A DNA stretch of 64,000 bases from positions 20,959-84,958 of the forward strand of contig JACPTF010000013.1 in the NCBI GenBank assembly GCA_016192915.1, given 5' to 3'. The notes under the pieces are model-generated. The model did not search any database and had not been told where the DNA came from. It saw nothing but the letters and a program-made list of their open reading frames with translations. The DNA is from Candidatus Woesearchaeota archaeon (GTDB lineage Archaea > Nanobdellota > Nanobdellia > Woesearchaeales > UBA10216). This document shows, in pieces, positions 1 through 64,000 of this stretch (position 1 is its first letter; the number at the start of each line of letters is the position of its first letter). The position numbers were made by a program, and so were the translations under genes.

Positions 1-1094
1 GAGATTTTCTGCTGCAGCTGCTGCGAGGACAATTTAAGAGCCTCATTCCGGCTTATTTCAGACTCGGCATCAGACCTAAGCTGCTCGGCTGACAAAAGCT
101 CTTCCTCAAGCGACTTCCTGCTTTCAACCTGGTGCAGCAGCATATCTGAAAAAGCCTTAAGCCTTGAAAGGCTTGAGGAAAGCTGCGCGACTGCATCAGA
201 ATTATCCTGCAGCTGCGATTTCAGCAAAGCGATTTCCTTATTAGTTGCGGAGATTTCAGCCTCCTTGGACGTGATTAGCTTTTTCTTCTCAGAAATAACA
301 GCCCCTGTTGTGCCGAGCTGGCTCTTTAAGCTGTTAAGCTGCCTTGCTTTTTCATCCAGCAATTTCAGCGAGCCCTGCTTCTGCTGCAGCAACTGCCCGG
401 TTTTTTCAATAAGCGGCTGAAGTGCCAAGAGCTTTTTCTCAACAGTCGCCAAATCACCAGCCAGTTGCCCAGACTGCTGCTGCTTCTGCGGCAGGTCCTC
501 AATCCTGGCAGAAAGCTCCCTCTTATTCTCGCGAAGGGCCTGCATAACGATGCCCGTGTTTTCCCGGACAAGCTTATACTTCTCAACCTGAAACACCCTG
601 TGCAGCGTGTCAAGCCTCACCTGAGGATCCTCAAAAAGGATGTGCTTCATCTCCTCCTGGGGCGTGTAGACTGTGAAACGGTAAATCATGCCCTTGGACT
701 TTTTCAGGAGCTCCTTCGGATAGCCAAGCATTTCCAGAACTCTGGCCCGGAGCTCCTCTGCCGTGCAGAACTGCTTAACGCCATTAACCACAATAAAGCC
801 CTCATCCTGCCTTATGGAGTCCTTAAGGCGCTTCAGGCTCCTGCGAATAACCACGTCCTTGCCGTCAAAAGTAAAAACCATCTCAACATAGCCCGACTGC
901 TTGCCATGGCGCAAAATAGCCTCCCCGGAAAGAAGTCCCTTGCTGATGCCGAAAAGCGCAAACTCAATAGCCAAAAGGACAGTAGACTTCCCGCTGCCAA
1001 TATCACCTGAAAGAAGCACAGTGCCTTCGGGAAACCCAATCTCCTGGGTAAGGTAGCTGCGGATGTTGTGGAGCTTGATAGACTTTATAATCAT
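1..1094 (-). CDS. rad50: Rad50 DNA repair ATPase, N-terminal part (runs off the left edge)
   Basis: Double-strand-break repair ATPase that normally acts with Mre11. About 364 residues are visible, with no in-frame stop down to base 1, so the 3' part lies outside the window. The first residues MIIKSIKLHNIRSY are the typical Rad50/SMC start, and the P-loop GDIGSGKST sits at residues 30-38. After about residue 200 the sequence becomes rich in L, Q, K and E and reads as coiled coil, as expected before the zinc hook. The ATG at 1094 lies about 27 bases from a TATA-like CATTTTTATTG, which fits a leaderless start. The partner genes (mre11, herA) would have to lie to the left; nurA is in this window but 22 kb away. 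Confidence 0.9.
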   Translation of the reverse strand, partial: MIIKSIKLHNIRSYLTQEIGFPEGTVLLSGDIGSGKSTVLLAIEFALFGISKGLLSGEAILRHGKQSGYVEMVFTFDGKDVVIRRSLKRLKDSIRQDEGFIVVNGVKQFCTAEELRARVLEMLGYPKELLKKSKGMIYRFTVYTPQEEMKHILFEDPQVRLDTLHRVFQVEKYKLVRENTGIVMQALRENKRELSARIEDLPQKQQQSGQLAGDLATVEKKLLALQPLIEKTGQLLQQKQGSLKLLDEKARQLNSLKSQLGTTGAVISEKKKLITSKEAEISATNKEIALLKSQLQDNSDAVAQLSSSLSRLKAFSDMLLHQVESRKSLEEELLSAEQLRSDAESEISRNEALKLSSQQLQQKI

Positions 1095-1137
1095 GCTGTG
1101 CAGGATGGCTGCTGGCAATAAAAATGTTTTTGAAAAA

Positions 1138-1149
1138 ATTTAAATATAC
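1138..1149 (+). promoter_or_regulatory. TATA box for the 96-aa protein gene
   Basis: ATTTAAATATAC is centred 27 bases before the ATG at 1171. This spacing recurs throughout the window and implies a leaderless transcript. Confidence 0.6.
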
Positions 1150-1170
1150 ACGTAAATTAGCTGTTCTGCT

Positions 1171-1461
1171 ATGGGAACAGACTTAGAACTTCGCCTTAGC
1201 AGAATAGTCGGGGAAGGCAGGAACGTTGCCGTTTCTTTTGGTGATGGGGAGCTAAATGGAGTTAGAGCACCGTTAGTTGAAATTATTCTTGAGGATGGGA
1301 GGCTGGTTGAAGTACCAGTAAACCCACAACCAGGGAAGAAGCCAAGCTACCAGCTTATCAAGGATGGAGAAACGCTGTACGTTGATCCAAGTCTGCATAC
1401 CCTTAAAGTGGTTGACCATAGCGGCCAAGTTTTAAGCCAACAGAAATACAGTAACCGCTGA
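1171..1461 (+). CDS. Hypothetical 96-aa protein
   Basis: I do not recognise this protein. It is small, soluble and beta-rich in appearance (VAVSFGDGELNGV, VEIILEDGRLVEV, ETLYVDPSLHTLKVV) with no membrane segment or cysteine motif. The start is supported by a TATA box exactly 27 bases upstream. It is followed after 2 bases by the DUF131 membrane gene, so the two are probably co-transcribed. Confidence 0.7.
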   Translation: MGTDLELRLSRIVGEGRNVAVSFGDGELNGVRAPLVEIILEDGRLVEVPVNPQPGKKPSYQLIKDGETLYVDPSLHTLKVVDHSGQVLSQQKYSNR

Positions 1462-1463
1462 AG

Positions 1464-1721
1464 ATGACCAATGAACAGCTTCTGCAGTTAGGTGTACTTG
1501 TTGTTTTTATTGGCCTCATCATAATAATCGGCAGTTTCTTATTTGCGGCGCATGACAAAGAAAGAGGCAAAAGCACGTTCAAATTCTCTGTGGTCGGCTT
1601 CCTGGGATTTATTCCGTTTGGGTTCAGCAACGACAAAAAGCTGTTGCTATTCGGAATAATATTAACCATAGTTGTAGGGGCTGCAACAATGCTACTGTTC
1701 TCAAGAAATCTTAAGCCTTAA
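1464..1721 (+). CDS. DUF131-family small membrane protein
   Basis: An 85-aa protein with two hydrophobic segments (about residues 8-28 and 62-80) joined by a loop. The segment GFLGFIPFGFSNDKKLLLFG corresponds to the GPIPIVFG-(T/S)DKK pattern of the archaeal DUF131 (TIGR00304) family, and the length also fits. Its function is unknown. It lies 2 bases after the 96-aa gene and overlaps the convergent isomerase gene by 4 bases. Confidence 0.75.
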   Translation: MTNEQLLQLGVLVVFIGLIIIIGSFLFAAHDKERGKSTFKFSVVGFLGFIPFGFSNDKKLLLFGIILTIVVGAATMLLFSRNLKP

Positions 1722-2722
1722 ACAAACGGAACCCTGCCAAGCTGCTTCTTGAAGTCCTCAATGATGGCTACCGGCTCTGGGTCAACGCCTGTAAGCTTTG
1801 CAAGGTAAACGCTCGCGAGGTCGCCTATGTGAACGGCAGAGAGGATTCTCGTCAGAAGATGCTCACCTTTTATCACTATCTGGGTTGAGGGAACGCCCTT
1901 GCTGCCAATCATGTCCTTTGTGAGCTTTATCCTCTCCTTAATCCGGCGGCTGTCAGCCTCGTCTTCAATCATGACTGCATAATAATTCGCGTTAAGCTTT
2001 GAAAAGCCAACCAGCTCGTTGTGGTTGAGCTCGGGAAAAAAGTTGCTGAACGCGTGAACCTTCGCATTCTCATTGAGCTCCGATTTCCAGCGGTAGGCAA
2101 TCCCGGCAAACCTGTCAGACGAATAAATCAGGGGAACCTTGCCAACAAGCTTCTCAGCCAGCGACCTTGCGCGTTCCTTATAATTCGCTGCGGCAGCCTT
2201 AAGCGACGAAATTGCTGAAGAAATCTCAGAGGAAGGGTCAGGGATAAGGCCTGACGCGTGCATAACGTTGAGAAGCGGAAGGAAAAGGTAAGGAAGCGCT
2301 GCCCTGGGCTGGATGCCTTCCGGAAGGGCAACAAGAGGCTTGTTGAGCTCCCCAGCCTGCTTCAGGATTCTTCCGCCGGAAGAAACAACAACAATCCGCG
2401 CACCCTTCCTCATCGCAGACTTAAAGGAGGAAAGCGTTTCCTCAGTGTTGCCGGAATAAGAGCTTACAAAAACAAGGGTCTTGCTGTCAACAAAAGCAGG
2501 AACCTCGTAACTTCTTGAAACGTGAACGTGGAGATTCGGGGCCTTTTCAGAGCAGTATATCTGAAGAAGGTCGCCTGCTATTGCGGAGCCCCCCATCCCG
2601 GCAATGACAACCTTATCAACACCAGAAACCCTAATACCAGAACCAAGGCTTTTTGCCTCAGACAAATGCTCGGGAAAGCGCTCAACAAGTGCAATATAGG
2701 AATCAGCAGACACGTCAATCAC
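1718..2722 (-). CDS. Bifunctional phosphoglucose/phosphomannose isomerase (SIS domains)
   Basis: Archaeal PGI/PMI-family enzyme interconverting glucose-6-P or mannose-6-P with fructose-6-P in the cytoplasm. The first SIS domain carries VVIAGMGGSAIAGD and VSSYSGNTEET, and the second half carries the catalytic-region segment SNFFPELNHNELVGF. About 334 aa from the GTG at 2722 (VIDVSADSY), which is close to family length. An upstream TTG at 2755 would add 11 residues (LVFEKFCWFAL) that are not family-like, and a GTG at 2713 is a further alternative. The fold and family are clear, but whether both sugars are used cannot be read from the sequence. Confidence 0.87.
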   Translation of the reverse strand: MIDVSADSYIALVERFPEHLSEAKSLGSGIRVSGVDKVVIAGMGGSAIAGDLLQIYCSEKAPNLHVHVSRSYEVPAFVDSKTLVFVSSYSGNTEETLSSFKSAMRKGARIVVVSSGGRILKQAGELNKPLVALPEGIQPRAALPYLFLPLLNVMHASGLIPDPSSEISSAISSLKAAAANYKERARSLAEKLVGKVPLIYSSDRFAGIAYRWKSELNENAKVHAFSNFFPELNHNELVGFSKLNANYYAVMIEDEADSRRIKERIKLTKDMIGSKGVPSTQIVIKGEHLLTRILSAVHIGDLASVYLAKLTGVDPEPVAIIEDFKKQLGRVPFV

Positions 2723-2875
2723 CAGTGCAAACCAGCAAAATTTTTCAAACACCAAACAAAGTAATTATTTTACGATGCAACAGTGGATGCGCAATATATA
2801 AATATTGCGCTGCGGCTTTTTGCGGCTGGCTGCATTAGTAACCACTGCAGTCAACGACAATTTCACACCAAAACG

Positions 2876-2884
2876 CTTATAAAG
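2876..2884 (+). promoter_or_regulatory. TATA box of the eL15 gene
   Basis: CTTATAAAG is centred 27 bases before the ATG at 2907, not before the true eL15 start at 2945. Transcription should therefore begin at the first base of an inserted hairpin element that carries its own short reading frame. Confidence 0.6.
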
Positions 2885-2905
2885 CACTGCAAAAATCCTT
2901 CAAGG

Positions 2906-2940
2906 CATGACCTTCTTAGGAAGAATGTCAATCAAGAAAC
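2906..2940 (+). repeat. Family 1 palindromic element in the eL15 leader
   Basis: CATGACCTTCTTAGGAAGAA followed by TGTCAATCAAGAAAC. The arms GACCTTCTT and AAGAAtGTC pair, and the 3' tail AATCAAGAAA is the family signature. It starts at the predicted transcription start and creates a 13-codon upstream frame (MTFLGRMSIKKRK) at 2907-2948, whose TGA overlaps the eL15 ATG. Confidence 0.7.
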
Positions 2941-2944
2941 GAAA

Positions 2945-3520
2945 ATGAATCTTTACTCACGGATTAGCAAGGCGTGGCAGGAGCAGCCTGAGCAGTTCGA
3001 CGCTGCACAGAGGGAGCGGCTAATAAAGTGGAGAACTGAATCTGTAACATTACGAATAGCTCACCCAACAAGGCTTGACAGGGCCCATGCGCTTGGCTAC
3101 AAGGCAAAGCCGGGCTTCATTGTCGTAAGGCAAAGGGTTGACCGAGGAGGCAGGCAAAGGCCCCAGATAAGAAAGGTCAGGAAGACCTCACACGCAAGGC
3201 AAACCAAGGTACTCAGCAAGAACTACCAGCAGGTAGCGGAAGAAAGGACAGCCCGAAGATTCCCGAACCTTGAAGTTCTCAATTCCTACTACGCTGGAAA
3301 GGACGGCCAGCATTACTGGTACGAGATAATAATGGTTGACAAGCAGCACCCCGGCATACTTGCAGACAAAAGAATAAGCTGGATAGCAAGGCAGCAAAAC
3401 AGGCGAAGGGTGTTCCGCGGATTAACTTCTGCAGCAAAGAGGAGAAGAGGGCTGCACAAGAAAGGAATAGGCACGGAAAAGATGAGGCCCAGCCTGAGAG
3501 CGCACCAAAGAACGAAATAA
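2945..3520 (+). CDS. rpl15e: 50S ribosomal protein L15e (eL15)
   Basis: A 191-aa eL15 of the large ribosomal subunit. The hallmark segments are present: MNLYSRISKAWQEQP at the start, RLDRAHALGYKAKPGF, then VRQRVDRGGRQRPQIR, LEVLNSYYAGKDGQHYWYEI, and the basic tail GLTSAAKRRRGLHKKGIGTE. The reading frame extends upstream to 2783, but homologues begin at the ATG at 2945. That ATG overlaps the stop of a short frame inside the preceding hairpin element (ATGA arrangement), so translation may depend on termination-reinitiation. This is unusual for an archaeal ribosomal protein gene. Confidence 0.95.
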   Translation: MNLYSRISKAWQEQPEQFDAAQRERLIKWRTESVTLRIAHPTRLDRAHALGYKAKPGFIVVRQRVDRGGRQRPQIRKVRKTSHARQTKVLSKNYQQVAEERTARRFPNLEVLNSYYAGKDGQHYWYEIIMVDKQHPGILADKRISWIARQQNRRRVFRGLTSAAKRRRGLHKKGIGTEKMRPSLRAHQRTK

Positions 3521-3550
3521 AAGCCACTTCTGTAGCTTCTTTAGAAAAAC

Positions 3551-3559
3551 TTTAAATAC
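3551..3559 (+). promoter_or_regulatory. TATA box of the 60-aa zinc-ribbon gene
   Basis: TTTAAATAC is centred 27 bases before the GTG start codon at 3582. Confidence 0.55.
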
Positions 3560-3581
3560 TTTGCAAATGCAGGGCTGAAAC

Positions 3582-3764
3582 GTGGCATTACCAAAGCTTT
3601 ACTGCACAAGCTGCAACTACCAATTTGTCCCGAAAACAGAAAAGGTGCCAAACAGGTGCCCCTACTGCGACAGGCTCGGAACAGTTGAGAAAGTAATGCA
3701 GATGCAGGACCTACTGGACGATGTAGGCAGGGAAACAATCGAGAAGGAAGAAAGAAACAGGTAA
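3582..3764 (+). CDS. Small zinc-ribbon protein
   Basis: A 60-aa protein with one four-cysteine zinc ribbon (CTSCNYQF then CPYCDRLG) and an acidic C-terminal helix (DDVGRETIEKEERNR). The start is GTG, supported by a TATA box at the standard distance. Such small zinc ribbons are common in archaea and often bind nucleic acid or RNA polymerase, but nothing here shows a specific partner. Confidence 0.75.
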   Translation: MALPKLYCTSCNYQFVPKTEKVPNRCPYCDRLGTVEKVMQMQDLLDDVGRETIEKEERNR

Positions 3765-3777
3765 GATTAATCAGCTT

Positions 3778-3921
3778 CCCAAGTCGCAAATCGGGTTGCG
3801 CCCGATTGCTCATTCCGCCGTCCGCGGAATTGCGCTGTTGCGACTGGGCCCAATCGGCCGCTGCAAATCCTGCTTTGGCAGGATTGCACAGTCGGCTACT
3901 GCCGACTTGTGCCGATTTGGG
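3778..3921. repeat. Family 2 twin cloverleaf palindrome at the DUF1385 3' end
   Basis: A 144-base element made of two adjacent units. Unit 1 has outer arms CCCAAGTCGCA and TGCGACTGGG enclosing hairpins AATCGGG-CCCGATT and ATTCCGC-GCGGAAT. Unit 2 has outer arms CCCAATCGGC and GCCGATTTGGG enclosing AATCCTGC-GCAGGATT and AGTCGGC-GCCGACT. It is read in frame at the end of the minus-strand DUF1385 gene as NPNR..IGPSR and supplies its stop. Confidence 0.8.
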
Positions 3922-4802
3922 TTTCTCAGAACAGCCTTAAGAGCTGCAACAGCCACAGCAATCTGGCCAGCATCAGGCTCCTTGGTAGTTATGCGCTGAA
4001 GCAGCAAGCCAGGAAACACCAGCAGCCTCATGAAGATGTTTTTCTCAAATTTTGCGCCCAAACGAAGCAGCTCATACGAAACACCAGCTATAACTGGAAA
4101 AAGCACTATCCTTGACAGCAGCTTCGGAATAAATCCTTCCGGATTAACAAGCGAGAAAACGAAAATGCTCACAATTACTACGATAAGAAGGAAGCTAGTC
4201 CCGCAGCGGGGATGCATAGCGGGATATTTCCTAATCTTCTGCGGCAGAAGCTGCTCACTGTGCTCATAAGCGTGAATGGTCATGTGCTCCGCTCCATGGT
4301 ACTGGAAAAGGCGCTGCACATCCTTAAAGAACGAAATGAAGACCAGATAGCTGAGAAAAGCAAGCAGGCGAAGCACGCCATCAACAACATTGAACCAAAA
4401 GGGGTTATTTTTCACAAAAAAATTAGCCAGGAACAGCGGAGCAGCCACAAAGAGAGCAATGGCAAGAACAATCGCCACAGCAAAAGAAATAAACATCTCC
4501 TTGCCACCAAGGACGTCCTTGCCCTTTTCATCCTTGCCACCAGCAACGTTCGCAGAGAAAGCAAGGGCCTTAAAGCCGATAACGAGCGTTTCATAGAGAA
4601 CGCCAACGCCCCGCACCAGCGGCCACCTGAAAGGCTTCACTCTTTCCGAAAGAGGCTTAATCACCCACTTCTGCGTTATTATCCTGCCTGATTCTGCCCT
4701 CACGGCAACCGCAGTCCTTTCCTTGCTGCGCATCAGGACGCCCTCAATAATGGCCTGGCCGCCAACAAGAAGCAACTGATTTTTAGTGTCCGGAACTTTC
4801 AT
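3810..4802 (-). CDS. DUF1385 (YqhQ-like) membrane protein with a repeat-encoded tail
   Basis: About 330 aa. The N-terminal motif VGGQAIIEGVLMRS and the later HGAEHMTIHAYE and HPRCGTSF are conserved DUF1385 signatures (possible metal-binding residues), with several membrane segments between about residues 95 and 245. The function is unknown in the family. The ATG at 4802 is preferred over the GTG at 4817 because the TATA box at 4826-4836 lies 28 bases upstream. The last roughly 35 residues, from NPNRHKSAVADC onward, are encoded by the family 2 palindrome and are probably not ancestral; the stop codon is also inside it. Confidence 0.85.
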   Translation of the reverse strand: MKVPDTKNQLLLVGGQAIIEGVLMRSKERTAVAVRAESGRIITQKWVIKPLSERVKPFRWPLVRGVGVLYETLVIGFKALAFSANVAGGKDEKGKDVLGGKEMFISFAVAIVLAIALFVAAPLFLANFFVKNNPFWFNVVDGVLRLLAFLSYLVFISFFKDVQRLFQYHGAEHMTIHAYEHSEQLLPQKIRKYPAMHPRCGTSFLLIVVIVSIFVFSLVNPEGFIPKLLSRIVLFPVIAGVSYELLRLGAKFEKNIFMRLLVFPGLLLQRITTKEPDAGQIAVAVAALKAVLRNPNRHKSAVADCAILPKQDLQRPIGPSRNSAIPRTAE

Positions 4803-4825
4803 AAAAGCAAAAGCCACGGCTTCAG

Positions 4826-4858
4826 TTATATAAATATTGGGGAAAATTATTTAAAATT
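4826..4858. promoter_or_regulatory. Divergent TATA boxes for DUF1385 and alaX
   Basis: TTATATAAATA (4826-4836) is placed 28 bases from the minus-strand ATG at 4802. TTATTTAAAATT (4847-4858) is placed about 30 bases from the plus-strand ATG at 4883. Two separate boxes thus serve the divergent pair. Confidence 0.6.
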
Positions 4859-4882
4859 GCGGCAAATGGCTTAATCCGCAAG

Positions 4883-5587
4883 ATGACTCAAACAATTTTC
4901 CTAGACGACTGCTACGCCAAAGAGTGCGACGCAGGTGTCGTGGCTGCTGAAGGCAGCAAGGTTGAGCTCGACAAAACAGTGTTCTGCTACGAAGGGGGAG
5001 GGCAGCCGTCTGACAACGGGAAGGTAACATGCAATGGCAACGAATACAATGTTGTTGACGTCAAAAAAGAATCCGGAAAGATAATGCACTACCTTGACAA
5101 GCCAGGGCTGAAGCAGGGAGATAATGTGCACTGCACTGTTGACTGGGAGCGAAGGCACAAACTCATGAGGTACCATACGGCAGCCCACATTTTATCAGCA
5201 ATAATTAACAAAAACACAGGAGCGCTGATAACAGGAAACCAAATCTCGCTTGACCAGGCAAGGTTTGACTTTGACCTTGAAAACTTTGACCGCGCAGTGA
5301 TTGAGGAGTGCGTGAAAGAGGCAAATGCCGCAATAGGCAGAAATATGGCTGTTAAAATGTATTTTTTGCCAAGGGAAGAAGCGATGAAAATACCGGGCGT
5401 TGTCAAGCTCGCGAACGCCTTGCCGCCGCAAATACAGCAGCTGCGGATTGTTGAGATTGGTGACGTTGACATCCAAGCCGATGGCGGAACGCATGTAGGC
5501 AACACCTCAGAGATTGGCACTGTTGAGATTATCAAGATGGACAACAAGGGCAAGAGCAACAGGAGGATTTACTTCAGGCTTGTGTAG
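4883..5587 (+). CDS. alaX: Alanyl-tRNA editing protein AlaX
   Basis: A 234-aa stand-alone editing domain that hydrolyses mischarged Ser- or Gly-tRNA(Ala). It carries the metal motif HTAAH (residues 98-102), GTHVGNTSEIG (202-212) and the glycine-rich N-terminal segment CYEGGGQPSDNG typical of AlaX-M proteins. In AlaRS the last motif reads CGGTH; here the Cys position is Asp (D200), so the zinc ligand set may differ. Leaderless start from the TATA box at 4847-4858. Confidence 0.88.
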   Translation: MTQTIFLDDCYAKECDAGVVAAEGSKVELDKTVFCYEGGGQPSDNGKVTCNGNEYNVVDVKKESGKIMHYLDKPGLKQGDNVHCTVDWERRHKLMRYHTAAHILSAIINKNTGALITGNQISLDQARFDFDLENFDRAVIEECVKEANAAIGRNMAVKMYFLPREEAMKIPGVVKLANALPPQIQQLRIVEIGDVDIQADGGTHVGNTSEIGTVEIIKMDNKGKSNRRIYFRLV

Positions 5588-5599
5588 AGGCGGTACGAA

Positions 5600-5818
5600 A
5601 TGACATCACGGGAAATAGTAAACGGTGGAGGCAACATGGTTATTGTCCGAAACTTGAACGAACAACCAGAACAAGACGAAAGGAATGATGCTATTAAGGC
5701 CGCAGTCGCCAATTTGCAAAAGAAAAGGAGACGAAAGAAAAGGATACAAAACATATTTTTTGGATTTGTTGTTATTGTTCTGGCAGTAATTGCGTTTATT
5801 GTGCTCAAGAAATTCTAG
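5600..5818 (+). CDS. Hypothetical single-span membrane protein
   Basis: A 72-aa protein with a charged N-terminal half, a basic stretch KKRRRKKR, one C-terminal hydrophobic segment (FFGFVVIVLAVIAFIVL) and KKF at the end. It looks tail-anchored or type II. The start may be 5600, or the ATG at 5636 (MVIVRNLNEQ), which is preceded by GGAGG. It follows alaX by 12 bases and may be co-transcribed. No family recognised. Confidence 0.55.
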   Translation: MTSREIVNGGGNMVIVRNLNEQPEQDERNDAIKAAVANLQKKRRRKKRIQNIFFGFVVIVLAVIAFIVLKKF

Positions 5819-5830
5819 TGCGTTTTGTGC

Positions 5831-5913
5831 GCCGGGCCAGGGACTTGAACCCTGATGGCTGTGGAGCCACTCGTTTCTGAAACGAGCGCGTCTACCGATT
5901 TCGCCAGCCCGGC
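5831..5913 (-). tRNA. tRNA-Leu (CAG)
   Basis: Class II tRNA of 83 nt. It has acceptor arms GCCGGGC and GCCCGGC, D-arm region GAAATCGGTAGAC, anticodon stem CTCGT-ACGAG with loop TTCAGAA (anticodon CAG), long variable arm TGGCTCCACAGCCA and T-arm CAGGGTTCAAGTCCCTG. The base after the acceptor stem is G, whereas archaeal tRNA-Leu usually has A73, which is mildly unusual. No CCA is encoded. Confidence 0.93.
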
Positions 5914-6074
5914 TTTGCACAAACGCTTGATTAATTTGGATTTTATTGTTCATAAGTTTTAGCCAAGAATTTGAGGAAAATTTGCGAAAGTTGTGGAAGA
6001 AATACCGACAATGCCAAAACTCTTTCGGCTTTTTATGAATTTTCCGAAAATCTTTCAACAAAACCGAACAAAGG

Positions 6075-6085
6075 TTTAAATATAA
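6075..6085 (+). promoter_or_regulatory. TATA box of a putative small RNA
   Basis: TTTAAATATAA is centred 27 bases before 6107, the exact point where similarity to the antisense strand of tRNA-Leu begins. Confidence 0.5.
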
Positions 6086-6106
6086 GTTATGCCATAATAA
6101 AATCAT

Positions 6107-6190
6107 ATGGCTGTGGAGTAACCTTCGGGTTCGGCTACCGATTTCGGAGCCCGATTCCCAAGTCGTGCAAAGGCACGATTTGGGCTTTTT
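6107..6190 (+). ncRNA. Putative small RNA complementary to tRNA-Leu, or a tRNA-Leu remnant
   Basis: Three blocks match the strand opposite the tRNA-Leu gene: ATGGCTGTGGAG (variable arm), CTACCGATTTCG (D-arm) and AGCCCG (acceptor). Between the first two, the anticodon arm is replaced by the hairpin AACC-ttcg-GGTT. The unit has its own TATA box and ends in a GC-rich hairpin followed by TTTTTT. Alternatives are a decayed minus-strand tRNA-Leu copy or a broken leaderless gene (MAVE then stop). No C/D box motifs are seen. Confidence 0.4.
6157..6184. repeat. Family 2 single hairpin
   Basis: CCCAAGTCGTGC-aaag-GCACGATTTGGG followed by CTTTTTT. The arms match the family 2 palindromes found inside genes; with the T-run it could also end the putative small RNA. 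Confidence 0.65.
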
Positions 6191-6312
6191 TCTCATTTTT
6201 GGTTGAGCGTTTTTCCGGGGGCGCTTTTTGCCGCAGCAAAAAGGGTCCACTGGACACTGGACACGTGCCAGGACAAGGTATTTAAGCCAGAGTAGCAGTT
6301 ACTGCAGCTGCA

Positions 6313-7104
6313 ATGATTCAAAGCTCGTTCATATTTCTTGAAAAAATAACCGCTGCAAGGGAGAGGAAACTCTGGCAGCAGGGTATACTGAGCTGGGATG
6401 ATTTTTTGAAAACAGAGAGGATAAGAGGAATATCAACAGCTGCAAAGAAATACTACGACCGCAAAATAATTGAGGCAAGAAAGCAGCTTTATCTTGAGAA
6501 CAGCAACTATTTTGCCAGCTTAATGCCGCAGGCAGAGCACTGGCGGCTTTATGAGTTCTTTAAGGAAGAAGCGGTTTACATTGACATCGAGACAGACGGC
6601 CTCAGCGACAACAATGATGTGACGCTTGTCGGACTGTTTGACGGCTTTGACACAAAAACAATGATACGAAGAGTGAATCTGGACTGGCAGCGGCTGCGGA
6701 AGGAGCTGGAGAAGTACAGGATTGTTGTGACTTTTAACGGCAGCGTTTTTGACTTGCCGTTCATGGAGAGAAGGTATGGCAAGGTGCTGCCAAAGGTTCC
6801 GCACGTTGACTTACGCTTCTGCTGCAGCCGCATAGGACTAACCGGCGGCTTGAAAAAGATAGAAAAGGAACTCAACATCCACAGAGGCAACTCAATAGTT
6901 GAAGGGCTGTACGGCGGGGATGCTGCACAGCTTTACAGGATGTGGAGGGGAAGCGGCGACGACTACTACCTGCAGCTGCTGGTAGAGTACAATGAAGAGG
7001 ACGTGATTAACCTGAAAAGAATTGCCGAATATGCTTATGCAAAGCTAAAGACGCAATGCCTGCAACAGCAACCAATAAAAATAGCAGGTGTAAGTGATAG
7101 GTGA
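6313..7104 (+). CDS. Ribonuclease H-like 3'-5' exonuclease (YprB-type)
   Basis: A 263-aa predicted DEDD-type exonuclease. An N-terminal helical region is followed by the RNase H fold: YIDIETDG (D91, E93), a second motif VTFNGSVFDLPFMERRY, HVDLRFCCSRIGLTGGLK, and the last acidic motif YNEEDVINL. This matches the COG3359/YprB family of structure-specific nucleases; the substrate is unknown. The start is supported by TATA GTATTTAAG at 6278-6286. The gene ends within the start of the following Nudix gene, so the two are probably coupled. Confidence 0.82.
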   Translation: MIQSSFIFLEKITAARERKLWQQGILSWDDFLKTERIRGISTAAKKYYDRKIIEARKQLYLENSNYFASLMPQAEHWRLYEFFKEEAVYIDIETDGLSDNNDVTLVGLFDGFDTKTMIRRVNLDWQRLRKELEKYRIVVTFNGSVFDLPFMERRYGKVLPKVPHVDLRFCCSRIGLTGGLKKIEKELNIHRGNSIVEGLYGGDAAQLYRMWRGSGDDYYLQLLVEYNEEDVINLKRIAEYAYAKLKTQCLQQQPIKIAGVSDR

Positions 7105-7106
7105 TA

Positions 7107-7535
7107 ATGAAAGAAACCTCTGCAGGCGCAATCATCTTCAGGGTTGACAAGAAAAGCAAGAAACCGAAGTACTTGCTGCTGCACTACGGATCGGGGCACT
7201 GGGACTTTGTCAAAGGCCACATTGAGGGCAGCGAGACAGAGGAAGAGACGCTTCTCAGGGAGGCAAGGGAGGAGTCTGGGCTGACCGAATTACACATAAT
7301 AAGCGGGTTCAGGGAAAAGGTAAGCTACTTCTACAGAAAAGAAGGAGAAACAGTTCCAAAGGACGTAATATTCCTGCTGGCGCAAACGGCAGCTGCTGAG
7401 AAAGAAGTGAAGCTGTCATTTGAGCACTCAGAATACGTTTGGCTGGAATTTGCAGCTGCAGTGAAAAAAGTGACGTATGGCAACAGCAAGGAAGTCCTGA
7501 AAAAAGCTGACAGTTTCCTGAAAAAGTTTCAGTAG
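7107..7535 (+). CDS. Nudix hydrolase (Ap4A-type)
   Basis: A 142-aa Nudix protein. The Nudix box runs GHIEGSETEEETLLREAREESGL, i.e. G-x5-E-x7-REAREESG, with all catalytic acidic residues present. The N-terminus SAGAIIFR..LLLHYGSGHWDFVKGH is typical of diadenosine tetraphosphate hydrolases. ATG at 7107 is preferred; an in-frame GTG at 7101 would overlap the upstream stop. The likely role is clearing nucleotide metabolites, but the substrate is not proven by sequence. Confidence 0.85.
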   Translation: MKETSAGAIIFRVDKKSKKPKYLLLHYGSGHWDFVKGHIEGSETEEETLLREAREESGLTELHIISGFREKVSYFYRKEGETVPKDVIFLLAQTAAAEKEVKLSFEHSEYVWLEFAAAVKKVTYGNSKEVLKKADSFLKKFQ

Positions 7536-7618
7536 CAGCGAAGATTGTCCGAATAAATTGTAAATTTCCGAAAATTTTGCGGCTTTGTCCGTAAATTTTC
7601 CGACGAGAAAGGCGCAAA

Positions 7619-7628
7619 GCTTATTAAG
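7619..7628 (+). promoter_or_regulatory. TATA box of the 46-aa and 105-aa membrane gene pair
   Basis: GCTTATTAAG is centred 27 bases before the ATG at 7650. Confidence 0.5.
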
Positions 7629-7649
7629 AAGTTCTACAATACTACCATT

Positions 7650-7790
7650 ATGGCGGCAAACTATGAAATGCCAGGAACAGAACACAGGCTTACATTCAAG
7701 AAGTTTGGCTATGATAATCTTTTAATGATGGCTTTACTTGCCATAGCTGCAATTTCGCTACTAATATGGCTGATAAAGGGTGTTGAGTGA
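7650..7790 (+). CDS. Small membrane protein of 46 aa
   Basis: A short frame starting MAANYEMPGTEHRLTFKKFG with a single C-terminal hydrophobic span (MMALLAIAAISLLIWLI). It has a TATA box at the standard distance, and its TGA overlaps the ATG of the next membrane protein (TGATG), which supports a real two-gene unit. No family recognised. Confidence 0.6.
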   Translation: MAANYEMPGTEHRLTFKKFGYDNLLMMALLAIAAISLLIWLIKGVE

Positions 7791-8107
7791 TGGACCAGCA
7801 GGATATACTTGAATTTATGGGAAAGTTCTCACACATAATATCCGTAATAGGATTTATCGTTGTGATTGTCCTGATTTGGTATAAAATTACGGGACATTCC
7901 CCAACAGCCGATCAGATTATAATAACGTTTGAGACAGCCATCCTAGCAGCCATATTCGGATTTATTTATTATTTCGCAGATTTTAAAGGCGCTACCCAGT
8001 CGGATGTTCGGAAATTAAGAGAAGAAGCATCTGATATTAAGCGAATAATCTCCCAAATGCAGCTTCAGCTTATGAAAATAGAGGTGAAACTCTCACACAG
8101 AAGGTAG
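7790..8107 (+). CDS. Membrane protein with C-terminal coiled coil
   Basis: A 105-aa protein with two membrane segments (about residues 16-32 and 45-66) and a C-terminal heptad-like helix (VRKLREEASDIKRIISQMQLQLMKIEVKL). The start overlaps the stop of the upstream 46-aa gene by one base, so an ATG at 7790 is preferred over a GTG at 7787. The topology suggests a small membrane-anchored coiled-coil protein. No family recognised. Confidence 0.65.
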   Translation: MDQQDILEFMGKFSHIISVIGFIVVIVLIWYKITGHSPTADQIIITFETAILAAIFGFIYYFADFKGATQSDVRKLREEASDIKRIISQMQLQLMKIEVKLSHRR

Positions 8108-8112
8108 GTGTG

Positions 8113-8562
8113 CTACTTTTCTCTAAGTAGTGAGCTCTTGTACATTTCCGGCTTATACGCCGGCATCCTCACGATATCAACGCTTACCCCCCTCTCCTGC
8201 AGCTTTTCCTTAATCTTGTCCGTGAAAAAGGTCTGGTCGTAGCCGAGGCAGATAACTTGCGGCCTTTCGTCCTCAACAACTTTTAACTTATCTCCGGGAT
8301 TGCCGAGAACGACTTTATCGGCGATGCCAAGCTGCTTCAAATGGCGAACTCGCTCGCTTTCGCTGTGCAGCGGCTGCTTCTCCTTTACTTTTTTAACCGT
8401 TTCGTCCCGGGCAACAACTACAACTAAATAATCACCCAGCTTCTTCGCCTCAGAGAGGTAAAACCTGTGGCCCTCATGCAAAACGTCAAAGGTGCCGAAG
8501 CACATGACCTTCTTTGGCGCGGCAAAGAAGCTCAACCAAGAAATGCACATGACCTTTTTCAT
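8113..8562 (-). CDS. ribL: FAD synthase RibL with an in-frame hairpin insertion near the N-terminus
   Basis: Archaeal FMN adenylyltransferase (cytidylyltransferase-like fold) making FAD. Visible motifs are FGTFDVLHEGHRFYL (HxGH-type nucleotide-binding motif), VVVVARDETVKK and the C-terminal KPEMYKSSLL. About 149 aa from the ATG at 8562, whose TATA box lies 27 bases upstream. The N-terminus reads MKKVMC, then ISWLSFFAAPKKVMC, then FGTFD. The 15 extra residues are encoded by a 45-base insertion that contains a family 1 palindrome and is flanked by 12-base direct repeats. The HxGH core is untouched. Confidence 0.85.
   Translation of the reverse strand: MKKVMCISWLSFFAAPKKVMCFGTFDVLHEGHRFYLSEAKKLGDYLVVVVARDETVKKVKEKQPLHSESERVRHLKQLGIADKVVLGNPGDKLKVVEDERPQVICLGYDQTFFTDKIKEKLQERGVSVDIVRMPAYKPEMYKSSLLREK
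8500..8556 (-). repeat. Family 1 element with 12-base direct repeats inside ribL
   Basis: The palindrome occupies 8503-8543 (CATGACCTTCTTTGGC, then GGCAAAGAAG and CTCAACCAAGAAA on the plus strand). The direct repeats GCACATGACCTT lie at 8500-8511 and 8545-8556, exactly 45 bases apart, so the reading frame is kept. Either a target-site duplication or a repeat-mediated duplication would give this layout. Confidence 0.75.
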
Positions 8563-8584
8563 GAAGCCGGGGAGGACAGCAACC

Positions 8585-8594
8585 TTTTTAAACC
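8585..8594. promoter_or_regulatory. Single bidirectional TATA box between ribL and rpl10e
   Basis: TTTTTAAACC is centred 27 bases from both start codons: the plus-strand ATG at 8616 and the minus-strand ATG at 8562. Its near-palindromic core TTTAAA could recruit TBP in either orientation. Confidence 0.55.
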
Positions 8595-8615
8595 TGCTGC
8601 AAAATCCTTTCAGGC

Positions 8616-9191
8616 ATGGCAAAGCTGAGAAGGGCAAGGACGTACAGGGATATTGACAGGCCCTACACGAGGGTGAGCAAGTTCAGGAAGAAATCATTCA
8701 TCAGGATGAGCCCGCAAAGGAAGGTAACGAGGTATGACATGGGAGATGCCTCAAAACAGTTCAGCTATACATTAGACCTGATACCAATAGACTCGCTGCA
8801 GATAAGGCAGGAAGCAATGGAATCAGCAAGGATGACGAGCATTAGGCTGCTTGAAAAGAAGCTTGCCAAGAACGCATTTCACTTCAAGATACTGAAGTAC
8901 CCATACCACATTCTCAGGGAGAAATCACTCGCGCTTGGCGCAGGAGCTGACCGCGTAAGCACAGGCATGCAAAAGCCATTTGGAAAGCCGATAGGGTTAG
9001 CCCTCCAGATAAGAGCAGGCGAGATGTTCTTCAGAGTCCAGGTTGACAAGCCAGCAATAGAAACAGCGAGGCTGGCGCTTCAAAGGGCATCAAAAAAGAT
9101 GCCGTGCTCATTCTCGATAATAGTAACGCGCAACGAGATACCAGCCCAGGACAAGGAAGCGGCAGTTGCTCCAGCAGCAGTTACAGCATAA
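8616..9191 (+). CDS. rpl10e: 50S ribosomal protein L10e (uL16)
   Basis: A 191-aa uL16-family protein of the large subunit. The archaeal signature start MAKLRRARTYRDIDRPYTR is intact, followed by the conserved LREKSLALGAGADRVSTGMQ-KPFG region and C-terminal alpha-beta segments. It ends with an alanine-rich tail (KEAAVAPAAVTA). The start is leaderless, 27 bases from the shared TATA box. Confidence 0.95.
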   Translation: MAKLRRARTYRDIDRPYTRVSKFRKKSFIRMSPQRKVTRYDMGDASKQFSYTLDLIPIDSLQIRQEAMESARMTSIRLLEKKLAKNAFHFKILKYPYHILREKSLALGAGADRVSTGMQKPFGKPIGLALQIRAGEMFFRVQVDKPAIETARLALQRASKKMPCSFSIIVTRNEIPAQDKEAAVAPAAVTA

Positions 9192-9314
9192 TCATTTCCG
9201 GATACTCTAACTAGATTCTATCTAAATTAGCCGCAGCAAAACCGATTTCCGAAACTTTTTTATAGCCAAAAGATAAAAAGTGAAAGCAGGGAAAAAGGGT
9301 GAGTCGGGGAGCGA

Positions 9315-9713
9315 ATGGAACAGAACATACAGACTGTTGTTGTAAAGCTCAAAAAGGCCAGGGTTGCAAATTTCTCTGCCGCTGAAAACACGGTAAGCAT
9401 AGCTGTTGCCATAAACGACGGCAAGGACAAGGGGCATAACTGGAAAGCAAGGATAACAGAGCCCAGGCTTATGGCAGCCAAGCTGCTCACAGAACTCATA
9501 GCCCTGGAAGAAGGCGAACACGCCGAATTTGACGGAGAGGTCATGGCGAACAGCTCAACCATCCTTCTTTACGAAAGTGCAAGGACAGAAACAGCGCTTG
9601 TTGACTTCTTCCAGACAATCTACAGCAAAGCAAGGAAGATTAGGAACGCAACAAAAAGCGACGGCTACCTGAACATTGTGGCAGACCTCCGCAGAACGGA
9701 AACTACATTTTAA
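9315..9713 (+). CDS. Hypothetical 132-aa protein
   Basis: Soluble protein with no recognised domain (MEQNIQTVVVKLKKARVANF, later EHAEFDGEVMANSSTILLYE). A TATA-like CTTTTTTATAG lies about 55 bases upstream, and GGTGAGTCGGGGAGCG precedes the ATG, so it may have a short leader with a weak Shine-Dalgarno sequence. The following membrane gene starts 17 bases after its stop, suggesting co-transcription. Confidence 0.65.
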   Translation: MEQNIQTVVVKLKKARVANFSAAENTVSIAVAINDGKDKGHNWKARITEPRLMAAKLLTELIALEEGEHAEFDGEVMANSSTILLYESARTETALVDFFQTIYSKARKIRNATKSDGYLNIVADLRRTETTF

Positions 9714-9729
9714 GGCAGGGGCAGAAAGA

Positions 9730-10353
9730 ATGAGCAACCTGAAGAAGTGGGTACTGGCAGTGGCAATAGCGATAGTCCTAAACCTATTTGTCAACTATGG
9801 AATAAGCGTCTTCTACAAAGCACCCCAATATGACGACTTCTGCAAGGACAGCATGAGGCCCTACCCCTACAAGATCTACCCGGCCGAGCCAGCAGCGCAG
9901 CAGCCAAAAGAGTGCGCAACAATAGAGGTAAGCGAGGAGCTCCAGAAGAGCTGCGGTGAGCAGAAAGGCTACATTAGCTACAAATACAACACTACAGGCT
10001 GCCCGACAGAAGCACACTGCGAGCTGTGCGGCAAGATGTTCGAGGACATTAACCAGAAACGCAACTCCAACGTCTTCGTAATACTGGTTGTTTTTGGCGT
10101 GGTTGCCATAGTTGCCGGATTTGTGCTCAAGGCAGAAGCCGTTGCCAACGGATTCCTCTTCGGCGGAATACTAAGCCTTGTTATTGCAGCAATAAGAAAC
10201 TGGGGACAGCTCCAGGACATATTCAAATTCATAATTCTCGGGGCGGTGCTGGCGCTGCTGATATGGATAGGCTACAAGAAAGGAAGCGCGCTTATCCCAC
10301 AGCACAACCTTTTTCCTAAAAAGGTTGATCAAAAAACGAAAAAGAAAAAATAA
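9730..10353 (+). CDS. Multi-span membrane protein with cysteine-containing external loop
   Basis: About 207 aa from MSNLKKWVLAV. One N-terminal hydrophobic segment is followed by a loop of about 90 residues with six cysteines (positions include DDFCKDS, KECATIE, KSCGEQ, GCPTEAHCELCGKM), then three or four closely spaced membrane segments. The loop cysteines could form disulfides outside the membrane. The last residues (HNLFPKKVDQKTKKKK) are encoded by a family 1 hairpin and are probably a recent addition. No family recognised. Confidence 0.7.
   Translation: MSNLKKWVLAVAIAIVLNLFVNYGISVFYKAPQYDDFCKDSMRPYPYKIYPAEPAAQQPKECATIEVSEELQKSCGEQKGYISYKYNTTGCPTEAHCELCGKMFEDINQKRNSNVFVILVVFGVVAIVAGFVLKAEAVANGFLFGGILSLVIAAIRNWGQLQDIFKFIILGAVLALLIWIGYKKGSALIPQHNLFPKKVDQKTKKKK
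10306..10337 (+). repeat. Family 1 hairpin at a gene 3' end
   Basis: AACCTTTTT-cct-AAAAAGGTT followed by GATCAAAAAAC. A perfect 9-base stem plus the family tail. It is translated as NLFPKKVDQK at the end of the membrane protein gene. Confidence 0.75.
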
Positions 10354-10357
10354 GAAA

Positions 10358-10510
10358 ATGAAACTCAGAACATGCCCCCGGTGCGGCTCGACAGACATTG
10401 GCATGGACAAGATGATGGGCTTAACAGGCACCCGATATAAATGCAGAACGTGCGGCTATACTGGCGACATCATTGTTGAGCAGGATATTGAGAAGACATT
10501 TAAGAAGTAA
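10358..10510 (+). CDS. Small zinc-ribbon protein of 50 aa
   Basis: MKLRTCPRCGSTDIG followed by YKCRTCGYTGDIIVE: a single CPRC..CRTC zinc ribbon of the kind common in archaea. ATG at 10358 lies 4 bases after the stop of the membrane gene. It resembles the 54-aa zinc ribbon encoded at 11412-11576 (CPKCGSENV..CMDCGFSGQ). The function is unknown. Confidence 0.75.
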   Translation: MKLRTCPRCGSTDIGMDKMMGLTGTRYKCRTCGYTGDIIVEQDIEKTFKK

Positions 10511-10515
10511 AATAA

Positions 10516-11367
10516 TCAGGCCGTAACTTCTTCCAAAATAACGACTTTGCTATTTTTCACGCCAGCTTTGAATTTCTCTTCTGCAGAGCTGTAGTTGCTG
10601 CCCAGCAGCATGCGGTAGTGCATTGGAACAGTTATATCAGCGGCTATCGTGTTGGCTGCTGCAATGGCCTCGTCAACATCCATCGTATAAGTTCCTCCAA
10701 TTGGAAGCAGGGCAACGCTGATTTTGCCAAGCTGCTTCATCTCAGGAATAAAGTCCGTATCGCCAGCATGGTAAACTGTCTGGTTGTTAAGCTGAAATAC
10801 ATAGCCAACCCAGCTGTTGCTTTTCGGATGGTACTGCAAGCGGCCAGGCTTGACGTTGTACGCTGGAACAGTCCTGAACTTGAAGCCATTAACGTCGTAC
10901 TCTTTGTTAGGCACAGCATCGATAAATTCAGCGTTGACTTTTAATTTTTCCTTGCAGCCGCCAGGAACAACGATGACAGTTGTTGGCTTCAGAATCTTTT
11001 TGACGGCTGAAGGGTCGCAATGGTCGTAATGGGCATGAGTGATGAAAACTATATCAGCCTTTTCGTAGCTGCCGCCCTTGAACTCGAACGGGTCAACGTA
11101 GTAGATTTTGTTGCCACTATTCCTATCAGTAAACATAAAACTGGCATGCCCAAACCACTTCACTGAGCTTAAAACTTCTGGCACCTCAGGCATAATACCA
11201 CCCCCTGATTCTTCTCCGCTTCCGGCAACATAATCTTCGATAACGTACTGCACTGGTTGTTCTGGTTTTTCTGGTTGCCCTTGTTGTTTCTCTGCTGATG
11301 AACACCCTGCGATGAATAGCAAAACTACCAAAACCGCTGCAAGCAGCGGCAGCACTACCAGCTTCAT
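10516..11367 (-). CDS. Lipoprotein metallo-beta-lactamase-fold hydrolase
   Basis: A 283-aa protein with an N-terminal signal and lipobox (LFIAGCSS), so it is probably lipid-anchored outside the membrane. The hydrolase domain has the metal motif THAHYDHCD, a later HAGDTDF and the C-terminal MHYRMLLGS, all typical of UPF0173/UlaG-like MBL-fold enzymes. The substrate cannot be inferred. It is convergent with the upstream zinc-ribbon gene (5 bases apart). Confidence 0.83.
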   Translation of the reverse strand: MKLVVLPLLAAVLVVLLFIAGCSSAEKQQGQPEKPEQPVQYVIEDYVAGSGEESGGGIMPEVPEVLSSVKWFGHASFMFTDRNSGNKIYYVDPFEFKGGSYEKADIVFITHAHYDHCDPSAVKKILKPTTVIVVPGGCKEKLKVNAEFIDAVPNKEYDVNGFKFRTVPAYNVKPGRLQYHPKSNSWVGYVFQLNNQTVYHAGDTDFIPEMKQLGKISVALLPIGGTYTMDVDEAIAAANTIAADITVPMHYRMLLGSNYSSAEEKFKAGVKNSKVVILEEVTA

Positions 11368-11411
11368 GATGCTGGAAAACGCGCTTGGCTTATTTATACT
11401 TTTCCTCAGCG

Positions 11412-11576
11412 TTATTTCCCTTCTGCCTTGTCAATCTCAGGAAAAATCTGGCCGGAGAAGCCGCAGTCCATGCACACGTAATTGGGAACAGATAGACCTG
11501 CAGATGCCCTTGGATTATCCGTGTCAATTTTCACGTTCTCACTGCCACACTTCGGGCAAACCTTCACAAAAGGCAT
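11412..11576 (-). CDS. Zinc-ribbon protein of 54 aa downstream of malic enzyme
   Basis: MPFVKVCPKCGSENVKIDT, then YVCMDCGFSGQIFPEIDKAEGK: one four-cysteine zinc ribbon with an acidic end. The frame is open further upstream, but the ATG at 11576, 5 bases after the malic enzyme stop, fits an operon start. The function is unknown. Confidence 0.7.
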   Translation of the reverse strand: MPFVKVCPKCGSENVKIDTDNPRASAGLSVPNYVCMDCGFSGQIFPEIDKAEGK

Positions 11577-11581
11577 TGTTT

Positions 11582-12760
11582 TCACAACTCCTTTTTTGCA
11601 TTTCCGCTGAGATATGCGGCAGACCAAACCGCCTTTGAAACTGCAGGCACAATGGCAGGGTCAAGAGGATCAGGCACAATCTTCTCCGGTGAAGGAGAAG
11701 GCACAAGTGAGGCAAGAGCCTTGGCTGCGGCAAACTTCATCTCCTCATTTATTTCAGAGGCGCGGCAATCAAGAGCACCCCTAAAAATCCCTGGAAAAGC
11801 AAGCGAATTGTTAACCTGATTCGGGAAATCAGACCTGCCAGTAGCAACAACAGCAGCCCCCGCAGCCTTCGCATCATCAGGCATAATCTCAGGCACAGGG
11901 TTAGCCATTGCAAAGATTACCGGATTCAAACTCATGGACTTTACCATTTCCCTAGTCAAGACGCCTGCCTTTGAGACGCCAATAAAAACATCTGCGCCTG
12001 AAATCACTTCGGATAGGCGGCCTTTCCTCATTCCGCGATTGGTGATTGAAGCCATATGGATTTTTTCACCATTCATGCCTTCCTTCCTTCCCGCATAAAT
12101 TGCCCCAGAGGTGTCAACCATAACAACATCCTTGACGCCAAAAGCAACCATCATTTTCGCTGTTGCTATCCCGGCAGCGCCTGCACCATTCACAACAACA
12201 GCTACATCCTCCTTTTTCCTACCAACAACCTTCAGGGCATTCATCAGGCCTGCAAGGACAACAACTGCAGAAGCGTGCTGGTCATCATGCATAACAGGAA
12301 TGGAGAGCCCCTTCTTTAACCTGGATTCAATCTCAAAACATTTTGGAGCTGCGATGTCCTCTAGGTTAATGCCACCGAAAACAGGCGCTATTGCCTTCAC
12401 TGCCGCAACAATCTCATCAGCGGTGTGGACATCAAGGCAAATCGGGAAGGCATCAACGCCAGCCAGCTTCTTGAACAAAACACACTTGCCCTCCATAACA
12501 GGGATAGCACCCTCAGGACCGATATCACCCAAGCCTAGAACAGCAGAGCCATCACTCACAACCGCAATACAGTTCTGCTTAATCGTGTACTTATATGCGA
12601 GTTCGCGGTCATTGGCAATCGCTGATGAAACAGCCGCAACGCCAGGCGTATAAGCAAGCGAAAGGTCTTTCCGGTTTTCAACCTGCACCTTGCTAACTAC
12701 CTCAATCTTCCCCTTCCTGCTGCTGTGGAGAGCAAGGGCTTCCTGGTCAAGCGGACTCAT
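11582..12760 (-). CDS. NAD(P)-dependent malic enzyme
   Basis: A 392-aa enzyme that oxidatively decarboxylates malate to pyruvate. The N-terminal catalytic domain has LSLAYTPGVAAVSSAI, AVVSDGSAVLGLGDIGPEGA and the metal-site segment MHDDQHASAVV; the NAD(P) domain has VVVNGAGAAGIATAK. The length matches the short prokaryotic form without the phosphotransacetylase fusion. With PEP synthase elsewhere in the window, it suggests a malate-pyruvate-PEP route. Confidence 0.92.
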   Translation of the reverse strand: MSPLDQEALALHSSRKGKIEVVSKVQVENRKDLSLAYTPGVAAVSSAIANDRELAYKYTIKQNCIAVVSDGSAVLGLGDIGPEGAIPVMEGKCVLFKKLAGVDAFPICLDVHTADEIVAAVKAIAPVFGGINLEDIAAPKCFEIESRLKKGLSIPVMHDDQHASAVVVLAGLMNALKVVGRKKEDVAVVVNGAGAAGIATAKMMVAFGVKDVVMVDTSGAIYAGRKEGMNGEKIHMASITNRGMRKGRLSEVISGADVFIGVSKAGVLTREMVKSMSLNPVIFAMANPVPEIMPDDAKAAGAAVVATGRSDFPNQVNNSLAFPGIFRGALDCRASEINEEMKFAAAKALASLVPSPSPEKIVPDPLDPAIVPAVSKAVWSAAYLSGNAKKEL

Positions 12761-12764
12761 TCCT

Positions 12765-13373
12765 TCACCCCCTCATCAAAAACTTGGCTGGAGTTGTGTC
12801 AAGGTCCAAAAAACTGTCGGCTTCCTCAACGAGCTTGCTGGAAGCGCTCTTCCCAAACGCAACAACCTCAACCCTGCAGCCCATAGCCCTCCTCAAGTGC
12901 TGCACAAGAGGCTGATAATCGCCATCGCCTGAAACGAGGATTATTGTATCCAGCTTAGGGGAAAGCTCAATCGTGTCCATAGCAATTCCAATATCCCAGT
13001 CGCCTTTCTTGGCGCCTCCAAAAAACACCTGAAGGTCCTTGGCCTTAACCTCAAAGCCAATGTTCTCAAGCGCATCAAAGAAGTTCTGCTCATCCTTAAC
13101 ATCAGCCCGGATAACGTAAGCGATGGCCCGAACAAGCTTCCTCCTGCCAACAGCAGCCTTGAGAATGTTGCTGAAGTTAACCTTGGCACCGTAAACATTC
13201 TTGGCAGAATAGTAAAGGTTCTGGACATCAACAAAAACGCCTACGCGCTGCTCAGAATGCTGCAGCGAGCTTGCAACGTTGTGCCTTTCGCTGCGGCTGC
13301 TCAGGCTACCAGTACCTGACTTAGTATCGCGGCTCTGCCTCTCCTCATGCACTGTCCTTGCCAGTTCAACCAT
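12765..13373 (-). CDS. NYN-domain (LabA/DUF88) ribonuclease-like protein
   Basis: About 202 aa. The PIN-like NYN fold is seen in VGVFVDVQNLYYSAK (catalytic Asp in the first strand) and in TIILVSGDGDYQPLVQHLR (second acidic site), with an N-terminal serine- and arginine-rich region of about 45 residues. The start at 13373 is 27 bases from TATA GCATTTAAATATC; the frame extends further upstream but without support. Related proteins are thought to act on RNA. It lies 4 bases upstream of malic enzyme on the same strand, so the two are probably one operon. Confidence 0.83.
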   Translation of the reverse strand: MVELARTVHEERQSRDTKSGTGSLSSRSERHNVASSLQHSEQRVGVFVDVQNLYYSAKNVYGAKVNFSNILKAAVGRRKLVRAIAYVIRADVKDEQNFFDALENIGFEVKAKDLQVFFGGAKKGDWDIGIAMDTIELSPKLDTIILVSGDGDYQPLVQHLRRAMGCRVEVVAFGKSASSKLVEEADSFLDLDTTPAKFLMRG

Positions 13374-13436
13374 AGCCCAGCGGAAACAAGAGGGATATTT
13401 AAATGCTTCCTTGAAGCGTCCGCCACCGAGCCGCAA

Positions 13437-13482
13437 ATATTTATATATGCGGCAGCTTACTTATACGACGATATAAGGGGGA
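13437..13482 (+). promoter_or_regulatory. TATA box and Shine-Dalgarno leader of polB
   Basis: AATATTTATATAT (13437-13449) predicts a transcript start near 13471. AAGGGGGA at 13475-13482 lies 7 bases before the ATG at 13490. Unlike most genes here, polB appears to have a leader with a ribosome-binding site. Confidence 0.55.
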
Positions 13483-13489
13483 ACACTTA

Positions 13490-15997
13490 ATGGCAGAGCT
13501 TGACTTTTACCCAATTGATGTTGTGTACAAGGTAGAGAAAAAAACAGATGCTGCAGGAGCAGCCACAGCTGAAAACGCGCCAGTAATAGAGCTTTACGGA
13601 AGGGGCGTAACTGAAAGCCGGCAGCTCAGCCATGTGAAAGTCAAGTACTTGGACTTTTCACCTTACTTCTGGGTAATCCCCACTGGTGATTCTGAGGGAG
13701 CAGCAGTGCAGTTGCAGCAGATGAAGGCAGACAGCCCCGAATACAAAGTAACAGCGGCAGAGGTGCACGCCAAAAACTACCTTGGCAAGGAAGTAAAGGC
13801 AGTGAAGGTAACTGCTAACATTCCGGCTGCCATTCCGCAGCTTAGGGAAAAGGCAAGGGAATTCGGGCTGGTGCTTGAAGCAGACATACCATTCACCAAA
13901 CGGTTCCTGATAGACAAAAGGGTAATGCCACTAGCGCTTTACAAGGCAGATGTCACAATTGCTGCTGCAGATTCTGACGACGAGAAAAACAGAGGGCTGC
14001 CGAGCTACGACGCCAGCAAGCTAAGCCAGATAAGCGAAGAAATGCCGAACCTGAATATACTGGCCATTGATATAGAGACTCACAACCCTCTTGGCAAGAC
14101 AATGCTGCCGGAAGAGCACCCAATAATAATGGCTGCGCTCTGCGGAGACAGCGGATTCAGGAAGGTGCTCACATGGAAAAAGTTCCCGACAAAGCTAGAA
14201 TACATAGAATTCGTAAACAGCGAGGTCGAGCTGCTTGAAAGGCTGAAGCATTACATCAGGCAGTGCGAGCCGGACATAGTCGCAGGATACTTCTCTGACG
14301 TGTTTGACCTGCCCTACATAAAATCAAGGGCGGACAGGTACAGGATAAAATTCGACATCGGGCTTGACGGCTCGCAGCCAAAAATAAGCAAAACAGCAGC
14401 CAACACAACCACAGAAATAACAGGCATCGTGCACCTTGACGTGTTCAAATTCATAAGAAAGGTGATGTGGACCTCGCTCCAGACAACAGTCTATGACCTG
14501 TCATCAGTTGCAAAAGAGCTCCTGAACGAGACAAAAGAAGCAGTTGACATAGACAAGCTGTACATTGCATGGGACAACCACGAAGGCTCTGAACTGGAAA
14601 GCTACTGCTCCTACAACATGCAGGACGCGCAGCTCACGCTAAACCTATGCAAAAAAGTCCTGCCAAACGTGATGGAGCTGACAAGGACAATAGGCCTGCC
14701 ACTTTACGACGTAAGCAGGATGAGCTACTCCCAGCTTGTCGAATGGTACCTTATCAAGCAAGCAAGGGAATTCAACGAGCTCGCGCCAAACAGGCCAAGC
14801 AACCCAGAGGAAAGCAGGAGAAGGATGACAAGCTACACTGGAGGCTTTGTATACGAGCCAACACCAGGGCTGTACAAGGACATTGCCGTGTTCGACTTCA
14901 TGAGCCTGTACCCGACCATAATATCAGCCCATAACGTTTCACCCGATACCCTGAACTGCAGCTGCTGCATAAGCTCAACCCAAAACAAAGTTCCCGGAGA
15001 AGAAAACATCTGGTTCTGCACGAAAAGAAGAGGGTTCATACCAACAGTAATAGATGAAGTCATAAAAAGAAGGATACGCGTCAAGGAAATAATAAAAGCT
15101 GCCGGCAACGACAAAACCCTCAACGCCAGGCAGATGGCACTGAAAACAATAGCCAACTCCATGTATGGCTACTTCGGCTTCTTCGGGGCAAGGTGGTACA
15201 GCATAGAATGCGCGAAGGCAATAACAGCCTTCGGCAGAAACCACATCCAAACAGTCATACAAAAGGCAAAAAGCGAGGGCTTCAAAGTGCTTTATTCAGA
15301 CACCGACTCAATCATGGTAGCATTGGAAGGCAAAATTATCGGAGAAGCGCTCAACTTCGTAGCAGACATAAACAAAACGCTGCCAGGAATGATGGAGCTC
15401 GACTACGAAGGTTTTTATCCGGCAGGGATATTTGTCGGAACGAAAGGAACAGGGCAGGGCGCGAAGAAAAAATACGCGCTCGTATCAGAAGACGGCAGGA
15501 TGAGAATAAGAGGGTTTGAAACAGTCAGGAGAAACCTGTCAAAAATAGCAAAGGAAACGCAGGAAAGAGTCCTTGACATAATACTAAGGGAAAACGACAT
15601 TGCTGCGGCAGTTGAGCATGCGAAAGGCGTAATCCACCAAATAAGAAGCAGAAAAACACCTGTGGAAAAGGTCATCATAACAACGCAGCTGCAAAAAGAA
15701 ATAAAAAGCTACGAATCATACGGGCCCCACGTAGCAGCAGCGCAAAGGATGAAAGAGCAAAACATACCAGTAGGGCCAGGCTCCGTCATAAGATACGTCG
15801 TGATCCAAGGCAGCGACAGGATAAGGGACAGGGTAAAGCTTCCCGAAGAAGTCAAGGAAGGGGAGTACGATGCCGAGTATTACGTCAACAACCAAATCGT
15901 GCCGGCTGTTGAAAAGATACTGGAAATATTCGGCTACAACGCAGAAGAGCTCGCTGCAGAGAAGACGCAGAAAAAGCTGGCAGCGTGGTTTGGATAA
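13490..15997 (+). CDS. polB: Family B DNA polymerase
   Basis: An 835-aa replicative-type DNA polymerase. The proofreading exonuclease motif ILAIDIETHNP lies near residue 195, followed by motif A DFMSLYPTIISAHN, motif B KTIANSMYGYFGF and motif C YSDTDSIMV, then KKKYAL and the thumb region. All catalytic aspartates are present. The length is typical for archaeal PolB, and no intein is seen in motifs A-C. It is divergent from the NYN gene and convergent with an unknown gene starting 1 base after its stop. Confidence 0.96.
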   Translation: MAELDFYPIDVVYKVEKKTDAAGAATAENAPVIELYGRGVTESRQLSHVKVKYLDFSPYFWVIPTGDSEGAAVQLQQMKADSPEYKVTAAEVHAKNYLGKEVKAVKVTANIPAAIPQLREKAREFGLVLEADIPFTKRFLIDKRVMPLALYKADVTIAAADSDDEKNRGLPSYDASKLSQISEEMPNLNILAIDIETHNPLGKTMLPEEHPIIMAALCGDSGFRKVLTWKKFPTKLEYIEFVNSEVELLERLKHYIRQCEPDIVAGYFSDVFDLPYIKSRADRYRIKFDIGLDGSQPKISKTAANTTTEITGIVHLDVFKFIRKVMWTSLQTTVYDLSSVAKELLNETKEAVDIDKLYIAWDNHEGSELESYCSYNMQDAQLTLNLCKKVLPNVMELTRTIGLPLYDVSRMSYSQLVEWYLIKQAREFNELAPNRPSNPEESRRRMTSYTGGFVYEPTPGLYKDIAVFDFMSLYPTIISAHNVSPDTLNCSCCISSTQNKVPGEENIWFCTKRRGFIPTVIDEVIKRRIRVKEIIKAAGNDKTLNARQMALKTIANSMYGYFGFFGARWYSIECAKAITAFGRNHIQTVIQKAKSEGFKVLYSDTDSIMVALEGKIIGEALNFVADINKTLPGMMELDYEGFYPAGIFVGTKGTGQGAKKKYALVSEDGRMRIRGFETVRRNLSKIAKETQERVLDIILRENDIAAAVEHAKGVIHQIRSRKTPVEKVIITTQLQKEIKSYESYGPHVAAAQRMKEQNIPVGPGSVIRYVVIQGSDRIRDRVKLPEEVKEGEYDAEYYVNNQIVPAVEKILEIFGYNAEELAAEKTQKKLAAWFG

Positions 15998-16930
15998 TTA
16001 TGTGGCAAATTCAGCTTCGAGCCCCATAAAATGGCCAAGGTCGTAGGCTTCCCTGAAAGCCCTCCTCACCCACCGAATTTTTTCATCGCTATATTTCGGG
16101 CGCTCATGTTTAATTACCTCAAACATTACACGGTCACTTCGCATCAATCGCTCTAAGCGTTTAATCCCTATTGACAGATCTGAGTCTCGTGGCATCGGTG
16201 CACCGGCAATCTCGGCCAGTTTAGAATAAATAGCCTCGCCGAGCTTTCTGTAATGATGCTCAGAATCTTCCCTTCCAAATATTCTAACCATAGACCTCAC
16301 AAACTTATCCTCGTCAGATTCAACCACTTTCTTCAATTCCTCCTCCAGTAGTATTGCCCTCACTATCCTGTTGAGTTCTGGACCGAATGACTTATCATAA
16401 TAATGCTCTGCGCTTAGATTCATGTAAAGATAAGCCTCGTGGTGAAAGATAATCCTGAAGAGGTTAAGTAGAATCTCCTTCATATTGTCAGGCCTATTCC
16501 TTATTAGGCGTATTGCGTGTAACTCAGTCTCCAACACATTATGGAGCGTTTTCAGAGTAGTAAGAACTGCATTTTGCCTGCTGATTGCGGAACCGATTTT
16601 GTGCCGCAAACTTTCACTTTTGCCCAAACTCTCCCTTGAAGCAAGGCGTTCTAGGTCACGTAAGATCTCATCATCTGCCTTCTTTTCTTCGCCGATCTCA
16701 ACCAAATCAGTTGAAATTAGGCCTTCAATCTGCTCCAGCACGGCATCAAGGGCGGGCAAGTCAGCCAGTGCCTTATCAACATTGGCAAAAGAGAAGAACT
16801 TGACCAACTGCTCCCGCTTAGGATAATCAGCAACATGCTGCTCCCACAACTGTAGCCGTTTTTGCTCATCAAACGCTAGTTCTGTTGCCACGCCTTTTTT
16901 GCCGCCAAACAAATTGTTGAACAAGCCCAT
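15998..16930 (-). CDS. Hypothetical 310-aa helical protein
   Basis: Mostly helical, charged, soluble protein starting MGLFNNLFGGKKGVATEL. No known domain is recognised. It contains several HxxxY and HH features (IIFHHEAYLYMNLSAEHYYD, EDSEHHYRKLGE) but no clear catalytic motif. TATA ATATATAAAGG lies 27 bases from the ATG, and a perfect palindrome sits between the two. The 3' end abuts polB. Confidence 0.65.
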   Translation of the reverse strand: MGLFNNLFGGKKGVATELAFDEQKRLQLWEQHVADYPKREQLVKFFSFANVDKALADLPALDAVLEQIEGLISTDLVEIGEEKKADDEILRDLERLASRESLGKSESLRHKIGSAISRQNAVLTTLKTLHNVLETELHAIRLIRNRPDNMKEILLNLFRIIFHHEAYLYMNLSAEHYYDKSFGPELNRIVRAILLEEELKKVVESDEDKFVRSMVRIFGREDSEHHYRKLGEAIYSKLAEIAGAPMPRDSDLSIGIKRLERLMRSDRVMFEVIKHERPKYSDEKIRWVRRAFREAYDLGHFMGLEAEFAT

Positions 16931-16935
16931 GCCAC

Positions 16936-16952
16936 GTATGCGAAACGCATAC
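16936..16952. promoter_or_regulatory. Palindrome between TATA box and start codon (possible operator)
   Basis: GTATGCG-aaa-CGCATAC is a perfect 7-base inverted repeat located between the minus-strand TATA box and the ATG at 16930. A protein bound here would block initiation of the 310-aa gene. It does not match family 1 or 2 elements. Confidence 0.4.
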
Positions 16953-17002
16953 CTTTATATATTTATGTTCAAATATTGGGGTTGCAAAAAAAGAGGTAAA
17001 TT

Positions 17003-17761
17003 ATGAAAATTTTAAACGCAGCTGCGGCAATCACAATTATTACAATATTTATACTCGTAGCCGCTGTCGTTGTTGCAAGCCCTGAGAAAACCGACAAGTT
17101 CGGCTGCCACAAGTGCATGAAGGACTGCGAAAAATACAGCCTTGTAAAAAACGAGTATCACTGCCACGGCTCAGTCAGCGTGCAAAGCCAAAACATACAA
17201 ATAGCGCCAAGGATTTACGGCAACACGACATACAGGAGGGTAGCGCGGATAATAGACGGCGACACACTGACTGCCTATTTCAACGGAAACCAGCAGGTCA
17301 TCAGGCTTTTGGGCATTAACGCACCGGAAACAAGCCCGAAAGAAAAGGCGGAATGCTACAGCTCTCAGGCAACCGAGCAGCTGAAAAAGCTAGTAGCCAC
17401 TAAATTCGTTCTACTGGAAAAGGACAAGCTCCAGAACCCAAATCGTGCAGGCACGATTGGGCCCAGTCGCAGCAGCGACTTGGGTGATGATAAAGACAAG
17501 TACGGAAGGCTGCTAAGGTATGTCACAGTCATAGGCACGAACGTTTCTGTAAACGAGGAACTGGTAAATGGCGGCTTTGCAAAAGCCTACCCTTCACTCA
17601 CAACAAAAGTGGAAGAGTACAAGAAGCTTGAGAACGCGGCCAAGGAGAAAAAGCTCGGGATGTGGGGAGAATGCTTCAAGGAAAAGAAGAACGAAACGCT
17701 GACAAGGCTTTTCCCGCTTAAGGGGAAAAGGATAGACAAATACGGGGAGCACCAGGGATAA
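17003..17761 (+). CDS. Secreted/anchored SNase-type nuclease with an in-frame palindromic insertion
   Basis: A 252-aa thermonuclease-fold protein. An N-terminal membrane segment is followed by a Cys/His-rich region (CHKCMKDCEKYS, YHCHG) and the nuclease core: RVARIIDGDTLTAYF, VIRLLGINAPE, DKYGRLLRYV and NEELVNGGFAKAY, including the catalytic D, R and E positions. In the loop just before DKYGRLLRY there is an extra stretch NPNRAGTIGPSRSSDL, encoded by the 48-base family 2 element at 17437-17484. A GAGGT Shine-Dalgarno sequence precedes the ATG. Confidence 0.88.
   Translation: MKILNAAAAITIITIFILVAAVVVASPEKTDKFGCHKCMKDCEKYSLVKNEYHCHGSVSVQSQNIQIAPRIYGNTTYRRVARIIDGDTLTAYFNGNQQVIRLLGINAPETSPKEKAECYSSQATEQLKKLVATKFVLLEKDKLQNPNRAGTIGPSRSSDLGDDKDKYGRLLRYVTVIGTNVSVNEELVNGGFAKAYPSLTTKVEEYKKLENAAKEKKLGMWGECFKEKKNETLTRLFPLKGKRIDKYGEHQG
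17437..17484 (+). repeat. Family 2 twin hairpin inside the nuclease gene
   Basis: Hairpin 1 is CCCAAATCGTGC-ag-GCACGATTGGG and hairpin 2 is CCCAGTCGC-agca-GCGACTTGGG. Length 48 bases (16 codons), no stop in the used frame, translated as the NPNR..IGPSR peptide. Confidence 0.85.
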
Positions 17762-17817
17762 CGCCATTTCCAGCCTCTGCAAATATTTAAATAAGCAGCA
17801 ACAGCCGCAGCCCGCGT

Positions 17818-19101
17818 ATGAGGATAATTTTTGACGGGCACATCCACAGCAGCTACAGCAGGGCATGCAGCAAGGACTTGAGCCTTGAGAACCTTGAAAA
17901 GTATGCAAGGATAAAGGGTGTAGGGCTCCTTGGAACTGGCGACTTTACCCATCCGAAATGGCTGCAGGAAATAAAAGCAAAGCTGAAAGAAGATGAAAAC
18001 GGCGTGCTTTACAGCAGCAGCGGCTTCCCTTTCGTTTGGCAAACAGAGCTTTCTTTGGCGTACACACAAGGCGGCAAAGGAAGGAGAATACACTACATCA
18101 TACTGGCACCGAGTAGCGCAGTTGTTGCGCAGATAACAGAATTCCTTCTAAAGAAAGGCAGGGTGGATTATGACGGCAGACCAATATTTGGAATGAACAG
18201 CATCGAGCTCCTGGACGAGCTGTTGCGGATAAGCAACGATATTGAGCTCATACCGGCGCACGCGTGGACAAGCTGGTTCGGAATATTCGGCTCAGAGTCA
18301 GGCTTTGACTCCCTAAAGGAGTGCTTTGGCGACAAAGTTAACAAAATCCACGCAATTGAGACGGGAATGTCGTCGGACCCTGCAATGAACTGGCGCATAC
18401 CCTTGCTAGATAACATAACTCTCACGTCAAACTCAGACTGCCACAGCTACTGGCCCTGGCGCATGGGAAGGGAAGCAAACGTGTTTGAATTTAAGGAGCT
18501 TACTTACAAGAACGTGCTTGCAGCCATAAGGGAAAGAAAAGGATTCGTTGAAACGATTGAAACCCCGCCTTCCTACGGCAAATACCATTTTGACGGCCAC
18601 AGGCTCTGCAACGTTGTCATGAACCCAGAGGAATCAGCAGAACACAAGAACGTGTGCCCAAAATGCGGCAAGAAACTAACAATTGGAGTGCTGAATAGGG
18701 TGAACGAGCTGGCTGCTCCTGATAGGCTAGAGGGATATGTCAGGAAAGATGCTGTTCCATTCAAATCCCTAATACCACTTTCCGAAATAATCGCTGAACT
18801 GAACGGCTTCCCTGTTGCCAGCCGAAAGACGTGGCAGGTTTACAATGCCCTGATTGAGAGGTTTGGGAACGAATTTAACGTTTTACTGGAAGCGACAGAA
18901 GATGAATTGAAAAAAGTTGTGGACGAAAAACTTGCAGCTGCCATAATGAAAAACCGCGAGGGCAGGATAACGGTCGAGCCGGGCTACGACGGAGTATACG
19001 GCAAGCCGGTGCTTGACGGCAACAGCGAAAGAGGCAGCGGAAGAAAAGCAGAAGCAGCTGCAGCTGTGAGAAGGCAGAAAGGGCTTAATGAGTTCTTTTA
19101 G
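17818..19101 (+). CDS. endoQ: Endonuclease Q (deaminated-base DNA repair)
   Basis: A 427-aa archaeal EndoQ, which nicks DNA 5' of uracil, hypoxanthine and abasic sites. The PHP domain is evident from FDGHIHSSYSRACSKD, LLGTGDFTHPKW, LIPAHAWTSWFG and SNSDCHSYWPWRMG. A zinc finger CPKCGKKL sits near residue 280 with its partner cysteine in RLCNVV. The extreme C-terminus RQKGLNEFF is a PCNA-interacting peptide. Leaderless start 27 bases from TATA ATATTTAAATAAG (17783-17795). Confidence 0.92.
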   Translation: MRIIFDGHIHSSYSRACSKDLSLENLEKYARIKGVGLLGTGDFTHPKWLQEIKAKLKEDENGVLYSSSGFPFVWQTELSLAYTQGGKGRRIHYIILAPSSAVVAQITEFLLKKGRVDYDGRPIFGMNSIELLDELLRISNDIELIPAHAWTSWFGIFGSESGFDSLKECFGDKVNKIHAIETGMSSDPAMNWRIPLLDNITLTSNSDCHSYWPWRMGREANVFEFKELTYKNVLAAIRERKGFVETIETPPSYGKYHFDGHRLCNVVMNPEESAEHKNVCPKCGKKLTIGVLNRVNELAAPDRLEGYVRKDAVPFKSLIPLSEIIAELNGFPVASRKTWQVYNALIERFGNEFNVLLEATEDELKKVVDEKLAAAIMKNREGRITVEPGYDGVYGKPVLDGNSERGSGRKAEAAAAVRRQKGLNEFF

Positions 19102-19103
19102 AA

Positions 19104-19568
19104 TCACACTTCAGCATTTGCCATCCTTGACTGCCGCAGGAAAAGCTTTCCCAGCTCCATGAGCAGGAAGCCGAGGCTGGAGACTGCAAGTATTTTTGCC
19201 CATTCTGCGATGCCAAGAGCTACTGTGCCGAATACCGGCTGAAGCGGCTGCCAATACACAATTGTTAGTTGCATAAGTATTGAGAGAGCTACGCCGCCCA
19301 AAAGCCACTTGTTGGTTAACGGGTTGAGTTTCTTGAATGGCGAGATTGAGAGGCTGCCGATAACAGCAAACATCTCAAACATGACAAGGGTCGTGAAGGC
19401 TGCTGTCTGGGCAAGCTTTAGGGTTTCAGGCATGCTGCTGTCGTAATAAATGTTGAATATGAACAATGTGCCAGCGCCCATTATGATGCCGAAAAGCAGC
19501 TTCGGATTCGGAAAGCCCAGCTTTTGAAGCTGCAAGAAGCGAGAGGGCTTCTTCAACAGGAACGTCAT
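19104..19568 (-). CDS. Orphan C-terminal domain of a P-type cation ATPase
   Basis: A 154-aa protein with four or five membrane spans that looks like the cation-ATPase C-terminal domain of Ca2+-type pumps (MFEMFAVIGSLSISPFKKLNPLTNKWLLGG, then the YWQPLQPVFGTVALGIAEW region). The catalytic DKTGT, nucleotide-binding and actuator domains are absent, and upstream sequence does not encode them. It could be a decayed gene or an independent small membrane protein. The start is an ATG with a weak AT-rich box upstream. Confidence 0.75.
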   Translation of the reverse strand: MTFLLKKPSRFLQLQKLGFPNPKLLFGIIMGAGTLFIFNIYYDSSMPETLKLAQTAAFTTLVMFEMFAVIGSLSISPFKKLNPLTNKWLLGGVALSILMQLTIVYWQPLQPVFGTVALGIAEWAKILAVSSLGFLLMELGKLFLRQSRMANAEV

Positions 19569-19647
19569 GGAATGTTGCCAATTATCACACCGCTTTTTTA
19601 CTGAATAAGGAAATAAGCTCGCTGCGGCTTATATAAATATTTTGCAG

Positions 19648-19677
19648 CCATAGCGGCGTTGAAAACGCCGCATATGG
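19648..19677. repeat. Isolated perfect-stem hairpin upstream of a membrane gene
   Basis: CCATAGCGGCGTT-gaa-AACGCCGCATATGG. Long GC-rich stem similar in style to single family 2 hairpins. It lies between divergent genes, just upstream of TATA GCTTTTAAGC (19683-19692). Confidence 0.5.
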
Positions 19678-19722
19678 GAAACGCTTTTAAGCAGCAGCCA
19701 CAAACTGCCGGATTAAAGCAAA

Positions 19723-20112
19723 ATGAATGCAAAAAAAGCGGGGGCTGAGGCCCTTTTCTGGACGCACTTCGTGCTTGTAGCGGTGTGGTTTGGCCTGTTT
19801 CTTGTGCCGACAGATGCATGGGCAGGCAAGGTAACATTCCACTTCTGGTTCATATTAATTGCAGTAGCTGTGCAGTTTGGATGGGGATTCCTGATGCTGC
19901 CGGTAACGAGGAAGTACAGGATGATATGCCCCCTCACAACACTAATGCAGCTTCTCCGCGGCTATCCTGTAGCTGATGCGAGGAACAACAACCACTCCTG
20001 CATAAAGGAATTCTTCCGCAGGATAGGCAAGCCGGTGCCGAAGAGGGCGGTAACCATATCGACGTTTGTTTCGCTTGGAATTGTTACGCTGCAGTACTTT
20101 TTCTTGCACTAA
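19723..20112 (+). CDS. Hypothetical membrane protein of 129 aa
   Basis: Three hydrophobic segments (about residues 10-26, 38-58, 110-126) with a basic, histidine-containing loop (RKYRMICPLTTLMQLLRGYP). It resembles small two- or three-span membrane proteins of unknown function. The TATA box GCTTTTAAGC is about 35 bases upstream, slightly further than usual. Confidence 0.6.
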   Translation: MNAKKAGAEALFWTHFVLVAVWFGLFLVPTDAWAGKVTFHFWFILIAVAVQFGWGFLMLPVTRKYRMICPLTTLMQLLRGYPVADARNNNHSCIKEFFRRIGKPVPKRAVTISTFVSLGIVTLQYFFLH

Positions 20113-20392
20113 GCCTTGTTCTAATAAATTCATAAAGATAAATGGTAATTGCAACAGAAAAGCCTTCCGCTAACGTCATGGATACTGGAAGCCCAAACAG
20201 TGTCAGCTTGTAAAAATCAGGGTAGGAATAGTAGCCGTTTGCAAAGGAAAAAATGTCAAAGTAAAATCCAAAGACAGCTCCTGCAAGGAAGTAAATGAAA
20301 TACCTGCGCCTATCCTTCACGGTAAGCTGTATAGCCAAATAGCAAAGCAGCAAGACTGCAAATAATCCATACCATACTGCAGCGTTAGCCAT
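20084..20392 (-). CDS. Membrane protein, second of a paralogous pair
   Basis: A 102-aa protein with three hydrophobic segments. The central pattern DRRRYFIYFLAGAVFGF, then GYYSYP, parallels the upstream protein (DRRRIRDYFFLWLLGL, then GFWNYH), so the pair arose by duplication. The two genes overlap by 8 bases. Small paralogous pairs of this size occur in heterodimeric lycopene cyclases, but I do not see the PxEE-type motif, so that is only a thought. The 3' end overlaps the convergent 129-aa gene. Confidence 0.6.
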   Translation of the reverse strand: MANAAVWYGLFAVLLLCYLAIQLTVKDRRRYFIYFLAGAVFGFYFDIFSFANGYYSYPDFYKLTLFGLPVSMTLAEGFSVAITIYLYEFIRTRLSARKSTAA

Positions 20393-20696
20393 TCTTCCTC
20401 ACCTTTGAGCTGAACTTCTTGCCGACAACGTTGCTGACAACGTTGCCAACAAAGTAGCAGAATGACAGATAAGGCACGTAAAGAAGCCATGTGTAAAGTG
20501 AAATGAGGAAAACCTTTGGCTCAGAATGATAATTCCAGAAGCCAAGGGCTGTCGTGGCTGTCTCGAAAACAAAAGCGGCAGCCAAGCCAAGAAGCCAGAG
20601 GAAAAAATAATCCCGAATCCTGCGCCTGTCAATGACAACCACAGCGGCAGTTAGTGCCAGATTGAGGAGAAAAAAAGAAGAGTGCGCGATTGGCAT
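20385..20696 (-). CDS. Membrane protein, first of a paralogous pair
   Basis: A 103-aa protein with three hydrophobic segments and the shared DRRR..Y..L..G..F..E..G(F/Y)(W/Y).Y pattern. The minus-strand ATG at 20696 is 27 bases from TATATATAAAC-type sequence near 20720-20730. Probably one operon with the downstream paralogue. Function unknown. Confidence 0.6.
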   Translation of the reverse strand: MPIAHSSFFLLNLALTAAVVVIDRRRIRDYFFLWLLGLAAAFVFETATTALGFWNYHSEPKVFLISLYTWLLYVPYLSFCYFVGNVVSNVVGKKFSSKVRKNG

Positions 20697-20698
20697 AA

Positions 20699-20730
20699 CA
20701 TTTTAAAAGCCATTCGGCAATATATAAACA
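20699..20730. promoter_or_regulatory. Interleaved divergent TATA boxes
   Basis: CATTTTAAAAG (about 20699-20708) faces the plus-strand ATG at 20733. AATATATAAAC (about 20719-20729) faces the minus-strand ATG at 20696. Each promoter therefore lies inside the other gene's upstream region. Confidence 0.5.
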
Positions 20731-20732
20731 TT

Positions 20733-21295
20733 ATGGTCGGGATTGACAAAAAAGAGGCATACGCTTTCAGGAAGAATGGAAAGAAAATGCTCAAGCTTGT
20801 AAAGTTCGGGAAAGGCGAAAACCCTGCAAGGCAATGGTGCAGGTACAAAAATCCAATGATTCAAGCAATTAACTATGCAGTAATGCTATTCTGCAAGCTT
20901 CTGCCTCCATGCGAAATAAAAAACAGCCTTTACAGGCTGATTGGAGTCAAAATCGGCAAGAACGTTTCCATATCAAACGACTGCATAATTGACACTATAT
21001 TTCCAGAGCTTATAATGATTGATGATAACGCCATAGTTGGCTGGGGAACAAAGCTCTACACTCACGAGTTCACACAGACAACAGAAGGATAGGGACAATA
21101 CACCTCAAGAGGAACAGCATGGTTGGAGAGTGGTCTGTAGTAAGACCAGGCACAGTTGTTGGGGAGAATTAGCTTATTGCTGCCATGTCATTTGTAAACG
21201 AAGACGTGGCTGACAACCTCGTGGAAGGAGGAGTACCAATACACATAATAAAGCACCTAAAAAAGCTGAAGGAAAAACGAAAGGGCAAAAAATGA
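20733..21295 (+). pseudogene. Broken hexapeptide-repeat (left-handed beta-helix) acyltransferase
   Basis: The intact 5' part (MVGIDKKEAYAFRKNG, then LYRLIGVKIGKNVSI, IDDNAIVGWGTKLYTHEF) ends at a TAG near 21092. Shifting frame by one base restores RIGTIHLKRNSMVGEWSVVRPGTVVGEN, then an in-frame TAG at about 21171, followed by more matching sequence (NEDVADNLVEGGVPIHIIKHLKK) to the TGA at 21295. Two lesions, a frameshift and a nonsense codon, argue for a decayed gene, although sequencing error could explain either singly. The promoter is intact. Confidence 0.75.
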
Positions 21296-21320
21296 TCCCT
21301 GAAAACTGCACGTTCTGCGC
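21292..21320 (+). pseudogene. Duplicated 5' fragment of the YkgJ-family gene
   Basis: ATG ATC CCT GAA AAC TGC ACG TTC TGC encodes MIPENCTFC, the same nine residues as the start of the intact gene at 21357. Five of the nine codons use a different synonymous triplet. A family 1 hairpin follows directly and the frame ends soon after. Confidence 0.7.
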
Positions 21321-21350
21321 AACCTTTTTAATAAAAAGGTTGATCAAAAA
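21321..21350 (+). repeat. Family 1 hairpin between duplicated gene starts
   Basis: AACCTTTTT-aat-AAAAAGGTT followed by GATCAAAAA. Nearly identical to the copy at 10306-10337. Confidence 0.8.
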
Positions 21351-21356
21351 GAGCTA

Positions 21357-21782
21357 ATGATACCAGAGAACTGTACATTTTGCGGCCTGTGCTGCACATT
21401 GACTGTGAGGCTGAGCGAGAGGGACATAAAGCGAATAGAAAAAGGCAGCGGCCGCAAACGAGAAGACTTTGTTGTTGCCGATAACGACGGGAAGCCGCTG
21501 CTGAAGCGGGAAAAGGGATGGTGCACGTTCTTCAAAAGGGAAGGCAGGGTTGGAATATGCACGATATACGACAGCAGGCCTGACAACTGCCGCGACTTCC
21601 CTGGAAAAAGGCTGTGCGACCTTGCAGAAAACCCACTTTATAGGCACCTGAGCGACAACAACGAAAACAAAAGAGTAAGGCTGCTGCTGAAAAACGCGCC
21701 AACTTCAGCAACACCTGCAAAAGCGATAGAAGAAGCCCAGCAGAATGCAGCAGAGACATTCAAAGCGATTTCTGAAAAGTAG
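21357..21782 (+). CDS. YkgJ-family cysteine cluster protein
   Basis: A 141-aa protein with the YkgJ/PF03692 pattern: CTFCGLCCTLT at residues 6-16, then KGWCTFF, GICTIYDSRPDNCRDFP and LCDLAENP, together about eight conserved cysteines that probably bind metal or an Fe-S cluster. The 3' end overlaps the convergent nth gene by 23 bases. A partial duplicate of its first nine codons lies 65 bases upstream. Confidence 0.8.
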   Translation: MIPENCTFCGLCCTLTVRLSERDIKRIEKGSGRKREDFVVADNDGKPLLKREKGWCTFFKREGRVGICTIYDSRPDNCRDFPGKRLCDLAENPLYRHLSDNNENKRVRLLLKNAPTSATPAKAIEEAQQNAAETFKAISEK

Positions 21783-22401
21783 TTGTGTAGTAGTTGCAAT
21801 ACTTCTTCACAGGACATACCTGGCAGCGCGGCTTTATCGGCAGGCAGACCTGCTGGCCGTGCTTCACAAAAACCTCATTGATGCCAAGCCACTTGCCTTT
21901 TGGCAGCAGCCGCATCAGTGATTTTTCCGTCTGCTCGGCTATTTTTGTCTTTACAAGCCCGATTCTGTTGCTGATGCGGTGAACGTGTGTATCAACGGCA
22001 ATTGCCGGCTTGTTAAAGGCGTAAATGAGGACGCATGATGCTGTCTTGCGGCCGACGCCCGGCAGCTGCAACAGCTCATCCATATTATCCGGCACTCTTC
22101 CGCCGTATTTTTGCAGCAGAATTTGCGATATTCCCTTAACTCTTCTGGCTTTCTGCCTGAACAGGCCAATGAATTTTATGGTTTTTTCTATATCGGCTGT
22201 TGTGGCTGAGGCAAGGGATTCCATAGTCGGAAATCTCTTGAATAGCGCAGCGGCTGCCTTGTACGTCTGAGCGTCTCGGTTCCTTGCTGACAGGACAGTA
22301 AAGATGAGCACGAAGAAAGGGTCTTCATTGCTGTGAAAGCTGCGGCCGTAGCGCTGCTTCAGCAGCGAAATTGCCTTAAGGGCTTCTGACTGCGGACTCA
22401 T
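21760..22401 (-). CDS. nth: Endonuclease III (base-excision DNA glycosylase)
   Basis: A 213-aa bifunctional glycosylase/AP lyase for oxidised pyrimidines. It shows the helix-hairpin-helix LLQLPGVGRKTAS with the catalytic Lys, the catalytic Asp in VDTHVHRISNR, and the C-terminal Fe-S loop C-x6-C-x2-C-x5-C (CLPIKPRCQVCPVKKYC). The start ATG overlaps the stop of the upstream DUF1461 gene by 4 bases, so the two are translationally coupled. Confidence 0.93.
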   Translation of the reverse strand: MSPQSEALKAISLLKQRYGRSFHSNEDPFFVLIFTVLSARNRDAQTYKAAAALFKRFPTMESLASATTADIEKTIKFIGLFRQKARRVKGISQILLQKYGGRVPDNMDELLQLPGVGRKTASCVLIYAFNKPAIAVDTHVHRISNRIGLVKTKIAEQTEKSLMRLLPKGKWLGINEVFVKHGQQVCLPIKPRCQVCPVKKYCNYYTTTFQKSL

Positions 22402-23105
22402 GCCTTAACGCTGATTGCCTTCGGGTTATAAAACTTGCCAATGACCAGGGATGCAACCACCAGAGCCAACCCCTCCACAAAGGCTGCCGCGACAGCTGCC
22501 CTTGTCACGCCCGCGAAGAAATCCGCTGTAAAAAGGTTCACGAGCAGATAATCTGAAGGGAACTGCCACTGGCTGCTGGTGCTGAAGAAAACAGAGTGAA
22601 AGGCCGTAAATGCGGCATCAAATTGCAAGGACAGCAAAGAAACAACCGCAATTACTGCAAGGGAAAGCAAACCAGACAGAAGCAGCAGCCTTCTCAACAA
22701 GGGCAAGAAGCTGCCCAGCCCGGAAACGAGAAGGAAAAGGGACAACACGCTAATGGCAAGGGCGGCTGCTACAACATGGAAAAACAGCTTAAGCACTGAT
22801 ATTTTTCCCCTGACATCCGAAAGGTGGTAAAGCTCTTCCTGCCTGAAATAGCTTCCGTATGCAATTGAGCCGGACTTGCCTGTAACGTAGCTTATGGCAT
22901 CAGCTGCCATCAAATCTGCAACAGCCCCAGAGCCTGGCGAGGGGGAAGCGCTTCCCCATGTCGAGGTTGAGCGGGCCAGCGAACCGAGATAACCCGTGCC
23001 TGAAACCAAAGCAACAAGGCTGGAAAGAAAAACAAAAAGCGAAAGAAGGATGGCAGCTGCAACTAAAAGACAGCGAATTGCAAGCTTATCCTGAAGGAAA
23101 GGCAT
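22398..23105 (-). CDS. DUF1461 integral membrane protein
   Basis: A 235-aa protein with four membrane segments. The family features EELYHLSDVRGKISVLK and the later FPSDYLLVNLFTADFF match DUF1461/TIGR01906. The function is unknown. It overlaps nth by 4 bases and forms an operon with it. Confidence 0.78.
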   Translation of the reverse strand: MPFLQDKLAIRCLLVAAAILLSLFVFLSSLVALVSGTGYLGSLARSTSTWGSASPSPGSGAVADLMAADAISYVTGKSGSIAYGSYFRQEELYHLSDVRGKISVLKLFFHVVAAALAISVLSLFLLVSGLGSFLPLLRRLLLLSGLLSLAVIAVVSLLSLQFDAAFTAFHSVFFSTSSQWQFPSDYLLVNLFTADFFAGVTRAAVAAAFVEGLALVVASLVIGKFYNPKAISVKA

Positions 23106-23140
23106 GCAGGAAAGGGCGAAAAGCAGCTTTTAATAGTTTG

Positions 23141-23250
23141 TCAAAAACCACCGGTCAGAGACCGGTGGCATTTTTTGACGCTCAGAATTCCACGAACCGG
23201 TGGTTTTTGAGCACACAGAACCCCACTGATCATAGATGAGTGGAATTCTG
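23141..23250. repeat. Nested palindromic element between DUF1461 and nurA
   Basis: An inner hairpin TCAAAAAccACCGGT-cagag-ACCGGTggcaTTTTTTGA (23141-23178) is followed by CTCAGAATTCCAC, a third copy of ACCGGTGG with TTTTTGAG, and finally GTGGAATTCTG (about 23240-23250), which pairs back to CAGAATTCCAC. The sequence is unlike families 1 and 2, but the nested architecture is the same. It may also act as a terminator. Confidence 0.65.
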
Positions 23251-23314
23251 TTGTTTGAAGAATGGCTTCTAATAAGGCAAAGATTAAAAAACACGAAGCA
23301 ACCGGGAAAATGCC

Positions 23315-24277
23315 ATGTTCGCGCTGCTCAGCAGGACAGCTTACCGGCTGCATGAAATAGACCCGGCAGCATGGGGCACTATTGGCGAAGCAGAATGGGA
23401 AAAAATTGCTTTTGTCGACGGAGGGAACGCCTCAATAATCAAAACTCCTGCTGCAGAGCTGCAGAGGATAAGGACAGCAGTTGTCACAACCAAAAAAAAC
23501 AGGCTCACAGGGGCAGCCCAGAAGGAAGGCTACCTGCTTGCCAAGCTGCAGCCAGACAGCAGCGGGAAAATCCAGTGCATGGCAGAGCTTACCGAATCCA
23601 CGCTTGAAATAAGCAGCAGTGAGCTAAGCAGCATTGGCCTTGAAAGCCCTGGGAACGGAGAAAGCACTGCTGCGCTGGCCAAATTCTGCGAGACAGCCAG
23701 AAGGATTTCTGAGCTAAACACGGCATCGAATGCTGCAAGGCGGCAGAGAGGAGGATTCATTGTGCTTGACGGAACTCTTGAAGCGTTCAATGCAGCCGAG
23801 ATGAAGGCCATGAAGGAGCTAATGGCGGCTGCAGCGGATAATAAGGTCATAATCGGCGCAGTGGCAAAAACGTGCTCGCTACTAACCAACAGCGGAGAAT
23901 CGCTGACGTCCGCTGCAGATGGAATTTCAGAAGGGAAAGATGGCTACGTCATAGTCGCCGAAGGAATAAGCGAGAGGCACAAGGCAGCAGTCGCTGCTGC
24001 AAGGCTGAACAGCTCCTCATCCTACCTTTTCAGAATCGAGGCGGCAACAGCGGAAGACATGAAAAAGCTGCTGCCAGAGCTGAAAAGCCAGTCAAACGAC
24101 TTAGCATTCCCCGGCTACCCGTACGGAATGCTGATGGCAGACAGGTTTGCAAGGATAAGCAACGCGGATGCCGAGCTGACAAAAACAAAGATGCGCGCTA
24201 CGGCAACTGCTGAGGTGAAAGCGCTCCTGAAGCACGAAAAGGCGCTGGATGCGCACAGCATACTGGACCGCATGTGA
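23315..24277 (+). CDS. nurA: NurA-domain nuclease
   Basis: A 320-aa protein of the NurA family, a 5'-3' nuclease that works with HerA and Rad50-Mre11 in end resection. Catalytic-type motifs are AFVDGGNASI near residue 35, GFIVLDGTLEAF near 150, GAVAKTCSLLT near 185 and the C-terminal FPGYPYGMLMADRFARIS. herA is not adjacent here. The stop codon TGA lies within a family 1 hairpin, so the natural C-terminus may have been altered by it. Confidence 0.83.
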   Translation: MFALLSRTAYRLHEIDPAAWGTIGEAEWEKIAFVDGGNASIIKTPAAELQRIRTAVVTTKKNRLTGAAQKEGYLLAKLQPDSSGKIQCMAELTESTLEISSSELSSIGLESPGNGESTAALAKFCETARRISELNTASNAARRQRGGFIVLDGTLEAFNAAEMKAMKELMAAAADNKVIIGAVAKTCSLLTNSGESLTSAADGISEGKDGYVIVAEGISERHKAAVAAARLNSSSSYLFRIEAATAEDMKKLLPELKSQSNDLAFPGYPYGMLMADRFARISNADAELTKTKMRATATAEVKALLKHEKALDAHSILDRM

Positions 24278-24310
24278 CCTTCTTTGGCAAAGAACGTCAA
24301 TCAAGAAAAA
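24271..24310 (+). repeat. Family 1 element supplying the nurA stop codon
   Basis: CATGTGACCTTCTTTGGC-AAAGAACGTCAATCAAGAAAA. Arms GACCTTCTTTG and CAAAGAAcGTC, tail AATCAAGAAA. The nurA TGA is the TGA of this element. Confidence 0.75.
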
Positions 24311-24329
24311 ATAAGCCGGGAAAAAGCAA

Positions 24330-24390
24330 AGTTTAAATAAGCAAAGAAAGCTTTGAATATTCAGCTTATTCGGCTAAAAAAAGGGGGATT
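24330..24390 (+). promoter_or_regulatory. Promoter and Shine-Dalgarno leader of ppsA
   Basis: TATA GTTTAAATAAG (24331-24341) predicts a start near 24362. AAGGGGGAT at 24381-24389 lies 6-8 bases before the TTG start at 24396, which decides in favour of this non-ATG start. Confidence 0.6.
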
Positions 24391-24395
24391 TCGGG

Positions 24396-26819
24396 TTGGC
24401 TAATGGAACTAACGGCAAAAAGAGCGCTCTCATTCTGTGGTTTGATGAGATAGCGATAGAAGACACCCCGCTTGTTGGAGGCAAGAACTCCTCGCTCGGC
24501 GAGATGTTCAGAGAGCTTGGCAGGAAAGGCGTAAACATACCAAACGGCTTCTCAATAACAGCAGCAGCTTACAGGCTATTCGTAAAGGAAGCAGGCGTCG
24601 AAAAAGGCGTGAGGAAAGCCCTTGCAGGGCTCAACATCAAGAATGTCGAAGCTGTTGCGGAAGCAGGCCACAAAGTAAGAGAGCTTATACTTGGAGCAGA
24701 GTTCCCCCAGAAGCTAAAAACCGGGATACTTGAAGCATACGCAAAGCTATGCAAAGAGTACGGCGAACACACCGACGTTGCTGTAAGGAGCTCAGCGACA
24801 GCCGAAGACCTCATCGGCGCCTCTTTCGCAGGGCAGCAGGAATCATACCTCAACATAAAAGGCGAGCACTCTCTCCTGGAAGCGTGCAAGAAATGCTTTG
24901 CCTCGCTTTTCACCAACCGTGCAATAGTGTACAGGCACGAGAAAGGATTCGACCACTTCAAAGTGGCATTGTCAATCGGAGTGCAGAAGATGGTCAGGTC
25001 AGACAAGGCCGGCTCAGGCGTGATATTCACGATAGACACGGAATCAGGGTTCAAGGATGTTGTTGCAATAAGCGCCGGCTACGGCCTTGGGGAGAACATT
25101 GTCAAGGGAAGGATAAACCCGGACGAGTACAGTGTGTTCAAGCCAACCTTGATGAAAGGGCACAAGGCAATCATATCAAAGAAGCTGGGAGACAAAAAGA
25201 TGCGCATGGTGTACAACCAGGAAGGCACGGCAACAACAAGAAACGTAGTTGTCCCGTACGAGGAAAGGAAGCGCTACGTCCTCAATGACGAAGAAATACT
25301 GACGCTGGCAAGGTGGGCGTGCATAGTGGAAAACCACTACTCGCAGAAAAACCGCAAGCCAACTCCAATGGACCTCGAATGGGCAAAGGACGGCTTAACT
25401 GGAGAGCTGTTCATCGTCCAGGCAAGGCCTGAGACAGTGCAGGCAGGTAAGGATGTAACAAAAATCGAAAGATACGTGCTAAAGGAAAAAAGCAAAATAA
25501 TAACCGTGGGGAGAAGCGTTGGAGACAGGATAGGGCAGGGAAAGGCACACATAATCAGGGATGTGAGGCACATAAAACAGTTCAGGCATGGAGAAGTGCT
25601 TGTAACGGAAATGACGGACCCAGACTGGGTGCCTGTCATGAAAATGGCCGCTGCAATCGTGACGAATAGAGGGGGTTCTGCATGCCACGCTGCAATCGTG
25701 AGCAGAGAGCTTGGGATACCATGCGTAGTGGGAACAAACAACGCAACAGAAAAGATAGCAGAAGGGCAGAAGGTAACAGTAAGCTGCAGCGAGGGAGAGG
25801 AAGGCAGGGTATACGAAGGCATGCTCAAGTACGACGTTGAACACCTAGACCTGAAACAGCTGCCGCAGACAAAGACGAAGCTGATGGTGAACATTGGAAG
25901 CCCTGAAGAGGCGTTCAAGTACAGCTTCTTGCCAGTCGAAGGCGTAGGGCTGGCGAGGGAGGAGTTCATAATAAACAGCTACATAGCAATACACCCGCTC
26001 GCGCTTGTTGAATACGACAACCTGAAAGACGTTGTAGCGAAGAAAACCATAGAAGGGCTCACGTACTGCTACAAGGACAAAAAGCAATACTTCATTGATA
26101 GGTTGGCAGAGGGAATATCAACAATCGCAGCTGCATTCTACCCCAAAGACGTAATCGTGAGGATGAGCGACTTCAAAAGCAATGAATATGCGAACCTCAT
26201 CGGAGGACATGCCTTTGAGCCGAAGGAAGACAACCCCATGCTGGGGTGGAGAGGCGCTTCAAGGTACTACAGCGGGCGCTACAAAAAAGCGTTCGAGCTG
26301 GAATGCAAGGCACTGATAAAAGCCAGGGAGGAGATTGGGCTCACAAACGTGAAGGTAATGGTGCCAATGTGCCGCACACCGGAAGAAGGCAAGAAAGTCA
26401 TTGCCGTAATGGCAGCCAACGGCCTGAAACAGCACAAAAACGGGCTTGAGGTATACGTGATGTGCGAGGTGCCAAGCAACGTAATCCTCGCAGAGCAGTT
26501 TGCCGAGATATTCGACGGCTTCAGCATAGGAAGCAACGACCTGACGCAGTTCACGCTCGCAGTTGACCGCGACTCGGAACTGATAAGCCAAATATTCAAC
26601 GAAAGAAACGATGCTGTGAAGTGGATGGTAAAGCACGTCATCGAAGTTGCCAAAAAGAAGAAAAGGAAGATCGGAATTTGCGGAGAGGCCCCTTCGACGT
26701 ATGAGGATTTTGCAAAATTTTTGGTAGATTGCGGTATTGACAGCATTTCCTTAAGCCCGGATGCTGTGGTGAGGACGCTGATGGTGGTGGCGAAGAAGGA
26801 AAAGCGGATGCAGCGATAA
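24396..26819 (+). CDS. ppsA: Phosphoenolpyruvate synthase
   Basis: An 807-aa enzyme converting pyruvate, ATP and water to PEP, AMP and phosphate (gluconeogenic direction). It has the N-terminal ATP-grasp domain (VGGKNSSLGEMFREL, VAVRSSATAEDLIGASFAGQQ), the swivelling phosphohistidine domain TNRGGSACHAAIVSRELGIP, and the C-terminal barrel with GSNDLTQFTLAVDRDS and GICGEAPSTYEDFA. The usual CGQAPS motif reads CGEAPS here, but the catalytic Cys is kept. The start is TTG with a strong Shine-Dalgarno sequence. Confidence 0.95.
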   Translation: MANGTNGKKSALILWFDEIAIEDTPLVGGKNSSLGEMFRELGRKGVNIPNGFSITAAAYRLFVKEAGVEKGVRKALAGLNIKNVEAVAEAGHKVRELILGAEFPQKLKTGILEAYAKLCKEYGEHTDVAVRSSATAEDLIGASFAGQQESYLNIKGEHSLLEACKKCFASLFTNRAIVYRHEKGFDHFKVALSIGVQKMVRSDKAGSGVIFTIDTESGFKDVVAISAGYGLGENIVKGRINPDEYSVFKPTLMKGHKAIISKKLGDKKMRMVYNQEGTATTRNVVVPYEERKRYVLNDEEILTLARWACIVENHYSQKNRKPTPMDLEWAKDGLTGELFIVQARPETVQAGKDVTKIERYVLKEKSKIITVGRSVGDRIGQGKAHIIRDVRHIKQFRHGEVLVTEMTDPDWVPVMKMAAAIVTNRGGSACHAAIVSRELGIPCVVGTNNATEKIAEGQKVTVSCSEGEEGRVYEGMLKYDVEHLDLKQLPQTKTKLMVNIGSPEEAFKYSFLPVEGVGLAREEFIINSYIAIHPLALVEYDNLKDVVAKKTIEGLTYCYKDKKQYFIDRLAEGISTIAAAFYPKDVIVRMSDFKSNEYANLIGGHAFEPKEDNPMLGWRGASRYYSGRYKKAFELECKALIKAREEIGLTNVKVMVPMCRTPEEGKKVIAVMAANGLKQHKNGLEVYVMCEVPSNVILAEQFAEIFDGFSIGSNDLTQFTLAVDRDSELISQIFNERNDAVKWMVKHVIEVAKKKKRKIGICGEAPSTYEDFAKFLVDCGIDSISLSPDAVVRTLMVVAKKEKRMQR

Positions 26820-26824
26820 AAGGC

Positions 26825-28696
26825 TTAGATTTTAACTTCCATTCTTACGTAAGTCTCTCTTAGCTCTCCAGCTCCGAGCTGTTCCTCACCCAAACGAACG
26901 CCGCCAAGCCTTTCGACAAGCCCGTCAATCCCGACAGACTTTCGAGCTAAGAGAGATACAGCTTCATAACCTTTCCCTTTTGCTTCTGAACGAAAGCGCG
27001 TCAGCAAATGCAGAAATGCAAGCGGATATTCTCCCTGCGCAGCCACGCTTTCAATGTGCAAAGTGCCATCTTTTGGATAAGAAACAAGGTAGCCAACAAC
27101 AATTCCTTCTTTGTTTTCACAAGCTAAGTTTATGCCATTCTGCAAAAAGGCAGACGTTAAAGAATCAGGGTCTCTAAGATATTCTGGAAGTGATGCTACT
27201 TCCACGAGAAGAATCTGCTCCAAATCGCGCTGTACCGCTGGCCTGACTGAAAATCCAGAAGGAAATTTAGCAGCAATTTGAGAACTTCCCAGAGCATAAA
27301 CGGTTACTTCACTAAAAGAATTGCCAGCCTTACCATTAAAAGCCTCTAGATAAAGAGGATTTCCTGTTTCGGAAGGAAGCCTAAGCTTAACCCTCCTTTG
27401 CTCAAGTGAGAAGCTGCGCAGATAATTAAAAAATTTTACAGGCACTGAGCTAGCCCCTGTGAACCTCGGATTAACAAGGACATCATGTTCAACTCCGTCA
27501 ATTGATGCTGCAAATGAGTTAATTGCCTGATAGGCGAGATTTTTCCAGACAGACTCTCTAATACGCTGAAGAGTCTCTCCGCCCTCAACAGAGTCAACAA
27601 GCACATAACGCTTTCCACGAACATCTTCTACAAAGGCCAGAATGGCAACCCCTACCGGATCAAGGGCTTTTCCTCTGCTGATGGGCACGAAGTGCAACAA
27701 AGCAACGTCAGGACTTATCAGATAACTAAGAGAAGCAGTTTTATATTCTCCGGCAGGAAAGAATGGGCAAGCCATAAAGCGGTGGTTATCATAAAGGTCA
27801 CTAAGTGTGCCTGTCTGAGCCCTTACAACCAATTTGTCAAACGACACATCACCAGTAAAAAGGCTTTCAACACCACTAATCAGTTCACTAACAGCGTTAT
27901 GACGATACGTTTCCTTTAAAGTCCTTAAAACGTTAAGAGCAGCTTCCTGATTTCTATTACGAATTCCTCCGAAATCATTCTGCACCATTCTAAATGCTTT
28001 CTTTCGAGAAACGTGGTGGTGACCTACAAAGCGTTGCACTTCAGCTATCTTTCCAGCATCAAACATCTCTGCTGCCCTAGCGACCTTTTCGGCGTCCCCG
28101 CTTATTAGCACATCGACAATGCTCTGTGCAACTTCAAAAGGGTCCGCCCTTTCCTTCAATCCTGTTATTGAAGCTTCTGCATAAACTGCGCCAAGAGGAA
28201 AAGGTTTTATGGGTTTGCAGTCTGAATTAAGATAGCTAATTGCAAATCTAGATAGAGCGGTTCCGGTAACTCGAAGCTCTGGAGCAATGTCCTTTGCTAT
28301 ATCAGAATAGTCAATCGGGAAAAAGTCCACTACTTGCTCAATTGACAGACCTTGAGGTGCAACACCTGTCCTCTCTTGCCACAACTGCATAATCATACCT
28401 TTAGCTTCGTCGAGCTGCGAGTCCGAAAGCCCAAGGGCTGGTGCGTCGTTCAGATTAGAAGTAAAAAGATGTCTGAAATAGATTAAGCCCCACGACAAAA
28501 ATTGCTGAAAATCCAAACCGGCAATTACTTCCTTTTCTTCTTCGTCATAGCTATCGGCAATAGTTTTCTTAATGTGATTAAATGCTGCTGATAAATCAAA
28601 ATGCTTTCCAGTAACTCTGCAATCCGCCCATACCATAAACACTGCTTCGGGCATAACTGAGCTTTCGAGGTCGGAGGTTAATGTCCTCATGTCCAT
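26825..28696 (-). CDS. Large protein of unknown function with C-terminal GNAT acetyltransferase domain
   Basis: A 623-aa protein. The last roughly 150 residues (FSVRPAVQRDLEQILLVEVASLP, then GIVVGYLVSYPKDGTLHIESVAAQGEYP) look like a GNAT N-acetyltransferase. The first roughly 470 residues are not recognised; they are mixed alpha/beta and contain FVGHHHVSRKKAF near residue 220 and a compact region ISPDVALLHFVPISRG..VAILAFVEDVRGKRYVLVDSVEG near 330-380 that could be a second acyltransferase- or protease-like fold. Leaderless start 27 bases from TATA GCTTTTAAATC. Codon and base use appear less GC-rich than neighbours. Confidence 0.65.
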   Translation of the reverse strand: MDMRTLTSDLESSVMPEAVFMVWADCRVTGKHFDLSAAFNHIKKTIADSYDEEEKEVIAGLDFQQFLSWGLIYFRHLFTSNLNDAPALGLSDSQLDEAKGMIMQLWQERTGVAPQGLSIEQVVDFFPIDYSDIAKDIAPELRVTGTALSRFAISYLNSDCKPIKPFPLGAVYAEASITGLKERADPFEVAQSIVDVLISGDAEKVARAAEMFDAGKIAEVQRFVGHHHVSRKKAFRMVQNDFGGIRNRNQEAALNVLRTLKETYRHNAVSELISGVESLFTGDVSFDKLVVRAQTGTLSDLYDNHRFMACPFFPAGEYKTASLSYLISPDVALLHFVPISRGKALDPVGVAILAFVEDVRGKRYVLVDSVEGGETLQRIRESVWKNLAYQAINSFAASIDGVEHDVLVNPRFTGASSVPVKFFNYLRSFSLEQRRVKLRLPSETGNPLYLEAFNGKAGNSFSEVTVYALGSSQIAAKFPSGFSVRPAVQRDLEQILLVEVASLPEYLRDPDSLTSAFLQNGINLACENKEGIVVGYLVSYPKDGTLHIESVAAQGEYPLAFLHLLTRFRSEAKGKGYEAVSLLARKSVGIDGLVERLGGVRLGEEQLGAGELRETYVRMEVKI

Positions 28697-28746
28697 AATA
28701 ACGGGGTAACGTGGAATGATTTAAAAGCTTTTTTGAAACTCGATAC

Positions 28747-28879
28747 TGTCAAGTTAAGCGTGTTGGTTGGCTAACCGTGCCTGAGTTGCACTAAGGTTCA
28801 CTTCTCCTTCCCTCGGTAACCGAAGAGGAGAGAAGTGAAGTCGGCACGACCACGGTTAGCTTTCCCACTTAACTTGACA
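28747..28879. repeat. Nested palindrome overlapping the nucS 3' end
   Basis: Three nested stems: TGTCAAGTTAAG (28747-28758) with CTTAACTTGACA (28868-28879); GGCTAACCGTG (28769-28779) with CACGGTTAGC (28851-28860); TTCACTTCTC (28797-28806) with GAGAGAAGTGAA (28828-28839). The central part contains a further CCTCGGT-aac-CGAAGAGG hairpin. It encodes the last residues and the stop of nucS. Confidence 0.75.
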
Positions 28880-29616
28880 ACACCTTGAAACTCCCCTAGA
28901 CTCTTCTGACCCCTGCTGAAGCGCTCAAGATACTTTGGCGGAGCTATCTTGCGGTACTCAAAGCCGTTGTCTGTCAGCATCTGCAAGGTATTGGCAGAGA
29001 TTTCGGGAGCAGCGATAATGCCGCGCACCTTGTCAACGCCTTTCAGCTGCTTTATTTTCTTCACGTACCGCTGAAGCTGCTCAACCGCCCTGAAATCGGC
29101 AGCGTAGCGCTTGCATTCGACCACAACCAGAATGTTGTTTTTATCGTAACCGAAAACGTCAATAAAGCCGTATTTTGTGTGCTCCTCACGGCTGAGGGGC
29201 CTGAAGCCAGGCTCAACCAGTTCAGGGTTGTCATAAATCATGTCAGACATGTCCCTTTCAGAGCCAACCAGCTGAAGCTTTGCGCTGTCTTCCAGCTGCA
29301 GCTGCTGGAAGGAATGAACTTTTGAAATAAAGATATCCATGAATTCCTTTAACGGGAGATTGCTGCAATGAAGAACAAGTTTTCCCTCAGCCTTCGCCAG
29401 AACATAGCTTGTGCCTTCCTTCATATAATTTATCGGATTGCTGCCGCTTGGCTGGTGAATAAGCAGCGTCTTGTCGGATTTAATTATGATAAGCCTGTCG
29501 CCGCTGCCAAGAAAGCTCTCAGCCCTGCCGCTGTAATGGATTTCGCAGCTGCAGCTTAGAAGTATGACGCTGTTCCTATTGAGCGCATCGTTAAAAACTG
29601 CAGTATCAAGCTCCAT
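28798..29616 (-). CDS. nucS: NucS mismatch-type endonuclease with extended C-terminus
   Basis: About 272 aa. The N-terminal beta domain is followed by the RecB-like nuclease core HTKYGFIDVFGYDKNNILVVVECKR (catalytic D, E, K) and later QLQRYVKKIK. After the core, RGQKSLGEF matches the PCNA-binding motif that ends NucS proteins. Here about 25 further residues follow (GVVKLSGKANRGRADFTS and beyond), encoded by a nested palindrome. The start at 29616 is 27 bases from TATA CTTTTTATC; the frame is open to 29634. Confidence 0.88.
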   Translation of the reverse strand: MELDTAVFNDALNRNSVILLSCSCEIHYSGRAESFLGSGDRLIIIKSDKTLLIHQPSGSNPINYMKEGTSYVLAKAEGKLVLHCSNLPLKEFMDIFISKVHSFQQLQLEDSAKLQLVGSERDMSDMIYDNPELVEPGFRPLSREEHTKYGFIDVFGYDKNNILVVVECKRYAADFRAVEQLQRYVKKIKQLKGVDKVRGIIAAPEISANTLQMLTDNGFEYRKIAPPKYLERFSRGQKSLGEFQGVVKLSGKANRGRADFTSLLFGYRGKEK

Positions 29617-29666
29617 GGCTGCAGCGGGAAACACAACGGGATAAAAAGTTTATTGCCAAACCAGTT

Positions 29667-30116
29667 CTAGAATTCCAGTTTATTGACCCAGTCCGGTATT
29701 TTACCATCTTCTACCTTGTCGTACTGCGGCCAGTAAGGCTTAATGTCGATGACAGGGGTCCCATCCAATGTATCCAGGCCCTTTACCCTAATTTTGTTTC
29801 CCTCATGGCCAATCAGCCTTACGGTTGTGATTGCAATCGGGTTTGGCCTTCCCGGGCAGCGGCAGGCAAAAATGCCAATGATTGGCACGTTCGGGTTGCC
29901 CTGAGGCCTGTGCTGGATAACATGCTCCTTAACCCTGTCCATCCAGTAGACGATGATAACGTGGGAATAATCGTCAATGCCCTTCAACGCCTCAGTAAAT
30001 TTCTCATCAACTATAATCTCGGAAACCTCATTGGCAAAGTTCCCAAACCTGGGCGCTTTGACATTGTTTTTTACAAAACCTATTGGTTTAAGGGTGATTT
30101 CATTCATAACGGTCAT
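29667..30116 (-). CDS. TrmO/TsaA-family tRNA methyltransferase (UPF0066)
   Basis: A 149-aa single-domain TrmO-like beta-barrel protein, expected to N6-methylate t6A37 in tRNA using SAM. Family motifs are LKPIGFVKNN, IIVYWMDRV, GIFACRCPGRPNPIAITTVRL and LDTLDGTPVIDIKPYWP. The ATG at 30116 overlaps the stop of the upstream membrane gene (ATGA), indicating coupling. An internal ATG at 30107 is an alternative. Confidence 0.88.
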   Translation of the reverse strand: MTVMNEITLKPIGFVKNNVKAPRFGNFANEVSEIIVDEKFTEALKGIDDYSHVIIVYWMDRVKEHVIQHRPQGNPNVPIIGIFACRCPGRPNPIAITTVRLIGHEGNKIRVKGLDTLDGTPVIDIKPYWPQYDKVEDGKIPDWVNKLEF

Positions 30117-30610
30117 TTCCTCTTTATCGGCTTGTAAAGCCATAGGGCCGCCAAAGCTGAAACAATGATTAAGAGAATAAGCAATAACGTCAGAAGAGCA
30201 TTATTAACATTCCCTAAGCCATAAGAGTAGGAAGCGCCCATCATGCCAGCTCCGCCAGCCCCCATCATGCCACCCATCCCCACGCCCATCATGCCTGTGC
30301 TTAATTCGCCACAGTACATTGTCTTAGCGAGACTTATGTGAAACTTCTCTTCTGTTTCCGAACCTTCCTCAAGCCCCATCCTCTGGTGCATGAACTCATG
30401 AGCCTCTCCAGGATGCATCTGCTCCATGTAGTATTCGCCAATCCCTTCAAGCTGTTCGTCACTCAACTCATCGCAGGCAATGTTCGAACTGACAAGCTTT
30501 TTTGTCTCATTAAAGTCAGCAGCATGCGCAAACGCAAAGGCTGCAGCGAGTGCAAATGCTGCAGTTACGACTAATATAAGCAATGCAAGCTGCAAACCAC
30601 TCCCGGCCAT
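30113..30610 (-). CDS. Small secreted/membrane protein with Met/Gly-rich segment
   Basis: About 165 aa from MAGSGLQLALLILVV. It has an N-terminal signal-like helix, a soluble middle with DELSDEQLEGIGEYYMEQMHPGE and EFMHQRMGLEEGS, a methionine- and glycine-rich stretch (MMGVGMGGMMGAGG), then a C-terminal membrane span. His/Met-rich proteins of this layout occur near metal handling genes, but no metal function is shown here. The start at 30610 is 27 bases from TATA ATTTAAAT (30633-30640); an ATG at 30622 is less well placed. Confidence 0.65.
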   Translation of the reverse strand: MAGSGLQLALLILVVTAAFALAAAFAFAHAADFNETKKLVSSNIACDELSDEQLEGIGEYYMEQMHPGEAHEFMHQRMGLEEGSETEEKFHISLAKTMYCGELSTGMMGVGMGGMMGAGGAGMMGASYSYGLGNVNNALLTLLLILLIIVSALAALWLYKPIKRK

Positions 30611-30720
30611 AACTGCAGACATGCAAACCCTTATTTAAATGCTTTTTGGAAAAAACCAGGGGAAGGTTGAAAAGGAAAAGAGAGGAAAAAGAAAAAGAAA
30701 AATCAAAAAAAGAAAAGGCC

Positions 30721-30867
30721 TTATGCCTTTCCCAGAATCCTGAAAACCTTTGTGCCGCACTTCGGGCACGTGCCCTTCATGGCCTTCATGCCGTTCTTCA
30801 TCGTGACTTCCTTTCCATCCTTAATCTGGACCTGCTTCTTGCACTTCATGCACCTTCCTTCAACCAT
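30721..30867 (-). CDS. DUF5679-type small zinc-ribbon protein (48 aa)
   Basis: MVEGRCMKCKKQVQIKDGKE, then TCPKCGTKVFRILGKA: a four-cysteine zinc ribbon with the CMKC and CPKC knuckles typical of DUF5679 proteins found across archaea. 48 residues, basic. Function unknown. Confidence 0.75.
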   Translation of the reverse strand: MVEGRCMKCKKQVQIKDGKEVTMKNGMKAMKGTCPKCGTKVFRILGKA

Positions 30868-31005
30868 CCGCTTCACCTCACACTTCAAAGTTTAAGATAT
30901 TATAAACAAATACGGCTGCTGCCTTTTACTATTTAAAGCTTTGCCACACAAGCAATAAATTCAATATGGAAAAGTATTTATGCTATAGCTAAACCGTGCC
31001 AAGGC

Positions 31006-31347
31006 ATGAAACGCGGAAGACCGCAAGGAAGCCCTGTAAGGCAGAACGTAACAGAGCTTCTAAGCCAGTTTGGAGAGCTTCACGGCTACGATGTTTACAA
31101 GCATTATGCCAAGCTATTTCCAAAGGTGAGCATGAGGGCAGTTTACTACAGCCTCCGCAACGGCGTCAAAAAAGGCTACTTTAAAATTGCAAAAGTGGAA
31201 AGGCAACATGGCAGCTACAGCTGGGGGCCTGAGGCGCAGCGGGTGTACTACGCGCTTGGGGAAACGGCAAAGCCAGTCGGGGATGCAAAAGTGAAAAAGT
31301 ATTTTGAAGATTTTACAGCATCCAAAAATCAAAAAGGAGCCTCCTGA
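31006..31347 (+). CDS. Winged-helix DNA-binding-like protein
   Basis: A 113-aa basic protein starting MKRGRPQGSPVRQNVTELL. The segment GELHGYDVYKHYAKLFPKVSMRAVYYSLRN has the helix-turn-helix pattern of a PadR-like winged helix, followed by KGYFKIAKVE and a conserved-looking GPEAQRVYYALGETA. Leaderless start 27 bases from TATA AAAGTATTTAT (30971-30981). Likely a small transcription regulator, but the target is unknown. Confidence 0.7.
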   Translation: MKRGRPQGSPVRQNVTELLSQFGELHGYDVYKHYAKLFPKVSMRAVYYSLRNGVKKGYFKIAKVERQHGSYSWGPEAQRVYYALGETAKPVGDAKVKKYFEDFTASKNQKGAS

Positions 31348-31456
31348 GTCTTAAGCCTCAGGATTGGGGCAAAGGAACTGAGAGACTAAGTGAGAAAATA
31401 GATGATACTTTGTACTGAACGAAGGGAAATCAAAATATCCCCAGTTTCAGCCACGG

Positions 31457-32161
31457 TTATTTACTTTTTATCATTTTTATTACTTTCCTCAAAAATCCCA
31501 GCAGCGCGTACATTTCACGCTTGGTGAGGAAAGCCTTGCTTATCAGCCTGGACCAAACCATGCTTTGGATCTCTCGCTTGCCCTCAAGGCCAAAATCCAT
31601 CCTTGCCAAAATAGCATTCGCCATGGACATTGCAAGCCCCTTTTCATGCCTGGATGACAGCGTGATATGGCTCCTAATGCTTGTTGCTGACTTGAACAAC
31701 TCATAAAGAATTATGGCGACAGAATGAGAAAGGTTAAGGGCAGGATACTTTTTTGATGACTGGATAGTAACCAGAACATCACATGCCGCAATCTCACTTG
31801 TCGTAAGGCCGCTGCTTTCTCTCCCAAACACAATGGCAATTTTGCCTCTCTTGCCCTTCAGCTGCCGGGCGAACTGGTTCGGAGCAATGGGGGAGCGCAC
31901 AACATTGTAGTCGCTTCCCAGATCGGAAGTGGTTGCAACAGCACAATCGAATTTCCTTATGCAGCTGCCGAAGTTTTTCACGACCACGGCCTCTTTCAGA
32001 ACATCCCTCGCGTGCATTGCCCTGCCGTAAGCCTCTCCGTCAAGATGGCTGCACTTTGGATTAACAAGCAGCAGCTGCCTGACTCCAAAGTTCTTCATTA
32101 CCCTGGCAACTGAACCAATGTTGCCTGGAGTTTCGGGCTCAACGAGCACAACAGATAGCAT
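31457..32161 (-). CDS. trmJ: TrmJ-like SPOUT RNA methyltransferase
   Basis: About 234 aa. The SPOUT core is seen in MLSVVLVEPETPGNIGSVARVMKNFG, IAIVFGRESSGLTTSEI and YPALNLSHSVAIILYEL, which correspond to motifs 1-3 of the TrmH/TrmJ family (2'-O-methylation of tRNA). The C-terminal helical extension is present. The frame opens upstream to 32278, but the ATG at 32161, 27 bases from TATA TTTTAAATAC, is where homologues start. Confidence 0.85.
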   Translation of the reverse strand: MLSVVLVEPETPGNIGSVARVMKNFGVRQLLLVNPKCSHLDGEAYGRAMHARDVLKEAVVVKNFGSCIRKFDCAVATTSDLGSDYNVVRSPIAPNQFARQLKGKRGKIAIVFGRESSGLTTSEIAACDVLVTIQSSKKYPALNLSHSVAIILYELFKSATSIRSHITLSSRHEKGLAMSMANAILARMDFGLEGKREIQSMVWSRLISKAFLTKREMYALLGFLRKVIKMIKSK

Positions 32162-32210
32162 TGGAAGAAGGGGAAAGGCGCCGTATTTAAAACTTCGGTG
32201 ACGTGTTGCC

Positions 32211-33101
32211 CTATCTGGCTGAAGCATGTGTTGGGAGAAGTCCAGGGTGTGCTCTTGCAATTTGGACAATTCTTTCAAGGGGAACTTTTGTCACTGGGGT
32301 AATTCTCTCTGCTTTGTCCAGGCCGAGTTTTCCGATGACTGCAAATGCACTGTAAAACGTTTCCTTATCGATAGCCACACCTGACTTTTCTAATTCGAAG
32401 TAAACAAGAGACGCTGCAATTTCAAACCGCAGAGCGCGGCTCTCATTATCAACAGAATTGACAGCCTCAGAGCCAAATAGGTAGGAAGATACATTCATTT
32501 GAGACGCAGCTCTCATGCGCAAAAGAGGGTAGCGAACCTTAGACTCAAACAAGATTCTTGCTGCGGGAACCGCAAGTGAAGAAAAAAATCCTAATGCCAC
32601 ATCGAGGACATACCTACCATCAGTTGACGTTGTTGGGAACTGCTGGTAAATCAACTCTCCGCCACCAACGCCAGCCGCAAGACCAAGGCCCGCGTATATG
32701 CCGAGAATAGCCAAGGGGTTTTTCAATAAACGGGTTTCAAACGACCGGGTCATGTCTGTAAAATACCTGCCAATGACATCAGCATCGTGGGCAAGTTCTT
32801 CAACACTTAGCTTTATGCCTGGTCTCGTCATTAATAGATGGTCTACCTTTTCATCCACGCCGTATGCCCGCACCATTGCAGCTGAAGACATTTGCACTGG
32901 CTCATTTCGTGGCAGGAAAAACAGAGGAGAATAATTGTGTCTTGACAAAACGTGAAGCGAGCCGAAGTGAGGGATCGGAACTTCAGTTACTTGCCTATAA
33001 CCTAATCCGCCAAGCTTCTGTGATAAATCTTTCCAGGGAAGTTCAGAATAATGTGATAGTTCGCCCCTTCCAAATTGCTCTGCTGCAGCAAGGTTTAGCA
33101 T
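32211..33101 (-). CDS. Hypothetical 296-aa protein with a central hydrophobic region
   Basis: Soluble N-terminal part, then NPLAILGIYAGLGLAAGVGGGELIYQQFP and ALGFFSSLAVPAARILF, which read as two membrane-compatible segments around residues 145-190, then a helical C-terminus. The fold cannot be assigned. The start at 33101 is supported by TATA TTTATATAC 27 bases upstream. Composition is slightly AT-richer than neighbours. Confidence 0.6.
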   Translation of the reverse strand: MLNLAAAEQFGRGELSHYSELPWKDLSQKLGGLGYRQVTEVPIPHFGSLHVLSRHNYSPLFFLPRNEPVQMSSAAMVRAYGVDEKVDHLLMTRPGIKLSVEELAHDADVIGRYFTDMTRSFETRLLKNPLAILGIYAGLGLAAGVGGGELIYQQFPTTSTDGRYVLDVALGFFSSLAVPAARILFESKVRYPLLRMRAASQMNVSSYLFGSEAVNSVDNESRALRFEIAASLVYFELEKSGVAIDKETFYSAFAVIGKLGLDKAERITPVTKVPLERIVQIARAHPGLLPTHASAR

Positions 33102-33138
33102 TAAATTAATAGTTGTGGCTAAAGTATATAAATTTTTC

Positions 33139-34341
33139 CTAGAAAATCCCTGCAACCGACTTCAATATCGCCTTGAATATCGGGCTGAGCAGGAAAAGGA
33201 TGACAAGCAGCAGGAGCAGGCTGAACTTGGCGAAAGCCCGGTTTGCCTTCTGCTCACCCCTAATCCTTGTCAGGGCAAGGTGGAGCATCTTCCCGCCATC
33301 CAATGGGCCAATTGGTATCATGTTTGCAATGCCAATGCCGAAGCTCAGAGTAGCAATCCACAACAAAAGCTGCTGAAGCCACGAAAACGCTGCAAAGTAG
33401 CCGGTGTCCTGATTCCTGATTACTGACTCCATGACTACCCCAAGGTATCCCCTGTTTGGCGCAGTTGGATGAGGGGCTGCAGCCATGGTGAAATTAGATG
33501 AGCCGTCGCTGAAGGCAACGGCCTGACCAGGGTAAGTATACCGCAAGGCAAAAATTGGGGCATCCCGGACAGAGGAAACGGCCTGGCCGTTGACTGATTT
33601 AACCGCCATTCCGGGCTTCAGACCCGCAGCCTCAGCAGAAGAGCCCGGCTCTACAGATTTCAGGATAACCCCATGCTCACTGAAAAAGGCAGAGCTTAGT
33701 GGCGCAAAGACAGCTGACAGGACGAACATCACAAGAATGGCAAGCACAACATTTGAGAAAGTGCCTGCCGCAAACAGGGAGTAGTTAACGATATCCGGCT
33801 TCTTCTTCAGCTGCTGCTCATCCGGCTCAACAAATGCGGCAAGGATAGGGCCGATAATTGCAGGGCCTGAGCTCTTGACTTTAATGTCATGAGCCCGGGC
33901 AACAACGCCATGGGCAAACTCGTGCACAACCGCAATGATGAATATTGCAATTATGCCCTGCACGAAAGGAACAAAAAATCCGTCAGGAACGCCTGGTATC
34001 CTCACACCAGGAAGTACAGGGCTTATCGGCGAAGGCGAGCCGGGAACAGTGAGCAGGGTGAAAACGCTCTGGACAAGTATAAGGACAATGAAAAGCATGC
34101 TCAGAAAACCCGCGCCAATACCGATGTAGCCAAACAGCTTAACAAGCTCCCTATGCCTTGAGGCGATTCTGTCCATAAGGCCAAGGCCGAGCTTAGTCCG
34201 GCAGATTGCGATGAACTTCAGCTGGAACTGGAACTTCCTGCGATAGATGAAAACAAGCAGGGCAACAAGAAGGTAAAAGCCAACGACGAGCTTGTGCCTT
34301 AAGACAAACTGCACCAGTGACGACAAAAATTCAAGCGCCAT
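33139..34341 (-). CDS. Site-2 protease (M50) with PDZ domain
   Basis: A 400-aa membrane-embedded zinc metalloprotease. The zinc motif HEFAHGVVARAH lies in a membrane segment near residue 140, the second metal-site motif ANMIPIGPLDGGK near residue 345, and a PDZ domain lies between (GVILKSVEPGSSAEAAGLKPGMAVKSVNGQ). Six or more membrane spans are visible. It probably performs regulated intramembrane cleavage. TATA TTTTTTAAATAG lies 27 bases upstream. Confidence 0.92.
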   Translation of the reverse strand: MALEFLSSLVQFVLRHKLVVGFYLLVALLVFIYRRKFQFQLKFIAICRTKLGLGLMDRIASRHRELVKLFGYIGIGAGFLSMLFIVLILVQSVFTLLTVPGSPSPISPVLPGVRIPGVPDGFFVPFVQGIIAIFIIAVVHEFAHGVVARAHDIKVKSSGPAIIGPILAAFVEPDEQQLKKKPDIVNYSLFAAGTFSNVVLAILVMFVLSAVFAPLSSAFFSEHGVILKSVEPGSSAEAAGLKPGMAVKSVNGQAVSSVRDAPIFALRYTYPGQAVAFSDGSSNFTMAAAPHPTAPNRGYLGVVMESVIRNQDTGYFAAFSWLQQLLLWIATLSFGIGIANMIPIGPLDGGKMLHLALTRIRGEQKANRAFAKFSLLLLLVILFLLSPIFKAILKSVAGIF

Positions 34342-34398
34342 AAGCTAAGCAATTTGGGCTGCTATTTAAAAAACTTTGGCTGGAGAAAAATGCTTTTA

Positions 34399-34959
34399 TC
34401 AGTAATGCAAACCGGGCTGAGATTCCATCAGCACTAGTACAGCGCGGGTGAACTGCTCGGCAGTTTTGCCTTCGGAACGTTCATTAATTTGGTATAACCA
34501 TCGAGGATTATGGGGAGTGTAGAATGCAGAATCCATCGCCGCAAATAACCTTAAAGACTCATCTTTAAAGCCTAAATTTTCAGTCAGTTCAGTTACTTGG
34601 GTTTCAAGTTTTTCGTAGGACTCGCCATTACGAATAAAGCCTTGCGGTTTGTGCGCATCTAGGCGTTTTAGGCCAGCTAAATGACCAGCTGCCACTATTA
34701 GATTTACATACGCAGCAGCATATCCTGAATTGCCATTCCAAGAAAGCCAGTGCCGAGCATCTGCAAGCCTTCTTTCGGCATCGCTCCTGGTTACTGCAAA
34801 AGCATAGCCTAATGAAATAATCGTACAATCATCATGACTTGCGTTTATAGGCATCATACCTGTTAAGTCTTCTTTGACTCTTCCAAATTCCTCAATCACG
34901 CCTTCCAAATCCTTAACAAGTTCATTGGTAGGAACAAGTTCACCACTAAGTTTCGGCAT
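34399..34959 (-). CDS. Hypothetical 186-aa protein
   Basis: Mostly helical soluble protein (MPKLSGELVPTNELVKDLEG, later DARHWLSWNGNSGYAAAYVNLIVAAGHLAGL). It might be a HEPN-like helical bundle given the repeated helices and RH residues, but no firm family match is possible. Leaderless start, TATA TTTTTAAGC 27 bases upstream. Confidence 0.6.
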   Translation of the reverse strand: MPKLSGELVPTNELVKDLEGVIEEFGRVKEDLTGMMPINASHDDCTIISLGYAFAVTRSDAERRLADARHWLSWNGNSGYAAAYVNLIVAAGHLAGLKRLDAHKPQGFIRNGESYEKLETQVTELTENLGFKDESLRLFAAMDSAFYTPHNPRWLYQINERSEGKTAEQFTRAVLVLMESQPGLHY

Positions 34960-35033
34960 AGTGACAGCGACCGTATAATAGCTTAAAAATGTTTAGATAA
35001 TTTGTCAGAAATGCATACTGGTAGCTTGGGTGC

Positions 35034-35198
35034 TTACCCTTTCTTCCTCAAAGGCCTTAGAACAGAGCTGTTGCAGTTCCTGCACTTGACCTTGCCCTGG
35101 GCAACCTTGAGGCTTGATGCGCGCATCTTGTGCTTGCACTTCCTGCAAACAAATATGTTCCTGAAAGTCCTCGCCTCTGCTTCCGGGATTTTTGCCAT
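35034..35198 (-). CDS. rpl40e: 50S ribosomal protein L40e (eL40)
   Basis: A 54-aa basic zinc-ribbon ribosomal protein. MAKIPEAEARTFRNIFVCRK followed by CKHKMRASSLKVAQGKVKCR and NCNSSVLRPLRKKG. The four zinc cysteines (CRKC and CRNC) and the arrangement match archaeal eL40. It lies just downstream of the aIF5A gene on the same strand, probably one transcript. Confidence 0.93.
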   Translation of the reverse strand: MAKIPEAEARTFRNIFVCRKCKHKMRASSLKVAQGKVKCRNCNSSVLRPLRKKG

Positions 35199-35215
35199 GT
35201 GAAATCATGCTCTCC

Positions 35216-35632
35216 TTACTCTTCTTCTTCCTTGCCTTCGCCGCTCTTCACCTGCTTCAGGACCTTGTCTTCCAAAACCTTCCAGTAAAGCACTGAAACG
35301 CCTGCAACGCAGCTGCCCTGAAGCTCTTCCGGAATTGGAAGGTCAAAGGTTTCGTAAGTTTCAGCATCCATGACATTAGCTGTGCTGCCGTGGACCGAAA
35401 GGACCTGGGCAGAGCGCTTCTCTATGATTGGAACCTCGATGTTATCATGTGCAGGCATGACAATAATGCGCCTTTTGCCATCAATAACGCCCATGCCCTC
35501 CATGCGCATCTTGGCATGGCCGTGCTTACCAGGCCTTGAAATGTCAATATTCACAATTTTGCAGGCAGCGCCCTCAATGATTATGTAGCTGCCAACCTTG
35601 ATCTCATTACAGCCAACTGTCTTGGTAGCCAT
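35216..35632 (-). CDS. Translation factor aIF5A
   Basis: A 138-aa protein. The hypusination loop SRPGKHGHAK (Lys about residue 36) and the C-terminal OB fold (TYETFDLPIPEEL) identify aIF5A, which promotes translation elongation through difficult sequences. An acidic C-terminal tail (SGEGKEEEE) is additional. GAGGTG lies 8 bases upstream of the ATG, so this gene has a leader; TATA TTTATATAC is near 35697. Confidence 0.95.
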   Translation of the reverse strand: MATKTVGCNEIKVGSYIIIEGAACKIVNIDISRPGKHGHAKMRMEGMGVIDGKRRIIVMPAHDNIEVPIIEKRSAQVLSVHGSTANVMDAETYETFDLPIPEELQGSCVAGVSVLYWKVLEDKVLKQVKSGEGKEEEE

Positions 35633-35766
35633 AAATGCACACCTCTGAAACTAAAAATAATTCAATTGACTGAAAAAGCAGGTCTGATTTGTATATAAAG
35701 TTATCGCAACACCATTTAGCGAATGATAAACAAGTATACACAGATTAAACATAAATAAAGCTTCTA

Positions 35767-36231
35767 TTAATTGCTCAATTTTTTTCTTATAGCTTCATAC
35801 ATATACTCTATATTTCTCCAGTCTTCCACGCTTATACCGCCTCCAACATGTTGAATTGATCTCTGATATTTAAATAACATAACTCTTAATTCAGTCAGAT
35901 TTAACCTATCCAATTGCGACGGATTCTCAAAAGGCGATTCCGAAAATTTTTTATTTATATTGTCATACTTGGCGTCGCTTATGTTAGCTTCCCCTAATAT
36001 ACTCCAAGCAAACTTAGTAAACTCCTCAAAATCTCTTGATTTTGGTATGTGCTTAGTTTGTAATTTGTCATCGGGTATCTGCAAATATTTCATATCACCA
36101 AATCTCTCTTCAGTTATGCCTTCTTCAATTATCGGTATATCTTGAGTTTGTTGTATAACTCTTTCTGTACATCCATTGACTAAGATGATAAAAATAACTA
36201 AAAACACCATCCATACAAATTTAAACTTCAT
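35767..36231 (-). CDS. Lipoprotein of unknown function in an AT-rich island
   Basis: A 154-aa protein with a signal peptide and lipobox (FIILVNGCTERV). The mature part is helical (FTKFAWSILGEANISDAKYD, LTELRVMLFKYQRSIQHVGG). No family recognised. The gene and its flanks (about 35640-36450) are clearly more AT-rich and use different codons from neighbours, consistent with recent acquisition. GAGGTG lies 7-8 bases before the ATG. Confidence 0.65.
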   Translation of the reverse strand: MKFKFVWMVFLVIFIILVNGCTERVIQQTQDIPIIEEGITEERFGDMKYLQIPDDKLQTKHIPKSRDFEEFTKFAWSILGEANISDAKYDNINKKFSESPFENPSQLDRLNLTELRVMLFKYQRSIQHVGGGISVEDWRNIEYMYEAIRKKLSN

Positions 36232-36450
36232 TTTACACCTCAGAATTAATTGTATATATAGAATTCTATAAAAACATTACCATTAGGGCTAAGAAAGATA
36301 AACGCTGAGGCTTGGATTTTCAAATAGATATCAATTGCCAAAAACTGGACAAAAGTCCCTGAAAGGAGTAAAAAAGAGGCAATAGGGAATGAGAAAAAAA
36401 GGCCAATCAAAAAACTAACTCAGTTCATATATAAATTTTATTCTTTCAAG

Positions 36451-37191
36451 CTATTGAAAGGAAAAAAGACGCAGCCAGTTAGGACGCTGGCGAACATTAC
36501 GCAATTGCCTGCGGCTGCTGCGAAGAAACAAATTCAGTTTCTGCTCAATTGTGCTGCTACCTTCAAAATCAAGCTCTAATCTGCGAAATTCGCTGCTGTG
36601 GTGCTGGACACGGCCATTGCTGCTGCTGAACTTCAGCTTCTTGTGAAGCAGCTCGTGATACATGAGATAGTCAAGAAGCTGCTGCGGAGCATCACGGAAA
36701 AGGCTGCTTACGGTTATCGTGTTGGTGTGATAGTCGTAGCTTGCAAGCTTCCTGAATGAGCCGAGGCCCCATCTCAGGTTTGGCTTGTCAGCAATGCCAA
36801 AAAAATATTTCTCATTCACCCTAGCGAAGGATGACTCAAGACTTTCATCACTACTGCCACTGCCATTGTTAACAGCTGCAACTTCTGAGATTCCTTTAAT
36901 AAAATCGTCATAAAGCTGCATGTTCAACGACGATATTTTTCCACTATTATCCTTTGCGGCTGCCAAACGCTCACTGCGCAAAATCTTGACAAGAAGATGC
37001 TGGATAAGGCCTATGACGATCTCTTCGCTGGTGCTTTTCCAGCTTCTGCTGAGATTAAAATAAAGAGCACCGCCCGCCTTTCTCACAGTTGCGTTGTACT
37101 GCTTGAACTTGCCGGAATAACGCAGGTGCGCAGCATAAGTAAAAGCTGCTTCGGGAAACAGCCGCGAGAATGCTTCATCAACAAGGCTCAT
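36451..37191 (-). CDS. SprT/YgjP-like zinc metallopeptidase
   Basis: About 246 aa. The C-terminal catalytic region has YHELLHKKLKFSSSNGRVQHH, i.e. HELLH as an HExxH zinc motif with downstream histidines, and WGLGSFRKLASYDYHTNTITVS as the preceding beta region. This matches SprT-like or YgjP-type metal-dependent hydrolases. The N-terminal 110 residues are poorly conserved-looking. The start is chosen at 37191, 27 bases from TATA TTTTTTATAC. Confidence 0.78.
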   Translation of the reverse strand: MSLVDEAFSRLFPEAAFTYAAHLRYSGKFKQYNATVRKAGGALYFNLSRSWKSTSEEIVIGLIQHLLVKILRSERLAAAKDNSGKISSLNMQLYDDFIKGISEVAAVNNGSGSSDESLESSFARVNEKYFFGIADKPNLRWGLGSFRKLASYDYHTNTITVSSLFRDAPQQLLDYLMYHELLHKKLKFSSSNGRVQHHSSEFRRLELDFEGSSTIEQKLNLFLRSSRRQLRNVRQRPNWLRLFSFQ

Positions 37192-37238
37192 GGGGTTGCA
37201 ACAGGAATAAGGCGTATAAAAAATTTGCTGCAACGTAA

Positions 37239-38342
37239 CTATGTTTCGGTATTAACCTCATACCTCAGAATTGCGGCAATACCGCCAAAGTCCTTAAGCT
37301 GGGCGCCTTCCCTGGTCTCAATTGAAATTATAGCAACATTAGTGCCCATCTTCTTTGCTTCCTGCTCAAAAGACTCAATCTTATCATCAGGCAGGCTCTC
37401 CGAAAGCAGCAGGATGTCAACAGCGCCGTTACTGATTGCGCCAAGCACATGCTGCTCGCCGTAAGTGACCATGCCCGGCTTTGTCACCAAGAAGCCAAAG
37501 AAGCGGTTCACAATCTTCTTCTCCTCAGCGAGCTCCTCAGCAGCAAGGACATCCTGGCTCTTGTCAACCAGGTCATGAACGCCAAACTCATCGGTGTAGG
37601 TAATGTCCTTCACCGCAATAATCCTCTTCTTGAGCTCGTTGGTAATGTAGCCGCCCTCTATAAGCTCGTGCTTCGTAGGGCCGGGGCCGCCAACAATAAT
37701 CCCCTTCAGGTTGGGGTTGCTGAAAAAAGCCTCCTTCATGTACTCCCCAACCCTCACGTAAAACTCCTTGGCAGCGTTCTCGCGGATGCGGCCAAAGCGG
37801 GCAGCCGATTGTCCTCCCGCACGGTATTTTCCAGGAACATTCGACGTGTGCGTCCCCAGGATTGTAATGCTCTTGCCCCTCAGCTCGCCAATCGTGCACT
37901 CACGCCTGTCTACAGCAACAAGGCCGTAAGTTTCCTTAGCCTCAAGCATGCCCTGAAGGATGCCAAGCTCAAAGTCCTTGTCGCAGCGGTAAATTCTTGT
38001 TTGGACGGGAATAGGCGGTTCTATTGACCAGACGCGAAAATCCTGCTGGCCCTCAGCAGCAATGTTGCCCGAAAAAACAGCAAGGCCGTGCTCAGGAGTC
38101 CTGCTATACAGCCGCAAGTGCTGGACCATGCGCTCAAGGGCTCCGGTAACGTTCTTCCTCGTGGAAGCAGACTTTATGTTCATGGCGGTTCCCTGCTCCT
38201 GCTGGATATGCTGTATAATCTTGACTATGTCATAGCCCTGCGGGATGTAAACAGAGACAAGCTCAGTATGCCTGCCCTTATAGGCCTCAAGCTCCTTGAT
38301 GAACTTCTTCAGGTCATGCTTCTGCTTTTCTGTCAGGGACAT
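37239..38342 (-). CDS. prf1: Peptide chain release factor aRF1
   Basis: A 367-aa class I release factor recognising all stop codons. It has the stop-recognition motifs NIKS (AMNIKSASTRKNV) and YRCDKDF, the catalytic GGQ in RAGGQSAARFGRIRE, and the C-terminal domain that binds the partner GTPase. It is about 40-50 residues shorter than most archaeal aRF1 proteins, mainly in the C-terminal domain. Confidence 0.95.
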   Translation of the reverse strand: MSLTEKQKHDLKKFIKELEAYKGRHTELVSVYIPQGYDIVKIIQHIQQEQGTAMNIKSASTRKNVTGALERMVQHLRLYSRTPEHGLAVFSGNIAAEGQQDFRVWSIEPPIPVQTRIYRCDKDFELGILQGMLEAKETYGLVAVDRRECTIGELRGKSITILGTHTSNVPGKYRAGGQSAARFGRIRENAAKEFYVRVGEYMKEAFFSNPNLKGIIVGGPGPTKHELIEGGYITNELKKRIIAVKDITYTDEFGVHDLVDKSQDVLAAEELAEEKKIVNRFFGFLVTKPGMVTYGEQHVLGAISNGAVDILLLSESLPDDKIESFEQEAKKMGTNVAIISIETREGAQLKDFGGIAAILRYEVNTET

Positions 38343-38565
38343 TTTTCATGCGCTCGTTTTGCTGCTGCAGTAATTGCGAGAATTATTTTTTGCAGCTGCC
38401 GCAGCACGGTTAGGCTATTCGGAAAGGGCTGAAGCTACAAAAGAAGGGCTTACATTTCCTGCTTCAGCTGCTGATTCCATAGCCAACAGGATAGGAAAAG
38501 AGACTATTTAAATATTTGTGTAAAATTTCACATCTATAAAGTAGTAAAAAACGAAAGATTTATAA

Positions 38566-39864
38566 ATGGCGAATTTGCCCATAGCACTTATGGCAAACGG
38601 CGGTTACAGGGAATTCAAGCTAGACAACGGCCTTATTGTGGCGTTGCAGGAAACACCAACGCAGACAATCTACGGTGGCTTGCGCGTCAATCATGGCGCC
38701 CTTCATGAGCATCCTGGGGAAGAGGGTTTTGCACATTTTCTTGAACACGCGCTGATAACTGGAGGGACTGAACGATATACTCCGGATGAGATTTCTGAAT
38801 TGAGGGGCAGGTTTGGACAGAATAATGCGTTCACTTTCCTTAACATGACAACTTTTCCATCTGACTTGCTGGCAACAGACGTAGAAGACTACCTCGCCAT
38901 GTTGCCTGAGATTGTATTCAGGCCGAGATTTGAACCTGGGAAAGTTGATGAAGAGCGGCAGAGGGTGTTAAGAGAAATTGGGGATGAAAAGAGCAGTAAG
39001 GCATTTCAGGTTGAACGGCAATATTCCCTAGCTCTGCTTGGAGAAGGTCCGCATAATTATTATGTAAAAGGAAAAGAAGAGAGCATCCAGACCGCAACTC
39101 CGGAAACTTTACGAGCATTCCATTCACGCGGCTACCACCCCAATAACTCAAGCCTGATACTGGTCGGTGGCATCCCAAAAAACATTGACGCGATAGTACA
39201 GCAGCATTTTGGAAAAATCCCAACAGGAGGAGGGTCACGATATGTCTTTCCACAAGCACCTCCCTTGGAACAATTAGCAGCATTTCACATTCCAGCATCA
39301 GAGCTTATGAACGAAGAGAAACCAGAAGAAAGCAGCGCTGAGCTTCGAATCGGAATACGAGGCCCCCCGCTTACACATGAAGACAGTTACGTTGTCGCTA
39401 TGCTGGCGTGGATTTTGGGAGGCGGTGGAGGTTCTCGGTTGTTCAAAAGAGTAAGCCAGCAGGAAGGGTTGGCATACTCAATCCAATGCTCATATGGCGG
39501 CACAGAGTACGGAGGTGTTCTGGAAATAAGAGGCAGAATTCTCGCAAGAGGTTCTCAAAATGCTGTTGATGGTATTTTTGAAGAGATACAACGGTTGCGG
39601 ACAGAACAGATTGATCAGGAAGAGTTTAATAAGCTTAAAAGAGTATCAATGTATTGGATTGCTAAGGCGGAGGAGACAAATGAGGGACACGCAGTCGCAA
39701 TACAAAAAAAGCTGGATTACGGTATAACTCCAGAAATGCACTTGGCAAGGGCAAATGCAGTAACGCCAAGGAACATTCAAGAAGCAGCACACAAATATCT
39801 ACCCGCTGACAAAAACGGAAAGTTTGTGTTTCTGCTCCGTGACCCCTTTAAAAAGCTCGAATAG
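38566..39864 (+). CDS. M16-family zinc peptidase
   Basis: A 432-aa processing-peptidase-like protein. The inverted zinc motif is HFLEH in GFAHFLEHALITGGTERY, with the distal Glu in EERQRVLREIGDE. The second half (AYSIQCSYGGTEYGGVLEIRG) is the catalytically inactive M16 repeat. Leaderless start 27 bases from CTATAAAG at 38532-38539. No signal peptide, so it is probably cytoplasmic. Confidence 0.9.
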   Translation: MANLPIALMANGGYREFKLDNGLIVALQETPTQTIYGGLRVNHGALHEHPGEEGFAHFLEHALITGGTERYTPDEISELRGRFGQNNAFTFLNMTTFPSDLLATDVEDYLAMLPEIVFRPRFEPGKVDEERQRVLREIGDEKSSKAFQVERQYSLALLGEGPHNYYVKGKEESIQTATPETLRAFHSRGYHPNNSSLILVGGIPKNIDAIVQQHFGKIPTGGGSRYVFPQAPPLEQLAAFHIPASELMNEEKPEESSAELRIGIRGPPLTHEDSYVVAMLAWILGGGGGSRLFKRVSQQEGLAYSIQCSYGGTEYGGVLEIRGRILARGSQNAVDGIFEEIQRLRTEQIDQEEFNKLKRVSMYWIAKAEETNEGHAVAIQKKLDYGITPEMHLARANAVTPRNIQEAAHKYLPADKNGKFVFLLRDPFKKLE

Positions 39865-39887
39865 TTGCAAGCGCCCAGCATCAATAC

Positions 39888-39898
39888 ATTTAAAAAAC
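39888..39898 (+). promoter_or_regulatory. TATA box of tRNA-Pro
   Basis: CATTTAAAAAA is centred 27-29 bases before the tRNA 5' end at 39922, which indicates that the interrupted tRNA gene is still expressed. Confidence 0.55.
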
Positions 39899-39921
39899 AC
39901 AGCGAAAGACCTGAAGGGCAA

Positions 39922-40045
39922 GGGGCCATGGGGCAGCTTGGTCTAACCTATCTGGTTTGGGACCAGATGACCCCGGTTCAAAACCCTTTTGCGAAAAGGG
40001 TTTATCCAAAACCGACGCAAAGGGATGAAAGTCCGGGTGGCCCCA
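39922..40045 (+). tRNA. tRNA-Pro (TGG) interrupted in the T-loop
   Basis: The acceptor arms GGGGCCA (39922-39928) and TGGCCCC (40038-40044) pair fully, and the discriminator is A. The anticodon stem TCTGG-CCAGA encloses loop TTTGGGA, anticodon TGG. The T-stem CCCGG (39972-39976) pairs with CCGGG (40033-40037), but the T-loop TTCAAA is separated from its last base by about 49 extra bases (roughly 39983-40031). The insert begins with a family 1 hairpin. If removed, a normal tRNA of about 75 nt results. A canonical bulge-helix-bulge is not evident to me. Confidence 0.85.
39980..40012 (+). repeat. Family 1 hairpin inside tRNA-Pro
   Basis: AAACCCTTTTGC-GAAAAGGGTTTATCCAAAACC. The copy at 44702-44735 (opposite strand) differs at only a few bases over more than 30. 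Confidence 0.8.
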
Positions 40046-40047
40046 CT

Positions 40048-40170
40048 AAACCTTTTTACCGCTGCGGCGGCAAAAACACAAGTCGAGATACGCTCGACTG
40101 TGCCCAGGCGACAGCGGTCGCCTTGGGGCTTTACCAAAAAACGGCACTCAAAAGCTTGACCAAAAAACCA
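40048..40170 (+). repeat. Composite family 1/family 2 element downstream of tRNA-Pro
   Basis: It begins AAACCTTTTTACCGCTGCGG, includes a family 2 twin hairpin at 40077-40129 (AGTCGAG-atacg-CTCGACT and CCCAGGCGAC-agcg-GTCGCCTTGGGG), and ends with two tail-like copies (TTTACCAAAAAACGG and CTTGACCAAAAAACC). This suggests a family 2 unit inserted into a family 1 unit. Confidence 0.6.
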
Positions 40171-40222
40171 TAATCCCAATAGATTTATAAACCGCCCCTT
40201 AATCCAAAACTACTAAGATAAA

Positions 40223-40576
40223 ATGCCAGAAGAAACAAAGTTATACGGCTCAGTGAAGAGGTACGGCGTAAGGTACGGAACCAAGCTGAAGGGCAAGATA
40301 GCGAAGATAGAGGCAGAAAGGCACCTGTCAACAAAGTGCCCGTACTGCCACTACAACAAAGCCAAAAGGCTAGCTGCAGGGATATGGAGCTGCGGCAAGT
40401 GCAAAAGCAAGTTCACAGGCAAGGCCTATACTCCAGGAGGGCATGTTGCCATAAAGGAAGCAGTTGAAACAGCTGCGCAGCCGGTAGCAGAAACAGCGCA
40501 AGAAACTGCTGGGACAGATGACTTCGGCGAAGAAGACGCTGAAGAGGAAGAAGAAGGGCAGGAAGAGGAAAATTAA
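40223..40576 (+). CDS. rpl37ae: 50S ribosomal protein L37Ae (eL43) with acidic tail
   Basis: A 117-aa zinc-ribbon ribosomal protein: VKRYGVRYGTKLKGKIAKIE, then CPYCHYNKAKRLAAGIWSCG-KCKSKFTGKAYTPGG. The first roughly 75 residues cover the family; about 40 further residues form an unusual acidic, alanine-rich tail (ETAGTDDFGEEDAEEEEEGQ). It is the first gene of a classic archaeal cluster with rpo12, pcc1 and prefoldin beta. Confidence 0.95.
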   Translation: MPEETKLYGSVKRYGVRYGTKLKGKIAKIEAERHLSTKCPYCHYNKAKRLAAGIWSCGKCKSKFTGKAYTPGGHVAIKEAVETAAQPVAETAQETAGTDDFGEEDAEEEEEGQEEEN

Positions 40577-40578
40577 AA

Positions 40579-40716
40579 ATGGTCGAGTACAAATGCTTTG
40601 ATTGCGGCAAGAAGGTATCAACAGAATACCTCAGGAAGAAGGTAAGGTGCCCGTACTGCGGCAGCAAAATTCTCTACAAGCCAAGAAGGATTTCAACCAA
40701 GATAAAAGCGCGATAA
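40579..40716 (+). CDS. rpo12: RNA polymerase subunit Rpo12 (P)
   Basis: 45 aa: MVEYKCFDCGKKVSTEYLRK, then KVRCPYCGSKILYKPRRIST. The single zinc ribbon (CFDC..CPYC) and the C-terminal KPRR are diagnostic for the archaeal RNA polymerase P subunit. It starts 2 bases after eL43. Confidence 0.93.
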   Translation: MVEYKCFDCGKKVSTEYLRKKVRCPYCGSKILYKPRRISTKIKAR

Positions 40717-40735
40717 AAATCCGCACATCAGCCAC

Positions 40736-40966
40736 ATGAAATACTCCGCAGTCATAAACGTAAGCGGCGATGCAGCGCTGATAAAAAAGGTCTTCGCTGC
40801 AGAAGACACAACAATAAAAGAAAAAGCAAGCTACAAGATAAAGAAAACCACAGAGGGGGTCACGTTCGCCATTGAAGCAGAAGACAGCGTGGGATTAAGG
40901 ACTGCACTGAACTCAATAACAAAGGTCCTCACAGTCATAGAGAAGGTCAAGAGGATTAGTGATTAA
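40736..40966 (+). CDS. pcc1: KEOPS complex subunit Pcc1
   Basis: A 76-aa dimerisation subunit of the KEOPS complex that makes t6A37 in tRNA. The fold pattern (MKYSAVINVSGDAAL..FAAEDTTIKEKASYKI..VTFAIEAEDSVGLRTALNSI) and its position after rpo12 and before prefoldin beta match the conserved archaeal gene order. Confidence 0.85.
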   Translation: MKYSAVINVSGDAALIKKVFAAEDTTIKEKASYKIKKTTEGVTFAIEAEDSVGLRTALNSITKVLTVIEKVKRISD

Positions 40967-40967
40967 A

Positions 40968-41303
40968 ATGCCTGAAATACCTGAACAAACGCAAGAGAAG
41001 ATAAGGCAGCTCCAGATGCTTGAACAGGCGCTACAGCAACTCCTCATGCAAAAGCAGGCGTTCCAGCTCCAGCTCATGGAGACAGACTCTGCCCTGAAAG
41101 AGCTTGAGGGAACACAGGAGGCATACAAGATAGTTGGCAACATTATGATCCTAACCAGGAAAGAAGAGCTTGAGAAAGACCTCAAGGAAAAGAAGGAAAC
41201 CATGGAGCTCAGGATAAGCTCCCTTGAAAAGCAGGAAACAAAGACAAGGGAAAAGGCGGCATCGCTCCAAAAAGACGTAATAGAATCAATGAACAAACAC
41301 TAA
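40968..41303 (+). CDS. pfdB: Prefoldin subunit beta
   Basis: A 111-aa chaperone subunit. Two long coiled-coil helices (IRQLQMLEQALQQLLMQKQA and the EELEKDLKEKKETMELRISS region) flank the beta-hairpin TQEAYKIVGNIMILT. ATG at 40968 is chosen over a GTG at 40959 that would overlap pcc1. Confidence 0.93.
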   Translation: MPEIPEQTQEKIRQLQMLEQALQQLLMQKQAFQLQLMETDSALKELEGTQEAYKIVGNIMILTRKEELEKDLKEKKETMELRISSLEKQETKTREKAASLQKDVIESMNKH

Positions 41304-41304
41304 A

Positions 41305-41565
41305 ATGTTCCCCGGAAGCAAAACCCAGACTGTTGAAGGAATCATAGTAGCCATATCCGAGCTTCAGGACGACAATACTGTCCCAAAGAACGTGAAGGAA
41401 AGAGTGCACGCCGTAATTGAAACACTCAAAGACGAAAAGCTAGAGGTTTCAATAAGGATTAACAAGGCACTCCAGATTCTCGACAGCCTGTCAGAGGACT
41501 CAAACCTCCAGTCTTACACCAGAACCCAGCTGTGGAACGTAGTCAGCATGCTGGAGAAGATTTAA
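41305..41565 (+). CDS. UPF0147 family protein
   Basis: An 86-aa helical protein. ISELQDDNTVPKNVKERVHA and RINKALQILDSLSEDSNLQS match the UPF0147 family, found in most archaea. The function is unknown. It follows prefoldin beta by 1 base, extending the operon. Confidence 0.88.
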   Translation: MFPGSKTQTVEGIIVAISELQDDNTVPKNVKERVHAVIETLKDEKLEVSIRINKALQILDSLSEDSNLQSYTRTQLWNVVSMLEKI

Positions 41566-41604
41566 GATTAACTTGATTTTTCGCTTATTTCTACGGCAAC
41601 AAAT

Positions 41605-41706
41605 GCAGCACAAGTCGGCAGTAGCCGACTGTGCAAATGTCGGCAACGGCCGACAATCCTCAGCTCGCCGCTGAGGAATCCTGCCAAAGCAGGATTTGCA
41701 GCTGCA
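41605..41706. repeat. Four-hairpin cluster homologous to the DUF1385 element
   Basis: Hairpins in order: AGTCGGC-agta-GCCGACT, TGTCGGC-aacg-GCCGACA, CCTCAGC-tcgcc-GCTGAGG, AATCCTGC-caaa-GCAGGATT. The reverse complement matches 3868-3911 at its two ends, with the middle two hairpins as an extra insertion. Confidence 0.7.
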
Positions 41707-41736
41707 AAAAGGTTAAATACGCATGACCTTTTTGCC
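41704..41736. promoter_or_regulatory. TATA box inside an inverted repeat upstream of the DRG gene
   Basis: GCAAAAAGGT and ACCTTTTTGC form a perfect 10-base inverted repeat enclosing TTAAATAC. The predicted transcript would begin in the following family 1 element, not at the GTPase start. Confidence 0.4.
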
Positions 41737-41800
41737 GAAACCAAGTCGTCAATGACGACTGGTCCCATCGCCTATGGCGATGTGGAAAGGTCAATCAAAA
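41722..41800 (+). repeat. Composite family 1 element with family 2 twin hairpin inside, DRG leader
   Basis: The outer arms CATGACCTTT and AAAGGTC with tail AATCAAAAA enclose CCAAGTCGTC-aat-GACGACTGG and CCCATCGCC-tat-GGCGATGTGG. This is a clear case of one element within the other. Confidence 0.75.
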
Positions 41801-42304
41801 ACCGCACAATGGTAAGCTACGAAGAGGAGATAAGAGCCCTGCAGGAAGAGATAAGCAAGACGCAGTACAACAAGGCAACGCAGCACCACATCGGGCTTGT
41901 GAAGGCAAAGATAGCCCGGCTCAAGGAAAGGGCAGTTGCGCGCTCAAAAGGCGGCAAAAAGGGCGAGGGCTACGCAGTCAGGAAAAGCGGCGATGCCACC
42001 GTCATACTGATAGGCTTTCCTTCGGTTGGAAAATCAACCCTTCTCAACAAGATAACCAATGCAGAATCAAAAATAGCAGCCTACGACTTTACAACATTAA
42101 CCTGCATACCTGGCATAATGGAGTACAACGGCGCCAAAATACAGGTGCTGGACGTGCCAGGCATACTGAAAGGGGCAGCATCAGGGCTTGGAAAGGGCAG
42201 GGAGGTGATAGCTGTTGCGAGAAACGCCGACCTGGCAATTCTCATGGTTGATGTTTTCACGGTAAACCAGATTGACACACTGAGAAAAGAGCTTGAGGAG
42301 GCGG

Positions 42305-42384
42305 ACATAAGAGTGAACCAGCAGCCACCTCACGTAACAATCACATATAAGAGTAAACCAGCAGCCGCCTCACGTAACAATCAC
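42305..42384 (+). repeat. 40-base tandem duplication in the DRG gene
   Basis: Copies at 42305-42344 and 42345-42384 differ at three positions (C/T, G/A, A/G). Two of these are synonymous in the GTPase frame and the third falls at the junction codon. Period 40 is not a multiple of three. Confidence 0.9.
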
Positions 42385-42630
42385 CAGAAAAGAGAGGGGA
42401 GGACTGAGCATAGCAACAACGGTAAAACTCACAAAGATTGATGAGAAAACCATAGAGGCCATACTCAACGAGTTCAGGATAGTAAGCGCAGATGTTGTCA
42501 TAAGGGAGGACATAAACGCAGACCAGCTCATAGACGCCATTGAAGGAAACCGAAAATACGTGCCAGCGATTGCTGTCGTGAACAAGATTGACTCACTCAA
42601 CGATGAAGGAATGAAACAGCTGCAGCAGCA

Positions 42631-42652
42631 AAACCTTTTTAGCGAAAAAGCC
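42631..42652 (+). repeat. Degenerate family 1 hairpin in the DRG coding region
   Basis: AAACCTTTTT-agcg-AAAAAG followed by CCCAAGAA. The second arm has lost its last bases. Translated as QNLFSEKAQ, similar to NLF/NPF peptides from other family 1 copies. Confidence 0.5.
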
Positions 42653-42997
42653 CAAGAACAGCATCAACGTGAGGAAGTGATTTTTATTTCTGCAGAGAAA
42701 AACATAAACATTGACAAACTGGAAGAGAAAATTTACAGCAAGCTAAGCCTGATCAGGGTGTACCTTAAGGAGGCTGGCAAAAAGGCGGACATGGAAAAGC
42801 CTCTGATAATGAGGCACGGAAGCACGGTAAAAGAAGTGTGTGAAAAGCTGCACAGGGATTTCGTTGCGAAGTTCAAGTTCTCAAGGGTATGGGGCCGCTC
42901 TGCGAAATTCCCGGGACAAAAGTTCAAGATTGACCACAAACTGGCAGACAAGGATGTTGTGGAGATACACTTGAGGTAATATTTATTGAGATAAGAT

Positions 42998-43966
42998 TTA
43001 TTTCTGCATGCCCATGAACTCGCCCCAGTAGACGCCCTCTGTGCTTTCGGGCTGCTGGTAGGCAGAAACCGTTGACTTAACAGTTGCTGCAGGCGTAGGC
43101 GTTGATGCTTTTGATGGCTTTGATAGCTTTGGCGGGCTTTTTCCCTTCGCTTGCCTCTGCCGCTTATTTTTTTGCTGCTTGGGCTTTCTTCTTGCTGCTG
43201 CCGAGGCAGCTTTAGCACGACCCCTTCTCTTTGCAGGAACAGCTGCTTCTACTGTTTCTGTTGCAGTTGCTGGCAGCTCCCCTTCCTGGACAGGCAGCTT
43301 ACCAGGCTCAAATGCATACCTGCAGAGGTCATCGCAGATCTGCAAAAGCCTTCTCGGGTTGCCGTTTGCCCTGCTGTAGGCAGCCCTTATCGTGTCATCA
43401 GAGAGGAGGGGAAGGTTGCCAATCCTGCCCCTTACAAGAGCTATGGCCTGCTCTGGCGTAGGGCTGGAAAGGCGGATTACATTGCCATTTAGCGTGCTGC
43501 TGAGCCCCTCAATGAAGCTTGTCCTGCTGTATCTTGTGCCGAAGAAAACAAGTGCCCTTACGTTGCCGCTTTTGTAAAACTCCATAAACTCGGCGCTGTT
43601 GTCAGAGGTAATGTTCTGTGCCTCGTCAACGACAAGAATCATGCTTTTGGGAAGGCTTCCTGTGATGTAGTTTGCAAGGGAAGAGCGCTTCAGAAGGTCC
43701 TTGACATCAACCTTCTCAGAGGGCAGGGCATTGGCATAAATAACCTTCTTCCTGCCTCCAAAGCGATGAATAATTCCTTTTAACATTGTTGTCTTGCCGT
43801 AGCCCAACGGAGCCTCGACAAACATCACTTTTCCTTCCTCAACTCCAGAAAGTACGGCCTCCATGCTAACGCCGAACAGCTCATAGCTGAAGGCTGCAGG
43901 CTTTATGTTAAACGGATTTCGGCTGAAGCCAACCTTTCTAAACCAAACGTCAGCCAAGCGAATCAC
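42998..43966 (-). CDS. AAA-type ATPase with a basic linker, second of a pair
   Basis: A 322-aa protein starting with GTG: VIRLADVWFRKVGFSRNPF. Walker A is LGYGKTTML, Walker B MILVVDEAQN, and the sensor-2 region NGNPRRLLQICDDLC resembles Cdc6/Orc- or ExeA-like STAND ATPases. After residue 230 comes a long basic, low-complexity linker (KRRGRAKAASAAARRKPKQQ) and a conserved-looking terminal peptide VYWGEFMGMQK. Its 5' end overlaps the paralogous ATPase gene. Found in DPANN genomes as tandem ATPases; function unknown. Confidence 0.78.
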   Translation of the reverse strand: MIRLADVWFRKVGFSRNPFNIKPAAFSYELFGVSMEAVLSGVEEGKVMFVEAPLGYGKTTMLKGIIHRFGGRKKVIYANALPSEKVDVKDLLKRSSLANYITGSLPKSMILVVDEAQNITSDNSAEFMEFYKSGNVRALVFFGTRYSRTSFIEGLSSTLNGNVIRLSSPTPEQAIALVRGRIGNLPLLSDDTIRAAYSRANGNPRRLLQICDDLCRYAFEPGKLPVQEGELPATATETVEAAVPAKRRGRAKAASAAARRKPKQQKNKRQRQAKGKSPPKLSKPSKASTPTPAATVKSTVSAYQQPESTEGVYWGEFMGMQK

Positions 43967-44684
43967 CAGTTACCAAGAGCTCCTTTTTCATCTTTACCAA
44001 AAGCTCCTCATTGACTTCTGAAGACTTCGACAAAACAGCGGCCGCGCACGCTTTCTCACAAAGCTGGAGAAGCTTAGCAGCGTTTTTCCCGGACATCTTA
44101 TAAAGCTTGCGAACAGCATCGTCACCAAGAATGTTTGAAGAGCCTGAAGAACCCAAGCGCTTCCTAACCATAAGAACCGCATCTTCCTCAGCGAGCTGGC
44201 GCAGCTTCACAACCCTGCTCCCTATCCTGTCAACAAGCGCCGGTGACAGCCTTGCGGACTTTAAGCCTGTTCCTGCAAGGATGACAGAGCCGAAATTGTT
44301 GTCATCATAGTAATACTTAAGCAGTTCCATGGCATTGGCAGGGAGGTTAGCTACGTTGTCAAGAAGCAGCACAAGGTTCTTCGGGCTTTTACCAAGCAAC
44401 CTTGCAAGCAACGAAGTCTTCTTTTTAACTACTGATCTGACGTTCAGCTCGCCAAGGGAGCAGTCAGCATAAACCGCCCTGCCGCCAAGCTCCCCAGCAA
44501 GTTTCCTGAGCAGGACACTCTTACCAGAGCCAACAGCGCCCTCTACAAAAACAAGGCTGCCAGAGCTCACATAATATTCAAGCTCACTCAGGGGCTTCTC
44601 AAGCCCTACAGCGAACCTCGCTGCGAAGCCAGGGCTGTTGTCAAATGGGTTACTTTCAAACCCAAGCTCTTCGTACCATTCCAT
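43950..44684 (-). CDS. AAA-type ATPase, first of a pair
   Basis: About 244 aa from MEWYEELGFESNPFD. Walker A EGAVGSGKSVLL, Walker B LVLLLDN, sensor region GTGLKSARLSPALVDR, and a C-terminal helical part ending SGKNAAKLLQLCEKAC like its neighbour. It lacks the basic linker of the second protein. The frame is open upstream to 44726, but that part is encoded by a hairpin element and overlaps the previous gene. Likely forms a heteromeric complex with the downstream ATPase. Confidence 0.75.
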   Translation of the reverse strand: MEWYEELGFESNPFDNSPGFAARFAVGLEKPLSELEYYVSSGSLVFVEGAVGSGKSVLLRKLAGELGGRAVYADCSLGELNVRSVVKKKTSLLARLLGKSPKNLVLLLDNVANLPANAMELLKYYYDDNNFGSVILAGTGLKSARLSPALVDRIGSRVVKLRQLAEEDAVLMVRKRLGSSGSSNILGDDAVRKLYKMSGKNAAKLLQLCEKACAAAVLSKSSEVNEELLVKMKKELLVTGDSLG

Positions 44685-44691
44685 TTTCCAT

Positions 44692-45333
44692 TCACTTTCC
44701 AGTTTTCGATAAACCCTTTTCGGCAAAAGGGTTTTGCTGCCTCATCTGCTCGTAAGCCTTCTCTCGGTGGTAGTTTGACCTTTCCAACAGCAGCTTAGCC
44801 TCTTCCTCATCACCTGATTCGTGAAGCAGGGTTGCTTGTTCATGAAACCCCCTTGCCCTTCTTAGGTTATTGGAAGCTGTGTTCCTGAGCCTGCTGAAAA
44901 CAAAAACGGCTGCTAGTATCACAATAATCAGGATAGCAACCTTTGCCAATGTGGGAAGCGAGTTAAATAAGCCGAAGGCGACTTTCACAGTTACCTTGAC
45001 AGAGCCAAAAACACCGCCAATGCCACCTGTTACCACAGCCGATGCCCCAAGCGAGCTCTTAGCCGCATCGCATTTTGAAAAATCGCCCTTCAAGCACTGG
45101 CACTCTGAAGAATAAACGTCATAATGGCAGTTGTAGAAATAAACGCCATTGACATCGTTCGGCTTGCACTCGAAAGAGGCAACACAGTCGCTGTCAAGGT
45201 GCTTAAGCTGGCTCTCATCATAATTGAAAGCGTCAACAGGCCCCCTATTGCCGTTAAGCAGGTGCGCCGAGGCCAGCTGCGGAACAACGGCTGCAGCGGC
45301 AATTGCAAAAACCATAAGCAGATTCAACCTCAT
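44692..45333 (-). CDS. Secreted/membrane protein upstream of the tandem ATPases
   Basis: About 213 aa. A signal peptide (MRLNLLMVFAIAAAAVVPQL, ending ASA), an external domain with six cysteines (DCVASFECKPN, YNCHYDV, SECQCLKGDF, KCDAAKSS), one membrane span near residue 135-160, then a cytoplasmic alpha-helical hairpin (FHEQATLLHESGDEEEAKLLLERS) resembling a TPR. The last residues NPFAEKGLSKTGK are encoded by a family 1 hairpin. Leaderless start 27 bases from TATA TTTATAAAT. No family recognised. Confidence 0.7.
   Translation of the reverse strand: MRLNLLMVFAIAAAAVVPQLASAHLLNGNRGPVDAFNYDESQLKHLDSDCVASFECKPNDVNGVYFYNCHYDVYSSECQCLKGDFSKCDAAKSSLGASAVVTGGIGGVFGSVKVTVKVAFGLFNSLPTLAKVAILIIVILAAVFVFSRLRNTASNNLRRARGFHEQATLLHESGDEEEAKLLLERSNYHREKAYEQMRQQNPFAEKGLSKTGK
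44702..44735 (-). repeat. Family 1 hairpin at the junction of the membrane and ATPase genes
   Basis: On the minus strand AAAACCCTTTTGCC-GAAAAGGGTT followed by TATCGAAAAC. Almost identical to the insert in tRNA-Pro. Confidence 0.8.
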
Positions 45334-45407
45334 TTTACTGAAATTGGCACCAGAGGGAGATTTATAAATTTTTAGATTTTTGCAGCCTGAAAAGGACAAT
45401 TGAGTTA

Positions 45408-46319
45408 CTACTGCAAAAAACAAACAAGATAATCCCGCTTGTTGCCGAATCCAGCCCTTTTTGCAAGCTTTTCCAAGGCCTTGTCAAAGCCCGAGCCGTA
45501 CTGCGCAGCCATCTTGGGGCGGAAGGCAATCTCTTTCGGCAGCCCGGCAGCTGCTGCTATTTCTCTCAGGATTAGTTTCTTTTCGCCGTTGCCAATTTTC
45601 CACTCCGGCCTTGCCCTCATCGCAGCCACAATGACACTTTTATCCAAAAAGGGAGTCATGGCTGTTGCCTTAAAGCGCGATGCGACCGCAAAATCCCTCA
45701 AAAAGTCGCGATGCCACATTCCCTTCAAGCCACTCCAGCATTCCTCATTCACGTCTTTCACAATCACGTGGCGCTGGTAGCCAGCAAAAATCTCCTCAGA
45801 GCCCAAGCCGGTAAAGACTACGCTAATTTTATTCGCTGATGCCAGCTTCAAAGCTGCAATTTCTGTTGCGGCAATGCCAATTGTTACAGGATTATCTGTT
45901 TTCAGGGTTTCCACTGCTTCTTTTACTATCTTCTCAGTAGCTGCTATTGTGAATTCTTTTGAAATCAGCTTAAGCTTTAATTTTGTTGCCGCATATTGCG
46001 CTGCCGCCAGGTCCTTGCTGCCGGTGATGCCAACGCTGAAGCACGGAAACCTGCAGTCAAGCTTCTTCAGCAGGAGAGCGATGAATGAGCTGTCAACACC
46101 GCCTGATAAAAGAACCCCAAACCTTAATTTTCTGGATTTGCAGTATTCTGAACGGCCCTTTACAGCCGCAGCTATTGCCGAATAAATACTCCGCCTTGCT
46201 TCTGCAGTGCTGCCAAAAAAACTCAGCTCATTACACTCTTTACGCAACGAGCCGACGTAGTCCTGCCAGTGCTGCCGCGAAACCAATTTTCTACCTTTAA
46301 CAGCCCCTGCCAATAGCAT
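45408..46319 (-). CDS. Asparagine synthase-type ATP-pyrophosphatase without glutaminase domain
   Basis: About 303 aa corresponding to the synthetase half of AsnB: PP-loop FGVLLSGGVDSSFIALLLKK, the VVFTGLGSEEIFAGYQRH motif and LRDFAVASRFKATAMTPFLDK. The N-terminal Ntn glutaminase domain is absent, so it would need ammonia or another donor, or be a different amidotransferase or adenylating enzyme. The start at 46319 is about 30 bases from ATTTAAAT (46346-46353); an ATG at 46346 overlaps that box and is unlikely. Confidence 0.8.
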   Translation of the reverse strand: MLLAGAVKGRKLVSRQHWQDYVGSLRKECNELSFFGSTAEARRSIYSAIAAAVKGRSEYCKSRKLRFGVLLSGGVDSSFIALLLKKLDCRFPCFSVGITGSKDLAAAQYAATKLKLKLISKEFTIAATEKIVKEAVETLKTDNPVTIGIAATEIAALKLASANKISVVFTGLGSEEIFAGYQRHVIVKDVNEECWSGLKGMWHRDFLRDFAVASRFKATAMTPFLDKSVIVAAMRARPEWKIGNGEKKLILREIAAAAGLPKEIAFRPKMAAQYGSGFDKALEKLAKRAGFGNKRDYLVCFLQ

Positions 46320-46345
46320 AGCTCTCCTGAGTGATTGGGAAAACA

Positions 46346-46353
46346 TTTAAATA
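46346..46353. promoter_or_regulatory. Palindromic TATA box between the AsnB-like and coiled-coil genes
   Basis: ATTTAAAT is positioned about 30 bases from the minus-strand ATG (46319) and upstream of the plus-strand element at 46368; it may drive both directions. Confidence 0.4.
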
Positions 46354-46367
46354 CGTTGCCCTTTGCC

Positions 46368-46444
46368 ATGACCTTCTTAAGAAGAATGTTGCCGGAGAGG
46401 CAACATCCCTCGGCTCTAAGCCGAGAGAAGGTCAATCAAGAAAC
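46368..46444 (+). repeat. Family 1 element with two internal hairpins in a gene leader
   Basis: The outer arms GACCTTCT and AGAAGGTC with tail AATCAAGAAA enclose ATGTTGCC-ggaga-GGCAACAT and CTCGGC-tctaa-GCCGAG. An ATG at 46369 opens a short frame (MTFLRRMLPERQ..) that ends in TAA just after the next gene's ATG. Confidence 0.75.
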
Positions 46445-46473
46445 TATCAAAACCATCAAAAGCGCACACAAAA

Positions 46474-46743
46474 ATGGCTAACAAGAAAGAAGACAAAAAA
46501 GCGGCAGCCGAAACAAAGGAAATGAGCAAAGACGAGCAGGTGGGCTTCCACAAGGGCTCGCTCACTGTTCTGGCGAAGGAAAGGCAGGAGATGCAGCGAA
46601 TTTTGGGGATTGTCGAGCAGCTCATGCAGATGCACCTTTCAGAGCTCAAGAGAATGGACGTTGACCTTTCAAAAGAGGCGGCTGAAGCTGTGAAGGCAGC
46701 AAAGCCGGGCGAGAAAAAACCGCCGATTGACGAGCTTCTGTAA
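46474..46743 (+). CDS. Hypothetical 89-aa coiled-coil protein
   Basis: MANKKEDKKAAAETKEMSKD followed by a helical stretch (LTVLAKERQEMQRILGIVEQ) and the end GEKKPPIDELL. Charged, no cysteines or membrane segment. The gene is preceded by a leader of about 100 bases that contains a family 1 element with its own short frame overlapping this start. The DUF371 gene follows after 7 bases. Confidence 0.65.
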   Translation: MANKKEDKKAAAETKEMSKDEQVGFHKGSLTVLAKERQEMQRILGIVEQLMQMHLSELKRMDVDLSKEAAEAVKAAKPGEKKPPIDELL

Positions 46744-46750
46744 TTGCAGC

Positions 46751-47173
46751 ATGAAACACACCTTCACAGCGCACAGCCACCACAACATTCTCGCAACGCA
46801 CAGGACAACGCTCGAGATTACAAAAGACACTCAGCTTACCAAGAAAGGCAACTGCATTGTAGCCGTTGGGGCTGATTTCTCGCTGCAACGGATAAGAGAG
46901 CTAATCGGCAGCTGCGGCGAAGACGGCGAAATAATAGTGACGATAGAAGCTGCAGGGCTTAAGGAAGAAATAATTGCTGTTGTGAATAAGGGCTTTAACA
47001 GCGACAGGGAAATTGTTCTCCGAAAAGGCAGCTTCGTTTCTGAACGCACTTTAGGCACCAATGCTAACAAAGCAGCTGCCAAACTAAGCAGGGAGTTGGC
47101 AGAGAGGCTGAAAACCGCAAACATGGCTGTTTCTGTAACTATTGAAACGCACGAAATACGTCATACCTCGTAA
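46751..47173 (+). CDS. DUF371 family protein
   Basis: A 140-aa protein. The start MKHTFTAHSHHNILATHRTT matches DUF371 (F-x-A-x-GH-x-N-(I/V)-x-A-x-H-x-TTxEIT), followed by GDCIVAVGAD-like GNCIVAVGADFSL. The family is archaeal, of unknown function, with conserved His residues at the N-terminus that could bind metal. The ATG at 46751 is preferred over an upstream in-frame start that overlaps the previous gene. Confidence 0.85.
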   Translation: MKHTFTAHSHHNILATHRTTLEITKDTQLTKKGNCIVAVGADFSLQRIRELIGSCGEDGEIIVTIEAAGLKEEIIAVVNKGFNSDREIVLRKGSFVSERTLGTNANKAAAKLSRELAERLKTANMAVSVTIETHEIRHTS

Positions 47174-47226
47174 TATAAAATGTATAGACAAAGCTTTTTA
47201 TATAAATTTTATAAATTGTAAGGTAT

Positions 47227-48945
47227 ATGGGAGAAGTTCAGGCATTGCAGTCTGTTTCTGAACTTGCAGGGGCAGTTACAGGGGAAATCAACCTTGATAG
47301 CCTGTTGGCACTACTTGACAAAGCCTCAGAAGAGGTTGCTGAGAGCCGGAGAAGGGACCAGGATGCAGCCTCAGTTACAGAGCTCGACTCTGTAAGAGCT
47401 TTCACCAGCGCATTCTGGCATTACCGCCAATGGGGAGCGCAGGCAGTGAATAACCTGAACATGAAGCTAACAAGCAAGGCGGAGAAGCAGAATCCAGACT
47501 CAAAAACCAGGACGTATGTCCGCCTTGACGCGCTCTGCGATTCCCATGAGGAAGGCGGAAAAAGGGTTGCAAGCGCCATCATACCGCTGGAAGAACTTAA
47601 GCCATACATGCCTGTAGGGCCGGAAAACTTCGCCAACCTTGACGATCTCCAGGTAAGGCAGGGCATCGGGCTTTACCTGAGCCAGCACATGATAAGGCCC
47701 AACAGCATGGTTTATTCCCATTTGGAGGAACGCATAGACGAGCAAAACATGGTTGAATGCGGCGACCATCTAGCCGGGTTCAGGCCAGTGTCAATAATGA
47801 GGATGGTCCTCGACAACGTTACGCCTGGGCAAAAAAGCGAAACAGAAAGGGCAATAGTAAGGCGGCTGACAGCCCAGCTAATCAGCAAAGGCGCAATACG
47901 GCAAAACGGTACAAGCCTGGCCGAGCTTGAAGGCATGGTAGCTGATGACCTCAGGGCAATACTTAACGTTGGACAGAACGGTTATCCAGACCTTTATTCT
48001 GCTTTTGAGCAAACCCGCTTTTTCGCAACCATACTAAGCGACATAACAGCCACAGCCCATCCAACAGGCCTGAAAGTCCTTAGATACTTTGAGGGCGCAA
48101 GCGAACCAGCGCACAACGGCACGAATTGGCACAGGAAGAAAAGACATTACGGCACGAACGGCAAAAAAGAGGCATTGCAGAAAGAAACGATAGAGGCTTT
48201 GGAAGACGTAATGGCAGAAATGATCAAAGTGCCGCATGAAGTGTTTGAGTACAGGGTAAAGAGCCCGGACTCATTTGCAGGGAAGGTGCTCCTAAACAGG
48301 CTCTTCCCGGCAATACAAACCGGATACAGGGACGGAACGCTAAATGCGTTCCTGCGCGAACGCGGATTGCCGGAACTCGACGAGATGGACGTGAAGCAGA
48401 GGGATTTGAGGGACTTCTTCGGCATGGCGTGGATAGTCCACGGCGATTCTGTAACGTACGACAACAGAGGATTCAGCTCGCCAGTGCCTGAACTTGAAGA
48501 AACGGCTCAAAGCAAGGTTTACAACAGGTTTTTCGCCCTCGTAGGAGTCTCCGATGACTCAAGAAAAACCAATGTGAACGGGAAGAACGGCGGAAGCCCG
48601 GCGTGGAGGAAGCTCGGCACAGTGCGAACAAGCGACAACATAACAATAAACCTTGCCAGCCCTGCAGACGCTAAAGACTACATTGCCCAGAGGAAGCCGA
48701 ACAACTTCGCACAGATAAAGGTATACTGTACTTACGACGGCTTTGGCTTTGAAGTGCCGCTGGAGGTGCAGCTCATGACAAACTTCATGGACACAAGGAA
48801 CAGGCTTGGGAGTGACGCAAGCCACGAAGCTTTCAAAGACAGGAACGCTGCAATAATAGAATATGGGATCAGGCAGGGCGCAATAACCCGCCAGAAGGCA
48901 GATGCAATTATAGCCGTAGTTGCCGCTGCCACATCAATGCAATGA
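47227..48945 (+). CDS. Putative RelA/SpoT-like nucleotidyltransferase protein
   Basis: A 572-aa protein. The N-terminal roughly 330 residues are not recognised. The C-terminal part follows the RelA/SpoT synthetase pattern: FEYRVKSPDSFAGK (342-353; R-x-K-x-x-x-S-x-x-x-K), DLRDFFGMAWIV (392-403; catalytic-type Asp at 396), KDYIAQRKPNNFAQ (from 483) and EVQLMT (513-518; equivalent of EIQIRT with the catalytic Glu), then ASHEAFKDR. The canonical NGYqSlH reads NNFAQIK, so the protein is divergent and may make another nucleotide or be inactive. No HD hydrolase domain seen. Leaderless, TATA TTTATATAAAT 27 bases upstream. Confidence 0.55.
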   Translation: MGEVQALQSVSELAGAVTGEINLDSLLALLDKASEEVAESRRRDQDAASVTELDSVRAFTSAFWHYRQWGAQAVNNLNMKLTSKAEKQNPDSKTRTYVRLDALCDSHEEGGKRVASAIIPLEELKPYMPVGPENFANLDDLQVRQGIGLYLSQHMIRPNSMVYSHLEERIDEQNMVECGDHLAGFRPVSIMRMVLDNVTPGQKSETERAIVRRLTAQLISKGAIRQNGTSLAELEGMVADDLRAILNVGQNGYPDLYSAFEQTRFFATILSDITATAHPTGLKVLRYFEGASEPAHNGTNWHRKKRHYGTNGKKEALQKETIEALEDVMAEMIKVPHEVFEYRVKSPDSFAGKVLLNRLFPAIQTGYRDGTLNAFLRERGLPELDEMDVKQRDLRDFFGMAWIVHGDSVTYDNRGFSSPVPELEETAQSKVYNRFFALVGVSDDSRKTNVNGKNGGSPAWRKLGTVRTSDNITINLASPADAKDYIAQRKPNNFAQIKVYCTYDGFGFEVPLEVQLMTNFMDTRNRLGSDASHEAFKDRNAAIIEYGIRQGAITRQKADAIIAVVAAATSMQ

Positions 48946-49401
48946 AACCCTTCTCGCCTTCGGCACGAAGTTGAGAATTTTTCCTTCCTTGCACTTGCCG
49001 CAGCCGATGAAATCGTTGTTATGCTTTATTATTGCGTAACCGCTGCAGCCATTCAATGTTTTTTCCACGTCTTCACCCTGCAGCCACAGCTTAAATTCGC
49101 TGTCGTCAAGCTCAACAACATTCCTTGTTGACGTTTTCCCTACAATCTGGCTGCCCTCAATGCTCAGGCGCAATTCGCCATTCCTAAGCTGCCCGAAATA
49201 AAGGCCGAGGGAGTCGATGCGAAGGCGCTCAAGGTCAAGATTTTCAACATCACGGCTGATAAGGAAGATGTCGCCGTCTTTGCCTTCAAGAAAGCCGCAG
49301 TCAAGATCAAGGCTGCAGCCCCACTGCTGCCTGACTGCTTCAGCGATAGCGCGAACTTCCTTGCTGTTCAGCACCTTCCACTTATCGAGTCCCTTTAACA
49401 T
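48934..49401 (-). CDS. PUA-like RNA-binding protein (RsmF C-terminal type)
   Basis: About 155 aa. The C-terminal GYAIIKHNNDFIGCGKCKEG followed by KILNFVPKARR fits the RNA-binding PUA-like domain found at the end of RsmF/NOL1-type rRNA methyltransferases, here without the methyltransferase domain. Start at 49401 (MLKGLDKWKV), 27 bases from GCTATTTAC; ATG at 49413 is the alternative. It overlaps the convergent RelA-like gene by 12 bases. Confidence 0.7.
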   Translation of the reverse strand: MLKGLDKWKVLNSKEVRAIAEAVRQQWGCSLDLDCGFLEGKDGDIFLISRDVENLDLERLRIDSLGLYFGQLRNGELRLSIEGSQIVGKTSTRNVVELDDSEFKLWLQGEDVEKTLNGCSGYAIIKHNNDFIGCGKCKEGKILNFVPKARRVSLH

Positions 49402-49447
49402 TTTTAGCTTCAACAGGTGTAGTAAATAGCGAGGGTATAATGGTTAA

Positions 49448-49456
49448 ATATTTAAA
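49448..49456 (+). promoter_or_regulatory. TATA box of the toxin-antitoxin operon
   Basis: TATTTAAAG is centred 27 bases before the antitoxin ATG at 49479. Confidence 0.55.
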
Positions 49457-49478
49457 GGCATTGCACATATAAAGTGCT

Positions 49479-49682
49479 ATGCAAATAGAAATTCAAAAAG
49501 ATACGTCAGAAAAGCTTGAAAAAGCGGCAAGGCTTTTGGGACAAAAAAAAAATGAGCTAGCAAACAGGGCCATACTACTTTATTTGGATAACATTATCAA
49601 ACACGCCGCTCTTAAAAAAGAGATGAAGGGGTGGGATTTCTTAAGCGACGAAGCGTTGGCGAATTTTGAAAAAGCACTATGA
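49479..49682 (+). CDS. Ribbon-helix-helix antitoxin
   Basis: A 67-aa protein with the RHH layout: a beta strand MQIEIQKDTSEKLEKAARLL followed by two helices (KKNELANRAILLYLDNII) and an acidic C-terminal part (MKGWDFLSDEALANFEKAL) that would wrap the toxin. Its stop overlaps the toxin ATG (ATGA), the usual antitoxin-first order. It probably autoregulates the operon by binding near the TATA box. Confidence 0.8.
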   Translation: MQIEIQKDTSEKLEKAARLLGQKKNELANRAILLYLDNIIKHAALKKEMKGWDFLSDEALANFEKAL

Positions 49683-50005
49683 AAAAAGGTGAAATCTGGC
49701 TGGTAGAGCTGCCGACCACTAACGGCCATGAACAAACAGGCTCTCGCCCGGCTTTAGTTTTAGCAGAGACCGAAGCAAACATAGCTATAATAGTGCCCTT
49801 TACCTCCAACTCACAGGCGCTTAGGTTCAAAAATACCATCGAGGTTAAGCCTTCTAATAGAAACGGCTTGTCATCTGTTTCTGTTGCACTCATCTTCCAA
49901 CTGAGAGCAATTGACAAAAAGAGGCTCAAAACCAAAATCGGGGAGCTAGAAACGCAACTCCTAGAGAAACTGGATGCCATGCTTAGGCAGCTATTGTCGT
50001 TATAA
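49679..50005 (+). CDS. PemK/MazF-family toxin (mRNA interferase)
   Basis: A 108-aa protein. MKKGEIWLVELPTTNGHEQTGSRPALVL is the classic MazF/PemK start with the GS-RPALV motif, followed by NIAIIVPFTSN and IFQLRAIDKKRL (catalytic-type Arg and Ser/Thr context). It would cleave RNA sequence-specifically. It forms a type II toxin-antitoxin pair with the RHH protein. Confidence 0.87.
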   Translation: MKKGEIWLVELPTTNGHEQTGSRPALVLAETEANIAIIVPFTSNSQALRFKNTIEVKPSNRNGLSSVSVALIFQLRAIDKKRLKTKIGELETQLLEKLDAMLRQLLSL

Positions 50006-50030
50006 CCAGAAACAAACTAAGTCAGATCAG

Positions 50031-51866
50031 TTAAATTCCCCACACCGGATTCTCCTTCCGCATCAGCTCAGCGATTTCCCTAAGCAAGTCAACCTCGTCA
50101 GCGGAGAGGTACTGCTTGAACTCCTTGAGCTTCCTGAAGTCGTCCTCGTGAATAAAGCTGAGCATGACATCGCCCTCGTTAAGCTGCCTGCCGATTACAA
50201 CTTTTTCAAGCGAAACAGCAACCTGCTTTCCTTTGCCAGCTGTTGTGACGTTCTCCTTCTCCAGCTGAATCTCCTTAACTGTCGTCAGGGGCTTGCCAAT
50301 TTCAGCAGCTGATGCGGTTGCCTTCATAAGCTGCGCATCAACAGCCAGCGTCCCTGCAAGAATCTCAACCCCGACAATAGCAGGGTTGCTCTGCCTGAAG
50401 GTGTAGCCGCGAAGCAGCTGAACCTTGCAAGGCCTTGCAAGCCTCTCCATTGATTTTGACTCCTGCCTCTGCTTCTCCTGCTGCTGCCATGCAAGGAACT
50501 CGTCCATGATAGAATAGATGACGTTGCCCGTGATTATCTTGACAGCCGGGGGAACTGACCCGGAAATCTCGCTGCCAAGGCTGGCGTTAAAGCCTAGAAT
50601 TGCGGCGTTAAGCGGGCTGCTTTCAGCGTTCGACTCTGCGTCAGCAATGTCCTTCCTTGAGATTTCGCCAATCGATACCGCTTTCACACTGACGCCCTTC
50701 TCGTGCAGCAGCTTCATTAACGCCTCAAGAGAGCCAAGCGTGTCTGCCTTAATGACAATGCCGGAATCGTCAACAGAGAGGCTGAACCCCTCAATCTCCT
50801 TCTGCACCAAGGCCTTTGCAGCCTCAAGCTGCATGCTGCCATAAACAGAGACAACAGGCATTCCCGCAACAGCATTCTCAACGCCAGAGCCAACAATCTT
50901 GACGCCAGTTGCGGCAACGACCTTGTCAACCTGCACAAATTTTGCCTTGCGGTCGCGCATCTCAGCCAATGGAGCTGGCTCAAGCAGCGCCTTGACTTTC
51001 GTGACGACAGGCCCTTCCAAGCCGCCAATGACAACAGTGTCGTTCTTCTGCAAGGAGCCGTCATAAACTATGACGTCAACAGTCGCGCCAAGCCCCTTCT
51101 CCTGCTTGACTTCAAGGACAGTTCCCTTGACTGCCGAATCGGGTGTAAAGTTAAGCTCTGTCTCAAGGAAGCGCTGAGCCAGGCCGGAAACAACAACAAG
51201 GAGTTCGGGAATGCCGATGAGCTTCTTTGCCGAGCACGGAATAATAGCGAGCTGCTTGCGGTAATCGGAAACCCGGTCAAACCTGTCAGAGTCAAAGCCC
51301 GACTCGGCGAATTTGGCAACAAGATTGTAAAGGCGCTTGTCAATCTCCTCCTGCACCTGCGGATTCTGCTTTGAAATTTTTGTTAAAAGCAAATCCTCGC
51401 TGCTGTAGACGTCTGCCCTCCAGCCCGGGACCAAATCCAGTTTGTTGGCAGCAACAATGAATGGGGTCTTGTAGTTTTTCAGGATGTCAATCGCTTCCAG
51501 TGTCTGCGGCATGAAACCCTCATTAATGTCAATGACCAAGATGGCAATGTCAGCAAGAACACCACCGCGCTTCCTCAGCGAGACAAAAGCCGCATGCCCA
51601 GGCGTGTCAATGAGGAGAAGGCCGGGAATTGTAAGGTTAAGCTTCAGCTGCTGCAGCAATTGAGAACATAGCTTCCTAATCACAGAAACAGGCACAATGG
51701 AAGCGCCGATTGACTGCGTAATCTGGCCGGGCTCGGACTTGACAATGGACGTTCCGCGAATGCTGTCAAGCAGGCTGCTCTTGCCATGGTCAACGTGGCC
51801 CAAGACAGTGCAGATGACGGAGCGGAGACGGTTCGCATTACTTGCACTTGCGGCTGTAGCGGACAT
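50031..51866 (-). CDS. infB: Translation initiation factor aIF5B (IF-2)
   Basis: A 611-aa GTPase promoting subunit joining. The G domain has VLGHVDHGKSSLLDSI (G1), LLIDTPGHAAF (G3) and AANKLDLVPGW (G4), followed by domains II-IV with VLEVKQEKGLGATVDVIVYDG and KADTLGSLEALMKLL. The length matches archaeal aIF5B without an intein. TATA GTTTAAAAAC lies 30-40 bases upstream of the ATG. Confidence 0.95.
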   Translation of the reverse strand: MSATAASASNANRLRSVICTVLGHVDHGKSSLLDSIRGTSIVKSEPGQITQSIGASIVPVSVIRKLCSQLLQQLKLNLTIPGLLLIDTPGHAAFVSLRKRGGVLADIAILVIDINEGFMPQTLEAIDILKNYKTPFIVAANKLDLVPGWRADVYSSEDLLLTKISKQNPQVQEEIDKRLYNLVAKFAESGFDSDRFDRVSDYRKQLAIIPCSAKKLIGIPELLVVVSGLAQRFLETELNFTPDSAVKGTVLEVKQEKGLGATVDVIVYDGSLQKNDTVVIGGLEGPVVTKVKALLEPAPLAEMRDRKAKFVQVDKVVAATGVKIVGSGVENAVAGMPVVSVYGSMQLEAAKALVQKEIEGFSLSVDDSGIVIKADTLGSLEALMKLLHEKGVSVKAVSIGEISRKDIADAESNAESSPLNAAILGFNASLGSEISGSVPPAVKIITGNVIYSIMDEFLAWQQQEKQRQESKSMERLARPCKVQLLRGYTFRQSNPAIVGVEILAGTLAVDAQLMKATASAAEIGKPLTTVKEIQLEKENVTTAGKGKQVAVSLEKVVIGRQLNEGDVMLSFIHEDDFRKLKEFKQYLSADEVDLLREIAELMRKENPVWGI

Positions 51867-51917
51867 TTTGACATCATCACAGTGGTGGATTCTGGGACGG
51901 TTTTTAAACGTTTGCAG

Positions 51918-52892
51918 CTAAAACGGCGAATATCTCACCTTCAACGTGGCCGTGAACAACAAGGCCATATAATCTGCAATTATTCCCGGAAACGCCGCCT
52001 TTAGATTCCTCATGAAGCTGTCAAGCTCAAGAGGAGATTGCGCTGCCATCTCAAAATCCATATCAGCAGGGAAGCCAATGCCCTCAACAACGTACAATAC
52101 GAGAGGCTGCTGGGCAAGGTATGCTTTAACAGCTTTAAGATTCTCAGCAGAAGCCACGCTTAAATTCAGGAAAATCTTGTAGTAGCCGTAGCCAAGTTTG
52201 TTGTGGTCAATTCTGGGGCGGTAGCCGCCAATTATCTTTTTCTGCTCAAGCTTCCTAATTCTCGCAGCGACAGCCACAGCCGAAATGCCAAGTTTCTCGG
52301 ACAAAGCTACTAGAGACATTCTGGCATCATCTGAAAGTAAATGAAGTAACTTCTTATCAAGATCATCGAAAATAGCGGGTGTTAATGACTGCGACAGCTT
52401 GAACTCCTCAGTCGCAACTTGTCCGGTAATATACCTATTCTGAAAATGGATTACTGTGGTTGCAATGTTCTCGCTCCTGCGCTTGACAAACTTCCCGAAT
52501 TTTGACATGAACTGCTCAACGAAAACCCTGAACTCGTCAACGCTTTTGGCCCACATGTCGATTAGAAGGTCAAAACTGCCCTGCATCTCAAAAAGCCAGA
52601 ACACCCTGCTGTCGCTTTTGCAGTAGGTTGTGATTTCCTTAACAACCAGTGCAGTAGTGCCCTGCAAGGTAACCAGCAGCCTGCAGTAAAAATAGCCCAA
52701 GGCAGGAGTGTTAACGAGGGCAACGTAGCCGTTGATGACGCCAAGCCTTTCAAGTCTCCTAAGCTTATAATCAACAGTTTGCTTGCTGCTTCCAATCTCC
52801 TTAGCCAATTTAGTCAAACTGTCGCGGGCGTGGAAGTCCAGAGCCAACAATAGCTTCCTGTCCAGTTTGCCAAGCTTAACTATTTCTGCCAT
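51918..52892 (-). CDS. Double Lrp/AsnC-type transcription regulator
   Basis: A 324-aa protein with two Lrp units in tandem: a first HTH (LDRKLLLALDFHARDSLTKL, then GSSKQTVDYKLRRLERLGVI) with a RAM-like domain, and a second HTH (LDKKLLHLLSDDARMSLVAL, then GISAVAVAARIRKLEQKKII) with another RAM-like domain. Fused double Lrp proteins are known in archaea. The effector is unknown. TATA TTTTTATATTTAAAC lies 27 bases upstream. Confidence 0.87.
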   Translation of the reverse strand: MAEIVKLGKLDRKLLLALDFHARDSLTKLAKEIGSSKQTVDYKLRRLERLGVINGYVALVNTPALGYFYCRLLVTLQGTTALVVKEITTYCKSDSRVFWLFEMQGSFDLLIDMWAKSVDEFRVFVEQFMSKFGKFVKRRSENIATTVIHFQNRYITGQVATEEFKLSQSLTPAIFDDLDKKLLHLLSDDARMSLVALSEKLGISAVAVAARIRKLEQKKIIGGYRPRIDHNKLGYGYYKIFLNLSVASAENLKAVKAYLAQQPLVLYVVEGIGFPADMDFEMAAQSPLELDSFMRNLKAAFPGIIADYMALLFTATLKVRYSPF

Positions 52893-52911
52893 AATCTTAC
52901 AAAATCTAGTT

Positions 52912-52961
52912 TAAATATAAAAATATTTTGTTTTGTCAAAATTTTTGATAAATAATTAGAT
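52912..52961. promoter_or_regulatory. Divergent promoters of the Lrp and methyltransferase genes
   Basis: A minus-strand TATA (TTTATATTTAAAC, centre about 52919) faces the Lrp gene, and a plus-strand GATAAATAATTAGATAAAC (centre about 52960) faces the ATG at 52988. The short AT-rich gap would also suit autoregulation by the Lrp protein. Confidence 0.45.
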
Positions 52962-52987
52962 AAACATAAGCTACTATTTAGTAGTAA

Positions 52988-53812
52988 ATGAATTACCTCG
53001 ATTATGTGCGGAGTCAAGTCACAAAAGAAGACTGGCGCCTGCTTAAAAGTAGAAGAGACATAAACCTAGACGCGGCAGTATTATATGGCATGTGGGCAGA
53101 TTTTGTAAACTTTGAAAAAAGGAGAAGGACAGAAATCCCTTTCCTTGTCACACGTCTTGCGGAATATGATAATCCAAGAATATTTGACGCTAGTCTGGGG
53201 TCAGGAGCCACCACTTTTGGTTTAAAGCTGGCAGGTCTCGAGAAAATTGTTGCGAACGAGACAGATTCTCACCTTGCAAATTTCGCAAAAAAAGAAGCAA
53301 AAAGGCTGGGGATAGATTGGAGCATGATAACAGTCACTTCTCACGACTGGAGAAAGCTTCCGGAAAGCCTTGCAGAAACGTTTGATGCAGTCGTTTCTAC
53401 TGGCAATTCCTTGACATATCTTTTTAAAAAGGGAGATCAGCTCGCCGCCTTGCAAAATTTTAGGGATGTACTAAAGCCTAGAGGGAAACTCATAATTGAT
53501 GAGAGGAACTATGCTGAGCACTTCCTCAAAGCTCCTGATGGTTCAAAGTTCAGGTGGTCCGGTGATTTTGTTTACTGCGGCAAGGATAGAATCGCAGTCC
53601 ACCCGATACACATCTCGCAAAGCATGGTTGTGGTTGAGTATGCCCACCTAGACGGCAGGAAGTCACATCTTGCGCTTTATCCTTTCAAAAGAGGAGAGCT
53701 CAAGGGCTTGCTGAGAGAAGCGGGGTTCAGAGAAATATCAATGTTTGGTGATTACCGGCCTAATTTCAGGCCTCAGGACCCGGAATTCCTTACTTATGTG
53801 TGCTGCAAATAA
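52988..53812 (+). CDS. Class I SAM-dependent methyltransferase (glycine N-methyltransferase-like)
   Basis: A 274-aa protein. The SAM-binding motif I is IFDASLGSGATTFGLKLAG, with TFDAVVSTGNSLTYL as motif II-III and VLKPRGKLIIDERNYAEHFL after it, a pattern close to GNMT/sarcosine methyltransferases. The substrate cannot be fixed from sequence. It is divergent from the double Lrp gene. Confidence 0.8.
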   Translation: MNYLDYVRSQVTKEDWRLLKSRRDINLDAAVLYGMWADFVNFEKRRRTEIPFLVTRLAEYDNPRIFDASLGSGATTFGLKLAGLEKIVANETDSHLANFAKKEAKRLGIDWSMITVTSHDWRKLPESLAETFDAVVSTGNSLTYLFKKGDQLAALQNFRDVLKPRGKLIIDERNYAEHFLKAPDGSKFRWSGDFVYCGKDRIAVHPIHISQSMVVVEYAHLDGRKSHLALYPFKRGELKGLLREAGFREISMFGDYRPNFRPQDPEFLTYVCCK

Positions 53813-53814
53813 AT

Positions 53815-54219
53815 TTAGTAGCGCAGCATTCCCTTCCCAACCAGAAAAGGCAGTATCTGCTTCTTGGCAATTGGGGTAAGGAAAGGGTTAATTGCATCGG
53901 CTGCAGATATCCACAGCAGCTCCTCAATCTCCGAAGACGCCTTTGGCTCCCCAACTATTTCGCCAGCAAAAAGGTCGATTGCAACCCTGGATTTGCCATC
54001 TGAAGTGAAGTCCTCAAAGCGGCCAAGCAGGGTGAGAGAGGCGTCATCAACGCTGCAGCCAATCTCCTCAAGAAGCTCCCTCCTGAGAGCTTCTACAGCA
54101 GACTCACCCTTCTCAGGCTTCCCGCCAGGCATAAGGAAGTCAGGGCTGCCGCGCTTCCTTACAACAAGAAGCTTGTTATCCCTAACAATCACCATTGCTG
54201 ATTTCTTTATGAGCTTCAT
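53815..54219 (-). CDS. Nudix hydrolase
   Basis: A 134-aa Nudix protein (MKLIKKSAMVIVRDNKLLVVR). The Nudix box GGKPEKGESAVEALRRELLEEIGC is complete (G-x5-E-x7-RELLEEIG). The C-terminal region is compatible with an ADP-ribose or 8-oxo-dNTP-type enzyme, but the substrate is open. Start at 54219 from the shared TATA box at 54243-54253; longer frames upstream lack support. Confidence 0.85.
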   Translation of the reverse strand: MKLIKKSAMVIVRDNKLLVVRKRGSPDFLMPGGKPEKGESAVEALRRELLEEIGCSVDDASLTLLGRFEDFTSDGKSRVAIDLFAGEIVGEPKASSEIEELLWISAADAINPFLTPIAKKQILPFLVGKGMLRY

Positions 54220-54242
54220 TAAAGCAGCGGTTGAAGCAACAT

Positions 54243-54253
54243 CTTTATTAAAC
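54243..54253. promoter_or_regulatory. Single bidirectional TATA box between the Nudix and trm1 genes
   Basis: CTTTATTAAAC is centred 27-28 bases from both the plus-strand ATG at 54275 and the minus-strand ATG at 54219, the same geometry as at 8585-8594. Confidence 0.5.
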
Positions 54254-54274
54254 TGTGCATCACTTTCGGCAGCT

Positions 54275-55504
54275 ATGGGAAAGAAACACGGAATAGTTGT
54301 TGAGGGAAAAGCCAAGCTAGCCGTACCAAAATACGGCAGGAAGGCCGTGTCCAGCAGGATGCCTGTTTTCTACAATCCCGTCATGAAGTCAAACCGCGAT
54401 ATAACGATTCTTCTTATGGAAGCTGCAGCTAAACTTTACGGCATAAAAAAGTGGGCTGTTGCAGACCCAATGGCGGCAACAGGCATTCGCGGGATAAGAA
54501 TGGTGCTTGAGCTGGAAAACAAGAACATTGAAGGGATAAAAATGAATGATTACTCTGATGCTGCCGCTGCACTGATAAAGAAAAATATGCGGCGAAACAG
54601 GATAAAAACTGGGGGAAAAATATCTGTCACGGTAAATGAGGCAAACAAGTTCCTGCTGAACAACAAGCCTTTCAACTACATTGACATTGACCCCTTTGGC
54701 TATCCGGGGCTGTTTCTGGATACAGCTGTCAAGAGGCTGCGGCACAACGGAATCCTCGCTGTGACAGCAACCGACACAAGTGCTTTAGCTGGAACAGCCG
54801 TTGCGGCATGCAGAAGAAAGTACCTTGCGACACCGCTAAGGAACGGCTTCATGCATGAAACCGGGATAAGGATACTGATACGGCTTGCGCAGCTTATTGG
54901 GGCAATGCATGAAAAAGCGCTCACACCGGTTTTCAGCTACTACAAGGACCATTACATCAGGGCATTCTTGCTTTGCAGGACAGGCAGCGGCAGATGCGAC
55001 GACGTATTGTCGAAGCACAAAGAAATTCTTTATTGCGACAGCTGTTGCGAAAAAAAGATTGGCGAAGGCGGAATTAACCCCTGCTGCAGTAATTGCGGGA
55101 AACAAATGCTGAAGGCGGGGCTGTTGTGGGCTGGAAACCTGTTTGACAGAAAGTTAGCTGTTAAAATGGTATTGGCTGCTGCGAACCCAAATCGAGCAAA
55201 AAGCTCGATTGGGCCCCGTCGCCTCAATGGCGACGTGGGAAACAGATACGGTGACGAAAAAATAAAAACATTCCTCAAAGTAGTTGCTGAAGAGGCTGCC
55301 GGCGAAGGAAAATGCGGCGCTGGATTTTACGCGATAGAAGACGTATGCGAGAAGCACGGGATAGGGCAGCAGCCAAAAACAACACAAGTCATAAAAAGGC
55401 TGCAGCAAAAAGGTTATAATGCGTCCCAAACGCACTGCACAACGACAGGGGTAAAGACAAATGCTCCGCTGAAGGTATTTTTGGCTGTAGTTAAAGGCAA
55501 ATAA
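54275..55504 (+). CDS. trm1: tRNA (guanine-26) dimethyltransferase Trm1 with an in-frame palindromic insertion
   Basis: A 409-aa enzyme making m2,2G26 in tRNA. SAM-domain motifs are VVEGKAKLAVP, VADPMAATGIRGIRM, YIDIDPFGYPGLFLDTAV and TATDTSALAGT, and the C-terminal domain has the zinc cysteines YCDSCCEKK and CCSNCGKQM. Between VLAAA and RYGDEKIKTFLK an extra NPNRAKSSIGPRRLNGDVGN is encoded by the family 2 element at 55186-55239. The start is leaderless from the shared TATA box. Confidence 0.92.
   Translation: MGKKHGIVVEGKAKLAVPKYGRKAVSSRMPVFYNPVMKSNRDITILLMEAAAKLYGIKKWAVADPMAATGIRGIRMVLELENKNIEGIKMNDYSDAAAALIKKNMRRNRIKTGGKISVTVNEANKFLLNNKPFNYIDIDPFGYPGLFLDTAVKRLRHNGILAVTATDTSALAGTAVAACRRKYLATPLRNGFMHETGIRILIRLAQLIGAMHEKALTPVFSYYKDHYIRAFLLCRTGSGRCDDVLSKHKEILYCDSCCEKKIGEGGINPCCSNCGKQMLKAGLLWAGNLFDRKLAVKMVLAAANPNRAKSSIGPRRLNGDVGNRYGDEKIKTFLKVVAEEAAGEGKCGAGFYAIEDVCEKHGIGQQPKTTQVIKRLQQKGYNASQTHCTTTGVKTNAPLKVFLAVVKGK
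55186..55239 (+). repeat. Family 2 twin hairpin inside trm1
   Basis: CCCAAATCGAGC-aaaaa-GCTCGATTGGG followed by CCCCGTCGCC-tcaat-GGCGACGTGGG. 54 bases (18 codons), same orientation and same frame relative to the gene as the copies in the nuclease and DUF1385 genes. Confidence 0.85.
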
Positions 55505-55575
55505 AAAGATTTAAAAGAGCGTGCAACAATGGCAGTAATACGCTAAAAAGAGTAATGTAAAAATAAGTGATAAAA

Positions 55576-56145
55576 ATGAAGGTGGGAGCATCACACATCA
55601 TAATTATGAGCGCAATACTTGTTTCAGTAATGGGAACTTTCTTTGCGGCAAACACCATAACAGGGCTCACAACAGCGAGCGACACCCTGTCAAAAGGCGA
55701 CTTTGCAACAGTCACTGGAAAAGTGGTCGCGGAAACAACAGCACAGCAGGCGAGCGGCCTCGGAAAGGCAGCAGGCTCGATACTGCTTGGGCTGGCATCA
55801 ATAACAGCGCTGGTTGTGGTTGCAAGGATAGGGCGAAACGCAATGAAGGAAGCAATGGAAAACGCTGAGCCCGGGATAAAAGACAACGTGAGAAAGGCAG
55901 AAGATGCCATTAAAGAAGGAAACTACACAGAGGCACACGCACTTTACAACGCGGTAAGGGAACAGTACGCAAAGCTGCAGGAACAGGAAAAGGTACAGCA
56001 CCACTCAAGAATAATGCAACTTCACAGCAGCCTGCTCAGGCAGGCAACAATGGCTGAAGCGCATTACCTCACGGAAAAATACGTCAGCAACACGATAACA
56101 GAAGAAGAGTTTGAAAGGCTGAAGCAGATAGTGGTAAGCCAGTAA
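55576..56145 (+). CDS. Hypothetical membrane-anchored helical protein
   Basis: A 189-aa protein with two hydrophobic segments (about residues 5-25 and 70-90) separated by a threonine- and alanine-rich loop, then a C-terminal helical region (AEDAIKEGNYTEAHALYNAV) that looks like a TPR-type hairpin. No family recognised. The start is ATG at 55576; an in-frame GTG at 55567 is possible. Confidence 0.65.
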   Translation: MKVGASHIIIMSAILVSVMGTFFAANTITGLTTASDTLSKGDFATVTGKVVAETTAQQASGLGKAAGSILLGLASITALVVVARIGRNAMKEAMENAEPGIKDNVRKAEDAIKEGNYTEAHALYNAVREQYAKLQEQEKVQHHSRIMQLHSSLLRQATMAEAHYLTEKYVSNTITEEEFERLKQIVVSQ

Positions 56146-56160
56146 TGCACACATAAAAAC

Positions 56161-56436
56161 CTATCCAACAGCCCTTCTCACGTCAGTAACTTGCACGCTG
56201 TTGACACCCTGGATAGCGGCTATCTTTGCTTCCAATTCTTCAGTATCACCGAGGTCCTCAGCCATCGCAAACATGAAAACAACAGCCTTCAGGCCGAAAG
56301 CAACGGGCTCAAGCTCGGTCTTGCCAACAGTGCCGCCGAATTCTGCTATCATCCCTGCAGCGGCTGACCTGATAGAGTCAAGGTCCTCATCAGGAGAGGA
56401 AGGCATAATCTTCATTGTAACAATTACTGTAGCCAT
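56161..56436 (-). CDS. ef1b: Elongation factor 1-beta (aEF1-beta)
   Basis: A 91-aa guanine nucleotide exchange factor for aEF1A. MATVIVTMKIMPSSPDEDLD, later EPVAFGLKAVVFMFAMAED, is the compact archaeal form. The frame is open upstream, but the ATG at 56436, 13 bases after a zinc-ribbon gene, is the family start; this gene pair is common in archaea. Confidence 0.93.
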   Translation of the reverse strand: MATVIVTMKIMPSSPDEDLDSIRSAAAGMIAEFGGTVGKTELEPVAFGLKAVVFMFAMAEDLGDTEELEAKIAAIQGVNSVQVTDVRRAVG

Positions 56437-56449
56437 TTTAGCCTCGACC

Positions 56450-56617
56450 TTAGTTCGGGCCTGAGAAGCCGCACTCGTGGCAGGCATAACGAACAGCGTT
56501 AGACCTGCAGCTTGCGCACCTAGTGAACTCCACATTACCACAGCCAGGGCAGCTGAACCTGGTTGAACCCTTAGTATTAGTTACCTGCTTCTTACACGAA
56601 CTGCAAACATTAGCCAT
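56450..56617 (-). CDS. Zinc-finger protein preceding aEF1-beta (COG2888-type)
   Basis: 55 aa with eight cysteines in four CxxC-type pairs: CSSC, CPGC, CASC and CHEC (MANVCSSCKKQVTNT..FSCPGCGNVEFTRCAS..YACHECGFSGPN). This layout matches the small archaeal zinc-finger family usually encoded next to aEF1-beta, thought to bind RNA. The start ATG at 56617 fits the family. Confidence 0.85.
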   Translation of the reverse strand: MANVCSSCKKQVTNTKGSTRFSCPGCGNVEFTRCASCRSNAVRYACHECGFSGPN

Positions 56618-56677
56618 TTTACCAGTCAAGCCGGAACAGCAAAGGATTTAAAAAGTTATCTGTAAAAAACAGCGGAT

Positions 56678-56854
56678 ATGCAAAGGCGACCGGAAAAACG
56701 CTCGTGGATAAAGAACAGCCCAGCTGGGGAAAGCATTCTGACGATGCTGGCATCTGAGAACGTCCTTAAAAAAGAGTGGGGCAACAAGGCTGATGATGTA
56801 TGGAACAAAATCAAAAGTATTAAATATCAGCAGCAACGGTTTAAGCTACAGTAA
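56678..56854 (+). CDS. Hypothetical 58-aa basic protein
   Basis: MQRRPEKRSWIKNSPAGESI then LTMLASENVLKKEWGNKADD. Small and basic, no motif recognised. TATA GATTTAAAAAG is centred 27 bases before the ATG. The frame ends 15 bases before the start of the 467-aa gene and overlaps that gene's own TATA region, so I treat it as plausible rather than certain. Confidence 0.5.
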   Translation: MQRRPEKRSWIKNSPAGESILTMLASENVLKKEWGNKADDVWNKIKSIKYQQQRFKLQ

Positions 56855-56869
56855 AAAAGGGGGGAGTAA

Positions 56870-58273
56870 ATGGGGTTTTTTGGGCTATTCAAGCCGGGAA
56901 AAAAAGAAGGCGAAGCAGCTGAAGAAGCTGCGGCAATGCCAGGTGCCCAGGGAATAGGCGAACCAGAATTCCTGAAGAAAATAGACACGGCAACGGCCGG
57001 GGAACTGGCGGAAAACGCTATTAAAGAAGAGGTTGAGCCTGAGCTTGCACTCTGGCTAAGCAACGGCGCAACTGTAAGAAGCTTAAATGAGCTGGCTGCC
57101 ACTCTGAAAAAATTGAGCGCAAAGGACTACAAAGAGCATGTAAACAAGGAAAGGAACGAGCTAGCTGACTGGGTGAAGGAGATACTAAACGATGATTCGC
57201 TTGCGAGGCAGCTGCGAAGGGCAAAAACCAAAGGGCAGGCAGCACAGGCTATTGAAAGGGAAATGAAGAAGCTCAAAGCCGCAAAAACAACCGGGAAGGC
57301 AAGGAGGGCCGCAGCAAAAACTGAGGCGCCAAAGAAAGAATCCAGGGCAGCCATGCGGATTCCCGAAATATCGTTGCCAGAAGCTGCAGAAACAGAAACG
57401 CCACAGGAAGAGATTCAAATCCCAGAAATTCCTGAGCTAACCGAAGGGCTGCCAGCTATTGAAGAACCTGAGGAACCCAAAATCTCTGCCAAGCCGAAAC
57501 TATCCTTCTGGCCATTCAAAAAAAGAGAGAGAAAGAAAGAAATTGAACTGACTGAAATTCTTTCGATGCCTGATCTGGAAGGTGAAACGGGAAAAGAACT
57601 CGCAGAAGCAGCAACGAAAGAAGCTGGTGCTTTTGAGACAGAGCCGCAACACGAGAAATGGGAAGAGCTACCGGCACAGGATGAGCTGCCGCTGGCCAAA
57701 ACAGAAGAAACCGAGCAGGCAGAAGAAATGACTGAGTCACCGGAAGATGAGGAAGCAATGCGCACCAGCATAAGAGAAAGAGGCCCAAGGCTAAACCGGG
57801 AAGCGCGCGAACTAGAGCAAATGGAAAACGAGCTGGAAAGGGAAGATGAAGAGCTCAACATGAAAAGGATAGCGCTCACCAGAAGAAGGTATGAGCTAAT
57901 CAAGCGAAAGGGCGACCTAGACAAAAGGCGGTTTGATGACTTCATAAGAAGGCAGAAAGAGGCAACCGAAAGGGAAGGAAGCCTTGCAAAAGAGAACGTA
58001 TCACTGCTTGCCGGAGAAGAATCGCGCGGAACACGCCTTGAAGGAATGCCAGACTTCAGGCTGGCCGGCGCATACGGAAAAGAAAGGCTTGTAGCCCTGC
58101 TGGAAGAAGCGAAGCAGCACATACATGAAAACAATGTTGCTGAAGCGCAAAAAGCCCTTGGCGAGGTACAGGCTGTGTTCAGCACGGTATACATCCCAGC
58201 GAATGAGAAAAAACAGATAGAATACGAGATTCTTGAAGTTGAGCACGACTTAAAGCTTGCATCGCTTGAGTGA
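56870..58273 (+). CDS. DUF5752-like and coiled-coil protein of 467 aa
   Basis: The N-terminal part (ELALWLSNGATVRSLNELAA..EHVNKERNELADWVKEILND) matches the DUF5752 pattern. A long acidic, proline-containing low-complexity linker follows (about residues 150-310), then a strongly charged coiled coil (EARELEQMENELEREDEELN, KRKGDLDKRRFDDFIRR) and a C-terminal TPR-like helical hairpin. No catalytic motif. A GGGGGGAG Shine-Dalgarno sequence lies 4 bases from the ATG. Probably a scaffold or adaptor; related proteins occur in other DPANN archaea. Confidence 0.7.
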   Translation: MGFFGLFKPGKKEGEAAEEAAAMPGAQGIGEPEFLKKIDTATAGELAENAIKEEVEPELALWLSNGATVRSLNELAATLKKLSAKDYKEHVNKERNELADWVKEILNDDSLARQLRRAKTKGQAAQAIEREMKKLKAAKTTGKARRAAAKTEAPKKESRAAMRIPEISLPEAAETETPQEEIQIPEIPELTEGLPAIEEPEEPKISAKPKLSFWPFKKRERKKEIELTEILSMPDLEGETGKELAEAATKEAGAFETEPQHEKWEELPAQDELPLAKTEETEQAEEMTESPEDEEAMRTSIRERGPRLNREARELEQMENELEREDEELNMKRIALTRRRYELIKRKGDLDKRRFDDFIRRQKEATEREGSLAKENVSLLAGEESRGTRLEGMPDFRLAGAYGKERLVALLEEAKQHIHENNVAEAQKALGEVQAVFSTVYIPANEKKQIEYEILEVEHDLKLASLE

Positions 58274-58282
58274 GATTCACTG

Positions 58283-58843
58283 CTATTTCACTGCCTCTAT
58301 GTAATAGCCAAAAGGATACTGCCTTACGCCTGAGTGCCTTAGCCTCAACACCCTGAATTTTTTAAGCAGCTTCCTCAGCGAGTGCTCAGTAAACCTCCAA
58401 TAATCGTTTGGCTCATCATGAAGGGGATAAAAACCAGGCACGTATATTAGCGCAGCGCCACCCGGTTTTAACCCATCATAGATGTTTCCTATGGCATTAC
58501 TGAAGTCAAAAACGTGCTCAAGCACGTTCGTGCACAAGATAATGTCAAACTCACTTTTGTACCTCATCCTGGTGACGTCAACAATTTTATGACCGTATTC
58601 CCTAACAATGTCTGATTGAATGAACTCATTAGAAGCGTCAAAAAGCTGCTTTGACGAATACTGGTAACGGCCCCTGTTCGGTTTCCCGCTGCCCAGCTCC
58701 AATATCCTTTTATTCCTAACGGTACGTGCAAACTTTTTGACGCAGTCGTCTTTAAAACCTGCCCTGCAAATAAAATGAGCCAAACCCCTTAAAATGTCAG
58801 AATTTTCCACTAGTCTTTGAATATTAAGGAAAATTCTGAGCAC
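58283..58843 (-). CDS. SAM-dependent methyltransferase with uncertain N-terminus
   Basis: About 186 aa. Motif I RILELGSGKPN, then FDIILCTNVLEHVFDFSNAI and LKPGGAALIYVPGFYPLHDEPNDYWRFTE are typical of class I methyltransferases near surface-polysaccharide genes. The start is a problem: there is no ATG. A GTG at 58843 overlaps the TAG of a short upstream frame (MSAIASKEPPIRDGWDYVMS.., from 58923), which begins at the predicted transcript start and runs through a hairpin. A GTG at 58882 is the alternative. The original N-terminus may have been displaced. Confidence 0.7.
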   Translation of the reverse strand: MLRIFLNIQRLVENSDILRGLAHFICRAGFKDDCVKKFARTVRNKRILELGSGKPNRGRYQYSSKQLFDASNEFIQSDIVREYGHKIVDVTRMRYKSEFDIILCTNVLEHVFDFSNAIGNIYDGLKPGGAALIYVPGFYPLHDEPNDYWRFTEHSLRKLLKKFRVLRLRHSGVRQYPFGYYIEAVK

Positions 58844-58907
58844 TAAGAACCACCCGTCACTATAGACATTACATAATCCCACCCGTCTCTAATTGGTGGT
58901 TCTTTAG
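58843..58907. repeat. Inverted repeat in the methyltransferase leader
   Basis: CTAAGAACCACC (58843-58854) pairs with GGTGGTTCTTTAG (58895-58907); between them CCACCCGTC occurs twice as a direct repeat. Different sequence from families 1 and 2, similar position at a start codon. Confidence 0.55.
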
Positions 58908-58972
58908 AAGCAATTGCACTCATGCCCACGCACAGTGAAAACACGTTTAATAAAGTATCGCTTTTGCCAATA

Positions 58973-60100
58973 CTACTGAGTTGTCGTCGTCCAGATATTT
59001 GCAGCATCTTTTCCGAAGCCAAAGCACCTTCCAAGGAACTTCTCCACCACAAAGACGTTTGTAAGGCAGTGAGGGGTTACTTCCGAAGCTAATATTTTGC
59101 TGTTGCCAACTAACGCCATAAACGGTATAAGCTGGTCCGCAAGATAGTGGTCAACGCAAGCTCCGGAACTGATTTCTTTTACCAATGCGGATGCCGCTTC
59201 CTGACCAACAACCTCCGCTCTCTTGTTCAGTTCACCCAAGGCATCACCGCCCAAAATAACCGGATTGCGAAGGGCAGGCTCGTCCTTCCCGGCGGCAGCA
59301 AAATGAGCAGCCAAGGTTATTCCAGAGCCAGTTGAAAGGGAATTTGAGTACTCTGACTGAATAGCTACTGGACACTCCAACCCAATCTTGTGCAGCTGCT
59401 GCAGAAGAGAAGATTTAGCTGCCCTTGCCTGTCGCTCCGCAACATCTGCTGCCTTGAGGTCGACAGAGGCGTGAGAGACTCCGGTTACTTTCAGAAGCCT
59501 CCCCCTCTCACTCATGTTTATGCCAATGTTTTGCTGCTGCTGCAACGACTTATGAAGCTCAGCAAAGGTATCAAAATCATTGATGTGAAAAAGAGGGCGG
59601 ATTTCAAGCTCAACCTTCCCGTTGCCTTTGGGAAAATAGCCGCGCTGCAAAAGGCTGAAGCCAACATTGCCAAACGCTGCAAGATTGGGAAGGAAAACAC
59701 TGCCAAAATACTCGGCAGGCTGGCTGTGAGAAACATCTGTGCCGCCTGTAAGCTTAAGCCGCACCTTGCCAGGAGCAAACAGCAAAGGAAGAAGGATTGC
59801 CTGCAGCAGCAAAGTGACAGAGCCGGCAGTGCCTATGTCAACACTCAATGTTCTCAGTTGGGGCTTGCCTGGAAAAAATCTCACAGTTGTCGAGTTTAAC
59901 TCGGCGCCTTCGGAAGAGGCATTGCAAAAATCCTCAAGGGCCCTTATGCAGGCAAGGTGCTGAGGCTGCAGGCCAGGATTAGGGCGGCCTTTCCTTATGT
60001 CAACAATCTCAAACGGCTTCAGCGTAAGGGTGGAAAGGGCAAGGGCTGTCCTGAGAATCTGGCCCCCTCCTTCCAAGTAGCTTCCGTCAACCTTTATCAT
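58973..60100 (-). CDS. rtcA: RNA 3'-terminal phosphate cyclase
   Basis: A 375-aa enzyme converting RNA 3'-phosphates to 2',3'-cyclic phosphates with ATP. Features are MIKVDGSYLEGGGQILRTAL, FEIVDIRKGRPNPGLQPQHL, GTAGSVTLLLQAILLP, LKLTGGTDVSHSQP and the active-site histidine region VDHYLADQLIPFMAL. The frame is open to 60166, but the family start is the ATG at 60100, about 30 bases from TATA TTATTTATAG. Confidence 0.92.
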   Translation of the reverse strand: MIKVDGSYLEGGGQILRTALALSTLTLKPFEIVDIRKGRPNPGLQPQHLACIRALEDFCNASSEGAELNSTTVRFFPGKPQLRTLSVDIGTAGSVTLLLQAILLPLLFAPGKVRLKLTGGTDVSHSQPAEYFGSVFLPNLAAFGNVGFSLLQRGYFPKGNGKVELEIRPLFHINDFDTFAELHKSLQQQQNIGINMSERGRLLKVTGVSHASVDLKAADVAERQARAAKSSLLQQLHKIGLECPVAIQSEYSNSLSTGSGITLAAHFAAAGKDEPALRNPVILGGDALGELNKRAEVVGQEAASALVKEISSGACVDHYLADQLIPFMALVGNSKILASEVTPHCLTNVFVVEKFLGRCFGFGKDAANIWTTTTQ

Positions 60101-60180
60101 GGCAATACAGCTACGGCAACGGCTACAGCGACTATAAATAATTGTTGCCGAGTCATCAGTCGCCAAAACAAAAGGGCAAA

Positions 60181-60258
60181 GTTTAAATAAGGGGCAAAGA
60201 AAACACAGAAAGCAATAAGAGCCGCCGCCATAACAGATGACGACAACAAAAGGGGAAG
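60181..60258 (+). promoter_or_regulatory. Promoter and leader of the CorA-like gene
   Basis: TATA GTTTAAATAA at 60181-60190. GGGGAAGG lies 2-9 bases before the ATG at 60262, so this is a leadered gene with a Shine-Dalgarno sequence. Confidence 0.5.
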
Positions 60259-60261
60259 GTA

Positions 60262-61239
60262 ATGATAAGATACGTCGTGTTTAACCAGAAAGGCTCTGTA
60301 AGGAAAGGCTCAAGAACCGATTACCCAAAACTAGGCAAAAGCGACTACCTCTTCATATTTTTAAGCACACCCACAAGGGAAGAAATCGAAAAGGCTTCCA
60401 GTGACTTCAAGTTCGACAAAAGACCGCTGATAACATTCTCAAAGGAATCACACTCACGAAGGTACATAACAACGCCATTCCAGTTCGTGATGAGGTCCGT
60501 ATACCTCGAAAACGGCAAGATAGAATACACCAACCTGCTCTTTGTGCTGACAAACCGATGCCTGATAGTTGCAACATCAAAGGAGTCAAGATACTACAAT
60601 GAGCTTGTTGACCACCTTTTTGACGAATTCAAGAACTCAAAGCTAAGAAGCATCGGCCACATATTCTGCAACTTCCTCCAGGAAGACGTTGACGAAAATT
60701 ACGAAGTGCTCGGCAGGATAGAAGAGCAGATAAAAAACATAGAATTCAAGGTTGCAGCGCTGGAAAAAGACACCCACATCAAGGTAGAGGACATAATGTA
60801 CCTGAAATCACAGCTTTACAAGCTCAGCAGGCAGTTCTGGGCGACAACAAGGGTCATCTCACTCATAAGAATGGGCGTGGCGCAGATTCAGGTAGACACT
60901 GAAAGCGTAAGGCTCCTGGGTGACATCCACGAAACATTCCTGCACCAGATTGACGTGGCAGCTGCGCAGAAAGAAATGCTCAGCGACGCGCTACAGGTAC
61001 ACTCAACCAACATCAACAACAGGCTCACAGTAATACAGAACGAACTCAACGTCGTCATGAAAAGGCTCGCAGCATACGGCCTCGTGCTCCTCATACCAAC
61101 ACTCATATCAGGCATATTCGGGATGAACTTCAAGCTGCCCTTCGAACAGTACGACTGGGGCTTCTACGCGGTATCAGGATTCATAATCGCGGTTGTAACG
61201 GCCATCCTTTTCTACGCAAAGAAGAACGACTGGCTGTGA
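60262..61239 (+). CDS. corA: CorA-family magnesium transporter
   Basis: A 325-aa protein with a cytoplasmic N-terminal domain, a long stalk helix and two C-terminal membrane segments. The signature GMN is present in ISGIFGMNFKLPFEQYDWGF. It is the only obvious ion transporter in the window besides the P-type fragment. The lipoprotein gene follows after 8 bases. Confidence 0.9.
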   Translation: MIRYVVFNQKGSVRKGSRTDYPKLGKSDYLFIFLSTPTREEIEKASSDFKFDKRPLITFSKESHSRRYITTPFQFVMRSVYLENGKIEYTNLLFVLTNRCLIVATSKESRYYNELVDHLFDEFKNSKLRSIGHIFCNFLQEDVDENYEVLGRIEEQIKNIEFKVAALEKDTHIKVEDIMYLKSQLYKLSRQFWATTRVISLIRMGVAQIQVDTESVRLLGDIHETFLHQIDVAAAQKEMLSDALQVHSTNINNRLTVIQNELNVVMKRLAAYGLVLLIPTLISGIFGMNFKLPFEQYDWGFYAVSGFIIAVVTAILFYAKKNDWL

Positions 61240-61247
61240 GCTCAAAG

Positions 61248-62033
61248 ATGAAAAAAGAAGCTTTAACCGTTATTGCGGTTGTTGCGCTTACCATTGTCTT
61301 TCTGGTTAGCGGCTGTGTTCAAGAGAATAAGCAGCAGCCAGCCGAAGATGCAAGCAAGGCCAGAGAGTCTGGGAACGCCTCTCCAGAGCCACCAATAACA
61401 GTAACGGCAGCAATCCAGAAAAGCGGTGAGAAGTTCATCGTTGCCAACCCCCTTGACTTGTCCCAGATAGAAAGGATTTCCAAATTCAGAAGCTGTGTCG
61501 GGCATGACTACAGCGGCCTCAACAACAATGGGGAGAGGGAAACACTCAGGTCCATGAAGCACTACGTTGAACCCCTCCAGAAATTGCGCGCTGGCAACAC
61601 AGTGAAAATTATCGCCCCTTTTGACGGAAGGGTAAGAGAGCTCCTTGAATCCCCTCCTGGAAAACAAATGTTCATTTCAGCCAATGCAGCGCCGTCATGG
61701 AACTTTATCTTCTTCCACACCAGCCCACTGCCCGAAGTTAGACAAGGAAGCTCTGTCAAGGCCGGGCAGCTGGTCGGCTACGCGCATCAGGAGATTCACA
61801 ACTTCGACATCGGCCTGAAGCAGTTCGGCTTCAGAGGGCAGGTGTTTGACTCGCCATTCCTCCACATGTCAGCAGCCGTGCTTGACGAATACTCTGCCAA
61901 AGGAGTAAACCCTGAAAACATCATCATCCCAAAAGCAGAAAGGGACGCTGAGCCGTGCCCTGTCGAAGGAACCCGTAATGGGGATGCCAATTTCCCAGGC
62001 AGCCGCGACCAGGATTATGTGAAGCTTGAATAG
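61248..62033 (+). CDS. Lipoprotein with M23/lipoyl-like region, ending at an in-frame amber codon
   Basis: A 261-aa protein. A signal peptide with lipobox (VFLVSGCVQE), a serine- and proline-rich linker, then a beta-rich region APFDGRVRELLES and VRQGSSVKAGQLVGYAHQEI that resembles degenerate M23 peptidase or biotinyl/lipoyl-like folds. Translation stops at TAG (62031-62033), but the same frame stays open for another 61 codons to TAA at 62217-62219, with coding-like sequence. Start ATG at 61248; GTG at 61236 overlaps corA. Confidence 0.7.
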   Translation: MKKEALTVIAVVALTIVFLVSGCVQENKQQPAEDASKARESGNASPEPPITVTAAIQKSGEKFIVANPLDLSQIERISKFRSCVGHDYSGLNNNGERETLRSMKHYVEPLQKLRAGNTVKIIAPFDGRVRELLESPPGKQMFISANAAPSWNFIFFHTSPLPEVRQGSSVKAGQLVGYAHQEIHNFDIGLKQFGFRGQVFDSPFLHMSAAVLDEYSAKGVNPENIIIPKAERDAEPCPVEGTRNGDANFPGSRDQDYVKLE

Positions 62034-62219
62034 CCAAGCGGTAATCTGAAAAAATGCGCCAAAATAAAAGCAGCCGGATTTGCAGAGTGGGTTGTTGAGA
62101 AGAAGCTTATGGAGCAGGACCCAAAAGCTAAATTCGTGGTCATATACGACCAGGACGAAAACCAGCATATTGACCAAATCAGCCAGAAATTCCTTGCTGA
62201 CATGGAGGAAATGTCTTAA
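62034..62219 (+). other. In-frame coding-like extension after the amber stop
   Basis: Directly after the TAG the frame reads PSGNLKKCAKIKAAGFAEWV then VEKKLMEQDPKAKFVVIYDQ and DENQHIDQISQKFLADMEEM, ending in TAA. It has no start codon of its own near the beginning. It may be the original C-terminus cut off by a nonsense mutation, a read-through product, or the tail of a lost gene. Confidence 0.5.
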
Positions 62220-62385
62220 AGAATTTCTCAACCAAAAGCATCGCGTATATGTTTTCTCCAATAATCATGCAGGCAGCATTTTGGTCAGTAAATTGGGGTT
62301 TAAAGGTAAAGCCCAATTTAGAAAAGAATTCTTTTGTCTTATTGAGGTCTTTCACTGGTAAATTCACGAAAATTCGTTTTGCCAT
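62179..62385 (-). pseudogene. Truncated VOC (glyoxalase-like) protein
   Basis: 68 aa. MAKRIFVNLPVKDLNKTKEF then FSKLGFTFKPQFTDQNAACM is the first half of a VOC-fold protein, including the IIGENIYAMLLVEKFFKTF strand. Homologues continue for about 65 more residues; here the frame ends in unrelated sequence that overlaps the lipoprotein extension. The promoter (CTTTATAAAC, 27 bases upstream) is intact, so a short product could still be made. Confidence 0.7.
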
Positions 62386-62491
62386 AATTTTAGAAACAAG
62401 ATTAAAAGTTTATAAAGCCATCTACAAAAGATAGCCTGTGGAATAAGTTGGCAATACCTATTTAAATGCTGAAGTTATTCTTATTGGCTGG

Positions 62492-63614
62492 ATGAGGGAG
62501 CTTTTGATAGTCGGGGTTGACCCTGGCACGACTGTCGGGTATGCTGTGCTTGACACAAGAGGCAACGTTCTTGGGACAAGGTCGTCAAAGCAGCTTGAGC
62601 TGAACAGCCTTCTTGAGGAAATTGTAAAGCTGGGAAGCGTCCTAGCCATAGGGACAGACAAAGGAAAATGCCCATCGCTCATAGGGAAAGCTGCAGCGAG
62701 AACAGGAGCCAAGATAATTGTTCCAAAGGAAGACCTGCTTGTGGCTGAGAAAGAAGCGCTCACAAAAGGCCGAATGACAGGCAACTGGCACGAGAGGGAT
62801 GCGCTGGCAGCAGCACTTTACGCCTACAAGGAGCTTGAGCCGCTCCTGAATAGGATAGAAAAAGCCCTTGAAAGGGAAGGCAAGCAGAACATCTTCATGG
62901 AAGTAACCGAAACTGTTGTAACAGCGGGCATAAACATAAAAGACGCAATAAGAGAGGCTGACGGGAAAAGGAAAGAAGAGGCTGAGGTGCTGGAAAGGAG
63001 CTTAATAACCGCTGCAACTGCCGCAGCTGCCACTAAAGCTGCCGGAATAAAAGAAACGTCGCAGGAAAAAATGCGTGAAATAATGCTCAAAAGGATGAAA
63101 AACGAAAACGAGATACTAAGGAACTACAATGATAAGCTGATAGCAAGGATAAAACTAGCAGACAAAGAACTAAAAAAGGCAGCCAAAGCCAAGATAAGGG
63201 AAAGCATGGCAACGACTGACCCGAGAAAGCAGGAAATAGAAACACAGCACAGGCAGCTCCTTGCAAAAATGCAAGGCATCATAAACCAGAAGAACACTAA
63301 GCTGGCAGGGCTCATGCACGAAAAAGAGCTTCTGGAAAGGATTCTGGCAGAAGAGGCTGTCGTTATAAAGAAGCTTGACACACTGGGATATGACGAGCTC
63401 AGGCAGAAAAACAGCAGGCTTGACTTAAAGGAAAATGACACAGTGCTTGTTGAAAACCCTGAAAGCTTCAGCCAGAAAACCCTTGAACAGCTCAGAAAAC
63501 TTTGCCGCTGCCGGCAAAGAACAGCTTGACAAGGCAAAGGAAAGGCACGCTGCCAAAAACATTTTCGGGCTGATAGAAAGCTACAGGGAAGAGAGAAAGA
63601 TGCAATATGATTAA
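62492..63614 (+). CDS. DUF460 (COG2433) RNase H-like protein, frameshifted near the 3' end
   Basis: The main frame (62492-63529, 345 aa) has the RuvC/RNase H-like start LLIVGVDPGTTVGYAVLDTRG, GKCPSLIGKAAARTGAKIIVP and NWHERDALAAALYAYKEL, then long charged coiled coils. It ends early as LEQLRKLCRCRQRTA. The next frame continues with GKEQLDKAKERHAAKNIFGL and IESYREERKMQYD to a TAA at 63612-63614, consistent with the family's C-terminus. The shift lies at a perfect hairpin (63500-63519). TATA CTATTTAAATGC is 27 bases upstream. Confidence 0.78.
63500..63519. repeat. Hairpin at the DUF460 frameshift
   Basis: CTTTGCC-gctgcc-GGCAAAG, a perfect 7-base stem. The flank GGCAAAGAAC resembles the second arm of family 1 copies in ribL and nurA. 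Confidence 0.5.
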
Positions 63615-64000
63615 CAACGAACTGAAAAAGGCTCTGCTCTCAAACGGCTCCTTTACAGACATAATAGGCCAGGAAGCAACGAAAGAGCAGCTCAAGTCAG
63701 CGCTGCTGTCAGAGAGAAACGTCATAATCATAGGGCCGCCCGGAATAGGAAAGACCACGCTGGCCAAAAACGTTGCGAAGCTGCTGCCGGACATGACAGT
63801 AAACGACTGCGGCTTCAACTGCCTCCCTGAAAAGCCGGTATGCCAACAGTGCAAATCAGGAGCCAAAACAGCAAAGAAGAAAAGCAAAGGCTCGGAGCGG
63901 TTCATAAGGGTGCAAGGCTCTCCAGACTTAACGGCAGAGGACCTGCTCGGGGACATAGACCCGATAAAGGCGCTGAAGTTCGGCCCAACATCATTGGAAG
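63607..64000 (+). CDS. AAA+ ATPase, N-terminal part (runs off the right edge)
   Basis: 131 residues visible: MINNELKKALLSNGSFTDII, Walker A GPPGIGKTTLAKNVAKLL, a cysteine-containing insertion (NDCGFNCLPEKPVCQQCKSG, possible zinc site) and FIRVQGSPDLTAEDLLGDID, typical of MoxR/Mg-chelatase-type or archaeal Lon-like AAA+ proteins. Its ATG overlaps the end of the DUF460 frame by 8 bases. The remainder lies outside the window. Confidence 0.8.
   Translation, partial: MINNELKKALLSNGSFTDIIGQEATKEQLKSALLSERNVIIIGPPGIGKTTLAKNVAKLLPDMTVNDCGFNCLPEKPVCQQCKSGAKTAKKKSKGSERFIRVQGSPDLTAEDLLGDIDPIKALKFGPTSLE

Follow-up and report, generated by a model that had tools for sequence, protein, structure and literature searches.

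The window analysed here is a stretch of 64,000 nucleotides from the genome of an uncultured Woesearchaeota archaeon (GenBank assembly GCA_016192915.1, contig JACPTF010000013.1). This genome contains approximately 50 related copies of a self-folding DNA element of 48-54 bp, and the window holds the following copies, single-hairpin forms and host genes:

3778..3921, minus strand: twin-hairpin element of 144 bp with more palindromes nested in both loops, which provides the C-terminus and the stop codon of the DUF1385 gene
3810..4817, minus strand: DUF1385 gene (PF07136, E 2.3e-82), whose 3′ end lies inside the nested element
6157..6184, no strand assigned: single hairpin CCCAAGTCGTGC..GCACGATTTGGG, a fused half-and-half form of the twin element, about 240 bp from tRNA-Leu
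17003..17761, plus strand: SNase-domain (thermonuclease) gene with an insert (PF00565, E 2.5e-19)
17437..17484, plus strand: twin-hairpin element of 48 bp, in frame (NPNRAGTIGPSRSSDL), residues 145-160 of SNase
40077..40127, plus strand: twin-hairpin element outside any supported gene, with outer words CAC/GTG and CCC/GGG; the longest frame across it has 102 aa
41609..41633, plus strand: single module CACAAGTCGGC..GCCGACTGTG, where no ORF of at least 100 aa is listed
54275..55504, plus strand: trm1-family tRNA (guanine-N2) dimethyltransferase gene with an insert (PF02005, E 5.3e-94)
55186..55239, plus strand: twin-hairpin element of 54 bp, in frame (NPNRAKSSIGPRRLNGDV), residues 304-321 of the 409-aa reading

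A first-pass annotation had picked out the palindromes in the SNase, trm1 and DUF1385 genes as in-frame insertions, and all three were located again at these positions. The copies in SNase and trm1 are in frame, contain no stop codon and are extra segments, as had been supposed: the SNase insert is missing from all four congeneric orthologues, with a gap of exactly 48 bp, and the trm1 insert from all five, with a gap of exactly 54 bp in four and of 69 bp in one, where a further 15 bp are gone. The trm1 insert is also absent from the other close homologues (0/43). No element-like peptide was found among the distant SNase and Trm1 homologues listed, yet two of the 39 close SNase homologues have one, placed at the very codon used here, while the other 37 have none. 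SNase inserts occupy this codon in three distinct clades, every one of which has a sister that lacks the insert, a pattern that would need target preference, losses or short-tract transfer. No such segment is present in solved structures of relatives, although alignment in the Trm1 region is poor, and in predicted structures both window inserts form low-confidence loops between regular elements.

The third gene does not conform to this picture. The DUF1385 reading enters the nested element as NPNRHKS... and ends within it (RTAE*), whereas an orthologue (L138) reads LKAVLRVR at the corresponding point and then stops. This copy is a C-terminal replacement and not an internal insertion.

Build and distribution of the family

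The element consists of two abutting hairpins with inverted modules, H·rc(H′), in which H is CCCAA-R-TCG-arm-loop-arm′-CGAY-TGGG. The ends (CCCAA/TTGGG) and the centre TGGGCCCA are fixed, an A or a T bulges out at one set place, and both modules could be parsed in 78 of 113 elements. The DNA of the SNase and trm1 elements adopts a two-hairpin fold (z -5.1 and -7.6). Simple copies measure 45-54 bp, and lengths of 93-144 bp are reached only by copies that have others nested inside their loops.

The twin-hairpin family is spread across the genome and the genus. With up to three mismatches, the centre CGAYTGGGCCCAGTCG occurs 54 times in forward and 55 times in reverse orientation in the window's own genome, as against 4 and 4 for a reversed control, so that the pattern first seen in three genes is abundant elsewhere. 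The own-genome list comprises 52 centres, at least one of which is a likely chance match (L057:2441), and about 40 of the approximately 50 copies fall outside recognised genes. Candidatus Woesearchaeota MAGs account for 54 of 60 matching stretches. Since the relatives' set was drawn with a pattern requiring ..CCCAG, A/A module pairs are under-sampled there; in the own genome, 0 of 46 pairs are A/A, with 4.0 expected. Left out of the counts were 22 elements unreadable by the boundary parser, duplicates recognised by their flanks, and six loci at which an unrelated taxon gave one match, regarded as accidental (L104, L113, L121, L123, L130 and L144). The Altiarchaeota match L113, although set aside in this way, folds into two hairpins too. 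A genome of another genus (G010) has a cousin family with identical ends and centre and different stems; among its 11 listed centres, one matches by chance within a gene, and the other 10 are crossed by frames of no more than 133 aa.

In addition to SNase and trm1, internal copies occur in own-genome genes for IleRS, AspRS, a Toprim protein (two neighbouring copies, both in frame), FtsY and AglB/STT3, and, among relatives, in genes for CCA-adding enzyme, DTD2 and SecD/F, as well as in an intein; a further copy (L135:3391) lies in a nucleotidyltransferase gene, where PF00483 spans it. The in-gene list contains 23 copies, 10 from the own genome and 13 from relatives. Genes were identified by Pfam. 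Of the 50 frames that span copies, the remainder were short, lay upstream or had neither Pfam nor an orthologue behind them.

Such a build recalls REPIN-type elements mobilised by RAYT, a Y1 tyrosine transposase, which, as far as the consulted text of PMC3116915 goes, are likewise inverted pairs of imperfect palindromes with compensatory arm changes. Profiles PF01797, PF00078 and PF00589 were searched for a mobiliser. Y1_Tnp (PF01797) has one above-cut-off match in element-rich G004 (E 1.9e-8), but it was not found in five other element-rich genomes (the own genome G000, which is 92.9% complete, and G001, G005, G006 and G010), its best matches lie in element-poor G002, and the consensus has neither a GTAG nor a CGTC foot. 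A RAYT link was therefore rejected for the own genome, and mobilisation of the family by such an enzyme is unlikely. Tyrosine recombinases are uninformative because every one of the 12 genomes and 14 controls has them. A viral mobiliser was also discarded, as the lone match in viral_contigs is a chance hit in a GC-rich stretch that lacks the second hairpin.

Paired arms and empty sites

Inner arms vary between copies yet remain Watson-Crick paired. At variable pair 1, 137 of 141 are Watson-Crick and none is GT (shuffles 37.7 ± 5.1, maximum 59), followed by 104/119 with 6 GT at pair 2 and 32/47 with 2 GT at pair 3. The covariation score is 0.255, compared with 0.069 ± 0.009 in shuffles and at most 0.029 in slid structures; the number of further pair types shows no excess (19 vs 19.1 in shuffles), and the other four covariation measures exceed shuffles. 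The early suggestion that differing but complementary stems point to maintenance of the palindrome is thereby borne out. Modules also recur with new partners, such as CCCAAGTCGCTGCTGCGACTGGG, whose six uses involve six different partners, and arms at shared sites differ but remain paired (L053/L096; L051/L142/L145).

The shared-site arms and the rarity of GT pairs, which would be expected of DNA-level copying, may also suggest that no copy ever moves and that template switching, in the course of replication or repair, creates each palindrome where it stands and perfects it there; the palindromes of Nematomorpha mitochondria are discussed likewise in the part of PMC6649704 consulted. However, dozens of unrelated sites have identical ends and centre, and clean gaps of 48-54 bp appear in orthologues; local switching cannot import shared sequence, which makes an origin in place quite unlikely. 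Template switching may nevertheless be the source of arm renewal.

Sites filled in one genome and empty in another support arrival from elsewhere. The membrane protein pair L049/L089 differs by a net 51 bp, further filled and empty pairs were found for MBL, PAP2, GT4 and DUF5752-like genes, and in DTD2 the insert sites differ between two species, each serving as the empty control for the other. Clean insertion points mostly adjoin A. No target-site duplication is visible in any of the seven readable filled/empty pairs, where one of 1-2 bp within a run of A or T would escape notice; the seven do not include L103/L038 and L108/L045, which have no readable breakpoints, or the intergenic pairs L134/L041 and L110/L037.

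The missing duplications and the two-hairpin build would also fit RNA-mediated spread by reverse transcription, as proposed for the double-hairpin elements of Allomyces mitochondria (PMC2800124, in the portion dealing with these elements). Nevertheless, RVT_1 was not found in five element-rich congeners (G000, G001, G004, G005 and G006), for which the link was rejected, and is present in element-poor G002, G003 and G007. Together with the lack of any G-T among 141 at variable pair 1, this makes spread through RNA very unlikely.

Reading frames and proposed spread

Among the 23 in-gene copies, 22 have a length that is a multiple of three, although an open frame was among the criteria for picking them. 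A junction-ORF test free of such picking agrees: for 30 copies whose excision leaves an ORF of at least 150 aa, 26 lengths are divisible by three, and in 29 the copy does not shorten the frame. Lengths are multiples of three in 21 of 22 simple in-gene copies versus 39 of 68 others (p = 5e-4), and in one 52 bp in-gene copy the frame is saved only because the flank differs by 1 bp. Between them the copies use all three frames (NPNR..IGPSR, PKS..DWAQS and TQI..GPSR..TW) and both orientations; the common orientation and frame first noticed hold for the SNase, trm1 and DUF1385 copies and appear to be a coincidence of three, not a rule.

Archaea cut introns at folded motifs, and the strong hairpins might thus mark introns or otherwise removed segments, the protein never holding the peptide. 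Removal needs neither a length divisible by three nor an open frame, so the observed lengths and frames oppose this reading, as do the two in-frame Toprim copies and the DUF1385 stop codon that comes from its copy, and it is highly improbable. Selection for the peptides, for example as a useful SNase loop suggested by the identical codon in three lineages, is just as doubtful, considering that the genes hit have no frame, class or peptide in common, that 37 of 39 close SNase homologues manage without the insert, and that the loops are of low predicted confidence.

It is therefore likely that these 48-54 bp twin hairpins, which sit in frame in genes that lack them in relatives, spread as a folded single strand by means of a host or other trans-acting enzyme. 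Movement is deduced from presence and absence, because neither Y1_Tnp nor RVT_1 was found in G000, G001, G005 or G006. A copy would have to fold in order to move or be copied, which would keep the arms complementary, and stems would be renewed when arms are exchanged or when one serves as template for the other. Insertions that break genes would be purged by selection, leaving survivors that are in frame and tolerated as floppy surface loops.

On balance, we lean towards the broader view that archaea own protein-invading palindromes: modular twin hairpins without a known transposase that insert at A-rich sites in the form of folded single strands of DNA, without duplication, swap and renew their arms while keeping them paired, and hit the same codon of one gene repeatedly, so that core enzymes of one Woesearchaeota genus carry foreign loops of 16-18 residues. 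This may imply that proteins are open to invasion by short folded DNA in any host that tolerates it. The many species-specific insertions provide a set for testing mechanism, target choice and effects on protein function, the missing mobilising enzyme is a concrete target, and insertions of 16-18 residues in DPANN proteins should be regarded as possibly foreign.

Relation to known systems

Protein-invading palindromes have been described for bacteria such as Rickettsia and for mitochondria, and none from archaea appeared in the literature searched, where in-frame coding palindromes are treated as something peculiar to Rickettsia and Wolbachia; the present elements would be a second family, in small-genome archaea. 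The double-hairpin elements of Allomyces mitochondria comprise two tandem hairpins of variable sequence, and by description they and the repetitive hairpin elements of sponges resemble the archaeal family, although they are organellar, with no archaeal case. According to the available text of PMC2800124, some sponge elements lie in genes without a frameshift and Allomyces elements lack duplications. In Nematomorpha mitochondria, perfectly paired palindrome arms lie inside coding genes and both arms encode conserved gene regions, whereas the archaeal segment is extra and has shared ends (PMC6649704, in part). Unlike MITEs, the archaeal elements show no target-site duplication in the seven readable filled/empty pairs.

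REP, BIME and REPIN sequences are described, in the sections seen, as inverted pairs of imperfect palindromes with compensatory changes that occur in many copies and in clusters (PMC3116915; PMC3733652), and REPs lie inside some genes (PMC3733652, in part). The archaeal family shares the inverted imperfect pair, compensatory changes, multiple copies and clusters; in contrast, it lacks a GTAG/CGTC tag, has no RAYT found in its own genome and lies repeatedly in frame in core genes.

Rickettsia palindromic elements (RPEs) are palindromic repeats that occupy intergenic positions as well as, in frame, unrelated genes (PMC10969869; PMC3767692, both as excerpted). Like RPEs and their Wolbachia counterparts, the archaeal elements are a dispersed palindromic family, in frame in unrelated ORFs and also intergenic, and the initial comparison with RPEs as in-frame invaders of unrelated genes is upheld by empty sites in relatives, arm covariation and a genome- and genus-wide family. 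They differ in their archaeal host (Woesearchaeota, not Rickettsia or Wolbachia) and in having two hairpins within 48-54 bp, RPEs being given as approximately 100-150 bp in the available part of PMC3767692. Most of the archaeal in-gene sites compared are confined to one species, whereas Rickettsia orthologues are described there as sharing the insert locus, and archaeal arms remain paired, whereas RPE copies lose identity over time (PMC6649704, in part). Likened by description, the element resembles an RPE in behaviour and a REPIN in build.

Family of twin hairpins and pairing of their arms

Three palindromes had been reported in the first-pass annotation, and all of them were found in the window:

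3778-3921, nested copy in DUF1385
17437-17484, 48 bp copy in the SNase gene
55186-55239, 54 bp copy in trm1

Read on its own strand, each opens with CCCAAATCG, carries a central CGATTGGGCCC(A/C)GTCG and closes with CGAC(T/G)TGGG. Both halves follow one module, H = CCCAA-R-TCG-arm-loop-arm'-CGAY-TGGG, whose outer 5′ arm bears a single additional A. An element is made of one H and, after it, a second H in reverse complement; in 78 of 113 elements both modules could be read. The outer words are CCC/GGG, CAC/GTG or CGC/GCG. Inner arms and loops differ greatly among copies, with pairing kept. Direct reading of the conserved letters shows no stop triplet in either strand.

The suggested family extends through the genome of the window (G000; 1.198 Mb, 92.9% complete), with dozens of pattern matches against 2-4 in controls: CCCAN{10,40}TGGGCCC gave 33 and 26 (2 and 2 for the reversed pattern), and the fixed centre, with up to three mismatches, gave 54 forward and 55 reverse matches (4 + 4 for the reversed pattern). 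In the window and 27 stretches around matches, 52 distinct centres were read, at least one of which (L057:2441) is probably a chance match. With a covariance model based on 35 of the 61 distinct simple copies, at least 126 matches were obtained in this genome (150 of 404 first-look candidates scored; elements are nearly symmetric and both strands are counted). The same model detected the family in 8/8 genomes of the genus and, among the family's 11 other genomes, in G010, G014 and G008, with no element found in the remaining eight. Five Candidatus Woesearchaeota MAGs account for 54 of the 60 matching stretches in named public genomes; the other six, single matches in unrelated taxa, were treated as chance. 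In G010, which represents another genus, stretches L168-L179 carry a cousin element with identical ends and centre and other stems, and the frames seen across 10 hairpin-type centres reach at most 133 aa.

Pairing was counted in halves chosen without use of pairing, with shuffled partners as the control. Variable pair 1 was Watson-Crick in 137 of 141 distinct halves, with no G-T (shuffled 37.7 ± 5.1, maximum 59 in 5000), and used all four pair types (AT 45, CG 41, TA 29, GC 22). The corresponding counts were 104/119 (6 G-T) versus 46.4 for pair 2 and 32/47 (2 G-T) versus 19.9 for pair 3. That pair 1 contains no G-T suggests that pairing is maintained at the level of DNA rather than RNA. In an alignment-based count, four of the five measures agreed: 95.6% of cells were paired, eight pairs had two-sided changes (75 such cells), and the covariation score was 0.255, compared with 0.069 ± 0.009 in shuffles and no more than 0.029 when the structure was slid. 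The fifth measure, further pair types (19), showed no excess over shuffles (19.1). Modules also exchange partners: 10 were used at least three times, the commonest with six different partners in six uses. Some copies are nested within the loops of other copies, as at 3778-3921.

Additional features were observed in the window:

41725-41796, second, longer palindrome, GACCYTTTT..AAAARGGTCAATCAAAAA
41740-41785, diverged twin-hairpin variant (outer word ACC/GGT) lying within that palindrome's loop
5829-5913, tRNA-Leu (CAG); no other tRNA was found in the window
6157-6184, single fused hairpin near this tRNA

The second palindrome can enclose twin hairpins and also occurs at L108, L045 and L109; it lacks a twin hairpin at L045, in the genome of the window, and carries one in its loop at L108.

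Insertion into genes and reading frames

In-gene copies were listed on the basis of a Pfam match or an orthologue, together with an open frame on both sides.

Genes with in-gene copies
Own genome (10 copies): AspRS, Toprim (DnaG-type) protein (twice), DUF5752-like protein, membrane protein, AglB/STT3, FtsY, IleRS, SNase, Trm1
Relatives (13 copies): GT4, intein in PilB3-like ATPase, CCA-adding enzyme, glycogen-synthase-like enzyme, PurL-like protein, DHHA1 protein, DTD2 (twice), SecD/F, MBL, PAP2, DUF5752-like protein, nucleotidyltransferase

Support for the DUF5752 label is weak, as its match (E 7e-4) falls short of the cut-off, and Pfam gave nothing for the membrane protein. The orientation and frame first thought to be shared are not general, as every frame and both orientations are represented among in-gene copies; an A precedes the element in 16 of 21 (p = 2e-5 against 30% A). 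The intein copy (L099:2604-2654) lies in frame inside a LAGLIDADG intein, a selfish element within a selfish element.

Comparison with relatives revealed clean insertion. Exactly 48 bp are missing in 4/4 congeneric SNase orthologues found, and the Trm1 insert is absent in 5/5 (exactly 54 bp in four, 69 in G006). Clean filled/empty pairs were also obtained for the membrane protein (L049 versus L089, net 51 bp), a metallo-beta-lactamase-fold protein, a PAP2 protein, a GT4 glycosyltransferase and a DUF5752-like protein. In the seven filled/empty pairs the extra DNA spans CCC to GGG, and no target-site duplication is visible, although 1-2 bases could hide in A or T runs. In DTD2, two species have copies at different sites, and each site is empty in the other species.

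Solved relatives of SNase, AspRS (6wom, 1efw) and IleRS (1ile, 8c8w) have no segment of about the insert's length at its position; for Trm1 (3axs, 2dul) the region past the insert aligns poorly, and orthologues are the better evidence. In predicted structures, the SNase insert (residues 145-160) forms a coil flanked by strands 135-139 and 170-176, and its mean pLDDT over residues 151-160 is 55. The Trm1 insert (residues 304-321) is flanked by helices 292-303 and 323-347 and includes a short helix at 305-309; its mean pLDDT over residues 311-320 is 47. Both inserts are therefore predicted to be floppy loops.

The length was a multiple of three in 21 of 22 simple in-gene copies versus 39 of 68 other copies (p = 5e-4); the sole exception, of 52 bp, is offset by a compensating flank difference, and the nested DTD2 copy (93 bp) is also a multiple of three. 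Since the in-gene list was partly picked by open frames, the test was repeated free of this choice: each of 91 copies was excised from its flanks by script, and junction-spanning ORFs of at least 150 aa were kept. Thirty copies left such an ORF, 26 of them multiples of three. The exceptions were the 52 bp case, an orthologous 49 bp pair (L032, L115) and a clustered copy (L053:7196), and the frames at the latter three loci have no Pfam match. Only at L053:7196 does the copy in place shorten the frame (168 versus 181 aa).

Shared sites and probable mobility

Absence from close homologues was complete for Trm1 (0/43 with the same insert) and nearly so for SNase, where 37/39 lack the insert and P0004 (77% identical) and P0008 (71%) carry it at the same codon. 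Where the window has NPNRAGT.., P0008 has NPNRQQP.., which at the protein level implies a first hairpin with different, yet paired, arms. In a tree of 39 SNase proteins with the insert left out, the three carriers belong to three different pairs, all well supported, in which the sister has no insert; at least three changes of insert state are forced. Target preference, losses or short-tract transfer could account for these same-codon inserts. Intergenic sites are shared as well: L053:9452-9502 and L096, 5′ of a ProRS-like gene, have common short flanks and different but paired arms; L051, L142 and L145 represent one site in three genomes, with arms differing as pairs; and at one site in two species (L035:7695-7742, L100:2972-3019) the whole element is apparently inverted in place.

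The best-supported reading is that the element is a non-autonomous, mobile twin hairpin. The family, its clean and duplication-free insertion, the pairing of arms, the exchange of partners, nesting and the in-frame state of surviving copies are all observed, whereas the mode of movement is inferred. It may move as folded single-stranded DNA, and the moving enzyme would recognise the TGGGCCCA centre together with the CCCAA ends; arms would stay paired if only foldable copies move or if one arm is recopied from the other. Among 20 genomes searched, the RAYT-family domain Y1_Tnp (PF01797) was found in five (G002, G004, G009, G023, G024) and not in G000, G001, G005, G006 or G010. RVT_1 was found in G002, G003 and G007 and not in G000, G001, G004, G005 or G006. 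Phage_integrase is uninformative because it occurs in every genome searched (12/12) and every control (14/14).

Comparison with known systems

The cited sources describe several comparable elements. Rickettsia palindromic elements (RPEs) insert in frame in Rickettsia and Wolbachia (PMC10969869; PMC3767692), and REPINs, which are tied to RAYTs, have an inverted-pair build and compensatory changes (PMC3116915; PMC3733652), both of which are common to the archaeal element. Some sponge hairpin elements lie within genes without a frameshift, Allomyces elements lack duplications (both PMC2800124), and nematomorph coding palindromes maintain paired arms (PMC6649704). No archaeal or Woesearchaeota counterpart was found among the titles and abstract openings listed from open-licence PubMed Central papers. 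In behaviour the element resembles an RPE and in architecture a REPIN, but it lacks defining features of each and therefore represents a novel form of an already known kind.
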